From NCBI RefSeq assembly GCF_001428255.1, contig NZ_LMRW01000002.1, positions 62,001-126,000 on the forward strand: a DNA stretch of 64,000 nt. Direction: 5' to 3'. Shown one piece after another: positions 1 through 64,000 of the stretch; position 1 is the stretch's first letter, and the number at the start of each line of letters is the position of its first letter. Source of the stretch: Agromyces sp. Soil535. GTDB lineage: Bacteria; Actinomycetota; Actinomycetes; Actinomycetales; Microbacteriaceae. The translations under genes were made by a program, and so were the position numbers. The notes beneath the pieces were generated by a model. It ran no database searches, had not been told where the DNA came from, and saw only the letters and a program-made list of their open reading frames with translations.

Positions 1-31
1 ACTGCTTGGTGACGCGGCGGAACTCGATCAT
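1..31 (-). CDS. ABC transporter ATP-binding protein, N-terminal fragment (cut by window edge)
   Basis: Ten codons are visible, beginning ATG at 31 and reading MIEFRRVTKQ. This is the usual opening of an ABC ATPase, in particular the osmoprotectant/glycine-betaine type, where an acidic-aromatic first strand is followed by VTKxY. A GAGG Shine-Dalgarno lies 6 nt upstream. The gene runs off the left edge, so the Walker motifs cannot be seen. It is read in the same direction as the TetR gene that ends at 150, so the two may be co-transcribed or the ATPase may be the target of the TetR protein. The ABC assignment is inferred from ten residues only. Confidence 0.5.
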   Translation of the reverse strand, partial: MIEFRRVTKQ

Positions 32-52
32 GGGCTGCCTCAATCCCCGTCT

Positions 53-66
53 CGGGTGGTCACCCG
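53..66. promoter_or_regulatory. 14-bp palindrome, candidate TetR operator
   Basis: CGGGTG-GT-CACCCG is a perfect 6-bp inverted repeat with a 2-bp centre. It lies 22-35 nt upstream of the ABC ATPase start and just after the TetR gene. GGAAC-N5-GTTCC follows directly at 67-81. The position fits an operator in the leader of the transporter gene. Binding by the adjacent TetR protein is inference. Confidence 0.4.
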
Positions 67-149
67 GAACAACGAGTTCCAGCCAAACACCATTCCCGTC
101 GCGAGGCAACGCGGCGCGACGCTCGGCATGCCGCCGGGAACGCCGGACC

Positions 150-821
150 TCAGGCGGCGGACGAGGCGGCGCGAGCCTCGCCGAGGTGCTCGGCGAGGTA
201 GTCGTGCACGAGACGCTTCGCCTCGGCGAGGTACCGCTCGTCGCCCGCCGGCTCCCGCTCGAACGCACGGCTGATGAGCGCGTCGCCGAGCTCGAGGGCC
301 ACGCCGAGCCGGAAGCGCAGTTCGGCGGCGGCGTCGCCGTCGGAGTCGAGGTCGAACTCGGCCTCGATCAGCATCGCCATGCGGTGGGCGAACTCGGGCT
401 CGCCGTCGCCGTCGGCGGTCTCGCGCCGGCCGGCGTGCACCACGGTGAAGCCGGGCTCGTCGCGGTAGAGGGCGGTGCACGCGTCGAGCGCGACATCGAC
501 GACGTCCCACCAGGTGCGGAGCTCCGTGCGCTCCATGTCGTCGGCGACGCGTTCGCGGAAGCGACGGATCGAACGCTCCCGGAGGGCGTGCAGCACCGCG
601 ACGCGGTCGGGGAAGTATCGGTACACCGTGCCGATCGACGCGCCGGCGCGCTCGGCCACCATCTGGGTCGTCAGGCGCTGGAAGCCGGTCTCGTCGACGA
701 TCTCGGCGGCAGCGTCGAGCAGCGCGTCGAGCCGCTGGGTGCTGCGCCGCTGCGTCGGCTCCGTGCGGACCGAGCGCCTCCGGCTTGGATCGGCCCCTAG
801 GATCAGGTCGACATTCGGCAC
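150..821 (-). CDS. TetR/AcrR family transcriptional regulator
   Basis: 223 residues from a GTG start at 821, chosen because GGGAGG lies at ideal distance upstream; a longer ATG reading to 965 would have no such site. The N-terminal helix-turn-helix is typical of TetR: LLDAAAEIVDETG, then TTQMVAERAGASIGTVYRYF at about residues 45-65, followed by an all-helical ligand domain containing an acidic stretch (FDLDSDGD). It probably represses the transporter gene that starts at 31 and/or itself. The ligand is unknown. TAGAGT at 848-853 is a candidate -10 on this strand. It diverges from the DUF2183 gene. Confidence 0.85.
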   Translation of the reverse strand: MPNVDLILGADPSRRRSVRTEPTQRRSTQRLDALLDAAAEIVDETGFQRLTTQMVAERAGASIGTVYRYFPDRVAVLHALRERSIRRFRERVADDMERTELRTWWDVVDVALDACTALYRDEPGFTVVHAGRRETADGDGEPEFAHRMAMLIEAEFDLDSDGDAAAELRFRLGVALELGDALISRAFEREPAGDERYLAEAKRLVHDYLAEHLGEARAASSAA

Positions 822-931
822 GGAACCTCCCTCACTTTGCGCGCTCCACTCTACCGGGACGTCAGCCGCCGCCCGACCACTGCAGGCGGCGCGTTTTCCG
901 ACCGGGCACAGGCCCATGCCAGACTGAGTGG

Positions 932-1990
932 ATGCCGGCGAGTCCCCCCACCCCGGCCGGATCACGGGAGCGCCAGGTCCGGCATCGCGCCGCGCGCCTC
1001 GAGGACTGGATCCACGACGTGCGCGAGCGCTGGGCGCGTCGGCGCGGGCACGCGCCGACGGTCGTGCCGTACACGGGCTACGGATCCACGGAGTGGGTGC
1101 GCGTGCTCTGCCGCGTGCTCCTCAGCCGGCCGATCGCAGCCGATGAGCCGTCCAAGCGCCGTCGCAAGCGCCGGGAGCAGGGCATCCGCGGATGGCGGAG
1201 CTTCACGAGCGTGCCGGTGGGCGACGTTCCCGTGGTCATCGAAGTGGGCGGTGAGCGCATCGAGGTGCTCGCCGATCGCGGCGGCGTCGTCGATACCCGG
1301 GTCCCCGTGGCGCTCTCCCCGGGCTGGCACCGGGCGACCCTGCAGACCGAGGGCTCCGAGGCCGTGGAGGCCCCCGTCTGGATCGTGGGGCCCGACGTCG
1401 ACTTCGGAATCATCTCCGACGTCGACGACACCGTGATGGTCACCGCACTCCCCCGCCCCCTCGTCGCCTTCTGGAACACGTTCGTCCTCGACGAGCACGC
1501 CCGCATCCCGACCCCGGGCATGGCGGTGCTCTTCGAGCGTCTCGTGCGCACGCATCCGGGCTCCCCGGTGATCTACCTCTCCACGGGTGCGTGGAATGTC
1601 GCCCCGACGCTCACGCGCTTCCTCTCGCGCAACCTCTACCCATCCGGCCCGCTGCTCCTGACGGACTGGGGTCCGACCCACGACCGGTTGTTCCGCAGCG
1701 GTCGTGCGCACAAGGAGGAGAACCTCCGGCGGCTCGCGGACGAGTTCCCCGGCGTACGATGGCTCCTCATCGGCGACGACGGGCAGCACGACGAGGAGCT
1801 CTACGCGCGGTTCGCGGCCGAGCATCCCGACCGTGTCGCCGCCGTCGCGATCCGCCGCCTCTCCACGGGTGAGGCCGTGCTCGCGGGCGGCCGCACGAAG
1901 GCCGAGCAGCACGGCGCCGAGGTGCCGTGGGTCTCGGCGAGCGACGGGTCCACCCTCGCCGACCAGCTTTCCGACATCGGCCTGCTGTAG
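932..1990 (+). CDS. DUF2183 / App1-type phosphatase domain protein
   Basis: 352 residues from ATG at 932; CAGACT ends 6 nt before it, suggesting a leaderless start. The N-terminal half includes a beta-rich segment. The C-terminal half is the App1 catalytic domain (HAD-like), with FGIISDVDDTVM at about residue 160 giving the DxDxT nucleophile motif, VIYLSTGAWN as motif II, and HKEENL plus LLIGDDGQHDEE as the later HAD motifs. In yeast App1 is a phosphatidate phosphatase. The bacterial substrate is not known. No signal peptide is seen, so it is probably cytoplasmic. Convergent with pyrD. Confidence 0.85.
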   Translation: MPASPPTPAGSRERQVRHRAARLEDWIHDVRERWARRRGHAPTVVPYTGYGSTEWVRVLCRVLLSRPIAADEPSKRRRKRREQGIRGWRSFTSVPVGDVPVVIEVGGERIEVLADRGGVVDTRVPVALSPGWHRATLQTEGSEAVEAPVWIVGPDVDFGIISDVDDTVMVTALPRPLVAFWNTFVLDEHARIPTPGMAVLFERLVRTHPGSPVIYLSTGAWNVAPTLTRFLSRNLYPSGPLLLTDWGPTHDRLFRSGRAHKEENLRRLADEFPGVRWLLIGDDGQHDEELYARFAAEHPDRVAAVAIRRLSTGEAVLAGGRTKAEQHGAEVPWVSASDGSTLADQLSDIGLL

Positions 1991-2030
1991 GCCCATCGCC
2001 GGCCCGCGATCTGGTGGTCGGCCCGGAGGG

Positions 2031-3098
2031 TCAGGACGCCGCGGTCACCGCTGCGGTGCGCTCGGCGCGCGACCGCCGGATCCGGGCGAGGCCGCGGTTG
2101 ACCTGCCGCGCCCACAGCGGCCCGCGGTAGATGAACGCCGTGTACCCCTGCACGAGCGTCGCGCCCGCGTCGAGGCGGTCCTGCACGTCGGCAGCCGTCT
2201 CGACACCGCCCACCGAGATCACGCACTGCTCGGCCGGGACATTCGCCCTCACCAGGCGCAGGACCTCGAGCGAGCGGGCCGCGAGCGGCGCACCCGAGAG
2301 ACCGCCGGGGCCGACCCGCTCGATGACGGATGCCGGTGCGCTGAGTCCCTCGCGGGAGATCGTGGTGTTCGTGGCGATGATCCCGTCGAGTCCGAGCCGG
2401 GTGACGAGCTCGCAGATGCGCACGACCTCCTCGTCGGCGAGGTCGGGTGCGATCTTCACGAGCAGCGGCGCCCTGCCCGCTGCGGCGCGCACCGCCTCGA
2501 GGAGCGGCGCGAGGGCGTCGAGCTCCTGCAGGCCGCGCAGGCCAGGAGTGTTCGGCGAACTCACGTTCACCACGAGGTAGTCGGCGTAGGGGGCGAGCAC
2601 GCGTGCGCTCCGCTCGTAGTCGGGGACGGCGTCCTCGACGGGCGTCACCCTGCTCTTGCCGATGTTCACGCCGAGCACCGGCCGGTGCGTGCGACGTGCG
2701 AGCCGTGAGAGGCGCCCGACCGCGGCATCCGCCCCGCCGTTGTTGAACCCCATGCGGTTCACGAGCGCACGGTCGCCGAGGAGGCGGAAGAGGCGCGGCC
2801 GCTCGTTGCCGGGCTGGGCGACCGACGTGATCGTACCCACCTCCACGTGACCGAACCCGAGCTGGCCCAGCCCGCGCACGGCGAGGGCGTCCTTGTCGAA
2901 CCCCGCGGCCAGGCCGAAGGGCGAGGGGAACGTGCGGCCGAGTGCCTGCACCTCGAGCGACCGGTCGGGCCGCGTGAAGCGCTCCACGAGACGCCCCACG
3001 CCCAGGGTCGGCAGGGCCCGGATGACCCGGAAGGCGAGGTGATGGGCGTCCTCGGGGTCCATGCGGGACAGGACGAGGGAGAAGAGAAGTCGATACAT
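2031..3098 (-). CDS. pyrD: Dihydroorotate dehydrogenase (quinone), class 2
   Basis: 355 residues, normal for the membrane-associated class 2 enzyme that oxidises dihydroorotate to orotate with a quinone in pyrimidine synthesis. The N-terminal helix (MYRLLFSLVLSRMDPEDAHH) is the class 2 membrane/quinone segment. FMN-barrel motifs are present: PFGLAAGFDKD, VGTITSVAQPGN, NRMGFNNGGAD, VNVSSPNTPGLRGLQ (with the catalytic-serine region) and ATNTTISREGL. TAGCCT lies 10 nt before the ATG. No other pyr gene is adjacent. Confidence 0.95.
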   Translation of the reverse strand: MYRLLFSLVLSRMDPEDAHHLAFRVIRALPTLGVGRLVERFTRPDRSLEVQALGRTFPSPFGLAAGFDKDALAVRGLGQLGFGHVEVGTITSVAQPGNERPRLFRLLGDRALVNRMGFNNGGADAAVGRLSRLARRTHRPVLGVNIGKSRVTPVEDAVPDYERSARVLAPYADYLVVNVSSPNTPGLRGLQELDALAPLLEAVRAAAGRAPLLVKIAPDLADEEVVRICELVTRLGLDGIIATNTTISREGLSAPASVIERVGPGGLSGAPLAARSLEVLRLVRANVPAEQCVISVGGVETAADVQDRLDAGATLVQGYTAFIYRGPLWARQVNRGLARIRRSRAERTAAVTAAS

Positions 3099-3134
3099 GC
3101 CGGGACTCAGGCTATCGGAGCCGCGTCGGCCACC

Positions 3135-3608
3135 TCACTCGACGGGGCGTGCGGGCAGGCGGCCGTGCTCCGCGCGGAGCTGGCCGATGGCCGACTCGAA
3201 GTCGTCGAGTGATTCGAACGCCTGGTACACGCTCGCGAAGCGGAGGTACGCCACCTCGTCGAGCTCGCGGAGCGGCGGCAGGATCGCGAGTCCGATGTCG
3301 TTGGCCTCGATCTGCGAAGCGCCCGTCGAGCGGATCGTCTCCTCGACCTTCTGCGCGAGCACCGCGAGGTCGGTGTCGGTGACCGGGCGGCCCTGGCACG
3401 CCTTCTTCACGCCGGCGACGACCTTCTCGCGGCTGAAGGGCTCGATGACCCCGCTGCGCTTGATGACCGCGAGGCTCGCGGTCTCGGTGGTGGAGAACCG
3501 CCGGCCGCATTCGGGGCACTGCCGGCGGCGTCGGATGGCGAGTCCGTCATCGCTCGTGCGCGAGTCGATGACACGGGAGTCCGGGTAACGGCAGAACGGG
3601 CAGTGCAT
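3135..3608 (-). CDS. nrdR: Transcriptional repressor NrdR
   Basis: 157 residues, full length. The N-terminal zinc ribbon has C3/C6 (CPFC) and C31/C34 (CPEC), followed by the ATP-cone from about 46 to 136. NrdR senses ATP/dATP and represses ribonucleotide reductase genes through NrdR boxes. No nrd gene lies in this window, so its targets are elsewhere. The start at 3608 is supported by GGGAG 4 nt upstream and by a TAGGCT box 9 nt upstream. In many actinobacteria nrdR sits near dnaE or lexA; here it lies downstream of hisD in the same direction. Confidence 0.95.
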
Positions 3609-3698
3609 GGTGCTCCCAGCCTAGCGGGGCCGGATCGCCGCCCGGCCGCGTTCGCCGTGGGCGCGCCGGGACGTGGGCGACGGGTGCCGGGCGCGGCC

Positions 3699-5006
3699 TC
3701 AGTCGTCGAAGCGCGCCGACACGGCCTCGCCGTGCGCCGGGAGGTCCTCCTCGGCCGACAACGCCGCGATCACGGGTGCGACCTCTCGGAGGGCGGCCTC
3801 GCCGTAGCGCACGACCTGCTGCGGCCGCAGGAACGTCGCCGCCGAGAGGCCGGCGGCCGACCGCGCCTGGCCGCCGGTGGGCAGCACGTGGTTGGAGCCG
3901 GCCGCGTAGTCGCCGAGGCTCACGGGCGAGTACGGTCCGACGAAGATCGCCCCGGCATTCTCGATGCGCGCGAGCACCGCGTCGGTGTCGCGCACCTGGA
4001 TCTCGAGGTGCTCGGGCCCGAACGCGTTCGAGAAGTCCGCCGCCTGCCACAGGTCGTCGACGAGCACCACGGCCGACTGGGCGCCCTCGACGGCCGTGCG
4101 CACGCGCGCCGAGTGCTTCGTCGCCGCGACCCGCGCCTCGAGTCGCTCCCGCACCCGGTCGGCGAGGTCGACCGAGTCGGTGACGAGCACCGCTGCCGCG
4201 AGCTCGTCGTGCTCGGCCTGGCTCACGAGGTCGGCGGCCACGAGATCGGCGTCGGCCGAGCCGTCGGCGATCACGAGGATGTCGGTGGGGCCGGCCTCGG
4301 CGTCGATTCCGGTGACGCCCTGCACGAGTCGCTTCGCCGCCGCGACGTAGACGTTGCCCGGCCCGGTCACGCGCTGCACCGGCTCGAGCCCCAGGTCGGG
4401 CACGCCGTACGCGAAGGCGCCGATCGCTCCGGCGCCGCCCATCGCGTACACCTCGGTGATGCCGAGCAGGGCCGCGGCGGCGGCGATCGTGGGATGGATG
4501 CGCCCGCCGAACGCAGCCTGGGCCGGCGACGCGAGCGCGATGGAGCGCACGCCCGCGACCTGCGCGGGCACCACGTTCATGACGACGCTCGACGGGTAGA
4601 CCGCCTTGCCGCCGGGCACGTACAGGCCCACCCTGCCCACGGGCTGCCAGCGCTGCTCGACGATCGCACCGTCGCCGAGCACGGTGCGCTCGGGCGCGGG
4701 CACCTGCGCCGCGCTCGCGGCGCGGACCCGTGAGATCGTCGACTCCAGCGCTGCACGGACGTCGGGAGCGAGTGCGCCGACCGCCGCCTCGAGCTCCGCA
4801 GCGGGCACTCGCACGGTCGCCGGCCGCACGCCGTCGAAGCGCTCCGCCTGGTCGACGAGTGCCGACGCCCCATGCTCGCGCACGTCGTCGATGAGCGCCT
4901 GGGCCGCGTCGAGCGCCGCGGTGACATCCGTCGCGGCACGCGGGACGAGGGCGAGCAGCTCGCTCGCCGATGGACGGGTTCCGCGCAGGTCGATGGTTCG
5001 CAGCAT
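3699..5006 (-). CDS. hisD: Histidinol dehydrogenase
   Basis: 435 residues, the usual length. It catalyses the last two NAD-dependent oxidations of L-histidinol to L-histidine. Recognisable segments are VPGGKAVYPSSVVMNVVPA, the GAGAIGAFAYG region, VQRVTGPGNVYVAAAK, the IDAEAGPTDILVIAD loop, and the SQAEHDE and EHLEI segments that contribute zinc and catalytic histidines. It stands alone, without hisC or hisB downstream; nrdR follows 90 bp after it. TAGGCT lies 9 nt upstream of the ATG. Confidence 0.95.
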   Translation of the reverse strand: MLRTIDLRGTRPSASELLALVPRAATDVTAALDAAQALIDDVREHGASALVDQAERFDGVRPATVRVPAAELEAAVGALAPDVRAALESTISRVRAASAAQVPAPERTVLGDGAIVEQRWQPVGRVGLYVPGGKAVYPSSVVMNVVPAQVAGVRSIALASPAQAAFGGRIHPTIAAAAALLGITEVYAMGGAGAIGAFAYGVPDLGLEPVQRVTGPGNVYVAAAKRLVQGVTGIDAEAGPTDILVIADGSADADLVAADLVSQAEHDELAAAVLVTDSVDLADRVRERLEARVAATKHSARVRTAVEGAQSAVVLVDDLWQAADFSNAFGPEHLEIQVRDTDAVLARIENAGAIFVGPYSPVSLGDYAAGSNHVLPTGGQARSAAGLSAATFLRPQQVVRYGEAALREVAPVIAALSAEEDLPAHGEAVSARFDD

Positions 5007-5053
5007 GGCCCGACCAGCCTACCCAGCCGGGCGGACCCCGATCGATGCGGGCG

Positions 5054-8000
5054 TCACACGAGGCAGTTCGGGCCGAGCAGGCTCTTCAGCTCGCCGTAGA
5101 GGTCGGCCGTGACCTGCACCGGGTACGGCAACTCGAACACGCGAGCAGTGCGCCCCTTCACGAGCCGCAGCCGCACCTCGGTCTCGCCGCGGTGCCGGAT
5201 GAGCACGTCGCCGAGTGCCGCGATCGTGTCGGTCGTGGCGCGCACGTCGGGCAGCGAGATGATCACCGGCCCTGTCTCGTCGCCCTGCCCGAGCTCCGGT
5301 GAGAAGACGCTGTAGGCGTGCAGGTTCATGCCGTCGTCGCGCATGCTCACGCGGCCGCGGACGACGACGATCGAGTCGCCCTTCAGCCCCGGCGCGAACT
5401 CCTGGTACGCCTTGCCCATGAACATCACGGTGATCTCGCCCGAGAAGTCCTCGACCTGGATCATGCCGTACTGGTTGCCGCTCTGCCGCGCCACGCGGTG
5501 CTGCACGCTCGTGACGAGGCCGGCGATGGTGACGGTCTCGCCGTCCTGCGTGGCATCCGACGATACCAGCTCGGTGATCGTGGTCGACGCGTGCTTCGCG
5601 AGCGGCACCTCGAGCCCGGCGAGCGGATGGTCGGAGACGTAGAGCCCCAGCATCTCGCGCTCGAACGCGAGCTTGTCGCGCTTGGCCCACTCGGGCCGGT
5701 CGGGCACCAGGGACGGCGCCGCAGCCTTCTCGTGCTCCTCGAAGAGGCTGTCGAAGTCGAAGCCGACGTCGCCGACCTCCTCGGCGCGCTTCTCCTTCAC
5801 GGCCGACTCCACCGCGCCCTCGTGGATCTCGACGAGCGCACGCCGCGTGTGCCCGAGCGAGTCGAACGCACCCGCCTTCACGAGCGACTCGATCGTGCGC
5901 TTGTTCGCGACCTGGATCGGCGACTTCTTCAGGAAGTCGTGGAACGACTCGAACCGCCCGTGCTGCTCGCGCGCGGCGCGGATCGCGTCGACCACGTTGA
6001 AGCCCACGTTGCGCACCGCGCCGAGCCCGAAGCGGATGTCGTCGCCGACGGCCGCGAAGTACCCGATCGACTCGTTCACGTCGGGCGGCAGCACCTTGAT
6101 GCCCATGCGCCGGCACTCGTTGAGGTACAGCGCGAGCTTGTCGCGCGCGTCGCCGACGCTCGTGAGGAGGGCCGCCATGTACTCAGCGGGGAAGTGCGCC
6201 TTCAGGTACGCCGTCCAGTAGCTGAGCACGCCGTAGGCCGCCGAGTGCGCCTTGTTGAACGCGTAGTCGGAGAATGGCAGCAGGATGTCCCACAGCGTCT
6301 TGATCGCGGCATCCGAGTAGCCGTTGGCCTTCATGCCCGCCGAGAAGCCCGCGTGCTGCTTGTCGAGCTCGGACTTCTTCTTCTTGCCCATCGCACGCCG
6401 CAGGATGTCGGCCTGCCCTAGCGAGAACCCGGCGACGCGCTGCGCGATCGCCATGACCTGCTCCTGGTAGATGATGAGGCCGTAGCTCGCGTCGAGGATG
6501 TCCTTCAGCGGCTCCTCGAGCTCGGGGTGGATGGGCGTGATCGGCTGCAGGCCGTTCTTGCGCAGCGCGTAGTTGATATGCGAGTTCGCGCCCATCGGCC
6601 CCGGACGGTACAGCGCGATGACGGCCGAGATGTCCTCGAAGTTGTCGGGTTTCATCTGCCGCAGCAGCGAGCGCATGGGGCCGCCGTCGAGCTGGAACAC
6701 GCCGAGCGTGTCGCCCTTGCCGAGCAGCTCGTACGCGCCCGCGTCGTCGAGCGCGAGGTCTTCGAGCACCGGACGGAATCCGCGGTTCGCCTCGATGTTG
6801 TCGAGGGCGTCGTCGACGATGGTGAGGTTGCGCAGCCCCAGGAAGTCCATCTTGATGAGCCCGAGCGATTCGCACGCCGGGTAGTCGAACTGCGTGACGA
6901 CCTGGCCGTCCTGCTCCCGCTTCATGATCGGGATGATGTCGATGAGCGGGTCGCTCGACATGATCACGCCCGCGGCGTGCACGCCCCATTGTCGCTTCAG
7001 GTTCTCGAGCCCGAGCGCGGTCTCGAAGACCGTCTTCGCCTCGGCATCCGTCTCGATGAGCGCGCGGATGTCGCCCGCCTCCTTGTAGCGGGGATGGTCC
7101 TTGTCGAGGATGCCCGACAGCGGGATGTCCTTGCCCATGATCGCGGGCGGCATCGCCTTCGTGAGCTTCTCGCCCATCCCGAACGGGAACCCGAGCACGC
7201 GGGACGAGTCCTTGAGGGCCTGCTTCGCCTTGATCGTGCCGTAGGTCACGATCTGCGCGACGCGCTCGTCGCCGTACTTCTCGGTGACGTACCTGATGAC
7301 CTCACCGCGACGGCGCTCGTCGAAGTCCACGTCGAAGTCGGGCATGGACACGCGATCCGGGTTCAGGAAGCGCTCGAAGATGAGGCCGTGCCGCAGGGGG
7401 TCGAGGTCGGTGATGCGCATCGCGTACGCGGCCATCGAGCCCGCACCGGAGCCACGGCCGGGGCCCACGCGGATGCCGTGGTTCTTCGACCAGTTGATGA
7501 AGTCGGCAACCACCAGGAAGTAGCCGGGAAACCCCATCTGGCTGATCACGCCGACCTCGTAGTCGGCCTGCCGGCGCACGTCGTCGGGGATACCGTTGGG
7601 GTACCGCACATGCAGGCCGCGCTCGACCTCCTTGACGAACCAGCTCTCCTCGCTCTCGCCGTCTGGAACAGGGAACCGCGGCATGAAGTTCGCGCTCGTG
7701 TTGAACTGCACGTTCGCGCGCTCGGCGATGAGGAGCGTGTTGTCGCAGGCCTCGGGGTGGTCGCGGAAGACGTGCCGCATCTCCGCGGCGGACTTCAGGT
7801 AGAACTCGTCGGCGTCGAACTTGAACCGGTTGGGATCGTCGAGCGTCGAGCCCGACTGCACGCAGAGGAGCGCCGCGTGGCTCTTCGCGTCGTGCGCGTG
7901 CGTGTAGTGCAGGTCGTTGGTCGCCACGAGCGGCAGGTCGAGCTGCTTCGCGAGGCGCAGGAGGTCGTCCATGATGCGGCGCTCGATGCCGAGCCCGTGG

Positions 8001-8584
8001 TCCATGATCTCGGCGAAGTAGTTCTGCTTGCCGAAGATGTCCCGGTAGTCGGATGCCGCCTTCACGGCCTCGTCGTACTGGCCCAACCGCAGGCGGGTCT
8101 GCACCTCGCCCGACGCGCAGCCCGTGGTGGCGATGAGCCCGGCGGAGTACGTCCGCAGGAGCTCGCGGTCCATGCGCGGCTTGAAGTAGTAGCCCTCGAT
8201 CGAGGCGAGGCTCGAGAGCCGGAACAGGTTGTGCATGCCCTCGGTCGTCTCCGACAGAAGGGTCATGTGCGTGTACGCACCCGACCCGGACACATCGTCC
8301 TCGCCGCCGCTGCCCCAGCGCACTCGGGTGCGATCGCCGCGGGGCGTTCCGGGCGTGATGTACGCCTCGGTGCCGATGATCGGCTTGATGCCCGCGTCGG
8401 TGGCCTGCTTCCAGAAGTCGTAGGCGCCGAAGACGTTGCCGTGGTCGGTGACCGCCACCGCGGGCATGCCCTCGCCCTGCGCCGCCTTGATCAGCTCGCC
8501 GATCCGGGCGGCGCCGTCGAGCATCGAGTACTCGCTGTGCACGTGCAGGTGGACGAAGGAATCGGCGGCCACGGGGCTCCTCAT
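5054..8584 (-). CDS. dnaE: DNA polymerase III subunit alpha
   Basis: 1176 residues, a DnaE1-type replicative polymerase without an internal DnaQ-type exonuclease domain. It opens with a PHP domain (FVHLHVHSEYSMLDG, residues 10-24). The palm acidic motif PDFDVDF is at 415-421, with GPGRGSGAGSM just before it. Finger and thumb regions, the helix-hairpin-helix and a C-terminal OB fold (VTIAGLVTSVQHR) follow. The ATG at 8584 is used; a GTG four codons later is possible. TAGACT at 8622-8627 may be its -10. The rluD-lspA-divIVA genes lie upstream on the same strand, as in other actinobacteria. Confidence 0.97.
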   Translation of the reverse strand: MRSPVAADSFVHLHVHSEYSMLDGAARIGELIKAAQGEGMPAVAVTDHGNVFGAYDFWKQATDAGIKPIIGTEAYITPGTPRGDRTRVRWGSGGEDDVSGSGAYTHMTLLSETTEGMHNLFRLSSLASIEGYYFKPRMDRELLRTYSAGLIATTGCASGEVQTRLRLGQYDEAVKAASDYRDIFGKQNYFAEIMDHGLGIERRIMDDLLRLAKQLDLPLVATNDLHYTHAHDAKSHAALLCVQSGSTLDDPNRFKFDADEFYLKSAAEMRHVFRDHPEACDNTLLIAERANVQFNTSANFMPRFPVPDGESEESWFVKEVERGLHVRYPNGIPDDVRRQADYEVGVISQMGFPGYFLVVADFINWSKNHGIRVGPGRGSGAGSMAAYAMRITDLDPLRHGLIFERFLNPDRVSMPDFDVDFDERRRGEVIRYVTEKYGDERVAQIVTYGTIKAKQALKDSSRVLGFPFGMGEKLTKAMPPAIMGKDIPLSGILDKDHPRYKEAGDIRALIETDAEAKTVFETALGLENLKRQWGVHAAGVIMSSDPLIDIIPIMKREQDGQVVTQFDYPACESLGLIKMDFLGLRNLTIVDDALDNIEANRGFRPVLEDLALDDAGAYELLGKGDTLGVFQLDGGPMRSLLRQMKPDNFEDISAVIALYRPGPMGANSHINYALRKNGLQPITPIHPELEEPLKDILDASYGLIIYQEQVMAIAQRVAGFSLGQADILRRAMGKKKKSELDKQHAGFSAGMKANGYSDAAIKTLWDILLPFSDYAFNKAHSAAYGVLSYWTAYLKAHFPAEYMAALLTSVGDARDKLALYLNECRRMGIKVLPPDVNESIGYFAAVGDDIRFGLGAVRNVGFNVVDAIRAAREQHGRFESFHDFLKKSPIQVANKRTIESLVKAGAFDSLGHTRRALVEIHEGAVESAVKEKRAEEVGDVGFDFDSLFEEHEKAAAPSLVPDRPEWAKRDKLAFEREMLGLYVSDHPLAGLEVPLAKHASTTITELVSSDATQDGETVTIAGLVTSVQHRVARQSGNQYGMIQVEDFSGEITVMFMGKAYQEFAPGLKGDSIVVVRGRVSMRDDGMNLHAYSVFSPELGQGDETGPVIISLPDVRATTDTIAALGDVLIRHRGETEVRLRLVKGRTARVFELPYPVQVTADLYGELKSLLGPNCLV

Positions 8585-8674
8585 CGGGGGTGCTGCGAGG
8601 TGGGTTCTCGGGGGTCTTCAAAGTCTATGGCGACCCGGCGACGACCCGGCCGGTCGACGTCGCGTGTCCTGACG

Positions 8675-9595
8675 TCAGTCGCCGCGGAGCACGTCGAGCG
8701 CGTGCGCGAGGTCGGCCGGGTACTCCGACTCGAACGTCGTCCACCTCCCGGTGCCCGGATGCGTCAGCGAGAGTTCCTTGGCGTGCAGCCACTGACGGGT
8801 CAGGCCCAGCCGTGCCGAGAGTGTCGGGTCGGCGCCGTACATGGCGTCGCCCGCGCACGGATGCCGCTGGGCGGCCATGTGCACGCGGATCTGGTGCGTG
8901 CGCCCCGTCTCGAGGTGAACGTCGAGGAGTGAGGCGTACGGGAACGCCTCGATCGTCTCGTAGTGCGTCACCGCGTGCTTGCCGGAGGCGGTCACCGCGA
9001 ACTTCCATTCCGAGCGCGGATGCCTCCCGACCGGCGCGTCGATCGTGCCGGCGAGCGGGTCGGGATGCCCCTGCACCACCGTGTGGTAGATCTTCTCGAC
9101 CTCGCGGTCGTGGAACTGGCGCTTCAGCTCGGTGTAGGCGCGCTCCGACTTCGCGACGACCATGAGCCCGCTCGTGCCCGCGTCCAGACGGTGCACGACG
9201 CCCTGGCGCTCGGGCGCTCCCGACGTGGAGATGCGGAAGCCCGCCGCCGCGAGTGCGCCGACCACGGTCGGGCCGTCCCAGCCGAGCGAAGGATGTGCGG
9301 CGACACCCGCCGGCTTGTCGACGACCACGACGTCGTCGTCGTCGTGCACGATCCCGAGCCCGGGCACCGCGACCGGCACGACCTCGAGCGTGCGCGGCGG
9401 CTCCCAGCTCACCTCGAGCCAGCCGCCGGCGCGGAGCCGGTCGGACTTGTCGACGGATGCCCCGTCGAGCACGGCTCCCCCGGCCGCTGCGATCTCGGCT
9501 GCCTGGGTGCGCGAGAAGCCGAGGAGCTTCGCGAGCCCCTGGTCGACGCGCACCCCGTCGAGCCCGTCGGGCACGGGGAACGAGCGGTGCTCCAT
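8675..9595 (-). CDS. rluD: RluA/RluD family 23S rRNA pseudouridine synthase
   Basis: 306 residues from the ATG at 9595, only 2 bp after the lspA stop. An S4 RNA-binding domain comes first ([20 protein letters not shown], then [11 protein letters not shown]). The catalytic domain has the [16 protein letters not shown] signature, whose Asp is the nucleophile, and the RTHQIRVHM motif. The family converts uridines in 23S rRNA helix 69 or similar sites; the exact target is inferred. The lspA-rlu-dnaE arrangement is conserved in Actinobacteria (for example Rv1539-Rv1547). Confidence 0.92.
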
Positions 9596-9597
9596 GC

Positions 9598-10257
9598 TCA
9601 GGACTCGGCGGCCAGCTGCGAGCCGGCCAGCGGAGTGCGTCCGTCGCCCGCGGGAGCCGCGTCGGGACCGTCGTTCGCGGCCGTCTCGGGCGCTTCGGCA
9701 TCGGTGGCCGGCGGGGCGTCGGCCGCGGCATCCGTGCGCTTCGACTCGCGCGTGCCGTCGAGTCCCACGCCTCGGATCGTCAGGATCATGAAGAGCACCA
9801 TGCTCGAGACGATGGCGATGTCGGCGACGTTGTAGATCGCGGGGATGAGCCACGGCGTCGAGATGAAGTCGATCACGTGGCCGAGCCCGAAGCTCGGCTC
9901 CCGGAAGAGCCGGTCGGTCAGGTTTCCGAGGACGCCGCCGAGGAGGAGTCCGAACACCAGCGCCCACGCGATCGAGCGGATGCGCCGGGCGAACCACACG
10001 ATGAAGGTGATCACGCCTGCGGCGAGGATCGTGAAGATCCATGTCATGCCGCTCGCGAGGGAGAAGGCGGCGCCGGGGTTCCGCACGAACTGCCATTGCA
10101 GCACGGTGCCGAGCGCCGGGACGACCTCCCCTTCGGTGAAGTTCGTGATGACGAGGTACTTGCTCAGCTGGTCGATGCCGTACACCACGAGGGCGGCGGC
10201 GACCAGGATGAGGAGTGCTGCAGCGGTGCCGACCTTCGCGGCGCGCTCAGCCGCCAA
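9598..10257 (-). CDS. lspA: Lipoprotein signal peptidase II
   Basis: 219 residues with four membrane segments. It cleaves the signal peptide of diacylglyceryl-prolipoproteins. The catalytic aspartates lie in NLTDRLF (D115) and NVADIAI (D146). The C-terminal ~50 residues after the last helix are an Ala/Asp/Pro-rich cytoplasmic tail longer than in E. coli LspA. The start is an unusual TTG at 10257, 11 bp inside the end of divIVA, implying translational coupling. I see no in-frame ATG or GTG ahead of the first helix that would fit better. Confidence 0.93.
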
Positions 10258-10936
10258 AGCCCTGGAAGGTCGGGGCGGGCGCCTGCTCGCCCGGGGCGCC
10301 GGCGCTCACGGGCGAGAAGCCCTGGTTGCCCGAGACCTGCACGGGCGTGGCCGTGTCGAGCTCGCGGAGCTGGCCCTCGATGTAGCTCTTCAGCTTGAGG
10401 CGGTAGTCGCGCTCGAACACGCGGAGCTCGTCGACGCGCTTCTCGAGTGCGAGGCGCTCCTGGTCGAGCACGCTCATCTGGGCGCGCTGCTTCGCCTCGG
10501 CCTCGGCGACGACGCGCGCGGCCGTGGCGTGACCCTCGGCGATCAGCGCGTCGCGCTTCTCGATGCCTTCGCGCACGTGCTCCTCGTGGAGGCGACGCGC
10601 GAGCTGCAGGAGGTTCGTCGTGGAGGTCTGCTCGTCGAGGTCGGACTGCGGGGCGGCGGGCGCCTGCATCGGCACGGCCACGGTGGGCGGCGGCGAGGCG
10701 GGCTCCGCGTAGACCGCGGCAGGGGCCGGCGCAGCGGCCGCGCCCTTCGCGGCGCCCGCGGCACGGGCCTCGGCCGCGGCCAGGCGCTGGCGCAGCTCGT
10801 CGTTCTCCTGGTTCAGCCGGCGCAGTTCGACGACGACCTCGTCGAGGAAGTCGTCGACCTCGTCCTGGTCGTAGCCCTCCCGGAACTTCGTCGCTTGGAA
10901 GCGCTTGTTGACCACATCTTCCGGAGTTAGCGCCAT
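10247..10936 (-). CDS. wag31: DivIVA/Wag31 polar growth protein
   Basis: 229 residues. The conserved N-terminal lipid-binding domain (MALTPEDVVNKRF, then FREGYDQDEVDDFLDEVV) is followed by a coiled coil, an Ala/Pro-rich linker at about 60-105, and a second coiled coil at about 110-190. Wag31 marks cell poles and recruits the elongation machinery; in mycobacteria it is phosphorylated by PknA. In this gene order it closes the dcw cluster, upstream of lspA, which it overlaps by 11 bp. No SD stronger than GGAG is seen. Confidence 0.95.
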   Translation of the reverse strand: MALTPEDVVNKRFQATKFREGYDQDEVDDFLDEVVVELRRLNQENDELRQRLAAAEARAAGAAKGAAAAPAPAAVYAEPASPPPTVAVPMQAPAAPQSDLDEQTSTTNLLQLARRLHEEHVREGIEKRDALIAEGHATAARVVAEAEAKQRAQMSVLDQERLALEKRVDELRVFERDYRLKLKSYIEGQLRELDTATPVQVSGNQGFSPVSAGAPGEQAPAPTFQGFGG

Positions 10937-11051
10937 GGCTTCCCACCCTCAAATCTGTCGAACTGTTCGAACACGTTCTGCTAACGGTAGCAAAGACCTC
11001 CACGGGGGCGCAGTGCCGAACGTCACGGCATGCCACCCTCGCAGGAGATCG

Positions 11052-11369
11052 TCAGCCGGAAGCCGCGGCTGCGGCCGCCAGCCAGGACACCACGGTCATC
11101 AGGATGATGACGAGCAGCATCGCCAGGCTCCACCCCAGGTCGAGTGCGACTTGGCCGATGCGTATCGGCGGCACGAGCCGCCGGAAGAAGCGCACGGGCG
11201 GATCCGTCACGCTGTAGACCGTCTCCACGACCACGAGCCACCCGCCGCGGGGACGCCAGGTGCGGTTGAACGTGCGTACCAGGTCGAGCACGAACCGCCC
11301 CCACATCACGAAGAAGTAGATGAGGAGCAGCGTGTACAGGATGTTCCAGATGACGGACAGCGCGCCCAC
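11052..11369 (-). CDS. YggT family membrane protein
   Basis: 105 residues from a GTG start, with two hydrophobic segments (about 5-27 and 80-100) separated by a basic loop containing the TDPPVRFFRRLVPP motif of the family. Its molecular function is not firmly established. It is almost always encoded between sepF and divIVA (Rv2146c in M. tuberculosis). Here it begins only 5 bp after the sepF stop, so it is co-translated with the division genes. Confidence 0.9.
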   Translation of the reverse strand: MGALSVIWNILYTLLLIYFFVMWGRFVLDLVRTFNRTWRPRGGWLVVVETVYSVTDPPVRFFRRLVPPIRIGQVALDLGWSLAMLLVIILMTVVSWLAAAAAASG

Positions 11370-11374
11370 GGCGG

Positions 11375-11848
11375 CTACGCGTGCGTGAAGAACGACGCGT
11401 CGACGTCGCCCTCGGCCTCGCCGGCCTCACCCGAGACCACGACGTGCGCGGGCGAGAGCAGGAAGACCTTGCTCGTGACACGCTCGATCTTGCCGTAGAG
11501 GCCCTGCGAGAGGCCGCTCGCGAAGTCGATGAGGCGGCGGGCGTCGCCGTCGGACATCTGGGAGAGGTTGATGATGACGGGAACTCCCTCGCGGAAGGAC
11601 TCGGCGATCACCTGGGCGTCACGGTACTGACGCGGGTGCACAGTGAGGATCTCGTTCATCTCCGCCTGCGGGGGGGTCGGTTGGACATGGTGCCTGCGCA
11701 GCGGCGTGACGGCCGCTCCGGTCTTGGGGGCGGGTGCCGCCGCGTGCACGATGGGTGCAACGGGCGCCGGTGCCTGGGGTGCCTCGTGCTCGAACTCCTC
11801 ATCGGCGAGTCCGAGGTACACCATGGTCTTCTTGAGCGGGTTCGACAT
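11375..11848 (-). CDS. sepF: Cell division protein SepF
   Basis: 157 residues. An N-terminal membrane-binding amphipathic segment ([18 protein letters not shown]) is followed by an Ala/Pro linker and the SepF core from about residue 65 ([20 protein letters not shown], then [19 protein letters not shown]). In actinobacteria, which lack FtsA and ZipA, SepF tethers FtsZ filaments to the membrane; no ftsA is present here. It lies downstream of yggS, with a 33-bp gap. Confidence 0.95.
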
Positions 11849-11881
11849 CGCTGCCTCCGTCTTCGTTCCGTCTCCTCGAGG

Positions 11882-12553
11882 CTAACCGGCCTCCGGCCGA
11901 TTCCCGGTGATTGCGGTGCCGATCCGGAGGTGTGTCGCGCCCTCCAGAATAGCCTCCCGAAAATCGTGCGACATCCCCATGGACAACGCCGTCGCATCGG
12001 GTGCGATGCGCTGCACGCGCTCGGACAGCAGCCGCACGCGGGCGAACGCCGGCCGGGCGGGTTCGTCGAGCGGCGCGACCGCCATGAGCCCGCGAAGTTG
12101 CAGCCCGGGCGTGGCGAGCACGTGCTCCACGAGCGGTTCGAGGCCGTCGGGGGCGACGCCGCCCCGTGCCGGGTGATCGGTGAGGTTCACCTGCACGAAG
12201 CAGTCGACGGATGCCTCGTCGGAGCGCAGCGCCTCGACGAGCGACCCTCGGTCGACCGAGTGGATCGCCGCTGCGTAGGCGCGCACCTGCCGGGCCTTCC
12301 TGCTCTGCAGCTGCCCGACGAAGTGCCACCGCAGGCCGAGCCCCGCGAGCGCCGCGGCCTTCGCCTGCGCCTCCTGGTGCCGGTTCTCGCCGACGTCCCG
12401 CACGCCGAGGGCGGCGAGCTCAGCCACGAGCGCGGTCGGCTGGAACTTGGTCACGACGATCGTCGTGATCTCGCGCGGGTGCCGGCCGGCGTCGCGCGCG
12501 GCATCCGCGATGCTGCCCTGCACCGAGGCGAGCCGGTCGGCGAGGGTGCTCAT
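11882..12553 (-). CDS. YggS family PLP-binding protein
   Basis: 223 residues forming a single TIM-barrel domain. The PLP lysine lies in ITTIVVTKFQP, and ENRHQEAQAK, WHFVGQLQSRKAR, SVDRGSLVEAL and the C-terminal LSMGMSHDFREAI segments are family hallmarks. It maintains PLP and amino-acid homeostasis. It lies between ftsZ and sepF, where a pgeF (YfiH, laccase-domain) gene is usually also found in actinobacteria. That gene is missing here: only 31 bp separate yggS from ftsZ. Confidence 0.93.
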   Translation of the reverse strand: MSTLADRLASVQGSIADAARDAGRHPREITTIVVTKFQPTALVAELAALGVRDVGENRHQEAQAKAAALAGLGLRWHFVGQLQSRKARQVRAYAAAIHSVDRGSLVEALRSDEASVDCFVQVNLTDHPARGGVAPDGLEPLVEHVLATPGLQLRGLMAVAPLDEPARPAFARVRLLSERVQRIAPDATALSMGMSHDFREAILEGATHLRIGTAITGNRPEAG

Positions 12554-12584
12554 GCGTGCCCCCCATCGACCGGCGTGCTCGGCA

Positions 12585-13790
12585 TCACTTCAGGAAGTCG
12601 GGGATGTCGAGGTCGTCGCCCTCGTCGTCGAACGCAGGGTCGGACACGATCTGGTCGGCAGCCGCGCTCGGCGCCTCACCCCAGTTCGCGGTCTCCACGA
12701 GCTCGTCGATGTCGATCTCTCCGACGACGTCGGCGGTCCGGCCGCCGATCGCCGCGCCCCCGATCGCCGCTCCCCCGACCGCGGCGCCCACGGCCGCGGG
12801 CGCGAAGTTCGTGCGCCGCGCCTCCACCGGCCTCGAGTTCGGCTCTCCGCCGTCGAATCCTGCCGCGATGACGGTGACGCGCACCTCGTCGCCGAGCGTG
12901 TCGTCGATGACGGCACCGAAGATGATGTTCGCCTCGGGATGCACGGCCTCCTGCACGAGGCGGGCGGCGTCGTTGATCTCGAAGATCCCGAGGTTCGACC
13001 CGCCCTGGATCGAGAGGAGCACCCCATGGGCGCCGTCGATCGACGCCTCGAGCAGCGGACTCGCCACGGCGAGCTCCGCCGCCTTGATCGCGCGGTCGGC
13101 GCCCCGAGAGGAGCCGATTCCCATGAGGGCGGAACCGGCGCCCTGCATGACCGACTTCACGTCCGCGAAGTCGAGGTTGATGAGGCCGGGCGTCGTGATG
13201 AGGTCGGTGATGCCCTGCACACCGGCGAGCAGCACCTGGTCGGCCGTCGCGAACGCCTCCAGCATCGAGATGCCCCGATCGCTGATCTCCAGGAGCCGGT
13301 CGTTCGGCACGACGATGAGGGTGTCGACCTCCTCCTTGAGTCGTGCCACGCCCTGTTCGGCCTGCGTCTGGCGTCGCTTGCCCTCGAAGCCGAAGGGCTT
13401 CGTGACGACGCCGATCGTCAGCGCGCCGATCGACTTCGCGATGCGGGCGACGACGGGGGCTCCGCCGGTGCCCGTGCCGCCGCCCTCGCCCGCGGTGACG
13501 AACACCATGTCGGCGCCCGCGAGCGCCTCCTCGATCTCCTCGGCGTGGTCCTCGGACGCACGCCGTCCGACCTCTGGGTCGGCTCCGGCGCCGAGGCCCC
13601 GCGTGAGATCGCGGCCGACGTCGAGCTTGACGTCGGCGTCGCTCATGAGCAGGGCCTGCGCGTCGGTGTTGATCGCGATGAATTCGACTCCGCGCAGGCC
13701 GAGCTCGATCATGCGGTTGACGGCGTTGACACCGCCGCCGCCGATGCCGACGACCTTGATGACGGCGAGGTAGTTCTGGTTAGTCGACAT
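12585..13790 (-). CDS. ftsZ: Cell division GTPase FtsZ
   Basis: 401 residues. The tubulin signature GGGTGTG is at 103-109, with [14 protein letters not shown] near the N terminus and the T7-loop region later. A variable Ala/Gly-rich linker leads to the C-terminal peptide [10 protein letters not shown], which binds SepF and other partners. FtsZ forms the Z-ring. The ATG at 13790 has GGAGGG 6 nt upstream. The 177-bp upstream gap carries AT-rich repeats that probably hold its own promoter and regulatory sites. Confidence 0.98.
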
Positions 13791-13967
13791 GTCCGGCCCT
13801 CCGTGCGAACTCTGAACCCTGAACCTCTAGTCGAAGGTTAAAGTTTTGCTGAGTATGCAATTCCTGTCTCGAAGGTAGGTGCCTCCCGCCCGCCCCGCCG
13901 AAAGGCGCGCCCGCGTGTCGCGAACCGCCCGGAACTCGGGACCGGTGCTGCCCGATCGGTCGGGACG
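13791..13967 (-). promoter_or_regulatory. ftsZ upstream region with repeats
   Basis: This is the largest gap inside the dcw cluster. On the coding strand three 7-mers run in tandem (GTTCAGG, GTTCAGA, GTTCGCA; 13804-13824). Next to them is AACCT-N8-AGGTT (13822-13839), within a locally AT-rich stretch (13838-13862) that includes TTGCAT and TTTAACC. The SD is at 13797-13803. A dedicated ftsZ promoter with one or more protein-binding sites is likely. Binding by the FtsR-like MerR protein encoded at 46.1-46.8 kb is speculation. Confidence 0.55.
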
Positions 13968-15014
13968 TCACTGCGTCACGGGGCTCGTCGGAGCCGAGAC
14001 GTCGTACAGCGCCACCGTGTCCGGCGGCGCCGCGCGCATGAGCGCCGCGAGCACGGTGGCCTTCAGCGCCGAGTCCTCGCCGCTGCCCCACACCACGCTC
14101 GCGCCGCCCTCGAGCTCTAGCCGCACGTCGTCGGCGGTCGCCGCCGTCGCCCTCGTGAGCTGCGCACGCACGTCCGCCGGAAGGCTGCGCACGACCGCGG
14201 CAACCGCTCGGAAGCCCTCTCCGGCCACGCCCCCGTCGACCTCGATGAGCGGCTGCCCCGCCGGTCGCTCGCCCGGCCGCTCGATCACGACGCCCGCCGC
14301 GTCCACGAGCTCGAGTCCGGACACCCTGTCGATCACGCCGACCGGCGTCCGCTCCACGATGCGGATGACCAGGGTGCCCGGCGGGATCGTCTCGGTCGCG
14401 TAGGTCTCGATCAGGGGGAACCGCGCGAGCGCCGCATGCACGTCGCCCGCGTCGATGAGCGGCAGCGGCGTGCCGATCACGTCGGCGAACGCCGCCTGCA
14501 CGTCGGCGGCGGGGATGCGCTGGGTGCCTTCGACCCGCACCTCGCGCAACGCCATGAGGGGCGAGTAGGCGCCGATCCCGATCACCGCGACGAGCGCGAC
14601 GAGCGTTCCGACGACCACCGCCCACGTGATCCGCCGACGGCGTGAACGCCTCGTGAACCGGCGCACCTCCTGGCGTTCGTAGCGACGTCGCTCCCGGGCC
14701 GCCACCGCCAGGGCGCGCCTCGCGGCGCGCTCGTCGCCAGGCGGCCCCGGCAGTTCTCCGTCGCCGGCTTCGACGGATGCCGGCCCGGGCAGCGCGTCGG
14801 TCGGGTCGGTCCTGGCCGCCCCAGCCGTTGCCGCGCGGGCACCTTCCGCCTGCGCTCGCGGCTCGCGGGCCGTGAGGACGGGGATCGGCTCAGTCGAGAC
14901 GCGATCGGGGTCCGTGCCGCGACGCGACGCCGCGTCCACAGCCGGCTCGCCCGCCGGTGCGCGATCGGTCGCCCGCCGCGAGGGAGGCCGATCGAAGCCC
15001 TGCGGCCGCTTCAC
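13968..15014 (-). CDS. ftsQ: Cell division protein FtsQ
   Basis: 348 residues from GTG. A long, low-complexity cytoplasmic region (about 1-130, Ala/Pro/Arg-rich) precedes one transmembrane helix (ITWAVVVGTLVALVAVIGI). The POTRA domain follows (MALREVRVEGTQRIPAADVQ), then the FtsQ beta domain. FtsQ links early and late divisome proteins. The cytoplasmic tail is much longer than in E. coli, as is common in actinobacteria. It lies 13 bp after murC, with no ddl gene between them. Confidence 0.93.
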   Translation of the reverse strand: MKRPQGFDRPPSRRATDRAPAGEPAVDAASRRGTDPDRVSTEPIPVLTAREPRAQAEGARAATAGAARTDPTDALPGPASVEAGDGELPGPPGDERAARRALAVAARERRRYERQEVRRFTRRSRRRRITWAVVVGTLVALVAVIGIGAYSPLMALREVRVEGTQRIPAADVQAAFADVIGTPLPLIDAGDVHAALARFPLIETYATETIPPGTLVIRIVERTPVGVIDRVSGLELVDAAGVVIERPGERPAGQPLIEVDGGVAGEGFRAVAAVVRSLPADVRAQLTRATAATADDVRLELEGGASVVWGSGEDSALKATVLAALMRAAPPDTVALYDVSAPTSPVTQ

Positions 15015-15027
15015 GCCCGGCGCGCCC

Positions 15028-16428
15028 TCATCCGCGCTCCCGCTCGAGCGAGCCGAGCAGTTGCGGCACGATGCGGTACACGTCGCCGCAGCCGAGCGTG
15101 ATCACGAAGTCGCCGTCGCGGGCGATGCGGGCCGTGTGGTCGGCGGCCTGCTGCCAGTCGGGAACGAACGCGACGCGCGACGGATCCTCGAACCGCTCGC
15201 TGACGAGCGCGCCCGTGACGCCCGGCTCGGGATCCTCGCGCGCCCCGTACACGTCGAGCACGACCGTCTCGTCGGCGTAGCGCTCTAGCACCTCGGCGAA
15301 CTCCTTCGCGAACAGGCGCGTGCGACTGTACAGGTGCGGCTGGTGCACGGCGATGATGCGACCGGACCCGACCACCGTGCGCGCCGCCGACAGGGCGGCG
15401 GCGACCTCGGTGGGGTGGTGCGCGTAGTCGTCGTACACGCTCACGCCGCCGACGGTGCCGTGCAGCTCGAAGCGGCGTCCGGTGCCGGCGAATCGCGAGA
15501 TGCCGGCCAGCGCGGCCGCCGGGTCGAACCCGAGGCCCACGAGCACGGCGAACGCGCCGGCGGCGTTGATCGCGTTGTGCCGGCCCGGGATCCGCAACGT
15601 GGCGGCGTACTCCGAGCCCTCGTACGAGATCGCGAACGACACGGGGCCGTCGGTCACGATGGAGTGCACCCGCACCGCGGCATCCGGCGCCTCGCCGAAC
15701 GTGACCACCCGCCCGTTCGAGAGCCGGCCGGCGACTCGCGTGGCACCCGGGTCGTCGGACGAGATCACGACGAGCTCGCGCGCACGGTCGGCGAAGTCGA
15801 CGAACGCCTGCTCGAAGGCATCGAGCGACCCGTAGTGGTCGAGGTGGTCGGGGTCGACATTGGTGATCAGCGCGACGGAGGTGTCGTAGAGCAGGAACGA
15901 GCCGTCGGACTCGTCGGCCTCGACGACGAAGAGCTCGCCCTCGCCGGATGCCGCGCTCACGCCGAGTTCCTCGATGACGCCGCCGTTCACGAAGCTCGGG
16001 TCCTCGCCGAGCTCGAGGAGGCCGGTGATGATCATGCCCGTCGAGGTGGTCTTGCCGTGCGCGCCGGCGACCGACACGAGGCGCTGCCCCGCGATGAGCC
16101 AGGCGAGCGCCTGCGAGCGGTGCAGCACAGGGAGGCCGCGCTCGAGCGCGAGCCGGTACTCGGGGTTGTCCTGCCAGAGCGCGCCGGTCACCACGACCGC
16201 GTCGGCGTCGGCCAGGTTCGCGGCGTCGTGGCCGATCGCGATCTCCGCGCCGAGGTCGCGCAGCGCCGTGATGTTGGCGGAGTCGCGCACGTCCGATCCC
16301 GTGACGCGGTGCCCTGCGCCGAGGAACAGGCGTGCGATGCCGCTCATGCCGGAGCCGCCGATGCCGACGAAGTGCACGGCGCCGAGCTCGGCGGGGATCT
16401 GGGCGGTCAGGTCGGGCTTGATGGTCAC
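15028..16428 (-). CDS. murC: UDP-N-acetylmuramate--L-alanine ligase
   Basis: 466 residues from GTG. It adds L-alanine to UDP-MurNAc. Motifs: the N-terminal Rossmann segment [18 protein letters not shown], the ATP-binding loop [33 protein letters not shown], and the C-terminal [15 protein letters not shown] typical of MurC. The 80 bp between murG and murC are the only sizeable gap in this half of the cluster apart from that before ftsZ. Confidence 0.96.
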
Positions 16429-16507
16429 GTGGGGCGGTTCTTCCTCGGTGCGGTGGATGCGGTCGGGTCGGCGTGCCTCGGATGCCGCGGCATCCGCTCA
16501 CTCCACG

Positions 16508-17608
16508 TTACGCGTCTCGGGCGGTGTCTCCGGCACCCCCGCCGAGCGCCGCGTCCACGAGGGCGATCATGCGATCGGTGCCGTCGCGGTGTCCGACGGA
16601 TGCCGCGGCCCCCGCCATCCGGGCGACGCGGTCGCGGTCGCCGAGCAGCGGCACGAGTTCGCGCTCGACCCACTCGGGCACGAAGTCGGCGTCGTCGACC
16701 AGGATGCCGCCCCCCGCCGCCACGACGTCGGCGGCGTTGAATCGCTGCTCGCCGTTGCCGACGGGGTACGGCACGTAGACCGCGGGGATGCCGAGCGCCG
16801 AGAGCTCGCTCACCGTTGCGGCGCCCGCACGGGAGACGGCGGCATCGGCGACGGCCAGCGCGAGGTCCATGCGGTCCGCGTACTCGACCATGCGGTAGTC
16901 GGGCATGCCGGGGTCGACGACGTCCGATGCGGCTCCGGTGACGTGCAGCACCTGCCACCCGGCGTCCGTGATCGCCGGCGCGCTCTCGACCACCGTCCGA
17001 TTGATGCGGCGGGCGCCGAGCGACCCGCCCGTGGCGAGGAGCACCGGACGGGCCGGGTCGAGCTCGAAGAAGTGCGCCGCCTCGCTGCGGAGCGCGGCAC
17101 GATCGAGCGTCTCGATCTCGCGGCGGAGCGGCATGCCGACCACCTCTGCGTGCGGCAGGGGCGTGCCGCCGAACGCCACTCCGACGCCGGCTGCCCGCCG
17201 GGCACCGAGGCGATTCGCGAGGCCGGGCTTCGCGTTGGCCTCGTGGATCACGACGGGCACGCCGGCACGCCGGGCGGCGAGGTAGGCGGGCGTCGAGACG
17301 TAGCCTCCGAATCCCACCACGACGTCGACGCCGCGCTCGTCGATGATCGCCCTGACGTCGTCGATCGACTTCCGGAATCGGGAAGGGAACGTCACCGCCG
17401 CCCGGTTCGGCCTGCGCGGGAACGGCACCTTCGCGATCGTGAGGAGCTCGTAGCCGCGCGCGGGCACGAGCCGCGCCTCGAGGCCCTCCGCGGTGCCGAG
17501 CACGAGCACCTCGTCGCCGGGCCGACGTTCGCGGAGCCGATCGGCGACGGCGAGCAGGGGGTTCACGTGGCCGGCCGTCCCGCCGCCGGCCAGCAGGTAG
17601 ACCGTCAT
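16508..17608 (-). CDS. murG: UDP-GlcNAc--undecaprenyl-PP-MurNAc-pentapeptide GlcNAc transferase
   Basis: 366 residues from the ATG at 17608, whose ATGA overlaps the ftsW stop. MurG adds GlcNAc to lipid I to form lipid II at the inner membrane face. Motifs: LAGGGTAGHVNPLLA (G-loop 1), VVGFGGYVSTPAYLAA, HEANAKPGLANR, LATGGSLGARRIN, and the donor-site segment SRAGAATVSELSALGIPAV. Length is normal for the family. Confidence 0.96.
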   Translation of the reverse strand: MTVYLLAGGGTAGHVNPLLAVADRLRERRPGDEVLVLGTAEGLEARLVPARGYELLTIAKVPFPRRPNRAAVTFPSRFRKSIDDVRAIIDERGVDVVVGFGGYVSTPAYLAARRAGVPVVIHEANAKPGLANRLGARRAAGVGVAFGGTPLPHAEVVGMPLRREIETLDRAALRSEAAHFFELDPARPVLLATGGSLGARRINRTVVESAPAITDAGWQVLHVTGAASDVVDPGMPDYRMVEYADRMDLALAVADAAVSRAGAATVSELSALGIPAVYVPYPVGNGEQRFNAADVVAAGGGILVDDADFVPEWVERELVPLLGDRDRVARMAGAAASVGHRDGTDRMIALVDAALGGGAGDTARDA

Positions 17609-18855
17609 CGCGCCGGCCGCCCGGCGGACCGCGCGGCGCGGGCCTCGGCGCGGGCTGCGGCGCGCGTGGCGGCCTCGGGGTCGCGCGCGACCGAGAGCAC
17701 CACCCCGATCGCGAACAGGGTCGTGAGCAGGGCGGTGCCGCCCGCCGAGACGAGGGGCAACGGGACGCCGAGGACAGGGAACACTCCGAGCACGACACCG
17801 ATATTGACACACGCCTGACCGACGACCCACACGAGCACCGCCGCCGTGACCGCCTTCGCGAACGGCGTGCGCGCCGCGCGCAGCACGCGGGCGAACGCGA
17901 CCGCGAGCACCACGAAGAGCCCGATCACGACGACCGCGCCGATCATGCCGAGCTCCTCGCCGATGATGGCGAAGATGAAGTCGTTGTCGGCAGCGGGCAG
18001 CCACGACCACTTCGCCGTGGAATTGCCGAGGCCGACGCCGAAGACACCGCCGTTCGCCAGCGCGAAGCGGCCGTGCTGGATCTGCCAGCAGTCCTCGTTG
18101 TCGAACTGCGTGCAGTTCTCCTGGAGGAACGCGGTGATCCGCCGCATCCGGCTGTCGCTCGACACTGCGACGATGACGAAGACGGCGCTCCCGAGGAGCA
18201 CGGGCGGCAGCAGCAGCCGAAACCGGACGCCGATGAGGAACAGCGCGCCGAGGAGCATCGCGCCCATGATCATGACCGTGCCGAGGTCGCCCCCGATGAG
18301 CACGAGGGCGATGGCGCCGCCGCCGACCAGGAGGATCGGCAGGATGCCGCGCGAGAAGTCGCCCAGCAGCGCCTGCTTCTTCGTGACGATGAGCCCGAGC
18401 CAGATCACGAGCGCGACCTTGATGAGCTCCGACGGCTGGAACTGCACCGACCCGATGGCGAGCCAGTTCGTGTTGCCGCCGACCGTGATGCCGAGCGGAG
18501 TCGCCACGACGAGGAGCTGGAGCACGCATGAGACGATCAGGAGCGGCCATGCGATCGTCATCCACACCCGCTCGGGCATACGGCTCGCGATGAGCATGAT
18601 CGGCACGCCGAACAACGCGTACAGGCCCTGCCGCGTCGCCTGCACGAAGAAGCCGCCGTCCTCGAGGTTGGACTCCACCGACGATGACGAGAGCACCATC
18701 ACGAGCCCGAAGACCACGAGGAACAGGGTCGTGCCGAGGAGCAGGAGGTAGTCCTTCGACTCGACGCGGAAGACGCGGCCGAGCCGGATGCGGGCGGCGG
18801 AGACGCCCGCCGCCTCAGCCTTCGCCGGTCGGGTCGAGCGGGGCGGAGTCGCCAT
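17605..18855 (-). CDS. ftsW: Lipid II polymerase FtsW (SEDS family)
   Basis: 416 residues from ATG 18855, with GGGAGG 8 nt upstream; a GTG three codons earlier is possible. Ten or so hydrophobic segments are visible. SEDS features include LIASRMPERVW, VQFQPSELIKVALVIWLG (with the conserved PSEL stretch), GDLGTVMIMG, and the C-terminal FPVLGVPLPLVSAGGTALL. It polymerises glycan strands at the septum together with the FtsI-type transpeptidase. It overlaps the end of murD by 41 bp and murG by 4 bp. Confidence 0.95.
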   Translation of the reverse strand: MATPPRSTRPAKAEAAGVSAARIRLGRVFRVESKDYLLLLGTTLFLVVFGLVMVLSSSSVESNLEDGGFFVQATRQGLYALFGVPIMLIASRMPERVWMTIAWPLLIVSCVLQLLVVATPLGITVGGNTNWLAIGSVQFQPSELIKVALVIWLGLIVTKKQALLGDFSRGILPILLVGGGAIALVLIGGDLGTVMIMGAMLLGALFLIGVRFRLLLPPVLLGSAVFVIVAVSSDSRMRRITAFLQENCTQFDNEDCWQIQHGRFALANGGVFGVGLGNSTAKWSWLPAADNDFIFAIIGEELGMIGAVVVIGLFVVLAVAFARVLRAARTPFAKAVTAAVLVWVVGQACVNIGVVLGVFPVLGVPLPLVSAGGTALLTTLFAIGVVLSVARDPEAATRAAARAEARAARSAGRPAR

Positions 18856-20371
18856 CCGCCTCACCTCCCAGCCTCGCTCTGACCGCCTCGTGGAATCGCC
18901 GGCCCCGATCGGCGTAGTCGGCGAACTGGTCCATCGACGCCGCCGCCGGCGCGAGGAGCACGGTGTCCCCCGGCTCGGCCACGGTTGCAGCCAGCGCGAC
19001 CGCCTCGGGCATCACCGTCTCAGTGTCCTCGGTGACGACCTCGAAGAGAGGCAGCTCAGGCGCGTGTCGCCTGAACGCCGCGACGAGCGCTGCGCGGTCG
19101 ACCCCGATCACGATCGCCGCCCGCAGCCGGCCGACGTGCGCGGCGACGAGCGCGTCGGCGTCGACGCCCTTCAAGAGCCCGCCGACGATCCAGACGACCT
19201 TCCCGAACGCGCGGAGGGAGGCCTCGGCCGCGTGCGGATTCGTCGCCTTCGAGTCGTCGATCCAGCGGATGCCGCCTGACACCGCCACGGTCTCGATCCG
19301 GTGCGCGTCGAGCCGGAAGTCCCCGAGGGCGTCGTGGATGACACCCACCGGCACGCCGTACGACCGCACGAGCGCGGACGCCGCGAGGATGTTCTGCACG
19401 ATGTGCGGCGCGGCGAGTCCCCGCGGCTCGAGCTCGGCCAGGGTGATGATCTCGAGGGCGGCGGTGCGGCGCTCCTCCAGGAACGCGCGATCGCAGAGGA
19501 TGCCCTCGACGACGCCGAGGTCGCTCGGGCCGGGCACGTCGAGTCCGAACCCGATGGCGCGGGCCCCCTCCTCCACCTCGGCGTCCTCGACCATGTGCAT
19601 GGTCGCCTCGTCGGCGCGGTTGTAGACGCACGCGACCCTGGTGTTCGCGTAGACCGTGGCCTTCGCCGCCCGGTACGCCTCGGGCGAACCGTGCCAGTCG
19701 AGGTGGTCGTCGGCGACGTTGAGCGTGACGCTCGCCCACGGGTGCAGTGCTCCTGGGCCCGTCTTCGGCAGGTGGTGCAGCTGGTAGCTCGAGAGCTCGA
19801 CGACGAGCACGTCGAATCCGCCGGGGTCGCGCACGGCATCGAGCACCGGCACGCCGATGTTGCCGCATGGCGCCGCGCGCAGCCCGTTCGCCGCGAGGAA
19901 CGTCGCCGCGAGTTGTACGGTCGTGGTCTTGCCGTTCGTGCCGGTCACGAGGATCCACTCGGCTGCGTTCACCTTGTCGCGCACGCGCCAGGCGAGCTCG
20001 ATGTCGCCCCACACGGCGACGCCCTTGGCGCCGGCCCACTCGAGCACCGGGTGGTCGGGGTGGAAGCCTGGTGAGGCGACCACGAGCTCGGGCGCGAACC
20101 CGGCGAGCTCGTCGGGCACCGCGTCGAGCGGATGCCGCACCAGTCGTGCCCCGATCACCTCGAGGATGCGGGCGCGGTCGTCGTCGACTTCGGGCGCCAG
20201 CACCAGCACGTCGGCGCCGAGCTCGGTCAGCGTATCGGCGACGGCGAAGCCCGTGACGCCGAGGCCGAGCACTGCGACGCGGAGGCCGCGCCAGTCGGCG
20301 TGCCAGCTCGTGAGCGTCTCGAGGCGCGCGACGATGCCCGAGGCATCCGGATCGGTCAACTCTGCAGCCAT
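18815..20371 (-). CDS. murD: UDP-N-acetylmuramoyl-L-alanine--D-glutamate ligase
   Basis: 518 residues from ATG 20371, which overlaps the mraY end by 16 bp. Motifs: [22 protein letters not shown] loop [38 protein letters not shown], and [12 protein letters not shown], the family signature. It adds D-glutamate to UDP-MurNAc-L-Ala. It is slightly longer than E. coli MurD (438), with an extra N-terminal segment and a C-terminal tail running into ftsW. Confidence 0.95.
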
Positions 20372-21453
20372 TCGAAGTAGAAGCTCCCGACGCCCGCGGC
20401 GACGAACAGGCCGGCGATGATCCAGAACCGCACCACGATCGTGACCTCGGCCCAGCCCTTCAACTCGAAGTGGTGGTGGATCGGGCTCATCAGGAAGATG
20501 CGCTTGCCTCGGGTGAGCTTGAAGTACGCCCGCTGCACGATGACGGAGCCCGTCTCGATCACGAACAGGCCGCCGATGAGCAGCAGGAGCAGCTCGGTGT
20601 GGCTCACGATCGCGAGCGCGGCCAGCGCCCCGCCGAGCGCGAGCGACCCGGTGTCCCCCATGTAGATGTGCGCGGGGTTGGTGTTCCACCACAGGAACCC
20701 GATGAGGCCGCCGACGATCGCGGTCGCCACGATCGCGATGTCGAGGGGGTCGCGCACGTCATAGCACCGATACGTGTCGCTCGGGTTCAGGTTGTCGCTG
20801 AAGCACGACTGGTTGAACTGCCAGAAGCCGATGATCACGAACGAGCCGATCGCGAGGATCGAGGCGCCGCCGGCCAGGCCGTCGAGCCCGTCGGTGACGT
20901 TCACGCCGTTCGACGCGGCAGCCGTGAGCAGGCAGATCCAGATGACGTAGAGGATGACCCCGACGACCGTGCCGAACACCATGAAGTCGAGCGGGGTGTC
21001 GCGGATGAACGAGATGCTCGTGTCGGCCGGCGTCACGTTCTGCTCGTTCGGGAACTGCAGCGCGAGCAGCGCGAATGCCGCGGCGACGATGACCTGGCCC
21101 GCGACCTTGGCCCATCCTCCGAGGCCCAGGCTCTGCTTCTTTCGCGTCTTCAGGAAGTCGTCGACGAACCCGACCGCACCGAGGCCGACCATCATGAAGA
21201 GGATGAGCATCGCCGACGCGGTCGGCGGCTCGTTGCTCACGAGCAGCGTGGACGTGAAATAACCGAACACGCTGCCGAGGATGAAGATGATGCCGCCCAT
21301 CGTGGGCGTGCCGCGCTTGACGTGGTGGCTCTTCGGCCCGTCGTCGCGGATGAACTGGCCCCATCCGAGGCGCGTGAACAGCCGGATGAACAGCGGCGTG
21401 AGGAACAGCGTGAAGGCGAGCGACAACGCCCCGGCGGTCAGCAGTGCTCTCAC
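20356..21453 (-). CDS. mraY: Phospho-N-acetylmuramoyl-pentapeptide transferase
   Basis: 365 residues from a GTG at 21453 that overlaps the murF stop (GTGA), with GGGAG 10 nt upstream. An ATG three codons earlier would have its SD only 1 nt away. Ten hydrophobic helices are visible. Motifs: [35 protein letters not shown] (the catalytic Asp region), [26 protein letters not shown] and [15 protein letters not shown]. It makes lipid I from UDP-MurNAc-pentapeptide and undecaprenyl phosphate. Confidence 0.96.
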
Positions 21454-22862
21454 GCGAACCATTCTCCCAGTCGGTCGCCGAGGTGGCGGAGACCCGCCGA
21501 GTTCGACGATTTCACGAGCACGGTGTCCCCAGGCTGCGCCAGGGAGGTCACCAGGTCGAAGGCCTCGTCGGCGGTCTCGACGTAGGCGGACTCGCCGTCC
21601 CACGAGCCTTCGTTGATGGCCGTGATGTGCAGGCGGCGGGCGCCCTCCCCCACCACGACCAGCTGCGAGATGCCGAGCCGCACGGCGAGCAGGCCGATGC
21701 GATCGTGCTCCTCGCCCGAGAACTCGCCGAGCTCGCTCATCTCGCCGAGCACGGCGATGGTGCGCGTGCCCGGCGCCTGCACCTGCGCGAGCGTCTTGAG
21801 CGCGGCGGCCATGGAGTCGGGGCTCGCGTTGTAGGCGTCGTTGATGACCGTGATGCCATCGCGGCCGCCCATCACCTGCATGCGCCAGCGCTCGGCGAGC
21901 GTGACCGACTCGAGGGCCTCGACGATCGCGTGGAGCGGCACCCCGAGCTCGAGGGATGCCGCGACGGCCGCGAGTGCGTTCATGACGTGATGCTCGCCGA
22001 GCACGCCGAAGCGCACGGGAGCGGACTCGCCGTTCGCGAGCTGCACGGTGAAATCGGTGCCGCGGGCGTGCGCGACGACGTCCGCCGCGCGAACGTCGGC
22101 GCCGGAGCCGAGGCCGAACCACACGACGCGGGCGACGGTGAGCCCGGCCATCGGCACCACGCGGGGGTCGTCGGCGTTCAGCACCGCGACGTCCGTGGCG
22201 AGCAGGTCGGTGACCATCTCGGACTTGGCGCGCACGGTCTGCTCGATGCCGCCGAACTCCCCGGCGTGCGCCAGGCCCACCTTCAGCACGATGCCGACGT
22301 CGGGGCGGGCCATTCGCACCAGGCGCGCGATCTCGCCGACCGCGGAGGCGCCCATCTCGGCGACGAGGAAGCGGGTGTCGGCGCTGAGCTCGAGCATCGT
22401 GACCGGTGCGCCCACCTCGTTGTTGTACGAGGCGCGCGGGGCCACCGTCGGGCCGACCCGCTCGAGCACGGCGCGGAGCAGGTTCTTTGTGGTGGTCTTG
22501 CCGTTCGATCCGGTCACGCCCACGATACGGAGGTCACCGTGCTCTCGCACACGCGCCACGACGTGCGTCGCGAGGGCCCCGAGCGCGTCGACCGTGTCGG
22601 CGACCACGATCTGCGGCACGGCCAGGTCGAGCGGGTGCTCCACCACGATGAGGGCCGCGCCCTGCTCGACCGCCGCGGGAGCGAAGCGGTGCCCGTCGTC
22701 GAACTCGCCGCGCTTGGCGAAGAACACGCCGCCCGGGGCGATCTCACGCGAGTCGGTCGTGACGGTGCCGTCGACGACCGTGCCGGCCGCGGCATCCGTA
22801 CCGTCGAGGTGCAGGGCGCCGCCGACCGCCGAGGCGATCTCGGCGAGCGTGAGTGCGATCAT
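21450..22862 (-). CDS. murF: UDP-MurNAc-tripeptide--D-alanyl-D-alanine ligase
   Basis: 470 residues from ATG 22862 (ATGA overlap with murE). Motifs: [22 protein letters not shown] in the N-terminal domain, ATP loop [28 protein letters not shown], and [19 protein letters not shown]. The last of these is the MurF signature and separates it from MurE. It adds D-Ala-D-Ala to the stem tripeptide. Length is normal. Confidence 0.96.
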
Positions 22863-24406
22863 GCGCTCCAGCCCGCCTCGCGCAATGCCTGCTTCGCGTC
22901 GTCTCTTGCTGAGTACGGGATCTTCACGCCCTTCACCTCGTGGTAGTCCTCGTGGCCCGGGCCGGCGTAGAGGATCGCGTCGCCCTCGCCCGCCAGGCCG
23001 AGCGCCGCCCGGAACGCCGCCCGCGGGTCGGCGATCTCGTGGATCTCGCGGTCGGGCACCGCCTGCCGCGCCCCGGCGATGAGCGCGGCGCGGATGGCCG
23101 CGGGATCCTCCCACCGCGGGTGGAAGTCGGTGATCACGACGACATCGGCGCCGCGCGCGGCGATGGCACCCATCTCACCGCGCTTCGTGGTGTCGCGGTC
23201 GCCGTCGGCGCCGAACAGCATGATCACCCGGCCGGTCGTGAACCGGCGGATGGCGCCGAGGGTCTGCAGGAACGCGTCGGGGCTGTGCCCGTAGTCGATG
23301 TAGACGAGCGGGCCCCGCTCGCCCGAGATGCGCTCGGCGCGGCCTGGGATGTACGCGTCGATGCCGCCGTCGCGCTCGAGCACCTGGGCGATCTGCTCGA
23401 GGTCGTAGCCCGACTCCACGAGCATCACGATCGCGAGCGCCGCGTTCGCGGCCATGTACCAGCCGAGGAGCGGCACGCGGGTCTCGATGCGGCGGCCTCC
23501 GGCGCCCTCGAGCACGAACGACGTGTGCGTGGCCGTCTCATCGAGGACGATGAGGCGCCAGTCCGCGTCGACCTCGGGGTTCGTGGAGAGCGTCGTGACG
23601 GGAATTCGGGACTCCGCGACGAGGCGGAGCCCCCATTCGGAGTCGATCGTGACGACGCCGCGACGCGAGCGCTCGGGCTGGAACAGCTCGCGCTTGGCCT
23701 CGAAGTAGACGTCCATCGACGCGTAGTCGTCGAGGTGGTCGTGCGTGAGGTTCGTGAATCCGACCACGTCGAAGACGAGCCCGTCGACGCGGTGCCGCGA
23801 GAGCGCCTGAGCCGACACCTCCACCCCGACGGCGCGCACGTCCACCTCTCGCATGCGGGCGAGCAGGGCGTGCAGCTCGCTCGCCTCCGGCGTCGTGAGC
23901 GAGCTCGTGACCGCCTCGTCGCCGATGCGCCGCTCGGCGGTCGACGTCAGGCCCGCGACGACGCCGAGCTGGCGGAGGATGCCGTAGAGCAGGTACACGA
24001 CGCTCGTCTTGCCGTTCGTTCCGGTCACCGCGAAGAGCGTGGCGGGGTTCTCCGCCGTGCGGTGGATCCAGGCCGCCACCTCGCCGAGGGCGGCGCGCGC
24101 GTCGGGCGTGACCAGGATCGGAAGGCCGGCATCGGCGGCGAGCTCGACGCCCGCGGCATCCGTGAGCACGGCGACCGCGCCGGCGTCGCGGGCGGCCGGG
24201 GCGAACGACGCGCCGTGCGCATTGCGGCCGGGCACGCCCACGTAGAGGTCGCCGGGGCGGACCGCCGACGAGGCGAGCACCACACCGGTCACCTCGAGGT
24301 CGTCGATGTCGCCGTGCACCTCGAACTCGAACGTCTCGGCCAGGCCGTGGAGCGATCGGGGGCTCGGATGCCGCGGCCGGAGGGCCGTGGGAGGCGATCC
24401 GGTCAC
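22859..24406 (-). CDS. murE: MurE-type ligase (UDP-MurNAc-L-Ala-D-Glu--amino acid ligase) with atypical selectivity motif
   Basis: 515 residues from GTG. The three Mur domains are intact: N-terminal substrate domain, ATP loop [14 protein letters not shown] (residues 127-140) and a C-terminal domain. It adds the third stem-peptide residue. The amino-acid selectivity motif, DNPR in DAP-adding enzymes, reads DFHPRWEDP at 427-435. Nearby consensus segments also differ: FGADGDRD at 398-405, DYGHSPDA at 371-378 and AGPGHEDY at 481-488, where Lys is usual in AGKGHEDY. The acceptor amino acid is therefore unclear. It may be Lys, ornithine, diaminobutyrate or homoserine, as found in group B peptidoglycans of Microbacteriaceae. 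13 bp separate it from ftsI. Confidence 0.93.
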   Translation of the reverse strand: MTGSPPTALRPRHPSPRSLHGLAETFEFEVHGDIDDLEVTGVVLASSAVRPGDLYVGVPGRNAHGASFAPAARDAGAVAVLTDAAGVELAADAGLPILVTPDARAALGEVAAWIHRTAENPATLFAVTGTNGKTSVVYLLYGILRQLGVVAGLTSTAERRIGDEAVTSSLTTPEASELHALLARMREVDVRAVGVEVSAQALSRHRVDGLVFDVVGFTNLTHDHLDDYASMDVYFEAKRELFQPERSRRGVVTIDSEWGLRLVAESRIPVTTLSTNPEVDADWRLIVLDETATHTSFVLEGAGGRRIETRVPLLGWYMAANAALAIVMLVESGYDLEQIAQVLERDGGIDAYIPGRAERISGERGPLVYIDYGHSPDAFLQTLGAIRRFTTGRVIMLFGADGDRDTTKRGEMGAIAARGADVVVITDFHPRWEDPAAIRAALIAGARQAVPDREIHEIADPRAAFRAALGLAGEGDAILYAGPGHEDYHEVKGVKIPYSARDDAKQALREAGWSA

Positions 24407-24419
24407 GAACCCAACTTTC

Positions 24420-26216
24420 TCACCAGGTGGCTGGCAGCTCGGGCGCCGGGGCGCCGGATGGAACCGTCCGGTACTTCTTCAGCACCTGGCTCATCACCTG
24501 TTGGAAGACGGGAGCCGATGCGGCGGACGAGTTCATCTTAACGGGATTCATGATGCTCACCGAAACGACGAACTCGGGATCGTCGGCGGGAGCGAAGCCC
24601 GAGACCGACACGAGGTAGCCGGACAGGTAGCCGCCGTTGCCGTCGGGCACCTGTGCGGTGCCCGTCTTGGCAGCGACACGGTACCCCGGGATCTCCCACT
24701 CGTCGGCGAGCCACCCCTCGAGGTACACGCGCTCGAGCATCTGGCTGGTCTGGTCGGCCGCCGTCTCCGAGACGACGCGGGTCCCGGAGGGCAACGGCAC
24801 GGTCTCGTCGCCACAGCCGTCGACGAGTCGCACCGGCATCCGCACGCCCCCGTTGGCGATGGCCTGGTACGCGCTCGCGAGCTGCACGGCCGTCGTCGTG
24901 AGGCCCTGGCCGAACATGGTCGCGTACTTCGTCTGGTTGTCCCACTCCTCGGGCCCGCCGTGCAGGTCGCCCGGCTCCTCGCCGGGGAAGCCGACCTCGG
25001 TGCGCTCGCCGAGCCCGAATGCGAGCAAGCGGTCGTAGCGCTCCTGGTCGGAGAGTCGCTCGCCGAACTGCGACATGCCGGTGTTCGACGATTCGATGAG
25101 CACGCCCGTGAGCGTCAGCCGCTCGTCTCCGTGGGAGAAGCTGTCGTTGATGTTCGCGCCGTTCGGCGGCAGGTAACGGTACGGCGCGACGATCTGGCTG
25201 AGCGCGTCGGCCTTGCCGGCGTCGATGACGGATGCCGCAGTGATCGCCTTGAACGTGGAGCCCGGCTCGAACGGCGCCGTGAACGAGCGTGAGCCGCGGT
25301 CGCCCTCTGCGGTGGCGGCCGGGTCGTTCGGGTCGACCGTCGGCACGTCGGCGACGGCGAGCAGCCGCCCCGTCTTCGCCTCCATCACGGTGACCGTGGC
25401 CCAGTCCGCGCCGACGGCCTGCACCTGCGCCTCGGCGATGCGCTGCACCATCCACTGCAGGTCGGAGTCGATCGCGAGGTGCAGGGTGCCGCCGTCGCGC
25501 GCCTGCGTGTGGATCGTCTCGGTGCCGGGGATCTGCACCCAGTCCTCGAGGCTGTGCAGGTAGCTGAGTTCGCCGTTCTCGCCCGCGAGGCACTCGTCCT
25601 CCGACAGCTCGACACCTGCGAGGGGCTCGCCGTCGTCGTCGCGGACGAACCCGAGCAGGTTGCCGGCGACGGCGCCGTTCGGATAGCTGCGGCTCGGGTG
25701 CTCCCACGGCACGACCCATGGGATGTCGAGCTCCTTGACCTTCTCGTACGTCGCGGTGTCGACGAGCTTGGCGACGTACGCGAAGTCCGACTCGGGGTTC
25801 TCCGCGAGCGCTTGCGTGATGATCGCCTGCACCTGCTCGCCCGTGAGGCCGAGCACGGCGCCGAGCTCGGCGGCCGACTGCTCGAGGGGCACGTCGACGC
25901 GCGTGGTCTCCGCGGGGTCGGCCGGGTCGGGCTCCTCGCGCACGATCGGCCCGGCGGCGGCGTTCTTCGGCGAGACGGCGATGTCATAGCGCATCACGCT
26001 GTCAGCGAGCACGATCCCGTTCGCGTCGACGACGTCGCCGCGGGCGCCGTAGACGGTGACCGTGGTGGATCGCCGACCCTGCGCCTCCTCGCTGAGCTCG
26101 GCGGCACGCACGACCTGGAGATCGACGAGCCGCACCACGAAGACCCCCACGAGCGCCACCAGCATCACGGCGGCGAGGAGGATCCGACGCATCGGGTGCC
26201 GGCTCGTGCGGTTCAT
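24420..26216 (-). CDS. ftsI: Septal transpeptidase FtsI (penicillin-binding protein, class B)
   Basis: 598 residues from ATG 26216, with GAGGAAGG 5 nt upstream. A short basic cytoplasmic tail is followed by a membrane anchor (ILLAAVMLVALVGVFVVRLV), then the PBP dimerisation domain and the transpeptidase. Active-site motifs: STFK with S320 and K323, SSN in ESSNTGMSQ, and KTG in AAKTGTAQ. It cross-links septal peptidoglycan with FtsW as partner polymerase. No PASTA domain follows. The 20-bp gap to ftsL fits one operon. Confidence 0.95.
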   Translation of the reverse strand: MNRTSRHPMRRILLAAVMLVALVGVFVVRLVDLQVVRAAELSEEAQGRRSTTVTVYGARGDVVDANGIVLADSVMRYDIAVSPKNAAAGPIVREEPDPADPAETTRVDVPLEQSAAELGAVLGLTGEQVQAIITQALAENPESDFAYVAKLVDTATYEKVKELDIPWVVPWEHPSRSYPNGAVAGNLLGFVRDDDGEPLAGVELSEDECLAGENGELSYLHSLEDWVQIPGTETIHTQARDGGTLHLAIDSDLQWMVQRIAEAQVQAVGADWATVTVMEAKTGRLLAVADVPTVDPNDPAATAEGDRGSRSFTAPFEPGSTFKAITAASVIDAGKADALSQIVAPYRYLPPNGANINDSFSHGDERLTLTGVLIESSNTGMSQFGERLSDQERYDRLLAFGLGERTEVGFPGEEPGDLHGGPEEWDNQTKYATMFGQGLTTTAVQLASAYQAIANGGVRMPVRLVDGCGDETVPLPSGTRVVSETAADQTSQMLERVYLEGWLADEWEIPGYRVAAKTGTAQVPDGNGGYLSGYLVSVSGFAPADDPEFVVSVSIMNPVKMNSSAASAPVFQQVMSQVLKKYRTVPSGAPAPELPATW

Positions 26217-26236
26217 TCGGGCCTTCCTCGCGGTGA

Positions 26237-26818
26237 TCAGTGCGTGGCGGGAGTCGGCAGGCCGTCGGCGGGCGGCGCGACCTGCGGCACAGCGGGTGCG
26301 GCGGCCGACGCCTCCTCCGGAGTCCCCCCGCTCGGAGTCTGCCCCGCCTGCTGTTCGGTGACGAGCGGCACGCCGTCGAGGAGCGCATTCGGCACGAGCG
26401 GTGCGGATGCCGCGGCGCCGCCGGTCGCGGCGGTCGGCTCGCCGAGCACCACGCCGTCGGAGAGCCGGAGGTACACCGGGTTCGCGTTGGGCACCATGCC
26501 GAGCGCCTCGGCGTTCTCGGCGAGGTACTGCGGCGACTCGACCCGGTCGAGGTCCTCGGCGAGCTTCTGCTCCTCGCGCGCGAGCTCGGCCTGCTGCACC
26601 TGGTAGGCGTCGATCTCGTACGCGCCCTGCGCGACCGCGATCGACAGCAGCAGCTGGGCGACGACGATCAGCGCCACTCCCCCCAGCGCGATGATCGCGT
26701 ACGCGAGGCGCGGCTTCGTGCGACGCCCGGGCTCGGGAGCCGGACGCAGCCGGCGCTCGGGCTTCGGCGACGGGCTCCTTCGCGGTGCGGGGAGGGAGCG
26801 GGCCGGCAGCGCGGTCAT
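26237..26818 (-). CDS. ftsL: FtsL-like septum formation initiator
   Basis: 193 residues. A basic, Pro-rich cytoplasmic N terminus (about 1-35) leads to one transmembrane helix (YAIIALGGVALIVVAQLLLS) and a short coiled coil (about 68-100, QQAELAREEQKLAEDLDRV) ending in a LGMVPNANPVYL motif. An Ala/Pro/Gly-rich extracytoplasmic tail of about 70 residues follows. Size, topology and position between rsmH and ftsI identify it as FtsL (Rv2164c counterpart). FtsL connects FtsQ/FtsB with FtsW-FtsI. ATGA overlap with rsmH. Confidence 0.88.
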   Translation of the reverse strand: MTALPARSLPAPRRSPSPKPERRLRPAPEPGRRTKPRLAYAIIALGGVALIVVAQLLLSIAVAQGAYEIDAYQVQQAELAREEQKLAEDLDRVESPQYLAENAEALGMVPNANPVYLRLSDGVVLGEPTAATGGAAASAPLVPNALLDGVPLVTEQQAGQTPSGGTPEEASAAAPAVPQVAPPADGLPTPATH

Positions 26819-27768
26819 GACGGCCTCCGCAGTCGTTCTGCGGCACGCAGGCGCACGGGCTTCGCACGCGGGTTCTCCGCCTGCTCGGACTCGCTCGCGA
26901 GCTCCGCGCCCCGGACGAGGAGGCGGAACTGCGGTCGGTGCTCCGGCAGCTCCATCGGGAGCCCGGCCGGGGCCGTCGAGCTGGACGCCGCCTGGAGCAC
27001 GCGCTTGACGATGCGGTCCTCGAGGGACTGGTACGCCAGCACGACGATCCGGCCGCCGACGGCGATCGTGTCGAGTGCGGCCGGCATCGCGCGCTGGAGC
27101 ACAGACAACTCCTCGTTCACCTCGATCCGCAGCGCCTGGAAGACCCGCTTGGCCGGATGCCCCGCCCGCTGCACGGCGGCAGGCGTCGCATCCGTCAGGA
27201 TGGCCACCAGCTGCCCGGAGCGCGTGATCGGCGACTCGGACCTGGCGCGCACGATCGCGCGCGCATAGCGCGCCGCGAGCTTCTCCTCCCCGTAGTCGTG
27301 GAAGATGCGGCGGAGCTCCTCCTCGCTCGACTCCGCGATCACGTCGGCGGCGGTACGGCCCCGCGTGGAGTCCATGCGCATGTCGAGCGGCGCGTCCTTC
27401 GCGTAGGCGAAGCCGCGCTCCGCGCGGTCGAGCTGCAGCGACGAGACGCCGAGGTCGAACAGGACCCCCTGCACCTCGTCGAAGCCCTCGGCGCGCACCG
27501 CCTCGCCGATCCCGTCGTACACCGTGTGCACGAAGCGCACCCGGCCTCCGAACTTCGCAAGCCGTTCGCGGGCGATCGCGAGGGCGTCGGTGTCGCGATC
27601 GAGGCCGATGACCGTGAGCTCCGGGAACCGCTCGAGGAAGGCGCTGGCGTGGCCGCCCATCCCGAGCGTGGCGTCGACGAGCACCGCGCCGTCCGCCTCG
27701 AGGGCCGGTGCGAGCAGCTCGATCGTGCGTTCGAGCATGACCGGGGTGTGGATGCGTTCGATGTCCAT
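26815..27768 (-). CDS. rsmH: 16S rRNA (cytosine-1402-N4)-methyltransferase
   Basis: 317 residues from ATG 27768. Motifs: HTPVMLERTIELL at the start, LVDATLGMGGHASAFLE (SAM motif I), VIGLDRDTDALAIA, FDLGVSSLQLDRAERGFAY, PLDMRMD, and FQALRIEVNEEL of the MraW family. It methylates C1402 of 16S rRNA. It lies 103 bp downstream of mraZ in the same transcript, as in nearly all bacteria. Confidence 0.96.
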   Translation of the reverse strand: MDIERIHTPVMLERTIELLAPALEADGAVLVDATLGMGGHASAFLERFPELTVIGLDRDTDALAIARERLAKFGGRVRFVHTVYDGIGEAVRAEGFDEVQGVLFDLGVSSLQLDRAERGFAYAKDAPLDMRMDSTRGRTAADVIAESSEEELRRIFHDYGEEKLAARYARAIVRARSESPITRSGQLVAILTDATPAAVQRAGHPAKRVFQALRIEVNEELSVLQRAMPAALDTIAVGGRIVVLAYQSLEDRIVKRVLQAASSSTAPAGLPMELPEHRPQFRLLVRGAELASESEQAENPRAKPVRLRAAERLRRPS

Positions 27769-27871
27769 GATTCCGCCCTGTCTTCGGGGCCTCGGGTCCC
27801 GATCCCCATCCGTTCGTCCTGATGCGGGGAAGTGCACCAGGCGCGGCCGGCTGGGAGTCGGGGCCCGAGGA

Positions 27872-28303
27872 CTAGAAGAGTCCGGGGATCACCTCCTCCG
27901 CCGTTTCCGCGAAGGCCGCCTCCTGCTCGGCGAGGTATGTGTGCCACGCCGTCGCATCCCAGATCTCCACCCGGCTGCCTGCACCGATGACCGTGAGGTC
28001 CCGGTCGAGCCCCGCGTAACCGCGGAGCGTGGCGGGGATGGTGACCCGATGCTGCTTGTCGGGGGTCTCCGCGGATGCCCCCGAGAGGAAGACGCGCATG
28101 TAATCGCGCGCCTGCTTGCTCGTGACCGGGGCTTGGCGGATCTTGTCGCTCATGCTCTCGAACTCCCGTGCGCTGAACACGTAGATGCAGCGCTCCTGCC
28201 CGCGCGTGAGCACGAGGCCGCTCGACAGCTCCTCCCGGAACTTCGCCGGAAGAATGACTCGGCCCTTCTCATCGAGCTTCGGCTCGTAGGTCCCGAGGAA
28301 CAC
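27872..28303 (-). CDS. mraZ: Transcriptional regulator MraZ
   Basis: 143 residues from GTG 28303, the standard length. The start is fixed by GGAGGAAAGGGGG upstream and by the family N terminus [19 protein letters not shown]. There are two AbrB/SpoVT-like SWIM domains, each with a DxxxR-type motif (DEKGRVILP at about 11-19 and DKQHRVTIP in the second half). MraZ is the first gene of dcw and binds repeats in its own promoter. Three such boxes with 10-bp period are seen at 28341-28366. Confidence 0.95.
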
Positions 28304-28340
28304 CGCACCACCCCCTTTCCTCCGGCCAGGATCCAGGTGG

Positions 28341-28366
28341 CCCCACTTTACTCCACTCCCATCCAC
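28341..28366 (-). promoter_or_regulatory. Three MraZ-type boxes at 10-bp period
   Basis: On the coding strand GTGGAT (28366-28361), GTGGAG (28356-28351) and GTGGGG (28346-28341) are repeated at exactly 10-bp spacing, i.e. on one helical face. Two lie between -35 and -10 and the third overlaps the end of the -10. This matches the TGGGN direct repeats with 5-nt spacers described for E. coli MraZ. The third box with its flank reads AAAGTGGGG, similar to the AAAGTG site reported for mollicute MraZ. Autorepression is the expected effect. Confidence 0.75.
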
Positions 28367-28373
28367 CGATCAA
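28345..28373 (-). promoter_or_regulatory. mraZ / dcw promoter
   Basis: TTGATC (28373-28368), a 17-bp spacer, and TAAAGT (28350-28345): the best sigma-70-type promoter in the window. The expected start point is near 28338, giving a leader of about 35 nt with a strong SD before the GTG at 28303. It drives mraZ, rsmH, ftsL, ftsI and probably further mur genes. Confidence 0.75.
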
Positions 28374-28575
28374 CGACATTCGCTCGCGATCGGGCATTCC
28401 GAGGTGGGAGATCCCTGTGAATACGGGCCGACGAGGCGATGGAGGAGAGTGGAGGGAGTTCACGCCCCGGTGCTGCCGCCTGGGCGTGACGGCGCTCGGA
28501 GCCGGGCGGATGCCGCGTGATCAGGCCGCGGGTTCCTCCGGGCCGCGCCCCCCGCCCGTCCTGGAACGACGAAGA
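28374..28575. other. Intergenic remainder upstream of the mraZ promoter
   Basis: About 200 bp between the mraZ -35 and the terminator of the DUF3040 gene. I see no credible ORF and no further promoter. One copy of the over-represented octamer CGGATGCC lies at 28507-28514. Confidence 0.4.
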
Positions 28576-28601
28576 ACGGGCCGATCCGAAGATCGACCCG
28601 T
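28576..28601 (-). terminator. Terminator hairpin with UUCG tetraloop after the DUF3040 gene
   Basis: On the minus-strand transcript an 11-bp stem (ACGGGUCGAUC / GAUCGGCCCGU, with one G-U pair) closes a C(UUCG)G tetraloop, the most stable RNA tetraloop known. It is followed by UCUUCGUCGUU. It lies 23 nt after the DUF3040 stop and separates that gene from the mraZ promoter. Confidence 0.75.
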
Positions 28602-28623
28602 CGAAGTGGTGGGAAGTGGAGGG

Positions 28624-29004
28624 TTAGTCGCGACCCTCCTGGCGACGATCCCACCGGTCGTTCATCCGGTCCATGAAGCCGCCGCCGGAACGTCGCGCCT
28701 TCGAGGCCGTGGAGGACTCGGACGGTGGAGCGGCGACGGCGCGCTTGCCCGGCGTGATGGCGATGAGCACGCCGGCGAACATGAGCGCGAACCCGATGAT
28801 GCCGACGATGAGCAACTGGAGTGCGACACCGGCGATGAGCGCGCCGACCCCAGCGACGGCAAGCAGCACGCCGAGCACGATGGCCCGGTAGTTGGGTCGA
28901 CGACCACGGACACCACCCACTGCGTGGACGAAGTCCGCGTCGTTGCGGTAGAGGTTCCGCTCCATCTCCTCGAGAAGACGTTGCTCCTGCTCTGAAAGCG
29001 GCAT
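28624..29004 (-). CDS. DUF3040 small membrane protein
   Basis: 126 residues. The family N terminus MPLSEQEQRLLEEMERNLYRND is followed by two transmembrane helices (about 43-62 and 66-84) and a basic C-terminal tail. Function is unknown. The same family (Rv2169c) lies beside dcw in mycobacteria. The ATG has GAGGGGA upstream. It diverges from the polyprenyl synthase and ends in a strong terminator. Confidence 0.88.
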   Translation of the reverse strand: MPLSEQEQRLLEEMERNLYRNDADFVHAVGGVRGRRPNYRAIVLGVLLAVAGVGALIAGVALQLLIVGIIGFALMFAGVLIAITPGKRAVAAPPSESSTASKARRSGGGFMDRMNDRWDRRQEGRD

Positions 29005-29066
29005 CTCATTCCCCTCAGGCTCGGGACCGACGCATCCGACTTCATTCTAGCGCCGCCCCGCCTCGC

Positions 29067-29072
29067 TAGGCT
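29067..29072 (+). promoter_or_regulatory. -10-like box of polyprenyl synthase (leaderless)
   Basis: TAGGCT, then 6 nt, then the GTG at 29079. Transcription would start at or within a base of the start codon. No SD is present. Confidence 0.5.
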
Positions 29073-29078
29073 AGGCGG

Positions 29079-30191
29079 GTGGCTCACGGTTCCCGGCTGG
29101 TCGATCTGGTGCATGCGCGCATCGAGGAGTTCCTCGCAGAACGCACATCCATTCTCCGCTCGATCAGTCCCGACCTGGCGCCGCTCGACGCGTTCTCAAG
29201 GCGGTTTCTCAGCGGCGGCAAGCGCTTCCGGGCACTGTTCTGCTACTGGGGCTGGGAGGCCGTCGGCGGCCAGGGCTTCGACCCCTTCGAGGCGGAGGGC
29301 GGACGCGACCGCTTCCCCGTCGTCTCGGCCGCTGCGGCCCTCGAGCTCTTCCACGCCGCGGCCCTCGTGCACGACGACATCATCGACAGCTCCGACACGC
29401 GCAGGGGAGCGCCGTCGGCCCATCGCCTCTTCGAGGGCCTGCACGCCGAATCGGGCTGGGCGGGCAGCGGAGCCGACTTCGGACGCGCCTCCGCGATCCT
29501 CCTCGGAGACCTCCTCCTGGGCTGGAGCGACGAGCTGCTCGACGAGGGCCTCTCGGCGCTCGCGGACCGCCAGTCCGCTCGGGCGGCGCGCGCCGAGTTC
29601 ATTCGGATGCGCACCGAGGTGACCGCCGGCCAGTACCTCGACATCCTCGAGGAGCGCGCGTGGGTCGCGCAGTCCGACGACGAGCAGCGCATCCGCGCCG
29701 AGCGCGTGATCGTCTACAAGGCGGCGAAGTACACCATCGAGTCGCCGCTCGCGATCGGCGGCGCGATCGCCGGCGCCACCGCCTCGCAGCTCGACGCCCT
29801 ACGCGCATTCGGCCTCCCGCTCGGCATCGCCTACCAACTGCGCGACGACCTCCTCGGCGTCTACGGCGATCCCGACGTCACCGGGAAGCCGAGTGGCGAC
29901 GACCTCCGCGAGGGCAAGCGCACCATGCTCGTCGCGATCGCACGGGAACGGCTCTCGCCCGGGCAGCGCCGGCTCCTCGACGAGCTGCTCGGCGACCCCG
30001 AGCTCGGTGCCGACCAGGTGCGGATGCTGCAGCGCACGATCGCGGAATGCGGCGCGGTGGACGAGATCGAACGGCTCATCGCCGACAACGTGGCGCGCGC
30101 GACCTCCGTGCTGGCCGACGCGCCGCTCAGCCGCGACGCCCGGGCGGAGCTCGGGTCGCTCGCGAAGACGGTCACCCGCCGCGCGAGCTGA
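29079..30191 (+). CDS. Polyprenyl diphosphate synthase (IdsA2-like)
   Basis: 370 residues from GTG. An all-helical trans-prenyltransferase with FARM motif HDDIIDSSD and SARM region YQLRDDLLGVYGDPD. GGKRFRALFCYW is the usual isopentenyl-diphosphate site. It condenses IPP onto allylic diphosphates, probably to geranylgeranyl diphosphate or a longer chain; chain length cannot be read from the sequence. Position between DUF3040 and the Rv2175c-like gene matches idsA2 (Rv2173). Convergent with the Rv2175c-like gene, with a 9-bp gap. Confidence 0.9.
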   Translation: MAHGSRLVDLVHARIEEFLAERTSILRSISPDLAPLDAFSRRFLSGGKRFRALFCYWGWEAVGGQGFDPFEAEGGRDRFPVVSAAAALELFHAAALVHDDIIDSSDTRRGAPSAHRLFEGLHAESGWAGSGADFGRASAILLGDLLLGWSDELLDEGLSALADRQSARAARAEFIRMRTEVTAGQYLDILEERAWVAQSDDEQRIRAERVIVYKAAKYTIESPLAIGGAIAGATASQLDALRAFGLPLGIAYQLRDDLLGVYGDPDVTGKPSGDDLREGKRTMLVAIARERLSPGQRRLLDELLGDPELGADQVRMLQRTIAECGAVDEIERLIADNVARATSVLADAPLSRDARAELGSLAKTVTRRAS

Positions 30192-30200
30192 CCATGCGGC

Positions 30201-30539
30201 TCAGGCGAGCGCCTGGGCGACGCGCCGCACCTCGGACTTGCGGCCGGCGCGGAGCGCGGCGATGGGCGTCGTGCCGAGGCTGCCCTCCTCGCCGAGCAGC
30301 CACTCGAGCGCCTCGGCGTCGGTGAAGCCCGCGTCGGCGAGCACGATCGCCGTGCCGTGGAGTTCTGGCAGGGGCGCACCGTCGCGAAGGAACAGCGACG
30401 GGACCTTCAGCACGCCGTCGATGCGCGTCGCCAGCAGGCGACGGTCGTCGATGAGCATGCGGATGCGGCTCGGGGTCTGCCCGAGCAGCTCGACGAGGTC
30501 GGGAACGGTCAGCCAGTCGGTCTGGTCGGCGTCGGTCAC
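30201..30539 (-). CDS. Rv2175c-family DNA-binding protein
   Basis: 112 residues from GTG 30539; CAGGCT ends 6 nt before it. N-terminal winged-helix-like region: WLTVPDLVELLGQTPSRIRM, then LIDDRRLLATRIDGVLKVPS. The C-terminal half (TAIVLADAGFTDAEALEWLL) is also typical of the family. In M. tuberculosis Rv2175c binds DNA and is phosphorylated near its N terminus by PknL, which abolishes binding. The short acidic N terminus here (VTDADQTDWLT) offers a threonine at residue 2 and others nearby. The pknL-like kinase is 1.4 kb away on the other strand. Confidence 0.85.
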   Translation of the reverse strand: MTDADQTDWLTVPDLVELLGQTPSRIRMLIDDRRLLATRIDGVLKVPSLFLRDGAPLPELHGTAIVLADAGFTDAEALEWLLGEEGSLGTTPIAALRAGRKSEVRRVAQALA

Positions 30540-30588
30540 GTCACCAGCCTGCCAGACGCACGTCCTGCTCGGGAAGCGGGCCGCCGCA

Positions 30589-30618
30589 AAGGATCCTGTC
30601 GCGCCACGCAGGATCCTT
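30589..30618. other. Perfect 10-bp inverted repeat
   Basis: AAGGATCCTG, a 10-nt loop, CAGGATCCTT. It lies between the divergent Rv2175c-like and LysM genes, 42 bp upstream of a likely LysM promoter. It could be an operator, possibly of the Rv2175c-like protein, or an RNA hairpin in the leader of neither gene. It is not positioned as a terminator. Confidence 0.6.
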
Positions 30619-30659
30619 GCCTCCTGCGGAACGGGCTCGGCGGACTCGCGGCGAGGTCG

Positions 30660-30688
30660 TTGACTCGCCCCGGCCCCCGTGCGACGGT
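30660..30688 (+). promoter_or_regulatory. Candidate promoter of the LysM gene
   Basis: TTGACT (30660-30665), 17 bp, GACGGT (30683-30688), about 40 nt upstream of the ATG at 30731. The -35 is near-consensus and the -10 is weak. Confidence 0.4.
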
Positions 30689-30730
30689 GGCCACGGACGA
30701 GGAGGTCCGACATCGGCACGAGGGGGGACG

Positions 30731-31837
30731 ATGGCCAGCGACACCGGCGACGTGTGGCGCGCGCGCCAGCGGCGCACTGACGCCACCGTCGAACCACGGC
30801 GACGCGGCATCCGCGCCGCGCTCAGCGTCCCGCTCGCGATCGCGAGCACGATCGCCGTGACCCTCGGCATCGCCCAGCCCGCCGAGGCAGCCGCGCCGCA
30901 CGTGAAGCGCCAGGCCAAGCCGAAGGCGCAGGGCTCGACCGTGCACCGCACCGCGCGCGTCGCGACGACCGCGCAGGCGCCCGCCGAGTACGTCGTGGCG
31001 GACGGCGACACGGTGAGCGGCATCGCGGAGCGCTTCGGTCTCGCGACCGCGGAGGTGCTCGCCGCCAACGGCCTCGGGTGGTCCAGCCTCATCTTCGCGG
31101 GTCAGCGCCTCGCGCTGCCCGGGGGCATGCCGGCCGAGGCGGTACCCGCTCCCCCGCCGGTCGCGCCTGAGATCGCCCGCCACACCGTCGTCGAGGGCGA
31201 CACCATCGGCGGCATCGCCGCCGCCTACGGCCTCGACGTCGCAAGCGTCCTCAGCGCGAACGGACTCGGCCCGTCGAGCCTGATCTTCCCGGGCGAGGCG
31301 ATCGTGCTGCCGCTCGCCGACCCGTCTGCTTCCGCGCCGGAGGCGGCGCCGCAGCCCGATGCGCTCGCCCACGCACCCGAGTCCCCCTCTCCTGGGACCT
31401 CCGTCGTGGCGGTCGCCTCCGTGACCGTGCCGCTCACCGACGAGATGCGCGCCAACGCCCGCATCATCATCGACGTCGGCCGTGCCGTGGGCGTGCCCGA
31501 GCAGGGCATCATCGTCGCCCTCGCGGCCGCGGCGCAGGAATCGGGCCTGAAGAACCTGCACCACGGCGACCTCGACTCCCTCGGGCTCTTCCAGCAGCGG
31601 CCGAGCGAGGGCTGGGGAACGCCGGAGGAGGTGCTCGACCCGGTGCGCTCGGCCACCGCCTTCTACGGCGGCACCGCAAACCCGAACGCCGGACGCACCC
31701 TCGGGCTGCTCGACATCGCCGGCTGGGAGTCGATGACGATCACGCAGGCCGCGCAGGCCGTGCAGCTGTCGGCGCATCCAGACCACTACGCCAAGTGGGA
31801 GGCGTCGGCGAGGGCCTGGCTGTCCGAGCTCGGCTAG
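30731..31837 (+). CDS. LysM-domain cell-wall protein with lysozyme-like C-terminal domain
   Basis: 368 residues from ATG 30731 with GGGGGG-type SD. A twin-basic N terminus leads to a signal-peptide helix (about 33-55, ending QPAEAAA). There are two LysM domains: about 78-122 (YVVADGDTVSGIAERFGL) and about 144-190 (HTVVEGDTIGGIAAAYGL). The C-terminal domain (about 235-368) contains ALAAAAQESGLKNL and SLGLFQQRPSEGWG, a lysozyme/transglycosylase-like fold with a candidate catalytic Glu in QESGL. It is probably an exported peptidoglycan-binding hydrolase or remodelling factor. A hydrolytic activity is inferred. Confidence 0.85.
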   Translation: MASDTGDVWRARQRRTDATVEPRRRGIRAALSVPLAIASTIAVTLGIAQPAEAAAPHVKRQAKPKAQGSTVHRTARVATTAQAPAEYVVADGDTVSGIAERFGLATAEVLAANGLGWSSLIFAGQRLALPGGMPAEAVPAPPPVAPEIARHTVVEGDTIGGIAAAYGLDVASVLSANGLGPSSLIFPGEAIVLPLADPSASAPEAAPQPDALAHAPESPSPGTSVVAVASVTVPLTDEMRANARIIIDVGRAVGVPEQGIIVALAAAAQESGLKNLHHGDLDSLGLFQQRPSEGWGTPEEVLDPVRSATAFYGGTANPNAGRTLGLLDIAGWESMTITQAAQAVQLSAHPDHYAKWEASARAWLSELG

Positions 31838-31940
31838 CGGCTCGGTTCGGGCGCGCTGCGCCGCGGCATCCGTGATCACGAAGCCGTTGCGATCTCGCCG
31901 TTCCCCGGCGTTTAGTCCGCGTCGGGCATGCACCACTTCG

Positions 31941-31946
31941 TAGACT
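31941..31946 (+). promoter_or_regulatory. -10-like box of pknL-like gene (leaderless)
   Basis: TAGACT followed by 6 nt and the GTG at 31953. The intervening CGGAGG is too close to the start to act as a normal SD. Confidence 0.5.
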
Positions 31947-31952
31947 CGGAGG

Positions 31953-33881
<1,929 letters not shown>

Positions 33882-33937
33882 GTCGCGCTGCCGACCTGCT
33901 CGTGCATGCGGGCGCCGTGCCGACGAGCACCCGAAGG

Positions 33938-33967
33938 AGCGGGGCATCCGTCACCGGACGCCCCGCT
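33938..33967. terminator. Bidirectional terminator between pknL and aroG
   Basis: A 13-bp stem with one mismatch (AGCGGGGCATCCG / CGGACGCCCCGCT) and a TCAC loop sits between the two convergent stops. One arm contains GGCATCCG. Confidence 0.7.
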
Positions 33968-33972
33968 GCCAT

Positions 33973-35343
33973 TCAGCGTGCGGTGAGCTCCTCGGCCACG
34001 AGGAACGCGAGCTCGAGCGACTGCATGTGGTTCAGGCGCGGGTCGCAGAGCGACTCGTAGCGCGTCGCGAGGGTCGCCTCGTCGATGTGCTCCGAACCGC
34101 CGAGGCACTCCGTGACGTCGTCGCCGGTGAGCTCCACGTGGATGCCGCCCGGGTATGTGCCGGCTGCGCGGTGCGCCTCGAAGAATCCACGAACCTCGTC
34201 GACCACGTCGTCGAAGCGACGCGTCTTGTAGCCGTTCGGCGTCGTGATGCCGTTGCCGTGCATGGGGTCGGTGACCCACAGCGGGTTCGCATCGCTGCGC
34301 TTGACGGCCTCGAGCAGCGGCGGCAGCGCGTCGCGGATCTTGCCCGCGCCCATGCGCGTGATGAACGTGAGGCGGCCCGGCTCGCGGTTCGGGTCGAGCT
34401 TCTCGACGAGCTCGAGCATCGTCTCGGGCGACGTGGTCGGTCCGAGCTTCACGCCGATCGGATTGCGCACCCGCGAAAGGAAGTCGACGTGCGCGCCGTC
34501 GAGGTCGCGCGTGCGCTCGCCGATCCAGATGAAGTGCGCCGACGTGTCGTAGGGCGTGCCGGTGCGCGAGTCGATGCGGGTCATCGGGCGCTCGTAGTCC
34601 ATGAGCAGGCCCTCGTGGCCCGTGTAGAACTCGGTGTGCTTCAACGCCTCGAAGTCGGCGCCGCACGCCTCCATGAACTTGATGGCGCGATCGATCTCGC
34701 GGGCGAGCGACTCGTAGCGCGCGTTCGCCGGGTTCACCGAGAAGCCCTGGTTCCACGAGTGGACCTGGCGGAGGTCGGCAAACCCGCCCTGGGTGAAGGC
34801 GCGGATCAGGTTCAGCGTGGAGGCGGCCATGTGATAGCCGCGCACGAGGCGAGCCGGGTCGGCCGCGCGCGACTCGGGCGTGAAGTCGTAGCCGTTCACG
34901 ATGTCGCCGCGGTAGGCCGGCAGCGTGACGCCTCCGCGGGTCTCGGTGTCGCTCGAGCGGGGCTTCGCGAACTGGCCCGCCATCCGGCCCATCTTCACGA
35001 CGGGCATGGAGGCGCCGTACGTGAGCACCACGGCCATCTGGAGCACGGTCTTCACGCGGTTGCGGATCTGGTCGGCGGTGGCGCCCGCGAAGGTCTCGGC
35101 GCAGTCACCGCCCTGCAGCAGGAACGCCTGGCCGCGGGATGCGGCGGCGAGCCGCGTGCGCAGCATGTCCACCTCGCCGGCGAAGACGAGCGGCGGCAGC
35201 GTGGCGAGCTCGGCGGATGCCGCATGCGCGCCCTCGGGGTCGGGCCACAGCGGCTGCTGCTTGATCGGCAGCGTGCGCCAATAGTCGAGGCCGTCGATCA
35301 CGGAGGGATCTGCGTTGACGACGGGCTCGACGAGCTGTACCAC
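33973..35343 (-). CDS. aroG: Class II 3-deoxy-D-arabino-heptulosonate-7-phosphate synthase
   Basis: 456 residues from GTG. A type II (plant-like) DAHP synthase making the first shikimate-pathway intermediate from PEP and erythrose 4-phosphate. Motifs: QGGDCAETFAG, KMGRMAGQFAKPRSSD, LPAYRGDIVNG, IGERTRDLDGAHV, WVTDPMHGNG and the C-terminal GGIHVELTGDDVTECLGG. It matches Rv2178c in position next to pknL. Chorismate mutase is not adjacent. Confidence 0.95.
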   Translation of the reverse strand: MVQLVEPVVNADPSVIDGLDYWRTLPIKQQPLWPDPEGAHAASAELATLPPLVFAGEVDMLRTRLAAASRGQAFLLQGGDCAETFAGATADQIRNRVKTVLQMAVVLTYGASMPVVKMGRMAGQFAKPRSSDTETRGGVTLPAYRGDIVNGYDFTPESRAADPARLVRGYHMAASTLNLIRAFTQGGFADLRQVHSWNQGFSVNPANARYESLAREIDRAIKFMEACGADFEALKHTEFYTGHEGLLMDYERPMTRIDSRTGTPYDTSAHFIWIGERTRDLDGAHVDFLSRVRNPIGVKLGPTTSPETMLELVEKLDPNREPGRLTFITRMGAGKIRDALPPLLEAVKRSDANPLWVTDPMHGNGITTPNGYKTRRFDDVVDEVRGFFEAHRAAGTYPGGIHVELTGDDVTECLGGSEHIDEATLATRYESLCDPRLNHMQSLELAFLVAEELTAR

Positions 35344-35415
35344 TGGACTGTCCTGAGGGTTCGGGCGCGAAACGCCGGGAATGGCGACGCACGTCGCGCC
35401 GCCGCTCAGACGAGC

Positions 35416-36105
35416 CTATCGCGATTGCGAAGCCCGCTGCTCCTTCACCGAACTCGCGTAGACGTCCACGTACTCCTGCTCGCTGAGCGTGCGGAGGTGG
35501 TGGACCAGCTCGTCGGTCACGCTCCGCAGCACGAAGCGGTCGCCCTCGAGTCCCTGGAAGCGTGAGAAGTCGAGCGGATCACCGAAGATGATCCCGATGC
35601 GGCGCACGTTCGGCAGCCGCTGTCCGATCGGCATGACCTCCTTGGTGCCGATCATCGCGACCGGAATGACCGGCGCGCCCGATTCCAGGACCATGCGGGC
35701 GACGCCGGTGCGACCCCGATACAGCTTGCCGTCGGGGCTGCGTGTGCCCTCGGGATAGATGCCGAGGATGCTGCCCTCGTTCAGCACCCGGAGGCCGGTC
35801 TCGAGCGCGGCCTCGGACGCCTTGCCGCCCGAACGATCGATGGGCAGTTGGCCCGCAGCCTGGAAGAACACCCGAGTGGCCCAGCCCTTCAGGCCCTTGC
35901 CGGTGAAGTACTCGCTCTTGGCGAGGAAGATCACCGGCCGGTCCACGACCAGCGGGAGGAAGATCGAGTCGATGAACGACAGGTGGTTGGAGGCGAGCAC
36001 GACCGCGCCCTCCCTGGGCACGTGCTCGAGCCCTACCACCCACGGTCGGAAGATCGCCAGCAGGATGGGGCCGACGACGATGTGCTTCATGATCCAGTAG
36101 AACAC
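35416..36105 (-). CDS. 1-acyl-sn-glycerol-3-phosphate acyltransferase (PlsC-like)
   Basis: 229 residues from GTG 36105, chosen for the GGGAGGGAG 5 nt upstream. An N-terminal hydrophobic segment (IMKHIVVGPILLAIF) is followed by the acyltransferase motif SNHLSFIDSIFLP (HX4D), a basic middle block and PEGTRSPDGKLYRG (motif III). It transfers acyl groups to lysophosphatidate or similar lipids at the membrane. The counterpart near mycobacterial aroG is Rv2182c. The ROK kinase lies 55 bp upstream on the same strand, so they may be co-transcribed. Confidence 0.9.
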   Translation of the reverse strand: MFYWIMKHIVVGPILLAIFRPWVVGLEHVPREGAVVLASNHLSFIDSIFLPLVVDRPVIFLAKSEYFTGKGLKGWATRVFFQAAGQLPIDRSGGKASEAALETGLRVLNEGSILGIYPEGTRSPDGKLYRGRTGVARMVLESGAPVIPVAMIGTKEVMPIGQRLPNVRRIGIIFGDPLDFSRFQGLEGDRFVLRSVTDELVHHLRTLSEQEYVDVYASSVKEQRASQSR

Positions 36106-36160
36106 CGCGTCTCCCTCCCCAGCGTGGGCGAACGAACGATTCAGCCTATCGCCGCGCGGC

Positions 36161-37111
36161 TCAGGCGTGCTCCTCGACCCACACGCGCGCGAGGTCGGCC
36201 GCACCGACCACGCCGGCGTCGTTGACGAGCTCCGCGATCACGAAGTCGGGCTCAGGGTGATAGCCGCGGGCGGGCAGGTGCTCGAGGTACGCCTCGCGGA
36301 TCGGGCCGAGCAGCAGCTCCCCCGCGACCGAGACGCCGCCGCCGAACACGAATCGCTGCGGGTCGAGCACGGCCGACAGGGAGGCCGAGGCCTGGCCGAG
36401 CCAATGGCCGAGCTGGCGGAGCGCTGCGACGGCACCCGGGTCCTCCTGCTCGATGAGGGCACCGACCAGGTGCCCGTCGAGCGCCCCGTGCTCCTCGCGG
36501 GCGCCCGCGAGGGCCCGGCCGATGCCGCCGGCGTCGGCGATCTCGTTGGCCATGCGCAGCAGTGCGCGGCCCGAGCCGTACTGCTCGAGGCATCCGTGCT
36601 GGCCGCATCCGCACGCGATGCCGTTCGGCACGACGCGCAGATGGCCGAGCTCCGCACCGGCACCGAAGCCGCCGCGGAAGAGGCGGTCGCCGGCGACGAT
36701 CGCCCCGCCGACACCCGTTCCGATCGTGAGCATGACCATGTCGCTCACGAGACGCCCCGCGCCGAAGCGGAACTCCGCCCAGCCGGCGGCGTTCGCGTCG
36801 TTGTCGACGACCACCGTCGACCCGACGCGGGCTTCGAGCTTCTCGCGGAACGGCTCGTTGCGCCAGTGGATGTTCGGCGCGTAGTAGACCGTCGACTGCG
36901 CGGCGTCGATGAACCCGGCGGCGGCGACGCCGACCGCAGCGGTGGGACCGCCTGCCGAGAGGGACTGGATCATCGCGACGACCGCGTCCTCGAGGAGCCG
37001 CGGATCGCCCGCCGGGGTCGGGACGCGCTCGCTCGCGACGATCGTGCCGAACTCGTCGACGACCGCTCCGGCGATCTTCGTCCCGCCGATGTCGATACCG
37101 ATCGCGTGCAC
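36161..37111 (-). CDS. ROK-family sugar kinase (probable glucokinase)
   Basis: 316 residues from GTG 37111, with AGGCGG 7 nt upstream. The ATP loop is IGIDIGGTKIAGAVV. The ROK zinc motif is GIACGCGQHGCLEQYGSG, and a catalytic Asp is expected in VVDNDANAAGWAE. GTGVGGAIVAGDRLFRG is the phosphate-binding segment. There is no N-terminal helix-turn-helix, so it is a kinase rather than a ROK repressor. Glucose is the most likely substrate. Confidence 0.9.
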   Translation of the reverse strand: MHAIGIDIGGTKIAGAVVDEFGTIVASERVPTPAGDPRLLEDAVVAMIQSLSAGGPTAAVGVAAAGFIDAAQSTVYYAPNIHWRNEPFREKLEARVGSTVVVDNDANAAGWAEFRFGAGRLVSDMVMLTIGTGVGGAIVAGDRLFRGGFGAGAELGHLRVVPNGIACGCGQHGCLEQYGSGRALLRMANEIADAGGIGRALAGAREEHGALDGHLVGALIEQEDPGAVAALRQLGHWLGQASASLSAVLDPQRFVFGGGVSVAGELLLGPIREAYLEHLPARGYHPEPDFVIAELVNDAGVVGAADLARVWVEEHA

Positions 37112-37258
37112 CGGGAAGCCGCCTTTCGAAGGGGGATGGGGTCGAGTGATCCCGGGGCCTCGAGGCCGCACGAGCAACGACTAGAGTGTAATCGACCCCA
37201 ATGCCGAGGTTCGCGCGCCCCGCGCCGTCCGACCTCTTCCGGTGCCGAAGGAGCTACC

Positions 37259-39091
37259 GTGATCCAGTTCGATACCCCCGCAGTCGTCCCGGCCGATCCC
37301 GACGCGAACACCACCGACCTTCTGGTCGAGCGGGTCGCCGCAACCCCCGACTCGGTGCTCTTCGCGCTGCCCACCGCAGACGGCGGCTGGTCGCCGGTCA
37401 CGACCCGGGAGTTCTACGACCAGGTCATCGCGCTCGCGAAGGGCCTCGTCGCGGCGGGCATCGAACCCGGCGACAAGGTCGGCCTCATGTGCAAGACGCG
37501 CTACGAGTGGACCCTCATCGACTTCGCCGCGTGGTTCGCCGGCGCCGTGCTCGTGCCGATCTACGAGACCAGCTCCCCCGCGCAGGTCAAGTGGAACCTC
37601 GGCGACTCCGGCGCGATCGCCGTCATCGTCGAGACGCCCGACCACTTCACGCGCTTCGACGAGGTGCACCCCGAGCTTCCCGCGATCCGCAACGTCTGGC
37701 AGATCGACCTCGGCGACCTCGACAAGCTCGTCGCTGCGGGCAGCGGCGTCTCCGACGAGGAGATCGAGCGCCGCCGCAACCTCGCGGTCGGCTCCGACAT
37801 CGCGACCCTCATCTACACATCGGGCTCCACCGGCAAGCCCAAGGGCTGCGTGCTCACCCACTCGAACTTCGTCGAGACCTCCCGCAACGCGGCGATCGCC
37901 CTCAAGGAGGTCGTGCTCGACCCGAACGGCGCATCGACGCTGCTCTTCATCACGACGGCGCACATCTTCGCGCGGTTCATCGCCGTGCTCAGCGTGCACG
38001 CCGGCGTACGGGTCGGGCACCAGCCCGACACGAAGCAACTCCTGCCGAGCCTCGGCAGCTTCAAGCCCTCGTTCCTGCTCGCGGTCCCGCGCGTGTTCGA
38101 GAAGGTCTACAACGTCTCGGAGCAGAAGGCCGAGGCGGGCGGCAAGGGCAAGATCTTCCGCAGCGCCGCCGAGACCGCAGTCGCCTACTCGACGGCCAAG
38201 GAGGCGGGCCACGTACCGTTCGGCCTCACACTGAAGTTCCGCGTCTTCGACAGGCTCGTCTACTCGAAGCTCCGCACGGCGATGGGCGGCAACGTGAAGT
38301 ACGCGGTTTCGGGTTCCGCACCGCTCGGGCCGCGCCTCGGCCACTTCTACCACGCGCTCGGCATCACCATCCTCGAGGGCTACGGCCTGACCGAGACCAC
38401 CGCCCCTGCGACGGTGAACCTCGCGACGAAGTCGAAGATCGGCACGGTCGGACCCGCCCTTCCGGGCGTCTCGGTCCGCATCGCCGACGACGGCGAGATC
38501 GAGGTGAAGGGCGTCAACGTCTTCGAGGCGTACTGGAAGAACCCCGAGGCCACCGCGGAGACGTTCGACGGCGACTGGCTCAAGACGGGCGACATCGGCT
38601 CGTTCGACAGCGACGGGTTCCTCACGATCACCGGACGCAAGAAGGAGATCATCGTCACCGCGGGTGGCAAGAACGTCGCCCCCGCAGCGCTCGAAGACCC
38701 GATCCGCGCGAACCCGCTCGTCGGACAGGTCGTGGCCGTCGGCGACAAGAAGCCGTTCATCTCGGCGCTCGTCACGCTCGACCCCGAGATGCTCCCCGTC
38801 TGGCTCAACAACAACGACGAGGACGCGGGCATGAGCCTCGAGGAGGCCACCACGAACGCGGCCGTGCTCGCCGAGGTGCAGCGGGCGATCGATGCGGCGA
38901 ACGAGAACGTGTCGCGTGCCGAGTCGATCCGCAAGTTCACGATCCTCCCGACCGAGCTCACCGAGGCGAGCGGCCATCTCACGCCGAAGATGAGCATCAA
39001 GCGCAACGTCATCCTCGAGGACTTCGCGGGCGAGATCGAGGCGATGTACTCGGGCGCTCCGGCAACCGAGGGTCACTCGATCGTGCACTGA
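37259..39091 (+). CDS. Long-chain acyl-CoA synthetase (FadD15-like)
   Basis: 610 residues from GTG 37259 with GAAGGAG 6 nt upstream. The AMP-binding loop is LIYTSGSTGKPKGCVLTHSN. EGYGLTETTAPATVN and WLKTGDIGSFDSDGFLTITGRKKEIIVTAG (shown in parts in this entry as TGDIGSFDSDG and GRKKEIIVTAGGKNVAP) are the A5-A10 motifs. It activates fatty acids to acyl-CoA via acyl-AMP. The gene matches Rv2187 in this conserved neighbourhood. TAGAGT at 37182-37187 could be its -10, with a leader of about 65 nt. Confidence 0.93.
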   Translation: MIQFDTPAVVPADPDANTTDLLVERVAATPDSVLFALPTADGGWSPVTTREFYDQVIALAKGLVAAGIEPGDKVGLMCKTRYEWTLIDFAAWFAGAVLVPIYETSSPAQVKWNLGDSGAIAVIVETPDHFTRFDEVHPELPAIRNVWQIDLGDLDKLVAAGSGVSDEEIERRRNLAVGSDIATLIYTSGSTGKPKGCVLTHSNFVETSRNAAIALKEVVLDPNGASTLLFITTAHIFARFIAVLSVHAGVRVGHQPDTKQLLPSLGSFKPSFLLAVPRVFEKVYNVSEQKAEAGGKGKIFRSAAETAVAYSTAKEAGHVPFGLTLKFRVFDRLVYSKLRTAMGGNVKYAVSGSAPLGPRLGHFYHALGITILEGYGLTETTAPATVNLATKSKIGTVGPALPGVSVRIADDGEIEVKGVNVFEAYWKNPEATAETFDGDWLKTGDIGSFDSDGFLTITGRKKEIIVTAGGKNVAPAALEDPIRANPLVGQVVAVGDKKPFISALVTLDPEMLPVWLNNNDEDAGMSLEEATTNAAVLAEVQRAIDAANENVSRAESIRKFTILPTELTEASGHLTPKMSIKRNVILEDFAGEIEAMYSGAPATEGHSIVH

Positions 39092-39099
39092 TCGATTCC

Positions 39100-39142
39100 C
39101 ACGTCGAGTGGCCCCGTGGCATCCGCGGGGCCACTCGACGTG
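39100..39142. terminator. Bidirectional terminator between fadD-like and def genes
   Basis: A perfect 17-bp stem (39100-39116 with 39126-39142) and a 9-nt loop that holds the octamer GGCATCCG. It begins 8 nt after the acyl-CoA synthetase stop. It serves both convergent genes. Confidence 0.85.
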
Positions 39143-39178
39143 TCCGGGGCGAGGATCCGGGGGTGCGCCGTCACGCGG

Positions 39179-39670
39179 TCAGAACCAGTCCGACTCGCGC
39201 ACCTCCCTCATCGCCGCTCGTCGCTCGTCCTTCTCGAGCCGGTCGAGGTACAGGATGCCGTCGAGGTGATCGGTCTCGTGCTGCAGCGCCTGTGCCATGA
39301 GCCCGCTGCCCGAGAGCTCGATCTCGTTGCCGTCGAGGTCGATGCCGCGAACCCGGGCGAACGGATGCCGCGGCGTCTTGTGCCACAGGCCGGGCACCGA
39401 GAGGCAGCCCTCGTCGATGAGCTCGGGATCCCCTGAGACCTCGACGATGACCGGGTTGATGATGTACCCGATCTCGCCGTCGACGTTGTAGCTGAATGCG
39501 CGCAGGTTGACGCCGATCTGCGATGCGGCGACCCCGGCGCGGCCAGGGAGCCTCACGCTGTCGATGAGGTCGGCGACGAGCGAGCGCACCCCATCGTCGA
39601 TCTGTTCGACGTGGGCGGAGACGGTCTTCAGGACGGGGTCGCCGAACAGGCGAATGGGACGTTCCGGCAA
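39179..39670 (-). CDS. def: Peptide deformylase
   Basis: 163 residues from a TTG start at 39670, preceded by GGAG at 5-nt spacing; no ATG or GTG gives the family N terminus [17 protein letters not shown]. Motifs: [11 protein letters not shown] in place of the usual GVGLAAPQVG (motif 1), DEGCLSVPG (motif 2, Cys metal ligand) and [11 protein letters not shown] (motif 3, HExxH). It removes the N-formyl group from nascent proteins. It follows the ParA-like gene by 11 bp, so initiation at the rare TTG may rely on coupling. Confidence 0.9.
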
Positions 39671-39681
39671 TTGCGCTCCGA

Positions 39682-41070
39682 TCAGTGCCCGCGGTCCACG
39701 GGCAGGCCTTCCACGACGAGTGCCGCGAGCTCGCGCGACGCGAGCCGCGTCACGGGACGCAATTCGTCCCAATGCACGACGGATCCGGCGGCGAGCTGCG
39801 GGTCGTACGGAATCCGGACGATATCGCGCACGCGCGAGGCGAAGTGAGCCTCGATCTCGTCGACCTTGACGAGATGCGTGCCCTGCGTCGCCAGGTTGAT
39901 GGCCACCACCGCGTTGCGCACGAGCTCGCCGTAGCCGTTCGCCTCGAGCCACGTGAGCGTCTCCGAGGCCAGGCGCGCCTCGTCGACGCTGCCGCCCGAC
40001 ACGACGACGATGGCGTCCGCGCGCTGGAGGGTTGCGCGCATCACGGAGTGGACGATGCCGGTGCCGCAGTCGGTGAGGACGAGCGAGTAGTAGCGGGCGG
40101 CGAGGCCCGCGACCACGTTGTAGTCGTCGTCGTCGAACGCTTCGGAGAGGGTCGGGTCGGTGTCGGATGCGAGGATGTCGAGCCGGGTCTCGTCGCGCGA
40201 CACGAAGCCGGAGAAGTCGGTGTAGCCGCCGATCGACGGCGCCTTGGTCACCACGTCCCTCACGGTCTCGCGCGTCTGCCGGTCGACGCGCTCGGCGAGG
40301 GTGCCGCGGTCGGGATTCGCGTCGATCGCGATCACGCGGTCGTCGCGTGCGTCGGCGAGCGCCATGCCGAGGAGCGTCGTGATGGTCGTCTTGCCGACGC
40401 CGCCCTTGCGGGTCAGCACCGGGACGAACCGGGCACCGCCCTCGAATCGCTTCTGGATGCGCGCGCTCAGGGCCTTGTGGGCTTGCACCTTGGCGGAGTC
40501 GCCGAGGTTGACGAGGTGCAGCGAGGCCTCGTAAAGGAAACGGTTGAACCCGCCGTGCGGCGCAGGCCGCGTGGTGCGGTTCAGGTCGATGAGGCGGTCG
40601 GCGGTGAGGGACTCGGACGGCTCGGGCACCTCGGCCGGGGCGAGCTGGTCGTCGGGCACGTCGACCACCGCGACGTGGCTGCCGGTGTTCGTGCTGACTC
40701 GCTCGCGACGGAGCTTCGAGGCGTCGGCCGCCAGGAGCGCGCCGTACGGCGAGGCATCGCGACGGTAGGAGCTGCGGTATCCGCCGGAGAGACCCGGCGT
40801 GATGACCTCGACGGAGGTCGTGGACGAGTCCCCGCCGACGACCGAACCGGGGTTCACGGCGACGTCGTCGATCGCGACCGCGACCTCGTCTTCGGGCATC
40901 TCGGGGCGCGGTGCGGGTGGCAGGTCGACGCGGATGTTGAGGCTGTCGGGCAACGCCCCGGCAGCGTGCGCACCGGTCGACGGCTCGAGCCGCCCGCGGT
41001 CCGTCGACGACGTGCGGCTCGGCGCCGCCCGGCGTGTCGTGCTCTCGTCATCGCCATTGTCGTCAGACAC
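39682..41070 (-). CDS. MinD/ParA-like ATPase with long disordered N terminus
   Basis: 462 residues from GTG with a GGAGGGG SD. The first ~195 residues are charged and Pro/Ser-rich, probably disordered. The deviant Walker A motif [17 protein letters not shown] at about 217-233 and [16 protein letters not shown] (A' motif) start the ATPase domain. [15 protein letters not shown] is the Walker B region. Proteins of this build occur in actinobacteria, often linked to type VII secretion or cell-pole functions. No such partner is adjacent, so the role is open. It is followed directly by def. Confidence 0.85.
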
Positions 41071-41107
41071 CGATACCCCTCCTCATCAGTGCGAACTCAT
41101 GGACAGC

Positions 41108-44100
41108 CTAGCGCGGGCGTACCACGACGAGCAGGTCGCCGGCTTCCACCTGCTGCGTCTTGGGGATGGCGACGCGCTCGACGATGCCGGGGATCGGCGA
41201 CGTGATGGCCGCCTCCATCTTCATGGCCTCGATCGATGCGACGTTCTGGCCGGCGGCGATCTCGGCCCCCGGTTCGACCTGCAGCGTGACGACGCCCGAG
41301 AAGGGCGCGGCCACGTGGCCGGGCTGCGAGGCATCCGCCTTCTCTGCCGCGCGCGACTCGACCACGATGCTGCGGTCGCGGACGAACACCGGCCGGAGTT
41401 GGCCGTTGAGGATCGTCATGACCGTGCGCATGCCCTTGTCGTCCGCCTCGCCGATCGCCTCGAGCCCGGCGTACAGCCGCACGCCCTTGGCGATCTCGAT
41501 CACGTGCTCGGAGCCCTGTCGGAGTCCGTAGAGGTAGTCGGAGGTGTCGACGACCGACAGGTCGCCGAAGAGCTCGCGGATCTGCTCGTACTGCCGGGTG
41601 GGCGCGGGGAAGAGCAGCGCGTTCAACGTCGAGCGGCGGGTGGCGCTGTCGGCCTCGAGCGCGGCACGCTGCTCGGTCGTCAGCTCCGTGACGCCGATGC
41701 GGATGTCCTTGCCGGCGAGCACCTTCGAGCGGAACGGCTCGGGCCAGCCGCCCGGAAGGTCGCCGAGCTCGCCGGCCATGAAGCCGATCACCGAGTCGGG
41801 CACGTCGTACTTCTCCGGGTGCTCGGCGAAGTCGGCGGGGTCGGCCTTCACTGCCGCGAGGTGCAGTGCGAGGTCGCCCACCACCTTCGACGACGGGGTC
41901 ACCTTCGGCACCCGGCCGAGGATGCCGTTCGCGGCCGCGTACATGTCCTCGATGAGCTCGAAGTCGTCGGCGAGTCCGAGGGCGATGGCCTGCTGGCGCA
42001 GGTTCGACAGCTGACCCCCCGGGATCTCGTGGTGGTAGACGCGGCCGGTGGGCCCCGGCAGGCCGGACTCGAACGGCTTGTAGAGGCGACGCACCGCCTC
42101 CCAGTAGGGCTCGAGGTCGGCGACCGCCTGCAGCGAGATGCCCGTGTCGCGCTCGGTGTGCGCGAGCGCTGCGACGAGCGACGACGCCGAGGGCTGGCTC
42201 GTCGTGCCCGCCATCGGCGCGCTGGCGACGTCGACCGCGTCGACGCCGGCGCGACTCGCGGCGAGGAGCGTCGCGAGCTGGCCGCCGGCGGTGTCGTGCG
42301 TATGCAGGTGCACCGGCAGGTCGAAGCGCTCGCGCAGCGCGGCGACGAGCTTCTCGGCCGCAGTGGGCCGTAGCAGGCCGGCCATGTCCTTGATGGCGAG
42401 GACGTGCGCGCCGGCGGCGACGATCTTGTCGGCGAGACGCAGGTAGTAGTCGAGCGTGTACAGGTCCTCGGCGGGGTCCAGGAGGTCGCCGGTGTAGCAG
42501 ACTGCGACCTCGGCGACGGCGTGGCCGGTGGCGAGCACCGAGTCGATCGCGGGCCGCATCTGGTCGACGTCGTTCAACGCGTCGAAGATGCGGAAGATGT
42601 CGACGCCGGTCGCCGCCGCCTCGCGGATGAACGCGTCGGCGACCTCGGTCGGATACGGCGTGTAGCCGACCGTGTTGCGACCACGGAGGAGCATCTGGAT
42701 GTTGATATTGGGCAGGGCCCCGCGGAGCGCGGCGAGGCGCTCCCACGGGTCCTCGCCGAGGAAGCGGAGCGCGACGTCGTAGGTGGCGCCGCCCCAGGCC
42801 TCCACGGAGAGGAGCTGGGGGGTCATCCGCGCGACGTACGGTGCGACGGCGACGAGGTCCTTCGTGCGCACGCGGGTGGCCAGGAGCGACTGATGCGCGT
42901 CGCGGAAGGTGGTCTCGGTGACGGCCAGCGGGGTCTGGGCGCGAAGCGCCGCCGCGAACCCGGCCGGGCCGAGTTCGAGCAGGCGCTGCCGTGATCCGGC
43001 GGGCGCCGGCACCGACAGGTCGAGCTCGGGCAGCTTCTCGACCGGGTGCACGGCGGTGGGCGCCGGTCCGTTCGGCTGGTTCACCGTGACATCCGCGAGC
43101 CAGTTCAGGATCTTCGTGCCGCGGTCCTTCGAGACCCGGCCGCGCACCAGTTGGGGACGCTCGTCGATGAACGACGTGCTGAGGTCGCCCGCGACGAACG
43201 CCGGATCCTCGAGCACGGCCTGGAGGAAGGAGATGTTCGTGGAGACGCCGCGAATGCGGAACTCGGCGAGGGCGCGCTTGGCACGTGCGACCGCGGCCCG
43301 GTAGTCGCGTCCGCGGCAGGTCAGCTTCGCGAGCATCGAGTCGAAGTGCGGGCTGATCTGCGCGCCCGGGTTCACGGTGCCGCCGTCGAGGCGGATGCCG
43401 GCGCCGCCCGGCGACCGGTAGGTCGTGATCCTGCCCGTGTCGGGGCGGAACCCGGCGGTCGGGTCCTCGGTCGTGATGCGGCACTGGAGGGCTGCACCGC
43501 GGAGGCGGATGGCGTCCTGCTCGAGCCCGAGATCGGCGAGGGTCTCCCCCGCCGCGATGCGCATCTGCGACACCACGAGGTCGACGTCGGTGACCTCCTC
43601 GGTGACCGTGTGCTCGACCTGGATCCGGGGGTTCATCTCGATGAACACGTGCTGCCCCGCGCGCTCGCCAACGGTGTCGAGGAGGAACTCGACCGTTCCC
43701 GCGTTGACGTAGCCGATCGAGCGCGCGAACGCGATGGCGTCGCGGTAGAGCGACTCGCGGACGTCGTCGGAGAGGTTCGGTGCCGGCGCGATCTCGATGA
43801 CCTTCTGGTGGCGGCGCTGCACCGAGCAGTCGCGTTCGAACAGGTGCACCGTCTCGCCCGTGGCGTCCGCGAGCACCTGCACCTCGATGTGGCGGGGGCG
43901 CAGCACCGCCTGCTCGAGGAACATCGTCGGGTCGCCGAAGGCACTGTCGGCCTCGCGCATGGCCTCCTCGAGGGCGGCGCGCAGCTCGTCCTTCGAGTTG
44001 ACCCGGCGCATGCCGCGGCCGCCGCCGCCGGCCACCGCCTTGGCGAAGAGTGGGAAGCCGATCTCGTCGGCCTGCGCCACGAGCGCCTCGATGTCGCGCG

Positions 44101-44512
44101 ACGGCGGCGTCGACTTCAGCACCGGCACGCCTGCGGCGATCGCGTGCTCCTTGGCCGTGACCTTGTTGCCCGCCATCTCGAGCACGCGCTTGGTCGGGCC
44201 GATGAACGTGATGCCCGCCTCCGTCGCGGCCTGCGCGAGCTCGGGGTTCTCGGAGAGGAATCCGTAGCCCGGGTAGATCGCGTCCGCGCCCGACTCCCTC
44301 GCGACGCGGATGATCTCGGACACATCGAGGTAGGCACGGACCGGATGCCCCGGCACGCCGATCTGGTAGGCCTCGTCCGCCTTCAGGCGGTGCAGCGAGT
44401 TGCGGTCCTCGAACGGATACACGGCCACGGTCTTCGCGCCGAGCTCGACGGCCGCACGGAACGCCCGGATGGCGATCTCCCCGCGGTTGGCTACCAGGAT
44501 CTTCGTGAACAT
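41108..44512 (-). CDS. pyc: Pyruvate carboxylase
   Basis: 1134 residues, full length, from ATG 44512 with AAAGG upstream. Biotin carboxylase domain first (ILVANRGEIAIRAFRAA, then GGGGRGMRRV and EMNPRIQVEHTVTEEV). Then the carboxyltransferase TIM barrel (TTFRDAHQSLLATRVRT, EAWGGATYDVALRFL, HTHDTAGGQLATLL, DVASAPMAGTTSQPS) and a C-terminal biotinyl domain with EAMKMEA (K1098). It makes oxaloacetate from pyruvate and bicarbonate. It is divergent from the ParA gene across a 75-bp gap. Confidence 0.96.
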   Translation of the reverse strand: MFTKILVANRGEIAIRAFRAAVELGAKTVAVYPFEDRNSLHRLKADEAYQIGVPGHPVRAYLDVSEIIRVARESGADAIYPGYGFLSENPELAQAATEAGITFIGPTKRVLEMAGNKVTAKEHAIAAGVPVLKSTPPSRDIEALVAQADEIGFPLFAKAVAGGGGRGMRRVNSKDELRAALEEAMREADSAFGDPTMFLEQAVLRPRHIEVQVLADATGETVHLFERDCSVQRRHQKVIEIAPAPNLSDDVRESLYRDAIAFARSIGYVNAGTVEFLLDTVGERAGQHVFIEMNPRIQVEHTVTEEVTDVDLVVSQMRIAAGETLADLGLEQDAIRLRGAALQCRITTEDPTAGFRPDTGRITTYRSPGGAGIRLDGGTVNPGAQISPHFDSMLAKLTCRGRDYRAAVARAKRALAEFRIRGVSTNISFLQAVLEDPAFVAGDLSTSFIDERPQLVRGRVSKDRGTKILNWLADVTVNQPNGPAPTAVHPVEKLPELDLSVPAPAGSRQRLLELGPAGFAAALRAQTPLAVTETTFRDAHQSLLATRVRTKDLVAVAPYVARMTPQLLSVEAWGGATYDVALRFLGEDPWERLAALRGALPNINIQMLLRGRNTVGYTPYPTEVADAFIREAAATGVDIFRIFDALNDVDQMRPAIDSVLATGHAVAEVAVCYTGDLLDPAEDLYTLDYYLRLADKIVAAGAHVLAIKDMAGLLRPTAAEKLVAALRERFDLPVHLHTHDTAGGQLATLLAASRAGVDAVDVASAPMAGTTSQPSASSLVAALAHTERDTGISLQAVADLEPYWEAVRRLYKPFESGLPGPTGRVYHHEIPGGQLSNLRQQAIALGLADDFELIEDMYAAANGILGRVPKVTPSSKVVGDLALHLAAVKADPADFAEHPEKYDVPDSVIGFMAGELGDLPGGWPEPFRSKVLAGKDIRIGVTELTTEQRAALEADSATRRSTLNALLFPAPTRQYEQIRELFGDLSVVDTSDYLYGLRQGSEHVIEIAKGVRLYAGLEAIGEADDKGMRTVMTILNGQLRPVFVRDRSIVVESRAAEKADASQPGHVAAPFSGVVTLQVEPGAEIAAGQNVASIEAMKMEAAITSPIPGIVERVAIPKTQQVEAGDLLVVVRPR

Positions 44513-44587
44513 GCAGGCCTTTCGACGCGGTTTCCGCACAGCGAACATTTAGGTATCGCCCGAGGACTAAAGGTAACGTATCTGTTC

Positions 44588-45421
44588 GTGCACGTACTCA
44601 GCGTCAGTTCCCTCAAGGGCGGTGTCGGCAAGACGACTGTCACCCTCGGGCTGGCCTCCGCGGCCTTCGCACGCGGCGTGCGAACGCTCGTCGTCGACCT
44701 CGACCCGCAATCCGATGTATCCACCGGCATGGACATCCAGATGGGCGGTCACCTCAACGTCGCCGACGTGCTGGCTTCGCCGAAGGAGAAGATCGTCCGC
44801 TCGGCCATCGCCCCGAGCGGATGGGCGAGGTCCAACCCGAGTTCGACCATCGACGTCTTGATCGGCAGCCCGTCGGCGATCAACTACGACGGGCCGCATC
44901 CGTCGATCCGCGACATCTGGAAGCTCGAGGAGGCGCTCGCGAACGTCGAGGCCGACTACGAGCTCGTCCTCATCGACTGCGCCCCCTCGCTGAACGCGCT
45001 CACGCGCACCGCCTGGGCGGCGAGCGACCGCGTGGCGGTGGTCACCGAGCCCGGCCTCTTCTCCGTCGCCGCGGCCGACCGCGCCCTGCGTGCCATCGAG
45101 GAGATCCGCCGCGGCCTCTCTCCCCGACTCCAGCCGCTCGGCATCATCGTGAACCGCGCGCGTGTGCAGTCACTCGAGCACCAGTTCCGCATCAAGGAGC
45201 TGCGCGACATGTTCGGCCCGCTCGTGCTCTCGCCGCAGCTGCCCGAGCGCACGTCACTGCAGCAGGCGCAGGGCGCCGCGAAGCCGCTGCACATGTGGCC
45301 CGGCGAGAGCGCCGAGGAGATGTCGCGCCACTTCGACCAGCTCCTCGATCGCGTGCTGCGCACGGCGCGCATCGGCGACTACGCGGGCACACCGCTCGAG
45401 CTCGAGTCGCCCGTCATCTGA
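44588..45421 (+). CDS. ParA/Soj family ATPase, orphan
   Basis: 277 residues from GTG 44588. No SD is seen and TAACGT lies 8 nt upstream, so it is probably leaderless. Motifs: [18 protein letters not shown] (Walker A), LVVDLDPQSDVSTGM, LVLIDCAPSLNALTRTA, and VNRARVQSLEHQFRIKEL in the C-terminal part. No parB or parS-like element is adjacent. It may be a second chromosome-partition or cell-pole ATPase. It is followed by the convergent MerR gene. Confidence 0.88.
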   Translation: MHVLSVSSLKGGVGKTTVTLGLASAAFARGVRTLVVDLDPQSDVSTGMDIQMGGHLNVADVLASPKEKIVRSAIAPSGWARSNPSSTIDVLIGSPSAINYDGPHPSIRDIWKLEEALANVEADYELVLIDCAPSLNALTRTAWAASDRVAVVTEPGLFSVAAADRALRAIEEIRRGLSPRLQPLGIIVNRARVQSLEHQFRIKELRDMFGPLVLSPQLPERTSLQQAQGAAKPLHMWPGESAEEMSRHFDQLLDRVLRTARIGDYAGTPLELESPVI

Positions 45422-45428
45422 CGTCACA

Positions 45429-45443
45429 GGGGCCGCGGGCCCC
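45429..45443. terminator. Short GC hairpin between convergent parA and merR genes
   Basis: GGGGCC, GCG, GGCCCC: a 6-bp perfect stem with a 3-nt loop, 8 nt after the ParA stop. It is short, so only a tentative terminator. Confidence 0.35.
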
Positions 45444-45469
45444 GCGGCGCGACCGTCGGGAACGGCGCC

Positions 45470-46024
45470 TCAGGAGATCCTGCGGGACCGAGCACCGCGG
45501 CGCGCGGCCAGTTCATCCATGGGATCGGCCGGCTGGCTGTCGATCTCGACGAGCGTGGACTCGACCTCTCGCAGCACCTTGCCGACGGCGATGCCGAAGA
45601 CGCCCTGACCGCGGTTCACGAGGTCGATGACCTCGTCGTCGGACGTGCACAGGTAGACGCTCGCGCCGTCGCTCATGAGCGTGGTCTGGGCGAGGTCCTC
45701 GATGCCCGCCTCGCGGAGCTGCATGACGGCGGTGCGGATCTGCTGCAGTGAGATGCCGGTGTCGAGCAGGCGCTTCACGAGCTTCAGCACGAGGATGTCG
45801 CGGAATCCGTAGAGGCGCTGCGTGCCCGATCCGGCCGCTCCGCGGACGGTGGGCTCGACGAGCTGCGTGCGCGCCCAGTAGTCGAGCTGGCGGTAGCTGA
45901 TGCCCGCCGCCCGCGCCGCCACCGCGCCGCGATAGCCGGCGGCGTCGTCGTGCTCGGGCATCCCGTCGGTGAAGAGCAGGCCGAGGTCGTAGCGAGCGCT
46001 TTCACTCCGGTCGAGCTCACTCAT
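45470..46024 (-). CDS. MerR family transcriptional regulator (Rv1830-like)
   Basis: 184 residues from ATG 46024 with GAGGGG upstream. A MerR-type winged helix (VAARAAGISYRQLDYWART, then TQRLYGFRDILVLKLVKRL) is followed by a short helical region and a C-terminal segment (VYLCTSDDEVIDLVNRGQGVFGIAVGKVL) unlike metal-sensing MerR proteins. In mycobacteria the garA - Rv1828 - Rv1829 - Rv1830 order is the same, except that the Rv1829-type gene is absent here. Its targets are not known from sequence. Confidence 0.87.
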   Translation of the reverse strand: MSELDRSESARYDLGLLFTDGMPEHDDAAGYRGAVAARAAGISYRQLDYWARTQLVEPTVRGAAGSGTQRLYGFRDILVLKLVKRLLDTGISLQQIRTAVMQLREAGIEDLAQTTLMSDGASVYLCTSDDEVIDLVNRGQGVFGIAVGKVLREVESTLVEIDSQPADPMDELAARRGARSRRIS

Positions 46025-46134
46025 CCGATCGCCCCTCACTCCCGCGCCAGCACCCCGACGGCGCGTCTCCCACGCTACCCACGCCGGGGGCCTCGGCCAA
46101 ACACATCGGGCCGAACGTCACGGCGTGTCGCGGA

Positions 46135-46827
46135 TCAGCGCCCGAGCCGCGCGAGCGTCCCACGTACGACCGCCGTGTGCACCGTCTCGAGGTGATCGGC
46201 CAGTTCGAGGGCGCGCTCTGCTGCGCGCGCCTTGTCCGCGGCATCCGACCGCCTCGACGGCGCGATCGCGCGCTCGACGAGGGCGGCATCCCGCTCGGCG
46301 GCGGCGCGCAGGCCGCGCAGGTGGCGGGCCTCGATGCCGACCCCGCGGAGCGCGACGAGCGCCTGCAGCACTCCGAGGGCGTCCTCGCCGTACTGCTCCG
46401 CGGCGGGCAGCAGCGACGCCGAGATCGCTTCGTCGAGGAGCGTGCGCGTGGCGCCCGCCTCCCTGATGAGCTCCTCGCGACGGTACCGGCGGGCGCCCGC
46501 CAGGAACGTGGCCGCGCTCGCGGCGCCTGGAAGGGCCGGTGTCTCGCCCGCGTCGATCGCCTCGAGATGTGTGCGGATGACCTTGAGTGGCAGGTACTGG
46601 TCGCGTTGCATCGACAGCACGACCGTGATGCGCTCGACGTCGGCATTCGAGAACTTGCGGTACCCCGCCGCGGTGCGCGCGGGCGACACGAGTCGCTGCT
46701 CCTCGAGGAAGCGCAGCTTGGAGGGGGTCAGCTCGGGGAACTCGGGCTGAAGCTGCGCGAGGACCTGACCGATGCCGAGCAGTTGGCCGTGGCCGCTCGC
46801 GTGCGCGGAGGCGGCGGTGCCCGGCAC
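46135..46827 (-). CDS. ftsR: MerR family regulator, FtsR (Rv1828)-like
   Basis: 230 residues from GTG 46827, whose first base is the last base of the garA-like stop. N-terminal winged helix: IGQVLAQLQPEFPELTPSKL, FLEEQRLVSPARTAAGYRKF, VERITVVLSMQRDQYLPLKVI. The C-terminal region is helical. The orthologue in Corynebacterium glutamicum (FtsR) activates ftsZ expression. Assignment rests on order after the FHA gene and on the HTH features. ftsZ lies 33 kb away in this window. Confidence 0.82.
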   Translation of the reverse strand: MPGTAASAHASGHGQLLGIGQVLAQLQPEFPELTPSKLRFLEEQRLVSPARTAAGYRKFSNADVERITVVLSMQRDQYLPLKVIRTHLEAIDAGETPALPGAASAATFLAGARRYRREELIREAGATRTLLDEAISASLLPAAEQYGEDALGVLQALVALRGVGIEARHLRGLRAAAERDAALVERAIAPSRRSDAADKARAAERALELADHLETVHTAVVRGTLARLGR

Positions 46828-47348
46828 TAGCCGCTCGCCAGCGGCGCCAGGTCGCGTCGGGAGGCGTAGAAGGTGAGCCGGTACTTGCCGATCTGCACCT
46901 CCGCGCCGTCGCTGAGAAGCGCGGTGTCGATGCGCACCCCGTCGAAGTACGTGCCGTTCAGGGAGGAGAGGTCCTTCACCTCGAAGGCCGTGCGGTGGCG
47001 GAGGAATTCCGCGTGGCGGCGCGACACGGTGACGTCGTCGAGGAAGATGTCGGCATCGGGATGACGCCCGGCGGTGGTGACGTCGGTGTCGAGGAGGAAG
47101 CGCGCACCGCTGTTCGGACCGCGCCGCACGATGAGCAGCGCGGAACCCGATGGCAGCGCGGCGATCGCCTCCTGCTCCTCGGCCGTGATGTCGCTGTCGA
47201 CCGCTGAGAGCGCCGCGGCCGCCTCACGGCTGAAGCCGATCGTCGTGTCGGCCGTGCCGTCGCCGACGACACCGTTCGACCTCGTCGCCGGGGACTCGCC
47301 GTCGGCCTCGCCCGCTTCGCCAGCCTGAGTGTTGTCGGTATCCGCCAC
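46827..47348 (-). CDS. garA: GarA/OdhI-like FHA-domain protein
   Basis: 173 residues from GTG 47348 with GGGAGG 6 nt upstream. An acidic, flexible N terminus holds a Thr-Thr pair (T35/T36 in DTTIGFSREA), the position phosphorylated by PknB/PknG kinases in GarA (ETTSVF motif). The FHA domain (about 85-160) has AGRHPDADIFL, VTVSRRHAEF and SSLNGTYFDG. Unphosphorylated GarA/OdhI inhibits 2-oxoglutarate dehydrogenase, and phosphorylation locks it in an intramolecular complex. It is 2 bp downstream of pgsA and upstream of ftsR. Confidence 0.88.
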   Translation of the reverse strand: MADTDNTQAGEAGEADGESPATRSNGVVGDGTADTTIGFSREAAAALSAVDSDITAEEQEAIAALPSGSALLIVRRGPNSGARFLLDTDVTTAGRHPDADIFLDDVTVSRRHAEFLRHRTAFEVKDLSSLNGTYFDGVRIDTALLSDGAEVQIGKYRLTFYASRRDLAPLASG

Positions 47349-47350
47349 GG

Positions 47351-47974
47351 CTAACCTCCCGATTCCAGCGTATCCGATCGGGGCTCGTCTTCCACACGGG
47401 GAATACGGATGACGCGCGCCGTCTCGATGGCGTAGATGATGCCCGCCCACCAGTAGAGGAAGGCGCCCCAGAGCGTGATCGCCCACCCCACCGGTTCGCT
47501 GACCGGCTCGACCGCCGGGAAGGCGAGGCCGAGCATGATGACGGGCAGGCCGAAGAAGAGCGCGAAGGTCGCGACCTTCCCGAGTTGGTGCACGGGCAGG
47601 GGTCCGTAGCCGTGGTTGGCGAGCACGACTCCGAGCACGAGGAGGAACACGTCGCGCGCGACGATGACCACGACGATCCACCATGGCACGAGGTCGTTCG
47701 CAGCCAGGCCCACGAGGGCCGCGAAGATGTACAGGCGGTCGGCTGCGGGATCGAGGAGCTGCCCCAGCCGCGTGACCTGCCCGAGCCGCCGGGCGAGGTA
47801 GCCGTCGAGCAGGTCGGTGAGGCTCGCGACGACGAGCACGACGAGCGCGGAGACGTAGTCGCCCAGCACGATGAACACGAGGAACGCGGGCACCAGGGCG
47901 AGGCGCAGCATGCTCAGCACGTTCGGGATCGTCCAGATCCTCGTGCCCACCGCCCCCGCGCTGTCCCCGCCCAC
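47351..47974 (-). CDS. CDP-alcohol phosphatidyltransferase (PgsA-like)
   Basis: 207 residues from GTG, with TAGGAT 6 nt before the start. The CAP signature is complete: DGYLARRLGQVTRLGQLLD then PAAD (DG-x2-AR-x8-G-x3-D-x3-D). Several membrane helices follow. The likely reaction is transfer of phosphatidyl from CDP-diacylglycerol to glycerol 3-phosphate, but phosphatidylinositol-phosphate or cardiolipin synthases share the motif. It heads the pgsA-garA-ftsR unit. Confidence 0.88.
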   Translation of the reverse strand: MGGDSAGAVGTRIWTIPNVLSMLRLALVPAFLVFIVLGDYVSALVVLVVASLTDLLDGYLARRLGQVTRLGQLLDPAADRLYIFAALVGLAANDLVPWWIVVVIVARDVFLLVLGVVLANHGYGPLPVHQLGKVATFALFFGLPVIMLGLAFPAVEPVSEPVGWAITLWGAFLYWWAGIIYAIETARVIRIPRVEDEPRSDTLESGG

Positions 47975-47980
47975 GTTGCG

Positions 47981-48000
47981 ATCCTATCGACCCCTAGAAT
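47981..48000. promoter_or_regulatory. Back-to-back -10-like boxes of pgsA and the DUF1295 gene
   Basis: TAGGAT (minus strand, 47986-47981) lies exactly 6 nt before the pgsA-like GTG. TAGAAT (plus, 47995-48000) lies exactly 6 nt before the ATG at 48007. The two promoters must overlap, as the genes are only 32 bp apart, so RNA polymerase probably occupies one or the other. Confidence 0.55.
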
Positions 48001-48006
48001 GCCGCC

Positions 48007-48834
48007 ATGGGTCCCCTGCTCGTGTGTCTCATCATCGGCGCCGCGGTGACCGCCGCCACCTGGGTCGCCTCGCTGGTGACACGCGAGTACTCGTGGGTCG
48101 ACCGCATCTGGTCGATCGTGCCGGTGGCGTACGTCTGGGTCTTCGCGGGCTGGAGCGGGCTCGACGCGCGGCTCGTGCTCATGGCCTCGCTCGTGACGCT
48201 CTGGGGCATCCGCCTCACTTTCAACTTCGCGCGGAAGGGCGGATACCGTCCGGGCGGCGAGGACCACCGCTGGGCGGTGCTCCGCGGTCGGATGTCGCCC
48301 GGGCAGTTCCAGCTGTTCAACCTGTGCTTCATCTCGATCTCCCAGAACGCCCTGATCCTGTTCTTCTGCCTCCCGGCCTACACGGCGTACGAGGCGGCGG
48401 GGACACCCCTCGGCGTATGGGACGTCACGCTCACGATCCTCTTCGTCGCGTTCCTCATCGGCGAGACGATCGCCGACCAACAGCAGTGGGCGTTCCACCG
48501 CTGGAAGGCCGCCGAGCACGCCGCCGGTCGCCCACCGCGACCCGGGTTCCTGCAGTCCGGGCTCTTCCGCGTGTCGCGGCATCCGAACTACTTCTTCGAG
48601 CAGGCGCAGTGGTGGGTGTTCTACGGGTTCGCCGTCGCGGCGACGGGCGCGTGGCTGCACTGGACGATCGCCGGCGCGGCGCTGCTCACGCTGCTGTTCA
48701 TCGGCTCGACCGTGTTCACCGAATCGATCTCGCGGTCGAAGTACCCCGACTACGACGAGTACCGAGCTCGCACGTCCGCGATCGTGCCATGGTTCCCACG
48801 GTCACGGGCCGCCGCGGACGAGCGCACCGCCTGA
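48007..48834 (+). CDS. DUF1295 / steroid 5-alpha-reductase-like membrane protein
   Basis: 275 residues with about seven hydrophobic helices. The C-terminal family signature SGLFRVSRHPNYFFEQAQWW and SISRSKYPDYDEYRA point to the DUF1295/isoprenylcysteine-methyltransferase-like fold. The family includes NAD(P)H-dependent reductases of unsaturated lipids. The substrate is unknown. Its start is leaderless in appearance. Confidence 0.85.
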   Translation: MGPLLVCLIIGAAVTAATWVASLVTREYSWVDRIWSIVPVAYVWVFAGWSGLDARLVLMASLVTLWGIRLTFNFARKGGYRPGGEDHRWAVLRGRMSPGQFQLFNLCFISISQNALILFFCLPAYTAYEAAGTPLGVWDVTLTILFVAFLIGETIADQQQWAFHRWKAAEHAAGRPPRPGFLQSGLFRVSRHPNYFFEQAQWWVFYGFAVAATGAWLHWTIAGAALLTLLFIGSTVFTESISRSKYPDYDEYRARTSAIVPWFPRSRAAADERTA

Positions 48835-48870
48835 GCCGGGAGCGGCACCCGCTCGGCCGGCGGGCGGAGA

Positions 48871-49320
48871 TCAGAGCCGCGCCCGAAGGTCCGGCCAGGA
48901 CTCGGCGAAGCGCGGATGCAACGGCAGCGCGACGACCGCGTCGACGGCCACCCATCGGAGCTCGATGCTCTCCGGGTCGCTCACCACGGGAGCGAAGCGC
49001 TCGGTGGCGTCGGCGACGACGGTCGTGTACGACCAGTAGCCGAGGTCGAGCACGGAGGTGAAGCGCACGTTGAGGGCGGCCGCCGGGACGCCGGCCTCCT
49101 CCCCCGCCTCGCGGACGGCGGCGTCGACGGCACTCTCGCCCTCGTGCCGCGCGCCACCGGGCATGCCCCAGGTTCCGCCGAAGTGGCTCCACGACGCCCG
49201 ATGCTGCAGCAGCACCTCGAAGCCCGGGCTCACCACGAGCAGGCCCGCGGCGCCGAAACGCCCCCAGTACCGCGTCCCGTCGGGTCCCTCGACCCACGCA
49301 TCGCCGCTCGCTCCGCTCAT
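48871..49320 (-). CDS. NUDIX hydrolase
   Basis: 149 residues from ATG 49320; an in-frame GTG at 49338 is possible. The Nudix box GARHEGESAVDAAV followed by REAGEEAGV fits Gx5Ex7REUxEExGU. PGGARHEGES and the trailing acidic segment suggest an (d)NTP or nucleotide-sugar pyrophosphohydrolase. Substrate cannot be read from the sequence. Convergent with the DUF1295 gene across a small GC hairpin (48840-48854). Confidence 0.88.
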   Translation of the reverse strand: MSGASGDAWVEGPDGTRYWGRFGAAGLLVVSPGFEVLLQHRASWSHFGGTWGMPGGARHEGESAVDAAVREAGEEAGVPAAALNVRFTSVLDLGYWSYTTVVADATERFAPVVSDPESIELRWVAVDAVVALPLHPRFAESWPDLRARL

Positions 49321-49421
49321 GAGTCCAGCATGACGCACGCCGCTGCGGAGTCGGCGTGCCGTACTCTCCTGCGGGCTTCCTCGTCGCGATGCCGGTCACC
49401 TGGCGGGCGCTCCAGCAGTCG

Positions 49422-49427
49422 TAGGCT
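49422..49427 (+). promoter_or_regulatory. -10-like box of the S4-domain gene (leaderless)
   Basis: TAGGCT, 6 nt, ATG at 49434. Confidence 0.5.
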
Positions 49428-49433
49428 GGCAGC

Positions 49434-49802
49434 ATGTCCGACTCCCCGGTACGCATCGACGCGTGGCTGTGGGCGGTGCGCCAGTTCAAGACGCGCTCGG
49501 CCGCGACGGCCGCATGCCGTGCCGGCCATGTGCGTGTGAACGGCGAGCGCGCGAAGGCGGCCCAGCCGGTGCGCCCGGGCGACGAGGTACGGGTGCGCAT
49601 CGAGGGGTTCGACCGGATGCTGGTCGTGCGCCAGACCCTCGTCAAGCGCGTGTCGGCGACGGTCGCGGCGACGGCCGTCGAGGACCGGACGCCTCCCCCG
49701 CCGCCGCGCGAGGCGCTGCCGGTCGTGCCCGTGCGCGAACGCGGCGCCGGACGGCCGACCAAGCGCGAGCGGCGCGACCTCGAGCGGCTGCGCGGACGCT
49801 GA
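49434..49802 (+). CDS. S4-domain RNA-binding protein (Hsp15-like)
   Basis: 122 residues. The S4 domain begins at once: VRIDAWLWAVRQFKTRSAA, then CRAGHVRVNGERAKAAQPV and RPGDEVRVR. A basic, Pro-rich tail follows. Hsp15 (HslR) proteins bind stalled 50S subunits carrying peptidyl-tRNA. That role is inferred from the family. It is followed by the GNAT and epimerase genes in the same direction. Confidence 0.87.
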   Translation: MSDSPVRIDAWLWAVRQFKTRSAATAACRAGHVRVNGERAKAAQPVRPGDEVRVRIEGFDRMLVVRQTLVKRVSATVAATAVEDRTPPPPPREALPVVPVRERGAGRPTKRERRDLERLRGR

Positions 49803-49856
49803 GCGCCACGTCGACGCGCCGCCTCACGCGCTGCCGGTCGGCGCCGCACGCGGGCG

Positions 49857-49862
49857 TAGCCT
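49857..49862 (+). promoter_or_regulatory. -10-like box of the GNAT gene (leaderless)
   Basis: TAGCCT, 6 nt, GTG at 49869. Confidence 0.5.
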
Positions 49863-49868
49863 GAAGGG

Positions 49869-50162
49869 GTGCAGAAGGAACTGACCCACGAGCCCGATGC
49901 CCGCCGTTACGTGTTGCGCGTCGACGGCGATATCGCGAGCGTGCTCGACTATCGGGTGCTCGGGGACTCCGTCGCGTTCACGCGCGCGTTCACGAACCCG
50001 TCGTACCGCGGGAGCGGGCTCGCGGGCGAGCTCGTCGCCTTCGCGGTCGCCGATGTCGAGGCCACCTCCGATCGCCGGATCGTGCCGAGCTGCTGGTACG
50101 TGGGCGAGTGGTTCGACCGCCACCCCGACCGCGCGGGCCTCCTCGACCCGCGCACGGCATGA
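49869..50162 (+). CDS. Small GNAT-type N-acetyltransferase (YjdJ-like)
   Basis: 97 residues from GTG, a one-domain minimal GNAT. VLDYRVLGDSVAFTRAF, PSYRGSGLAGELVAFAV (the acetyl-CoA pyrophosphate loop, RGxGLA) and IVPSCWYVGEWFDRHP match the YjdJ/Gtn family. The acceptor is unknown. It overlaps the next gene by ATGA, so the pair is co-translated. Confidence 0.85.
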   Translation: MQKELTHEPDARRYVLRVDGDIASVLDYRVLGDSVAFTRAFTNPSYRGSGLAGELVAFAVADVEATSDRRIVPSCWYVGEWFDRHPDRAGLLDPRTA

Positions 50163-50848
50163 CCGTGGTCGCCGGATACTCCGCCGCCCAGGTGCGCGCC
50201 GCCGAGGCGCCGCATCTCGCCGCCGGCGAGCCGCTCATGCGGCGTGCGGCGGCCGCACTCGCGTCCGTGATCCGCAGCCTGCTCGACGATGCGGGCACCC
50301 GCGCAGGACCCGTGGTGCTCCTCGTGGGCGCGGGCGACAACGGCGGTGACGCGCTCTTCGCCGGGGCCGAACTGGCGCAGGAGGGCGTCGGAGTGACGGC
50401 GATTCCGACCTCCGAGCGCATGCACGCCGAGGGAGCCGCTGCGGCGCGCGCGTCGGGCGCGGAGTTCGTCGACTCGGCGAGCAGCTCCGGCGTGGAGGAC
50501 GCCCTGCGCTCGTCGGCCGTGATCGTCGACGGCATCCTCGGCACCGGTACGAGCGCCGCGCCCGCCCTCCGAGGCAGGGCACGTGAGGTCGTGGCCGCGG
50601 CCATCCAGATCGCGCGGGCCGGCGGCATCCCCGTCGTCGCGGTCGACCTGCCGAGCGGGATCCATCCGGATGACGGCACGGTGCCCGATCCGACCGTGCT
50701 CGCGGCCGCCGTCACCGTGACCTTCGGCGCCGTGAAGGCGGGGCTCCTCCTCGAGCCGGGCGCGGATTACGCCGGACGGATCGAGCTCGTCGACCTCGGG
50801 CTCGGGCCCGGACTCGCGATGATGACCCCGCTCGTCACGACCGACTGA
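50159..50848 (+). CDS. nnrE: NAD(P)H-hydrate epimerase domain protein
   Basis: 229 residues from ATG 50159. A YjeF_N fold: GYSAAQVRAAEAP, LVGAGDNGGDALFAGAEL, IVDGILGTGTSA and VDLPSGIHPDDG, with the catalytic Asp region VVAVDLPSG. It interconverts R- and S-NAD(P)HX for repair of hydrated cofactors. In most bacteria it is fused to the ADP-dependent dehydratase (YjeF_C); here the kinase-like half is absent, so the dehydratase must be encoded elsewhere. Confidence 0.88.
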   Translation: MTVVAGYSAAQVRAAEAPHLAAGEPLMRRAAAALASVIRSLLDDAGTRAGPVVLLVGAGDNGGDALFAGAELAQEGVGVTAIPTSERMHAEGAAAARASGAEFVDSASSSGVEDALRSSAVIVDGILGTGTSAAPALRGRAREVVAAAIQIARAGGIPVVAVDLPSGIHPDDGTVPDPTVLAAAVTVTFGAVKAGLLLEPGADYAGRIELVDLGLGPGLAMMTPLVTTD

Positions 50849-50969
50849 GCCGGCTCACGTGCCGTCGTCGACCTCCTGGTCGGTGATGTGGCCGGCTGAC
50901 GCCTGCGCCGCGGCATCCGTTCGTCCAGTCAACCGCAGCCTGCCGCCGAACGGAACCCGGCACACGAGA

Positions 50970-51002
50970 AGGCGGGCCGGGGTCCACGACCCCGGCCCGC
51001 CT
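50970..51002. terminator. Strong bidirectional terminator
   Basis: A perfect 15-bp GC-rich stem (AGGCGGGCCGGGGTC with its complement) and a 3-nt loop CAC. It lies 15 nt after the transglycosylase-like gene on the minus strand and about 120 nt after the epimerase on the plus strand. Confidence 0.85.
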
Positions 51003-51017
51003 CGATGACCGCACCGA

Positions 51018-51863
51018 TCAGTACCAGTTGACCGACTGCGAGTGCGACCAGGCGCTGCACGGCGTGCCGTACGCGCTCGCGATGTAGCCGAGCCCCCACT
51101 TGATCTGGGTGGCGGCGCTGGTCTCCCAATCGGCGCCGGCGGTCGCCATCTTGCTGCCGGGCAGCGACTGCGGGATGCCGGTGGCGCCGCTCGAGGCGTT
51201 GTAGGCGGTGTACGACCAACCCGACTCCTTCTGCCACAGGTTGTCGAGGCACTGGAACTGGTCGGCGCCCCAGCCGTACTGCGATGCCGCGAGGTCGCGA
51301 GCGAACGCGCGTGCGCCGTCGGGCGTGTTCGCGGCGGCGAGTGCACCCGCGGCGGCCGCGGCGGCGTCGGCCTGTGATTGGTCGTACGCGGCAGCGGCCA
51401 AGGCGGTCTTCGCCGCCTCGGCACGGGTCGCCTTGGTGAGGTCGACGACCTTCTCGACCGGAATACTGCGGTAGTCGCTGAGTGAGGCGACCGAAGCCGC
51501 GAGCCCGGATGCGTCGACCTTGCCACCGGCTGCGGCCAGCGTGGCGTTCGCGGCGGTGATGGTGTCCTCGGCGTTGTCGATGGCCTTCGCGGCGGCGATG
51601 GCGCTGTACGCGCTGAGCTGCTCGTGTCGGAGGCCGCTCGTGTCGTTGAGGATCGTGGTGGCGTCGATGCGGGCCTGGGTGGCGACCGCGTTCTGCACGG
51701 TGAAGCCGGTGCCGACGATGAGGCCTGCCGCGGCGATCGCACCGGCGACGATGAGGCGCTTGCGGCCGGTACGGCGACGGCGGAGCGCGCGGCGGGTGGT
51801 CGCTCCGGGTGAGGTGATGGTGGAGTCGTTCTGGGCGTGCGTGATGGAGGTGTCGTTTCGCAT
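51018..51863 (-). CDS. Exported lytic-transglycosylase-like protein
   Basis: 281 residues. A basic N terminus and one hydrophobic segment (LIVAGAIAAAGLIVGTGFTV, about 36-57) act as signal anchor. A long Ala-rich helical middle (about 60-190) follows. The C-terminal domain (about 205-281) has WGADQFQCLDNLWQKESGW, GIPQSLPGSKMA and IKWGLGYIASAYG, with the candidate catalytic Glu in QKESGW, as in actinobacterial transglycosylase/Rpf-like domains. Probably peptidoglycan remodelling outside the membrane. It ends WSHSQSVNWY. Confidence 0.85.
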   Translation of the reverse strand: MRNDTSITHAQNDSTITSPGATTRRALRRRRTGRKRLIVAGAIAAAGLIVGTGFTVQNAVATQARIDATTILNDTSGLRHEQLSAYSAIAAAKAIDNAEDTITAANATLAAAGGKVDASGLAASVASLSDYRSIPVEKVVDLTKATRAEAAKTALAAAAYDQSQADAAAAAAGALAAANTPDGARAFARDLAASQYGWGADQFQCLDNLWQKESGWSYTAYNASSGATGIPQSLPGSKMATAGADWETSAATQIKWGLGYIASAYGTPCSAWSHSQSVNWY

Positions 51864-51964
51864 GGGTTCGTCTTCTGCTCGGTCGGGTTCGTTGGGGGGA
51901 TGGGGGGAGGGCCTCCGAGCGAAGGCACAAGTCAGACACTCTGCACGGCGAATCTGGACGGTTC

Positions 51965-51980
51965 CTCAGTTTCTCCTGAG
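51965..51980. promoter_or_regulatory. Small inverted repeat between divergent transglycosylase and ychJ genes
   Basis: CTCAG-TTTCTC-CTGAG, a 5-bp repeat with a 6-nt centre. It is about 30 nt upstream of the putative GATACT -10 (52012-52017) of the YchJ gene. It could be an operator for either gene. Confidence 0.25.
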
Positions 51981-52023
51981 CAGACCATGACCACGACCGA
52001 TCCGGCCTCGCGATACTGGGAGG

Positions 52024-52437
52024 ATGCCCACCCCGCCCCCCGTCTTCTCCCAGCCGCGCCCGAACGACCGCTGTCCGTGCCTCAGCGGCGCGACGTTCGG
52101 CGAGTGCTGCGGCCCGTACCTCGACGGCGCGGCGGACGCCCCGACCGCCGTGCAGCTCATGCGATCGCGGTACACCGCATTCGTCGTCGGCGACGTCGCG
52201 TACCTGCTCTCGACGTGGCATCCGTCGACGCGGCCCGCAGCCCTGGAGCTCGATCCGGCGATGCGCTGGTACCGCCTCGACGTCCTCCGGCGGGAGCGCG
52301 GCGGCCCGCTCGATCGGGACGGCGTGGTGGAGTTCCGGGCGTTCTACCGGCGCGACGGAGCGCGCGGCGAGCAGCACGAGGTCAGCTCGTTCGCGCGCGA
52401 GGGCCGGCGCTGGCGGTACGTGTCGCCGGTGGCCTGA
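52024..52437 (+). CDS. YchJ-family SEC-C motif protein
   Basis: 137 residues. A zinc-binding N terminus (RCPCLSGATFGECCGPYLDG) is followed by the YchJ domain (SRYTAFVVGDVAYLLSTWHP and a C-terminal beta segment HEVSSFAREGRRWRYV), an NTF2-like fold. Function unknown. GATACT ends 6 nt before the ATG, suggesting a leaderless start. Convergent with the VOC gene. Confidence 0.88.
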   Translation: MPTPPPVFSQPRPNDRCPCLSGATFGECCGPYLDGAADAPTAVQLMRSRYTAFVVGDVAYLLSTWHPSTRPAALELDPAMRWYRLDVLRRERGGPLDRDGVVEFRAFYRRDGARGEQHEVSSFAREGRRWRYVSPVA

Positions 52438-52458
52438 GCCGGCGGAGGGTCAGGACGG

Positions 52459-52485
52459 GAGCGGCGGGTCCGTCACCTGCCGTTC
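52459..52485 (+). terminator. Terminator hairpin after ychJ
   Basis: An 11-bp stem in the plus-strand RNA (GAGCGGCGGGU / ACCUGCCGUUC with two G-U pairs) and a 5-nt loop, 21 nt after the stop. Confidence 0.5.
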
Positions 52486-52498
52486 CGTCAGGATCGGC

Positions 52499-52969
52499 TC
52501 AGTCCGCTGAGCGCTGGTCGTCGGTCGCGAAGCCGTCGAGCACGGCGCGTTCGCCCGACTCGAGCAGCTCCTGGAAGAGCGTGATCTGCAGCCCCGCCGG
52601 AGCCTCGAGCCGGGAGTTCAGCGACTGCCAGGGCGTGACGACGGGCTCGGCGACGACCCGGCCGCCCGCGCCCTCGAGTCGGCGGGTGACGCCCGCGGTG
52701 TCGGTGACCTCGAACGCGAGGCGGATGTGCGGGCTCTCGACGCCGCCGGCCTCGATGCGGTCGATGGCGCGCTTGTGCACCGGATTCGCGATCTCGAGCG
52801 TGGCGCGTCCCGCGTCGAGGATGACGACGCGTTCGTCGCCGCCCTGGGCGAACGCGAGGTACTCGGGCAGGCCGAGCGTGTCGCGGAAGAACGCGACCGC
52901 CGCATCGTAGTCGGTCGCCTCGACGACGACGCGGAGTTGCAGGACCGGGGGCGTTGCGGCATCCGTCAT
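52499..52969 (-). CDS. VOC-superfamily (glyoxalase/bleomycin-resistance-like) protein
   Basis: 156 residues with two babbab repeats. VVVEATDYDAAVAFFRDTLG opens the first module, and IRLAFEVTDTAGVTRRLEGA and LEAPAGLQITLFQELLE lie in the second. Metal ligands (His/Glu positions) can be suggested only in part. It may be a dioxygenase, isomerase or binding protein; the substrate is unknown. Confidence 0.82.
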   Translation of the reverse strand: MTDAATPPVLQLRVVVEATDYDAAVAFFRDTLGLPEYLAFAQGGDERVVILDAGRATLEIANPVHKRAIDRIEAGGVESPHIRLAFEVTDTAGVTRRLEGAGGRVVAEPVVTPWQSLNSRLEAPAGLQITLFQELLESGERAVLDGFATDDQRSAD

Positions 52970-53026
52970 GCCCGAATCCTCCCAGCGATGGCCGACATCC
53001 GCGACCGCCCCCGCCCCGTGACGTGC

Positions 53027-53518
53027 TCAGGCGGCGTCGCGATGCACGCTCCAGCAGCGGGTGGACACGCCGATCGCGTTCCACACGTTGATCGCGACGA
53101 TGAGCGCGAGCAGTGCCGCGAGCCGTTCCTCGCCGAGCTCGGCGCGCGCCCGGTCGACGACCCCGTCGGGCACATGCGTCTCGGAGAGGCGCGTCACGGT
53201 CTCGGTGAGCTCGAGGGCGGCTCGTTCGGCGGTGGTGAAGAGCGCGGAGTCCCGCCAGATGACGACGGCGTGCAGCTTCTGGTCGGTGACGCCGGCCGTG
53301 CGGCCGTCCTTCGAGTGCTGGTCGACGCAGTAGGCGCAGCCGTTCAGCTGCGAGGCGCGCAGCCGCACCAGCTCGCGGAGTGCCGGGTCGACGCCCGCGC
53401 GATCGAGCTCGACGGTCGCCGCATGATCCAGTGAAGCGACTGCCCGCGAGAATCGCGGGACGAGCTGGTCGAAGTCGAGGCGGACGGGGATGTCGACGAG
53501 AGAGTCGGTGATGGTCAT
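53027..53518 (-). CDS. Carboxymuconolactone decarboxylase / AhpD-like protein
   Basis: 163 residues. The redox signature CAYCVDQH has C61, C64 and H68, as in AhpD-type alkyl-hydroperoxidase proteins. [14 protein letters not shown] precedes it, and an all-helical C-terminal part follows. It probably acts in peroxide or thiol redox chemistry. TAGCGT lies exactly 6 nt before the ATG. The divergent MocR regulator 46 bp away is the likely controller. Confidence 0.87.
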
Positions 53519-53524
53519 GACTCC

Positions 53525-53556
53525 ACGCTACGGCGCGATCGGCCCAGTGCTACAGT
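53525..53556. promoter_or_regulatory. Divergent promoter region of ahpD-like and mocR-like genes
   Basis: TAGCGT (minus, 53530-53525) lies 6 nt before the AhpD-like ATG. TACAGT (plus, 53551-53556) lies 8 nt before the MocR ATG. Both transcripts would be almost leaderless, and any MocR site must lie within this short stretch. Confidence 0.45.
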
Positions 53557-53564
53557 CCATTCCG

Positions 53565-54980
53565 ATGGATGAATCATGGGCCATTCCGGGCCTCGACCTG
53601 CACCTCGAGATCGACCTCGGGCACAAGGCCTCGTCGCTCGAGCGGGCACTGCGGGGCGCCGTTCGCGACGCACGGCTCTCCGCCGGAACCAGGCTCCCCT
53701 CGTCCCGCACGCTCGCTGCGGACCTCGGCATGGCGAGGAACAGCGTGGCCGACGTGTATGCGCAGCTCACGGCGGAGGGCTGGCTCGAGGCGCGGGTCGG
53801 GGCCGGCACCTGGGTGAGCGCGCGGGCGGGCGCTGACACCTCGGAGCGGGCGGCCGCGTCGTACGCGCCGTCCGCCCGGCTCGACCTGCGCGGCGGCATC
53901 CCCGATGCGGCCGCCTTCCCGCGGCGGGCCTGGGCGGCGGCGGCGCGGCGGGCGGTGCTCGAGGCGGCCTCGTCGGACTTCGGCTACGCCCCCGAACTCG
54001 GCACGCCGGAGCTGCGCGCGACCCTCGCCGACTACCTCGCCCGTGCCCGCGGCGTCGTGGCCTCGACCGAATCCGTCGTCGTGACGCACGGGTTCGGCGA
54101 GCTCCTCGGCCTCGCCTGCCGGACGCTCGCATCCCGAGGGGCGGCACGCGTCGCCGTCGAGGAGGTCGGACACGACGCGCATCGCGAGATCATCCGGGCC
54201 GCCGGCCTGACACCCGTGGCCCTGCCCGTCGACCGCGACGGCGCCGACACCGAACGGCTCGACGAGCGGGTCGACGCCGTGCTGCTGACGGCCGCCCACC
54301 AGTTCCCGACCGGCGTGCCGCTCGCACCCGGGCGGCGCGTCGCCGCAGTGCGGTGGGCCGAGCGCACAGGCGGACTCGTCATCGAGGACGACTACGACGG
54401 CGAGTTCCGCTACGACCGCCGCGCGATCGGCGCGCTGCAGGCGCTCGCCCCGGAGCACGTGTTGTACGCGGGTACGGCGTCGAAGAGCCTCGCACCCGCG
54501 GTCGGGCTCGCGTGGGGCGTCGTGCCCCGACCGCTCATCGCGCCGCTCTCCGCCGAGCGCCGACGGACGGGCGCTGCGGTCGACGTGCTGAACCAGCGCA
54601 CGCTGCACGCGTTCATCGCCTCGCACGAGTACGACCGCAACGTGCGCCGGCTCCGCGCCGAGTACCGCGCGCGACGGCTCGCGCTCGAGTCGCTGGTCGC
54701 CGACGAGCTCCCCGGATGCCGCGTGGCCGGACTCGCGGCCGGTCTCCACTGCCTCCTCGACCTCCCCGTCGGCACGACGGAGGCCAGGGTGACGGAGGAG
54801 GCGGATCGGCTCGGGCTGAGGTTCGAGGGGCTGGCGTCCTTCCGCCTGCGCGGGACGCCGTGGCGGCATCCGCCGGCCATGGTGGTCGGGTACGGCGCTC
54901 CCCCGCCGCATCGGTTCGACGAGGCGATCGGCCTCGCGATCCGGGCCATCCGCGCTGCGGCGGCCGGCGCCGTCGGGTGA
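53565..54980 (+). CDS. MocR/PdxR-type GntR regulator with aminotransferase domain
   Basis: 471 residues from ATG 53565. GntR winged helix at about 20-85 ([40 protein letters not shown]). The fold-type-I aminotransferase domain follows, with the PLP lysine K307 in [17 protein letters not shown] and [11 protein letters not shown] before it. MocR proteins use PLP or its amino-acid adducts to control neighbouring genes. Divergence from the AhpD-like gene suggests that target, but pyridoxal or amino-acid genes elsewhere are possible. Confidence 0.9.
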
Positions 54981-54993
54981 CACGCCGGGCACC

Positions 54994-55027
54994 ACGCGTG
55001 AGGCGCGGATGCCGCGCGCTCACGCGT
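54994..55027. terminator. Bidirectional terminator overlapping the MBL stop codon
   Basis: A hairpin of about 15 bp with a single bulge (ACGCGTGAGGCGCGG / CCGCGCGCTCACGCGT), between convergent genes. Its apex carries the octamer CGGATGCC at 55006-55013. Confidence 0.65.
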
Positions 55028-55886
55028 CCTCGATGCTCCCCTCGTCGAGTGGGAGCCCGTCGAGCGCCGCATACGCCCGCTCGACCGCGCCGACGAGTCC
55101 CGCGACCGGCACAGGCCAGTGGTCGTGAGCGGCGAGAGCCTCGGCCGCGCCGAATCCGGCGTCGTGCGCCTCCGTGAGCCGCCGGGCGATCGTGTGCAGG
55201 TCGGCCGCCTGCCGAGCCACGAACTCGCGGTCGACCACGCGGCCGTTCCCGGGGACGACGAGGTCGCCCGGCCGCATCTCGGCGACCAGCGAGTCGAGCA
55301 CGCGCGGCCAGTCGAGCGGGTAGCAGCCCGACCCGTAGATCGGCGGTCCCGACTCCTCCACGAGGTCGCCGACGATCCACACGCGTTCGGACGGCACGAG
55401 CACGACGAGGTCGGTGTCGGTGTGCGCCCTCGGCTGCGGGTGCAGCTCGACCACGAGCCTGCCGAGGTCGAGCTGCTTCATCCGCTCGACCGGATGCGTC
55501 GGGGGCACGAGCCGCACCTCATCCCACTGCCGGTCGGGCTCGCGCCCCCGGTCATCCCTCCATGCGGCGAGCCGCGGCCCCTCGTATCGCTCGAAGTGGC
55601 GGGCGATGCCGGCGTGGCCGTGGATCGGGGCATCCGTCGCGGAGCCGGGACCGAACACTTGGTTGCCGAAGGTGTGGTCGAAGTGCGCGTGCGTGTTCAC
55701 GAGCCCGATCACGGGCTTGCCGAACCGTTCACGGAGGTCGGCGAGGATCTCCTCGCCCTCAGCGGGCTCGGCGCCCGAGTCGACGACGAGGAGGCCGTCG
55801 TCGCCCTCGACGACGACGACCGAGAGGTCGTACGGGCCGCCGCGCCGCTGGTGGATGCGGTGCGCGACGGTGGTCCAGGTTGCCAT
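55020..55886 (-). CDS. MBL-fold metallo-hydrolase
   Basis: 288 residues. The zinc motif NTHAHFDHTFGN gives H66, H68, D70 and H71. VVDSGAEPAEGEE, RAHTDTDLVVLVPSERVWI and VGDLVEESGPP are further family segments. A cytoplasmic hydrolase, possibly glyoxalase II- or lactonase-like; substrate unknown. TAGGCT lies exactly 6 nt before the ATG, implying a leaderless mRNA. Confidence 0.88.
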   Translation of the reverse strand: MATWTTVAHRIHQRRGGPYDLSVVVVEGDDGLLVVDSGAEPAEGEEILADLRERFGKPVIGLVNTHAHFDHTFGNQVFGPGSATDAPIHGHAGIARHFERYEGPRLAAWRDDRGREPDRQWDEVRLVPPTHPVERMKQLDLGRLVVELHPQPRAHTDTDLVVLVPSERVWIVGDLVEESGPPIYGSGCYPLDWPRVLDSLVAEMRPGDLVVPGNGRVVDREFVARQAADLHTIARRLTEAHDAGFGAAEALAAHDHWPVPVAGLVGAVERAYAALDGLPLDEGSIEDA

Positions 55887-55892
55887 CCGCCG

Positions 55893-55898
55893 AGCCTA
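55893..55898 (-). promoter_or_regulatory. -10-like box of the MBL gene (leaderless)
   Basis: TAGGCT, 6 nt, ATG at 55886. Confidence 0.5.
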
Positions 55899-55970
55899 GC
55901 GATGCGCTTGCAGCGAAGTCGGGGCCATGGTCATAGGGAATCCTGAGGTTGCGGCCGTAGCGTGACATCC

Positions 55971-56720
55971 GTGACCCCGCTCGACGGCATCCCCACCACG
56001 CGGCGCGACGACGCCTCTCACATGCTCACGGCCCGCGCGCAGCGCACCCTCGAGGCGATCGACGGGGGGACCCTCGACGAGATGCGCGCCCTGCGCGACG
56101 AGACCGAGCGCTTCATGCTGCGCTACAAGTTCGGTATGGACGAGGTGATCACGAAGCTCTCGATCCTGCGCGAGGAGTTCAACCAGAATCACGACTACAA
56201 CCCGATCGAGCACATCTCGAGCCGGCTGAAGAGCCTCGACAGCGTCGTCGCGAAGATGCAGCGCAAGGGCATCGAGCCGACCTTCGACACCATCCGCGAG
56301 ACCATCACCGACATCGCCGGCGTGCGGGTGACGTGCAGCTTCGTCTCGGACGCGTACCGCCTCGCCGAGCTGCTCACGGCGCAGCGCGACATCCAGGTGC
56401 TGAAGGTGAAGGACTACATCGCCGAGCCGAAGGAGAACGGCTACCAGAGCCTGCACCTCATCCTTGAGGTGCCCGTGTTCCTCTCGACGGGGGCGCACGC
56501 AGTGGCCGTCGAGGTGCAGATCCGCACCATCGCCATGGACTTCTGGGCGAGCCTCGAGCACAAGATCTACTACAAGTACGACCGGCAGGTGCCGAAGGAG
56601 CTGCTCGACCGGCTCACGGATGCCGCGCACACGGCGGCCGAGCTGGACACGCGCATGGAGCGGTTGCACCGCGAGGTGCACGGCGCGCCGGCGCACGAGC
56701 GCGGGAGCGTCGCGGTCTGA
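55971..56720 (+). CDS. Small alarmone synthetase (RelQ/RelP-like GTP pyrophosphokinase)
   Basis: 249 residues from GTG 55971. TAGCGT ends 7 nt before it; a GTG three codons earlier overlaps that box. A single RelA/SpoT synthetase domain: DIAGVRVTCSFVSDAYRLAE, VLKVKDYIAEPKENGYQSLH (G-loop/substrate motif) and VEVQIRTIAMDFWASLEHKI. There is no HD hydrolase, TGS or ACT domain, so it makes but does not degrade (p)ppGpp. The C-terminal helix would support tetramer formation as in RelQ. Confidence 0.92.
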   Translation: MTPLDGIPTTRRDDASHMLTARAQRTLEAIDGGTLDEMRALRDETERFMLRYKFGMDEVITKLSILREEFNQNHDYNPIEHISSRLKSLDSVVAKMQRKGIEPTFDTIRETITDIAGVRVTCSFVSDAYRLAELLTAQRDIQVLKVKDYIAEPKENGYQSLHLILEVPVFLSTGAHAVAVEVQIRTIAMDFWASLEHKIYYKYDRQVPKELLDRLTDAAHTAAELDTRMERLHREVHGAPAHERGSVAV

Positions 56721-56737
56721 GTCCGGGCGCCGCCCCC

Positions 56738-56760
56738 GCCGAGCGCTGCGAGCGCCCGGC
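56738..56760 (-). terminator. Hairpin between convergent alarmone synthetase and arsR genes
   Basis: A 10-bp stem in the minus-strand RNA with one G-U pair and a 3-nt loop, 14 nt after the ArsR stop. Confidence 0.5.
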
Positions 56761-56774
56761 GTCCGCACTGCGGT

Positions 56775-57458
56775 TCAGCCCAGCGCGGCGAGGGCCGCGC
56801 GTCCCGCGTCCGTCACGCGGAGCGAGCGGTCGCCCGGCACACGCGACACCCAGCCCTCGGTGAGGGCCACGTCGAGCAGGTGCGCGCCCAGCCGGCCGGC
56901 GATGTGGGGGCGACGCTCGGTCCAGTCGAGGCATCCGCGCACCGCGGGACGTCGGCCGTCGGCGCCGACCTCCGGCAGCCCGAGGCGTATCGCGAGGGTG
57001 CCGGCACCTGCCGAGGGCAGGATGCGTCCGGGGCGGCCCGCCTCGAGCGGCGCGATCGCGCCCTCGGCCACGAGCGCGTCGGCGAGCCGCAGGGCGACGC
57101 GCCCTGCGAGGTGGTCGTAGCACGACCGGGCCTCGGCGAGTCGCTCCGCCGTCGCCGACTGCCGATAGGAGCTCACCGCCTGGCGTGGGGCGATCCGCTG
57201 CAGGGCCTCGACGGCATCGGCCACGTCCGGTCCGGCGAGGGCGAAGTAGCGGTGCCGCCCGAGCCACCGGTCGGTGACGAGCCCGCCCTCGACCAGCTGC
57301 GCGAGGTGCGCGCTGGCGGTCGGCGGCTTCACGCCGGCGATCACGGCGAGCTCGCTCGCGGGCAACGATCGCCCGTCGAGCAGCGCGACGAGCATGGCTG
57401 CGCGCGCGGGCTCGCCCATGAGTCGAGCAGGGGTCGCGAGGTCGGCGTCTCCGGGCAT
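56775..57458 (-). CDS. ArsR-family winged-helix regulator
   Basis: 227 residues from ATG 57458, fixed by TATCGT exactly 6 nt upstream; a GTG reading to 57482 is less likely. N-terminal HTH: MGEPARAAMLVALLDGRSLP, ASELAVIAGVKPPTASAHLAQLVEGGLV. The C-terminal half (about 115-227) has a conserved-looking LDWTERRPHIAGRLGAHLLD segment found in ArsR regulators lacking the metal-binding Cys motif. It probably controls the divergent P450-like/PEP-mutase operon. Confidence 0.85.
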   Translation of the reverse strand: MPGDADLATPARLMGEPARAAMLVALLDGRSLPASELAVIAGVKPPTASAHLAQLVEGGLVTDRWLGRHRYFALAGPDVADAVEALQRIAPRQAVSSYRQSATAERLAEARSCYDHLAGRVALRLADALVAEGAIAPLEAGRPGRILPSAGAGTLAIRLGLPEVGADGRRPAVRGCLDWTERRPHIAGRLGAHLLDVALTEGWVSRVPGDRSLRVTDAGRAALAALG

Positions 57459-57464
57459 GGCACC

Positions 57465-57516
57465 ACGATACGTCGGGCACACTTCGTCCGCCGTCGAATC
57501 GTGTGCGACCTAGCGT
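57465..57516. promoter_or_regulatory. Divergent promoter region of arsR and P450-like operon
   Basis: TATCGT (minus, 57470-57465) and TAGCGT (plus, 57511-57516) are each exactly 6 nt from their start codons, at 57458 and 57523. The 40 bp between them would hold both -35 regions and any ArsR operator. Confidence 0.5.
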
Positions 57517-57522
57517 GGAGGC

Positions 57523-58332
57523 ATGACGGATCTCATCGAGCGCGGCGACGCCGAACGCGTGCTCACCGACTCCCGGTTCGCGGTGCCTGAGGCGGATGCC
57601 GCGGCGACACGCCCCATGGGCCGGTTCCGCGCGAGCTCGTCTCGGTTCACGAACGGGCCGGCGCACGACCGGCGACGGCGACGGCTCGAGACCCTGTTGC
57701 ACACGATCGACACGTCGGCACTCGCCGCCGATGCGTCATCCCGCGCTCGATGGTCGGCGGCGTCGGGCGTCGACGCGGCTGAGATCGCGCGCCACGTTCC
57801 GGTCGCCTGCCTCGCCGGTGCGCTCGGGATCGCCGCGCCGGATGACGCGCCCCGGCTCGTGGCCGACGTCGCGGCGTCGTATGCGAGCGGTGCCGAGTCG
57901 GATCGGGCCGATGCGGCGATCGATCGACTCCTCGCCGCCGCAGCGCCCGCGACCGGCGACGGGGACGGCGAGTCCGGCGGTGCCGGCTCCGACGAGGATG
58001 CCGTGCTGCTCGTGCAACTCCTCGTGCAGGCCTACGCCGCGACGGCCGCGCTCGTCGAGGGCGCGATTCGGTCGACCGGTGCCGTGGCCGCGTCGATCAC
58101 GACCGCGGAGCTGCTCGCCGACACCCTGCGCGACGATCCGCCTGTGCGGCTCACGCGCAGGGTCGCACCGGACGGCGAAATGCTCACCCTGCGGCTCGAC
58201 GGCCCAGACCGCGAGTCCGGCGCAGGGCGTCCTCTACGCACGCTCGCGTTCGGCGCAGGCGCGCGCGCCTGCCCGGCACCGGACCTCGCGCTCGCCATGG
58301 CCGCCGCGATCATCGAGGAGCTCCGCGCATGA
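57523..58332 (+). CDS. Compact cytochrome P450-like protein
   Basis: 269 residues, against about 400 for bacterial P450s. Landmarks in order: a C-helix-like RFTNGPAHDRRRRRLETLL (about 41-59), an I-helix-like LLVQLLVQAYAATAALVEG (162-180), a K-helix ExxR counterpart reading DTLRDDPP (D200, R203), and the heme loop FGAGARACPAPDLALAM (243-259) with C250 as possible axial thiolate. The F-G and meander parts are largely missing. It may be a minimal P450, a heme-binding sensor, or a decayed enzyme still expressed. ATGA overlap couples it to the PEP-mutase-like gene; the ArsR gene is divergent. Confidence 0.65.
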   Translation: MTDLIERGDAERVLTDSRFAVPEADAAATRPMGRFRASSSRFTNGPAHDRRRRRLETLLHTIDTSALAADASSRARWSAASGVDAAEIARHVPVACLAGALGIAAPDDAPRLVADVAASYASGAESDRADAAIDRLLAAAAPATGDGDGESGGAGSDEDAVLLVQLLVQAYAATAALVEGAIRSTGAVAASITTAELLADTLRDDPPVRLTRRVAPDGEMLTLRLDGPDRESGAGRPLRTLAFGAGARACPAPDLALAMAAAIIEELRA

Positions 58333-59117
58333 TGACCCCCGACGAATTCCGCGCGATGCACCGCCCGGGCGACCCGTTCGTGCTCCCCAACGCCTGGGAC
58401 CTCGCGTCCGCCCGCTGGTTGCACGCCGCGGGACATCCGGTGCTCGGCACGACGAGCCTCGGCGTCGCGGTGGCTGCCGGGCTCCCCGACGGCGCCGGCC
58501 GCACGGCGGCGGAGACCCTCGACCTCGCGACGCGGCTGGCCCGCGCCTCGATCCCCGTGACCGTCGACCTGGAAGCGGGCTTCTCCGACGACCCCGCCGA
58601 GGTCGGCGCCTTCGCCGCTCGCCTCGCACGACTCGGCGTGGTCGGCGTGAACCTCGAGGACTCCGATGCCGACGGGCACCTCGTGGATCCCGACCTCGCC
58701 GCCGCGAAGGTCGCGGCGATCGCGGCGGCGGCGCCCGCGATCTACCTCAACGCTCGCACGGACCCGTTCTGGATCGACGGCGACGTCGGCGCAGCCGACC
58801 GGCACCGGGATGCGGTGAGCCGCGCGCATCGGTACCTGGCGGCCGGTGCGAGCGGGGTGTTCGTGCCCGGCACGATCCCGCTCGACGAGATGGCCGCGCT
58901 CACGCGCGACATCCCGGCGCCCGTGAACGTGCTCGTGCAGCCGGGCGTGCCCGTGCGTCGCCTCGCCGACGCCGGCGTCGCCCGCATCAGCACCGGATCG
59001 CTCCTCTTCCGCGTCGCGCTCGGGGCGATCGAGGTCGCGGCACGCGAGGTGCAGGATGGGGCGTTCACGCCCGATCCCGCGACGCCGGCCTACGAGCGGG
59101 TCGCATCGCTCCCCTGA
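58329..59117 (+). CDS. Isocitrate lyase/PEP mutase family protein
   Basis: 262 residues forming one PEP-mutase-type barrel: LPNAWDLASARWL, GTTSLGVAVAAGLPDG, VTVDLEAGFSDD (metal-binding acidic residues), VGVNLEDSDADGHL, IYLNARTDPFW and RISTGSLLFRVAL. The KKCGH loop of isocitrate/methylisocitrate lyases is not present, so a C-C lyase role is less likely than a mutase, hydrolase or oxaloacetate-type activity. It is translationally coupled to the P450-like gene. Confidence 0.85.
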   Translation: MMTPDEFRAMHRPGDPFVLPNAWDLASARWLHAAGHPVLGTTSLGVAVAAGLPDGAGRTAAETLDLATRLARASIPVTVDLEAGFSDDPAEVGAFAARLARLGVVGVNLEDSDADGHLVDPDLAAAKVAAIAAAAPAIYLNARTDPFWIDGDVGAADRHRDAVSRAHRYLAAGASGVFVPGTIPLDEMAALTRDIPAPVNVLVQPGVPVRRLADAGVARISTGSLLFRVALGAIEVAAREVQDGAFTPDPATPAYERVASLP

Positions 59118-59174
59118 CCCGCGCTCGGAGCCGCGCGTACCGAGACTGTGATGCGCCGGTGCCGACGCCGACCC

Positions 59175-59696
59175 TCAGTCCTCCGCGCTCTCCCGCCGGT
59201 CGATCACGAGGAGGCTGCTGGTGCCGGTCGCGAGCAGGGTACCTTCGGCGTCGACGAGTTCGCCCTCTGTGAAGACGATCCGCCTGCCTCCCTTCCGCAC
59301 CCGTCCGGTCGCCCGCAGCCGACCGTTGCCGGGCAGGATCGCGCGCACGTACGCGACGTTCAGGTCGATCGAGGTGTAACCGACGCCCGCGGGCAGCGTG
59401 GTGTGTGCTGCGCATCCGAGCACCGTGTCGAGGAGGGTGCACGCGAGGCCGCCGTGCACGACCCCGAGCGGGTTGAAGTGCGCGGTCGTCGGTTCGCAGT
59501 CGAACACCGCCTCGCCGTGCGAGAACGAGACCGCTGTGAAGCCCATCAGCTGGGAGATCGGCGGCGGCGGCAGCTCGCCGTCGAGGATCGCCGTGAGGTA
59601 GTCGATCCCGCTGAGCTCGGCGAGCCTCGGCAGCGCGACACCCGGGTCGACCCACGAGATCGTCGCGAAGTCGGTCGGTTCGAAGGCGGAGGTCAC
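59175..59696 (-). CDS. PaaI-family hotdog thioesterase
   Basis: 173 residues from GTG 59696, with TAGGGT exactly 6 nt upstream. The hotdog core is FNPLGVVHGGLACTLLDTVL, with the HGG motif, then GVGYTSIDLNVAYVRAIL and VFTEGELVDAEGTLLATGTS. It hydrolyses acyl- or aryl-CoA thioesters; the substrate is unknown. Confidence 0.88.
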   Translation of the reverse strand: MTSAFEPTDFATISWVDPGVALPRLAELSGIDYLTAILDGELPPPPISQLMGFTAVSFSHGEAVFDCEPTTAHFNPLGVVHGGLACTLLDTVLGCAAHTTLPAGVGYTSIDLNVAYVRAILPGNGRLRATGRVRKGGRRIVFTEGELVDAEGTLLATGTSSLLVIDRRESAED

Positions 59697-59702
59697 GCGC
59701 CC

Positions 59703-59708
59703 ACCCTA
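59703..59708 (-). promoter_or_regulatory. -10-like box of the PaaI gene (leaderless)
   Basis: TAGGGT, 6 nt, GTG at 59696. Confidence 0.5.
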
Positions 59709-59768
59709 GCCCCGGGTTGCCCCGCAGTACCCGGTCGCCGGCGTCCTCTGACGGACGGCGGCACCCGC

Positions 59769-60791
59769 TCAGTCGGGATTGCGCGCCCGACTGGGCTGCA
59801 CCCGCATGGGCTCGCCCGGCATCTTCGGGAAGTCGGGTGGGAACGGCAGCTCGCCGAGCCCGTCGTCGAGGTCGCGCTGCCACCATTCGAGGAGCGTCTC
59901 GAGGCGCCCGGCCCGCGACTCCATGCCCGCCCAGGGGTCTCCCACGTCGCGCAGCCGGTCGGGCACCGTGCGGATCGTGAACTGCGCCGGGTCGGCTGAC
60001 TCGAGTTCGTCCCACTCGAGCGGGCACGACACCGGCGCGTGCGGCAGCGGCCGCGGACTGTAGGCCCCCGCCATCGTGCGGTCGCGGTTCGCCTGGTTGT
60101 AGTCGATGAAGATGCGGTCGCCGCGCTCCTCCTTCCACCATGCGGTGGTGAGCTGGTCGGGCATGCGTCGCTCCAGCTCGCGCGCCAGTGCGATCACGGC
60201 GTGCCGCACGTCGAGGAACTCGTGCTCGGGCTCGATCGGCGCGAACACGTGGATGCCGCGGTTGCCGGAGGTCTTCACGAACCCGGCCAGCCCGACCTCG
60301 TCCATGAGCCCGCGCAGCGCGAGTGCGGCGGGCACGGCCTCGGCGAACCCGGTGCCGGGCTGCGGGTCGAGGTCGATGCGCAGCTGGTCGGGGTTGTCGG
60401 TGTTGTCGGTACTCGACGCCCACGGATGGAACACGACGGTGTTCATCTGCGCCGCCCAGACCGCGGCGGCAGGTTCGTCGAGCACGAGCTGCGGATGCCG
60501 CCGCCCGCTCGGGTACGTCACGGTGACCGATCGCACCCACTCGGGCGCGCCCTTGGGCGGGTTCTTCGAGAAGAACTGCTCGCCGTCGATGCCCTCGGGG
60601 AAGCGCTGGAGCGAGACCGGCCGGTCGCCGTTCGCCTCGATGAAGGCGTCGCCGACCGCGACGAGGTACTCGGCGAGCTCGAGCTTGGTGATGCCGGGCT
60701 CGGGCCAGATCACCCGTGTCGGCGAGGAGATCCGCACGTCGCGATCGCCGTGCGGACCAGGGACAGTGAGCGTGACAGCAGCGCCGGCCAT
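59769..60791 (-). CDS. Stand-alone LigD-type polymerase/primase domain protein
   Basis: 340 residues. An archaeo-eukaryotic-primase-like fold as in the LigD polymerase domain: RVIWPEPGITKLELAEYL, RPVSLQRFPEGIDGEQFFSK, the catalytic LRIDLDPQPGTGF (DLD), SGNRGIHVFAPI and IFIDYNQANRD (third acidic residue). There is no ligase or nuclease domain and no ku gene nearby. Related stand-alone proteins are Rv3730c and Rv0269c. Role in end joining or gap filling is inferred. TAGCGT lies 6 nt before the ATG. Confidence 0.9.
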   Translation of the reverse strand: MAGAAVTLTVPGPHGDRDVRISSPTRVIWPEPGITKLELAEYLVAVGDAFIEANGDRPVSLQRFPEGIDGEQFFSKNPPKGAPEWVRSVTVTYPSGRRHPQLVLDEPAAAVWAAQMNTVVFHPWASSTDNTDNPDQLRIDLDPQPGTGFAEAVPAALALRGLMDEVGLAGFVKTSGNRGIHVFAPIEPEHEFLDVRHAVIALARELERRMPDQLTTAWWKEERGDRIFIDYNQANRDRTMAGAYSPRPLPHAPVSCPLEWDELESADPAQFTIRTVPDRLRDVGDPWAGMESRAGRLETLLEWWQRDLDDGLGELPFPPDFPKMPGEPMRVQPSRARNPD

Positions 60792-60797
60792 GCTGCG

Positions 60798-60803
60798 ACG
60801 CTA
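60798..60803 (-). promoter_or_regulatory. -10-like box of the LigD-type polymerase gene (leaderless)
   Basis: TAGCGT, 6 nt, ATG at 60791. Confidence 0.5.
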
Positions 60804-60859
60804 CTCCCTCCGTGCGACGTCGCGAACGGATGCCGCCTCCGCGGCGGGCCAGCGGCGCA

Positions 60860-61138
60860 TCACGCCGTCGCGGTCACGTACCTGCGCGCGGAGCGTTCCC
60901 GGGCCTTCGCGGCCTCCACCTCGCGATCCTTCGGCGGCGCGGTGGTCACGAGGTCGTCCAGCAGGTGTCGCGTGATGTGCGCGATCTCGGCCACCGCCCG
61001 GTCGAACGCCTCGGCGTTCGCCTTGGACGGCTTCGTCGATCCGCTCACCTTGCGCACGAACTGCAGCGCCGCCGCGTGCACCTCGTCGTTCGTGGCCGCG
61101 GGCTCGAAGTTGTGGAGGGTGTGGATGTTCCTGCACAT
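60860..61138 (-). CDS. DUF2277 protein
   Basis: 92 residues, the full family length: MCRNIHTLHNFEPAATNDEV, EVHAAALQFVRKVSGSTKPS and LLDDLVTTAPPKDREVEAAK. The N-terminal Cys-Arg-Asn-Ile motif is invariant in the family. Function unknown. Some annotators link the family to DNA repair by neighbourhood, and here it lies 68 bp upstream of the LigD-type polymerase on the same strand. TAGGCT lies 6 nt before the ATG. Confidence 0.88.
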   Translation of the reverse strand: MCRNIHTLHNFEPAATNDEVHAAALQFVRKVSGSTKPSKANAEAFDRAVAEIAHITRHLLDDLVTTAPPKDREVEAAKARERSARRYVTATA

Positions 61139-61144
61139 GCTCCG

Positions 61145-61150
61145 AGCCTA
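61145..61150 (-). promoter_or_regulatory. -10-like box of the DUF2277 gene (leaderless)
   Basis: TAGGCT, 6 nt, ATG at 61138. The box lies within the last codon and stop of the upstream DUF2306 gene. Confidence 0.5.
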
Positions 61151-61915
61151 ACCCCGTGGAGTGGAGGTGGTCTCGGTGCCGCTCGTGATGCTGAACGACG
61201 GGAGGCCGCGACGGCGGATCAGCCACTCCGCCACGACGAGGTTCGGCAGCCACGCGAGGAACGGCACCACCGCGTAGGCGTTCGCGAACGCCGCCTCGAA
61301 GTCGAACTGCCCTCCCGGCAGCGCCTGGGCGCCGATGAGCACGCCGAGCCAGAGGCGGAGGGTCACGGCGGCGTAGGTGAGCGCGAAGTTGCGCATCATC
61401 CACGCACGGTGGCTCGGGACATCCCCACGGCGGATGGCCCCATACGCCCGCCGGCCGGTGACGAGCCACAGCACCGCGAGGGTGCCGAACCCGAAGAACC
61501 CGGCGAAGCCCGCCTCACTGAACGGTGCCATCACGAGGCCGGAGACGCCGGCGATCGCGACCGCGGCGAGGTAGGTGCGTCCGATCCAGCGGTGAACCTG
61601 CCGGTGTCGATCGCGCAGGCCACGCCAGAACTGGAACGGACCGGCGACGAGGGCCAGCCCTCCCGCGACGATGTGCGCATAGAAGGCGGCCTGCACGAAG
61701 GAGGGCCGCCCGTCGTAATTGCCCGCGAGGCCCACGCCCGAGTCGGACAGCTCGGCGAGCGAGGCGGTGAGGTACGGGACGACGGCGAACCCGGCGATCG
61801 CGAGTGACGACAGGACGATCCAGGTCCATCCGACGCGGGTCACGGCACGGCTCGGGGTCCGGTCGCGGCGCGTCGCGTCGGCCGGATGGGGCGGGCGTTC
61901 GGTTCCGGTGGTCAT
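61148..61915 (-). CDS. DUF2306 membrane protein
   Basis: 255 residues from ATG 61915, with TAGCGT 7 nt before it. About seven membrane helices. GRPSFVQAAFYAHIVAGGLA, RQVHRWIGRTYL and HRAWMMRNFALTYAAVTLRL carry conserved histidines that could bind heme or metal. Function unknown. It lies 10 bp after the EamA gene on the same strand. Confidence 0.85.
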   Translation of the reverse strand: MTTGTERPPHPADATRRDRTPSRAVTRVGWTWIVLSSLAIAGFAVVPYLTASLAELSDSGVGLAGNYDGRPSFVQAAFYAHIVAGGLALVAGPFQFWRGLRDRHRQVHRWIGRTYLAAVAIAGVSGLVMAPFSEAGFAGFFGFGTLAVLWLVTGRRAYGAIRRGDVPSHRAWMMRNFALTYAAVTLRLWLGVLIGAQALPGGQFDFEAAFANAYAVVPFLAWLPNLVVAEWLIRRRGLPSFSITSGTETTSTPRG

Positions 61916-61925
61916 GCGCCACACG

Positions 61926-62891
61926 CTATGAGCGCCGTGCGTCGACCGTTATCGGGTCAACCCCCCAATCGGATGCCTCGGCCCGCGCTGCCGCATCGGC
62001 GCCGGAGCGCGTGTCCGCCCTGCGGGACCAGCGACGCACCTGCCCCACGGCGACGCCGCCCACGAGCAGCGCGCTGCCGGCCAGCTCGAGCGTGTTCGGC
62101 ACCTGCCCGAGGGCGAGCGCTGCCGCGGCGAGTCCGATCGGCGGTGTGAGCAGCGCGAACGGCGCGACGAGCGACGCCGGGTAGCGGCCGAGCAGCATGT
62201 TCCAGATGGTGTAGCCGACGAGCGACGCGAATCCAGCCGTGTACGCGACGCTCACGATCGTTTGCCAGCCGATGGTGGCGAACGCGTCGCCGACCGCGGA
62301 CGGTCCGTCGAGCAGCAGGCTGAGTGCGAGCACCGGCAGCGGCACGACGAGCGCCGACCAGACCACGATGCCGAAGCCGTTCGCGCCGGCCGCCGACCGC
62401 GAGATCACGTTGCCGATCGCCCAACTGAGGCCCGCGGCGACGCAGATCAGGAACGGCACGATCGCCCCGAACCCCGCCGTGCCCTCCAGCCGCCCCACGG
62501 CGACGACGCCGAGCCCCGCCACGCCGAGCAGCGCCCCGAGCAGCTGCATCCGGGTCGGGCGCTCGCGCAGCGCGACGACGCCGATCACCAGCGTGAAGAT
62601 CATCTGGCACTGCAGCACCACGGCGGCGAGGCCGGCGGGGAGCCCGAGGTGCATCGCGGTGAACAGCAGGCCGAACTGGCCGGCGCTCATGAAGAGGCCG
62701 ATGCCGATGATGACCCGCCACGGGGCATCGGGCTTGGGCACGAAGAAGACGAGGGGCACGGCGACCAGCGAGAACCGCAGGGCCACGAGCACGAGCGGGA
62801 GCGTGTCGCGCAGCCCGAGGTCGATGGCCACGAAGTTCACGCCCCAGATCAGGGCGACGAGGAGGCCGAGGAGCAGGTGTCTGGGGGTCAC
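61926..62891 (-). CDS. EamA/DMT-family transporter
   Basis: 321 residues from GTG 62891, with GAGGCT 6 nt upstream. Ten membrane helices in two EamA repeats, starting LLLGLLVALIWGVNFVAIDL and VPFLICVAAGLSWAIGNVIS. The family exports amino acids and other small metabolites; YedA/RhaT-type substrates cannot be predicted. The basic C-terminal tail is cytoplasmic. The divergent LysR gene 72 bp away is the likely regulator. Confidence 0.9.
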   Translation of the reverse strand: MTPRHLLLGLLVALIWGVNFVAIDLGLRDTLPLVLVALRFSLVAVPLVFFVPKPDAPWRVIIGIGLFMSAGQFGLLFTAMHLGLPAGLAAVVLQCQMIFTLVIGVVALRERPTRMQLLGALLGVAGLGVVAVGRLEGTAGFGAIVPFLICVAAGLSWAIGNVISRSAAGANGFGIVVWSALVVPLPVLALSLLLDGPSAVGDAFATIGWQTIVSVAYTAGFASLVGYTIWNMLLGRYPASLVAPFALLTPPIGLAAAALALGQVPNTLELAGSALLVGGVAVGQVRRWSRRADTRSGADAAARAEASDWGVDPITVDARRS

Positions 62892-62951
62892 GCCACCAGC
62901 CTCGCAGCGCGACCGATTCAGCACCAGTTCCGAATAGTACACCTCACAACG

Positions 62952-62957
62952 TACGAT
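62952..62957 (+). promoter_or_regulatory. -10-like box of the LysR gene (leaderless)
   Basis: TACGAT, 6 nt, ATG at 62964. Confidence 0.5.
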
Positions 62958-62963
62958 TACTTC

Positions 62964-63881
62964 ATGATCGATCTGGTGGGCCTGCGCGCCCTCGTCGCCG
63001 TCGACCGGGCCGGCTCGGTGGTGGCCGCCGCCGAGCGGCTGGGCTACACGCCGTCGGCCGTCTCGCAGCAGGTGAAGAAGCTGGAGCGCGACCTCGACGC
63101 CACGCTCCTGGAGCGACGGGGCCGCGGCGTGCTGCTCACCGAACGGGGCCGCACGCTCGCGAGCGAGGGACGTGAGCTGCTCGACGGCCTCGAACGGCTC
63201 GAGACCCTCGCCGCCGGCGGGTCGCGACCGTCGGCGCCGCTGCGCATCGCCTCGTTCTCGACCGCGACGCGCGGGCTCGTCGGCCCGGTGCTGCGAGCAC
63301 TCCGCCGATCGGATGCCGCGGTGCTCGCGACCGTGACGAGCGTCGACCCGGTCGAAGCGATGGACCTCGTCGCCACCGGCGCGGCCGATCTCGCGGTCGT
63401 GCACAACTGGAACTCGGTGCCGCTCGTGGCGCCCGCGCACGTCATGACCGAGCATGTGTGCCGCGACGAGGCCGACGTCGTGCTGTCGGTGCGGCATCCG
63501 CTCGCCGATCGCGACGAGCTCGAGCGGGCCGACCTCGTCGACGAGCTCTGGGCGAGCACGCCCAGGGGCGCGATCTGCCACGAGGCGCTCATGCGCATCT
63601 TCGCCGATCTCGGCACGGTGCCGCGCGTCGTCGCCGAGGATCCCGACTTCGCCTCGCTCGTCGAGCTCGCGAGCGAGGGGGTCGCGATCGCGCTCGTGCC
63701 GAGGCTCGGCCGCTCCGCCCTGCCCGACGGGGTCGTCGCACGTCCCCTCGCCGACCACAGCCAGGTGCGCGACGTGCGTGTCGCCTACCGCCGCTCGATG
63801 GCGGAGAGTCCTGGCCTCCGTCGCGCCGTGCAGCTGCTGGTCGAGGCGGGCGCGCGGGTCGTGCCGCCGACCGGTGCGTAG
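62964..63881 (+). CDS. LysR-family transcriptional regulator
   Basis: 305 residues. N-terminal HTH: LRALVAVDRAGSVVAAAERL, YTPSAVSQQVKKLERDLDAT, LLERRGRGVLLTERGRTL. The periplasmic-binding-like effector domain begins near residue 90 (LRIASFSTATRGLVGPVLRA). Divergent from the EamA exporter, the common layout in which LysR activates an exporter when its substrate accumulates. The ligand is unknown. Confidence 0.9.
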   Translation: MIDLVGLRALVAVDRAGSVVAAAERLGYTPSAVSQQVKKLERDLDATLLERRGRGVLLTERGRTLASEGRELLDGLERLETLAAGGSRPSAPLRIASFSTATRGLVGPVLRALRRSDAAVLATVTSVDPVEAMDLVATGAADLAVVHNWNSVPLVAPAHVMTEHVCRDEADVVLSVRHPLADRDELERADLVDELWASTPRGAICHEALMRIFADLGTVPRVVAEDPDFASLVELASEGVAIALVPRLGRSALPDGVVARPLADHSQVRDVRVAYRRSMAESPGLRRAVQLLVEAGARVVPPTGA

Positions 63882-63902
63882 GCGCAGCGCGCGCCGCCTT
63901 GG

Positions 63903-63998
63903 TCACATGGGTGCGCGATGCGGGTCGGCGACGGGTTGCAGCCGGAACAGGCGCACCATGCGGCCGGAGTCGCGTTCGTAGCCGCGATAGCCGGGCCA
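63903..63998 (-). CDS. C-terminal fragment of a protein cut by the right window edge
   Basis: 31 codons before a TGA are visible, reading WPGYRGYERDSGRMVRLFRL and then QPVADPHRAPM. The pattern of aromatic and basic residues followed by RxxRLFRLxP resembles the C terminus of deazaflavin-dependent nitroreductase-like proteins, but this is too short to assign. It is convergent with the LysR gene, 21 bp away. Confidence 0.45.
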   Translation of the reverse strand, partial: WPGYRGYERDSGRMVRLFRLQPVADPHRAPM

Positions 63999-64000
63999 CT

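Follow-up and report, generated by a model that had tools for sequence, protein, structure and literature searches.

The window analysed here is a 64,000-nucleotide stretch of an Agromyces genome, with comEA and comEC lying ∼ 18 kb upstream of it, and it carries 63 exact copies of the octamer CGGATGCC/GGCATCCG on its two strands together. A sequence-only reading of the window had reported more than 50 copies, so the excess is larger than first claimed. In 100 dinucleotide-preserving shuffles of the window the expectation was 6.15 copies, and the largest shuffle held 16. The positions named in that reading were all correct save two, as the copies given at 54715 and 30807 begin at 54713 and 30806, respectively. 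All copies described below are exact matches to the octamer, placed by our own gene calls.

Within genes, plus-strand copies occur at 2327–2334 and 8050–8057, both in the Ala-Ser register, and at 7470–7477, 8858–8865, 9017–9024, 9454–9461, 12208–12215, 15945–15952, 16597–16604, 19266–19273, 20129–20136, 24365–24372, 25229–25236, 26404–26411, 27154–27161, 28072–28079, 32839–32846, 35214–35221, 39362–39369, 43392–43399, 44342–44349, 56617–56624, 60492–60499, 61970–61977 and 63310–63317; a further one, at 54713–54720, is in a register seen three times in the window. Minus-strand copies within genes occupy the Asp-Ala register at 2724–2731, 5552–5559, 6308–6315 and 7043–7050, and are also present at 1181–1188, 9727–9734, 12500–12507, 15679–15686, 20342–20349, 22791–22798, 24155–24162, 24835–24842, 30806–30813, 32933–32940, 33809–33816, 36589–36596, 41330–41337, 46240–46247, 48205–48212, 48578–48585, 52217–52224, 52958–52965, 54865–54872, 55629–55636, 56930–56937 and 63493–63500.

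The copies at 28507–28514 (plus strand), 31865–31872 and 50912–50919 (both minus strand) had been placed in non-coding DNA, and are intergenic by the gene calls, as are those at 14774–14781, 57593–57600 and 60827–60834 (all plus strand). Three further copies had been assigned to terminators and indeed lie between convergent genes within strong predicted hairpins: 33943–33950 (minus) in the hairpin at 33939–33966, 39118–39125 (minus) in that at 39100–39142, and 55006–55013 (plus) in that at 54994–55028. Moreover, two copies (16479–16486, plus; 16489–16496, minus) together make up an 18-bp perfect palindrome at 16479–16496, ∼ 12 bp past the stop codon of a minus-strand gene. Motif hairpins were seen at an apparently matching place in four other Agromyces, with none among those listed in genome G345. 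Across 1.28 Mb from nine genomes, motif pairs within ∼ 36 bp of each other ran core-to-complement in 39 cases, the other way round in 19 and in tandem in 27. Eighteen of the 39 core-to-complement pairs were intergenic, and 13 of those 18 lay no more than 150 bp past a stop codon. This suggests that inverted motif pairs form hairpins after stop codons, at putative terminators, as uptake sequences do.

The whole Agromyces genome (4.83 Mb) contains 4,584 copies of the octamer, against 223 of the reversed control. This corresponds to a density of ∼ 1 per kb, and densities in the same range were found in the chromosomes of many Microbacteriaceae. The excess stood up to a Markov correction at order 3 over 464 kb of the genome (364 copies observed, 58 expected), and under the same model the 10-mer CGGATGCCGC occurred 211 times where 10 were expected. 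An order-6 model, the maximal order for an 8-mer, gave 57.8 expected copies against 63 observed in the window; this expectation is high because shorter words within the motif are enriched too, which is what a real longer motif produces.

The copies are divided almost equally between the strands of the genome (2283 forward, 2301 reverse). Four stretches of 64–200 kb, taken without replichore assignment, gave splits of 72/51, 46/49, 40/43 and 32/31, none of which was significant (smallest P = 0.07). This absence of strand bias disfavours strand-directed segregation, one of the functions first suggested for the octamer, and likewise disfavours signals of the Chi type. Chi sites are over-represented short words scattered on chromosomes, and in that respect a recombination signal read by RecBCD or AdnAB would resemble the octamer. 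However, Chi sites are strand-biased with replication, along the replichore, and inverted hairpin pairs at terminators have no place in a Chi model, so that we regard this explanation as improbable. It is also conceivable that thousands of scattered sites could organise the nucleoid, as binding sites for a protein acting in segregation, nucleoid structure or DNA translocation. The lack of significant orientation bias and a spacing that is clumpier than random (coefficient of variation 1.23) argue against such a role, which we likewise consider to have little probability.

The suggestion that the signal acts at the level of DNA, and not through constraint on proteins, was supported by synonymous-codon shuffles. 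In 395 called genes 280 copies of the octamer were observed, against 52 after shuffling, and five of the six registers were far above the shuffled expectation. In the sixth (GGC-ATC-CG, opposite frame 0), the shuffled expectation was close to the observed count (28.7 against 36), and this register is the one observation that would suit a motif arising as a side effect of codon or dipeptide preferences. Against that explanation stand the other five registers, an octamer density that is greater between genes than inside them (1.09 against 0.73 per kb) and the use of rare codons by the motif. Indeed, GAT and GCA had been described as disfavoured outside the motif, and this proved correct: GAT accounts for 1261 of 8277 overall (15%) and for 103 of 124 (83%) in the context CG_GCC, while GCA accounts for 1417 of 17787 overall (8%) and for 92 of 111 (83%) in G_TCCG. 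The two codons are thus not equally high outside the motif. The shuffles refute the codon-usage by-product, to which we attach virtually no likelihood. The indifference of the octamer to reading frame was borne out in part, but is incomplete: in the window 17 copies are read as GAT-GCC and 13 as GCA-TCC, while the remaining four registers account for 22 and intergenic DNA for 11.

In Agromyces the fuller consensus is rCGGATGCCnCG, which is non-palindromic. The perfect 10-mer stands at 21 times expectation, whereas single mismatches within GGAT reach just 0.6–2.6 times. At the three outer positions single mismatches are themselves in excess, by up to 14-fold, which counts against an uptake sequence with a strict core. 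Words containing GGATGCC resurfaced in unsupervised k-mer scans of genomes G057, G106 and G086. When the core was held fixed, Agromyces favoured C at +8 followed by G at +9; G106, the one genome examined from its genus (g85), favoured G at +7 and had no preference at +8, and in G057, likewise the one genome examined from its genus (g58), the core was nearly bare. The motif therefore comprises an invariant GGATGCC core with genus-specific flanks, that is, dialects of the kind that uptake sequences have.

The ratio of octamer to control reached 10 in 49 of the 165 Microbacteriaceae genomes of at least 2 Mb (median 6.1, maximum 39), and had a median of 2.1 in the 34 smaller ones. Outside the family, none of 230 genomes from 19 other families of the same order exceeded about fourfold enrichment, and within a genus the enrichment can differ tenfold. 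A motif restricted to one family and as variable as this also speaks against a chromosome-organising protein, since such proteins are usually conserved. Sites were retained somewhat more often than other 8-mers in motif-rich relatives (for example, 29 of 71 against 26% in G142; 12 of 35 against 14% in G057), and less often in motif-poor ones (2 of 34 in G397; 1 of 26 in G164). Other counts weigh against an uptake function: the motif-rich G106 retains 2 of 30 sites of G000, below the 14% average, and retention was similarly low in G194 (1 of 18) and in one stretch of G079 (2 of 18). Atypical, foreign-looking DNA appears to be poorer in the motif: the octamer stands at 8.2 times expectation in high-GC windows and at 3.9 times in those of lowest GC, where GC is a mere proxy for acquisition. 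Eight phage stretches from Microbacterium and Curtobacterium contained 15 octamers against 14.1 expected, a comparison set against expectation and not against host density, and the seven-base core was mildly raised in them (61 against 44.9 expected). The Nocardioidaceae carry a different octamer, CGGCGTAC, with 2808, 2780 and 1813 copies against 160, 152 and 99 of the controls; inside genes it was found 45 times, against 10.4 after synonymous shuffles.

Several of these features would also suit a motif like HIP1 of cyanobacteria, part of which would be marked by an orphan methyltransferase while biased mismatch repair perfects near-matches. HIP1 is likewise a dispersed octamer, is associated with methyltransferases, is lost in some genomes and replaced by other motifs, and has single deviations that are biased toward its outer bases (PMC4390886). 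The deviations seen here are mostly at outer bases too, small genomes are poor in the motif, and a second family carries a different one. HIP motifs are palindromic, however (PMC4390886), while the GGATGCC motif is not, and its flank is graded, asymmetric and different from genus to genus. The smaller number of copies in lower-GC DNA and in phages is a further point against this explanation, though residence time could account for it, and on balance we judge it unlikely.

Among the functions first listed for the octamer, namely segregation, repair, methylation and uptake, uptake fits best, and the machinery it would call for was examined across the family. ComEC was found in 195 of 199 Microbacteriaceae genomes, motif-poor ones included, and the latter counts against uptake. 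All 18 hand-picked genomes gave Tad ATPase matches of at least 304 bits, and 12 of these exceeded the curated cut-off. Genes for both a ComEC channel and a pilus system are thus present in the family. Among genomes of at least 2 Mb, all 21 genera whose mean motif ratio is 10 or more have a second Tad ATPase as the majority state, as do 31 further genera, whereas none of the 20 genera mostly without it reached a ratio of 10 (Fisher P = 3e-4, a correlation without phylogenetic correction). There is at least one clear exception, G152, which is motif-rich yet has no second Tad ATPase. Moreover, in Nocardioidaceae no such link was seen, the median ratio being 8.4 with the full gene (n = 53) and 7.9 without it (n = 18; P = 0.68). 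The type IVa pilus ATPase PilT was above cut-off in 98 of 199 genomes, but not in G000, G079, G142, G057 or G106, and it was absent from 8 of the 25 motif-richest genomes, so a pilus of the Neisseria type cannot be the general machine.

In G000 the second Tad ATPase gene is truncated next to two phage-type integrase genes; this genome is nonetheless among the richest in the motif, which counts against uptake through that system. The same ATPase gene is split in two Nocardioidaceae genomes; the insert carries a phage capsid gene and a serine recombinase in one of them, and a phage-type replication gene in the other. Mobile elements were thus found within or adjoining the Tad ATPase gene in three genomes examined, and competence genes cut by mobile elements have been described (PMC4774983).

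It seems fairly probable that the octamer forms the core of a dispersed self tag acting in the manner of a DNA uptake sequence. DNA that bears the tag would be preferred by competent cells, and may be bound by the type IVb (Tad/Flp) pilus or its minor pilin, the candidate receptor, before being passed through ComEA/ComEC and recombined into the chromosome. Alleles with a good tag would be taken up and copied more often, and tags could build up through molecular drive as far as protein coding permits: on either strand, in genes, between them and as paired hairpins at terminators. We infer recognition of the motif in uptake, the Tad pilin as its receptor and drive as the cause of the enrichment. 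On a broader proposition our judgement is evenly divided: that high-GC Gram-positive bacteria may have family-specific DNA self codes (GGATGCC in Microbacteriaceae, CGGCGTAC in Nocardioidaceae) with strength and flanks that vary by genus, read in transformation by a Tad/Flp and not a Neisseria-type pilus, and that phages and other mobile elements may respond by inserting themselves into the gene for the Tad ATPase.

If this is correct, it would be the first sequence-specific uptake of self DNA in a monoderm lineage, as judged from literature searches, and natural transformation would be widespread in Actinobacteria. A comparable code across actinobacterial families would show that monoderms, using a different pilus, had evolved sequence-guided exchange of self DNA anew. 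It would also allow naturally transformable species to be predicted among environmental actinobacteria, offer a simple handle for their genetics in the form of a tag added to donor DNA, and provide new, independent cases on which to test why uptake sequences evolve.

Uptake sequences have been described in two Gram-negative families, the Pasteurellaceae and the Neisseriaceae (PMC7811141). The Neisseriaceae DUS is, like the present motif, a 10-base asymmetric sequence with thousands of copies per genome, a short strict core, dialects within the family and inverted pairs linked to terminators (PMC3630211); the two are unrelated in sequence, the host here is a high-GC Gram-positive and several of the richest genomes have no type IVa PilT. 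HIP1 shares the high-frequency dispersed octamer and the alternative motifs in some relatives, and differs in being palindromic and methyltransferase-linked (PMC4390886). Transformation in Micrococcus luteus relies on Flp/Tad, with ComEA/ComEC and two tad clusters (PMC4322843), a combination that the one here resembles. According to that paper, ComEA/ComEC and tad often occur together in Actinobacteria (PMC4322843). The term 'uptake sequence' is absent from its main text and from that of PMC8467076. The Pasteurellaceae USS, although unrelated to our motif in sequence and phylum, is likewise dispersed, and its 9-base core is linked to natural competence (PMC1626085, PMC7811141).

The sequence-only reading had located more than 50 copies of a dispersed octamer, CGGATGCC in one orientation and GGCATCCG in the other, in the 64 kb of the window. 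The count is 63 against 6.15 expected, and in the whole genome (G000; 4.83 Mb in 29 contigs) the octamer occurs 2283 times in the forward and 2301 times in the reverse orientation, compared with 223 occurrences of the reversed word that served as a control. The Markov correction for which the same reading had called leaves the excess in place: an order-3 model predicts 58 copies in 464 kb, where 364 were observed, and over the same 464 kb it predicts 10.2 copies of the 10-mer CGGATGCCGC, where 211 were found. The consensus in Agromyces is rCGGATGCCnCG. If the first G of the core GGATGCC is numbered 0, then C occupies position -1 in 397 of the 559 core copies of G000, while position +8 is C in 388/559 and position +9 is G in 334/559. 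Mismatches are better tolerated at the outer bases of the motif than in GGAT, where single mismatches stand at 0.6-2.6 times expectation. At the G following GGAT, two mismatch variants (4 and 6 copies) reach 4-5.1 times expectation; T replaces the first of the two final Cs in 34 copies, or 5.3 times expectation, and single mismatches at position 8 of CGGATGCCGC reach up to 14 times expectation.

The same reading had placed this signal at the DNA level. Indeed, 280 copies lie within 395 called genes, compared with 52 after reshuffling of synonymous codons (genome-wide or within genes, 40 shuffles each), which rules out a codon or dipeptide origin. Five of the six registers are far above the shuffled expectation; the sixth (GGC-ATC-CG), with 36 copies observed and 28.7 expected, does not exceed the largest shuffle. 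GAT and GCA, suspected of being disfavoured outside the motif, are indeed so, with usage rising from 15% and 8%, respectively, to 83% each in motif context. Motif density is 1.09 per kb in intergenic and 0.73 per kb in coding DNA, as divided by a simple custom gene caller that missed some atypical genes, mainly on contig C1. A strand-directed signal such as Chi or KOPS is disfavoured because strand use is balanced within each stretch examined. The spacing is clumped rather than even (coefficient of variation 1.23), and in 10-kb windows the motif occurs at 3.9 times expectation where GC is below 0.67 and at 8.2 times where GC is above 0.71. Separately, 90 kb at the start of C1 (G000:C1:1-90000; L009-L013), mostly of lower GC, hold just 1-6 motif copies per 10 kb and are possibly acquired DNA. 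Eight stretches (202 kb) of phages of Microbacterium and Curtobacterium, whose hosts may be motif-rich or motif-poor, contain 15 octamers, where 14.1 were expected, and 61 copies of the seven-base core, where the expectation is 44.9.

Paired copies were surveyed in 1.28 Mb from nine genomes, where 39 pairs run core-then-complement, 19 in the opposite order and 27 in tandem. Eighteen of the 39 core-then-complement pairs are intergenic, and 13 of those 18 follow a stop codon within 150 bp. One such pair, 12 bp downstream of a stop, forms the hairpin at window positions 16479-16496; at its apparent counterpart, motif hairpins with differing loops occur in the congeners G142, G385, G079 and G429, and none is listed for the congener G345. 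Hairpins holding a single copy are predicted between convergent genes at window positions 33943, 39118 and 55006. Three motif palindromes on C1 (107560, 110797 and 110961) share identical 40-bp surroundings, forming a longer repeat, and with such flanks are not independent.

Expressed as the ratio of motif to control copies in the same genome, abundance ranges from 0.4 to 39 across 199 Microbacteriaceae genomes and reaches 10 in 49 of the 165 that measure 2 Mb or more; the 34 genomes under 2 Mb are low, with a median of 2.1. Among 19 other families of the same order, represented by 230 genomes, the ratio never exceeds about 4. Copy numbers are 3118 to 4000 in six named Agromyces genomes (controls 150 to 228), 2739 in Microbacterium ulmi and 1706 in Cryobacterium sp. 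1639; two MAGs titled Microbacteriaceae also carry the motif, and it is from these named carriers that the family is taken to be Microbacteriaceae. Leucobacter chromiisoli is low, with 332 copies to 150 of the control. The variation falls mostly between genera; within genus g85, seven members have 1554 to 3329 copies, and G164 and G397 have 313 and 619.

Words holding GGATGCC emerged from unsupervised scans of G057, G106 and G086, and the flanks differ between genera. With the core preset, six named and six unnamed Agromyces genomes favour C at +8 and, for the most part, G at +9. In the one g85 genome used for flanks (G106), +7 is G in 245 of 295 copies and +8 shows no preference; in the one g58 genome used (G057), flank preferences are only weak. 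Individual copies turn over, being both gained and lost, and the excess keeping among congeners is modest: in DNA aligned to G000, the congeners G345, G142, G385, G079 and G429 fully keep 34-41% of motif sites, compared with 24-26% of all 8-mers, and two short sets, from G194 (1/18) and from another stretch of G079 (2/18), keep fewer than average. Motif-rich G057 keeps 12/35 sites, compared with 14% for all 8-mers, whereas motif-poor G397 and G164 keep 2/34 and 1/26, compared with 16% and 14%; G106, with its different dialect, keeps 2/30. Other repeated words were seen in 80 kb each of two genomes, namely the palindrome GATCCGGATC in motif-poor G096 (L033-L036; 14 copies, with both strands of the palindrome counted, against a floor of 0.3 expected) and overlapping 10-mers around GCAGGGCCGC in G017 (L051-L054; 16-20 copies each).

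Nocardioidaceae carry a dispersed octamer, CGGCGTAC, that is distinct from CGGATGCC. It was found by scanning named actinobacterial loci, in three Nocardioides-group loci (L208, L211 and L214, of G439, G440 and G441; the family name follows L208 and L214); in these, two of which may be close relatives, 45 copies fall in 57 genes, compared with 10.4 after synonymous shuffles, and all six registers are occupied. Genome-wide, G439, G440 and G441 hold 2808, 2780 and 1813 copies (controls 160, 152 and 99), with CGGATGCC near background at 342, 322 and 227 (controls 183, 173 and 125). The ratio for CGGCGTAC is 1.3 to 28.6 (median 8.5) across 81 Nocardioidaceae genomes, at densities reaching roughly 0.85 copies per kb, and in Agromyces and nine other genomes the word is near background, at most 2.8 times control. 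In 17-87 kb each from the Arthrobacter group, Streptomyces, Myceligenerans, Janibacter and Brevibacterium, no word was equally strong in all registers; CGACGCCG is raised in Arthrobacter (62 versus 33) and GGCGAGCA in Brevibacterium (28 versus 7.8, with 24 of the 28 in one register).

The competence genes comEA, with SLBB and helix-hairpin-helix domains, and comEC are found some 18 kb upstream of the window. The best relatives of this ComEC come from Agromyces (A. ramosus at 73%), which is why the window is assigned to that genus. ComEC was found in 195/199 Microbacteriaceae genomes and is therefore unable to discriminate motif-rich from motif-poor ones. The Neisseria-type retraction ATPase PilT, over cut-off in 98/199, is missing from 8 of the 25 richest genomes and only weakly linked to the motif (p 0.003 with genomes and 0.02 with genera as units, tested on the 165 larger genomes); type IVa pili were rejected as the uptake machine on these grounds. 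A first-kind Tad ATPase is present in all 18 of 18 hand-picked genomes. In Microbacteriaceae the motif is strongly linked to the ATPase gene of a second Tad (Flp pilus) cluster, made up in G142 of the ATPase, two T2SSF proteins, one protein of 66 residues with no Pfam match, and TadE-like and Tad-like proteins. The link was spotted in the 18 hand-picked genomes and then tested on the 199, with the cluster scored by its ATPase alone. Presence was defined as a best E of at most 1e-100 with alignment A1 (140/199 genomes); a limit of 1e-60 admits 167/199, the weaker matches being taken as other Tad ATPases, and 12 genomes were scored as lacking a match through absence from the match table. In the set of 165 genomes (2 Mb or larger), the median ratio is 7.4 with this ATPase (n=117) and 3.3 without it (n=48; p 2e-6, kinship ignored). 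It is present in 24 of the 25 richest genomes, and a ratio of 10 is reached by 21/52 genera with it and 0/20 without it (Fisher p 3e-4, kinship ignored). Agromyces G194 (170 contigs), which lacks it, has a ratio of 7.3, compared with 18-21 in three congeners. However, G152, G017 and G082 exceed 10 despite lacking it, perhaps through an unusually low control count in G017; G152, rich without the ATPase, and 31 genera that have it and are not rich count against the link. Moreover, it is not repeated in Nocardioidaceae (p 0.68), in a test where ten genomes classed as split or truncated were hand-picked from match ranges.

In G000 the second Tad ATPase gene breaks off near model position 324, and two integrase genes come next (L251:6520-11027, on C6). 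The gene is split in G529 (Nocardioides family), where a serine recombinase, a phage capsid gene and other genes separate its two halves; the insert in G516 contains a replication gene of phage type, along with a recombinase zinc-ribbon match that is weak and under the cut-off (L289 and L291 for these two genomes). The two halves are adjacent but in two frames in G071, and half-length matches occur in further genomes, some of which may reflect contig ends or divergence. These cases suggest that the gene may be a repeated integration target. Competence genes are cut by mobile elements in many species (PMC4774983); together, the two observations support, but do not prove, a role of the second Tad system in transformation.

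Micrococcus luteus shows that an actinobacterium can be transformed by means of ComEA/ComEC and two tad clusters (PMC4322843). Motif-bearing DNA may pass through an uptake step here. Among the matches listed from the open-access literature (titles and abstract starts), which leave absence from print unproven, neither this motif nor any uptake sequence in Actinobacteria was reported. The main rival is a methylation-linked process as candidate origin, like that of the cyanobacterial dispersed palindrome HIP1 (PMC4390886). The favoured reading is that of an uptake sequence: the motif is dense and symmetric, with a strict core, dialects, terminator pairs and loss in some lineages, and this feature set is that of DNA uptake sequences (compare PMC3630211).
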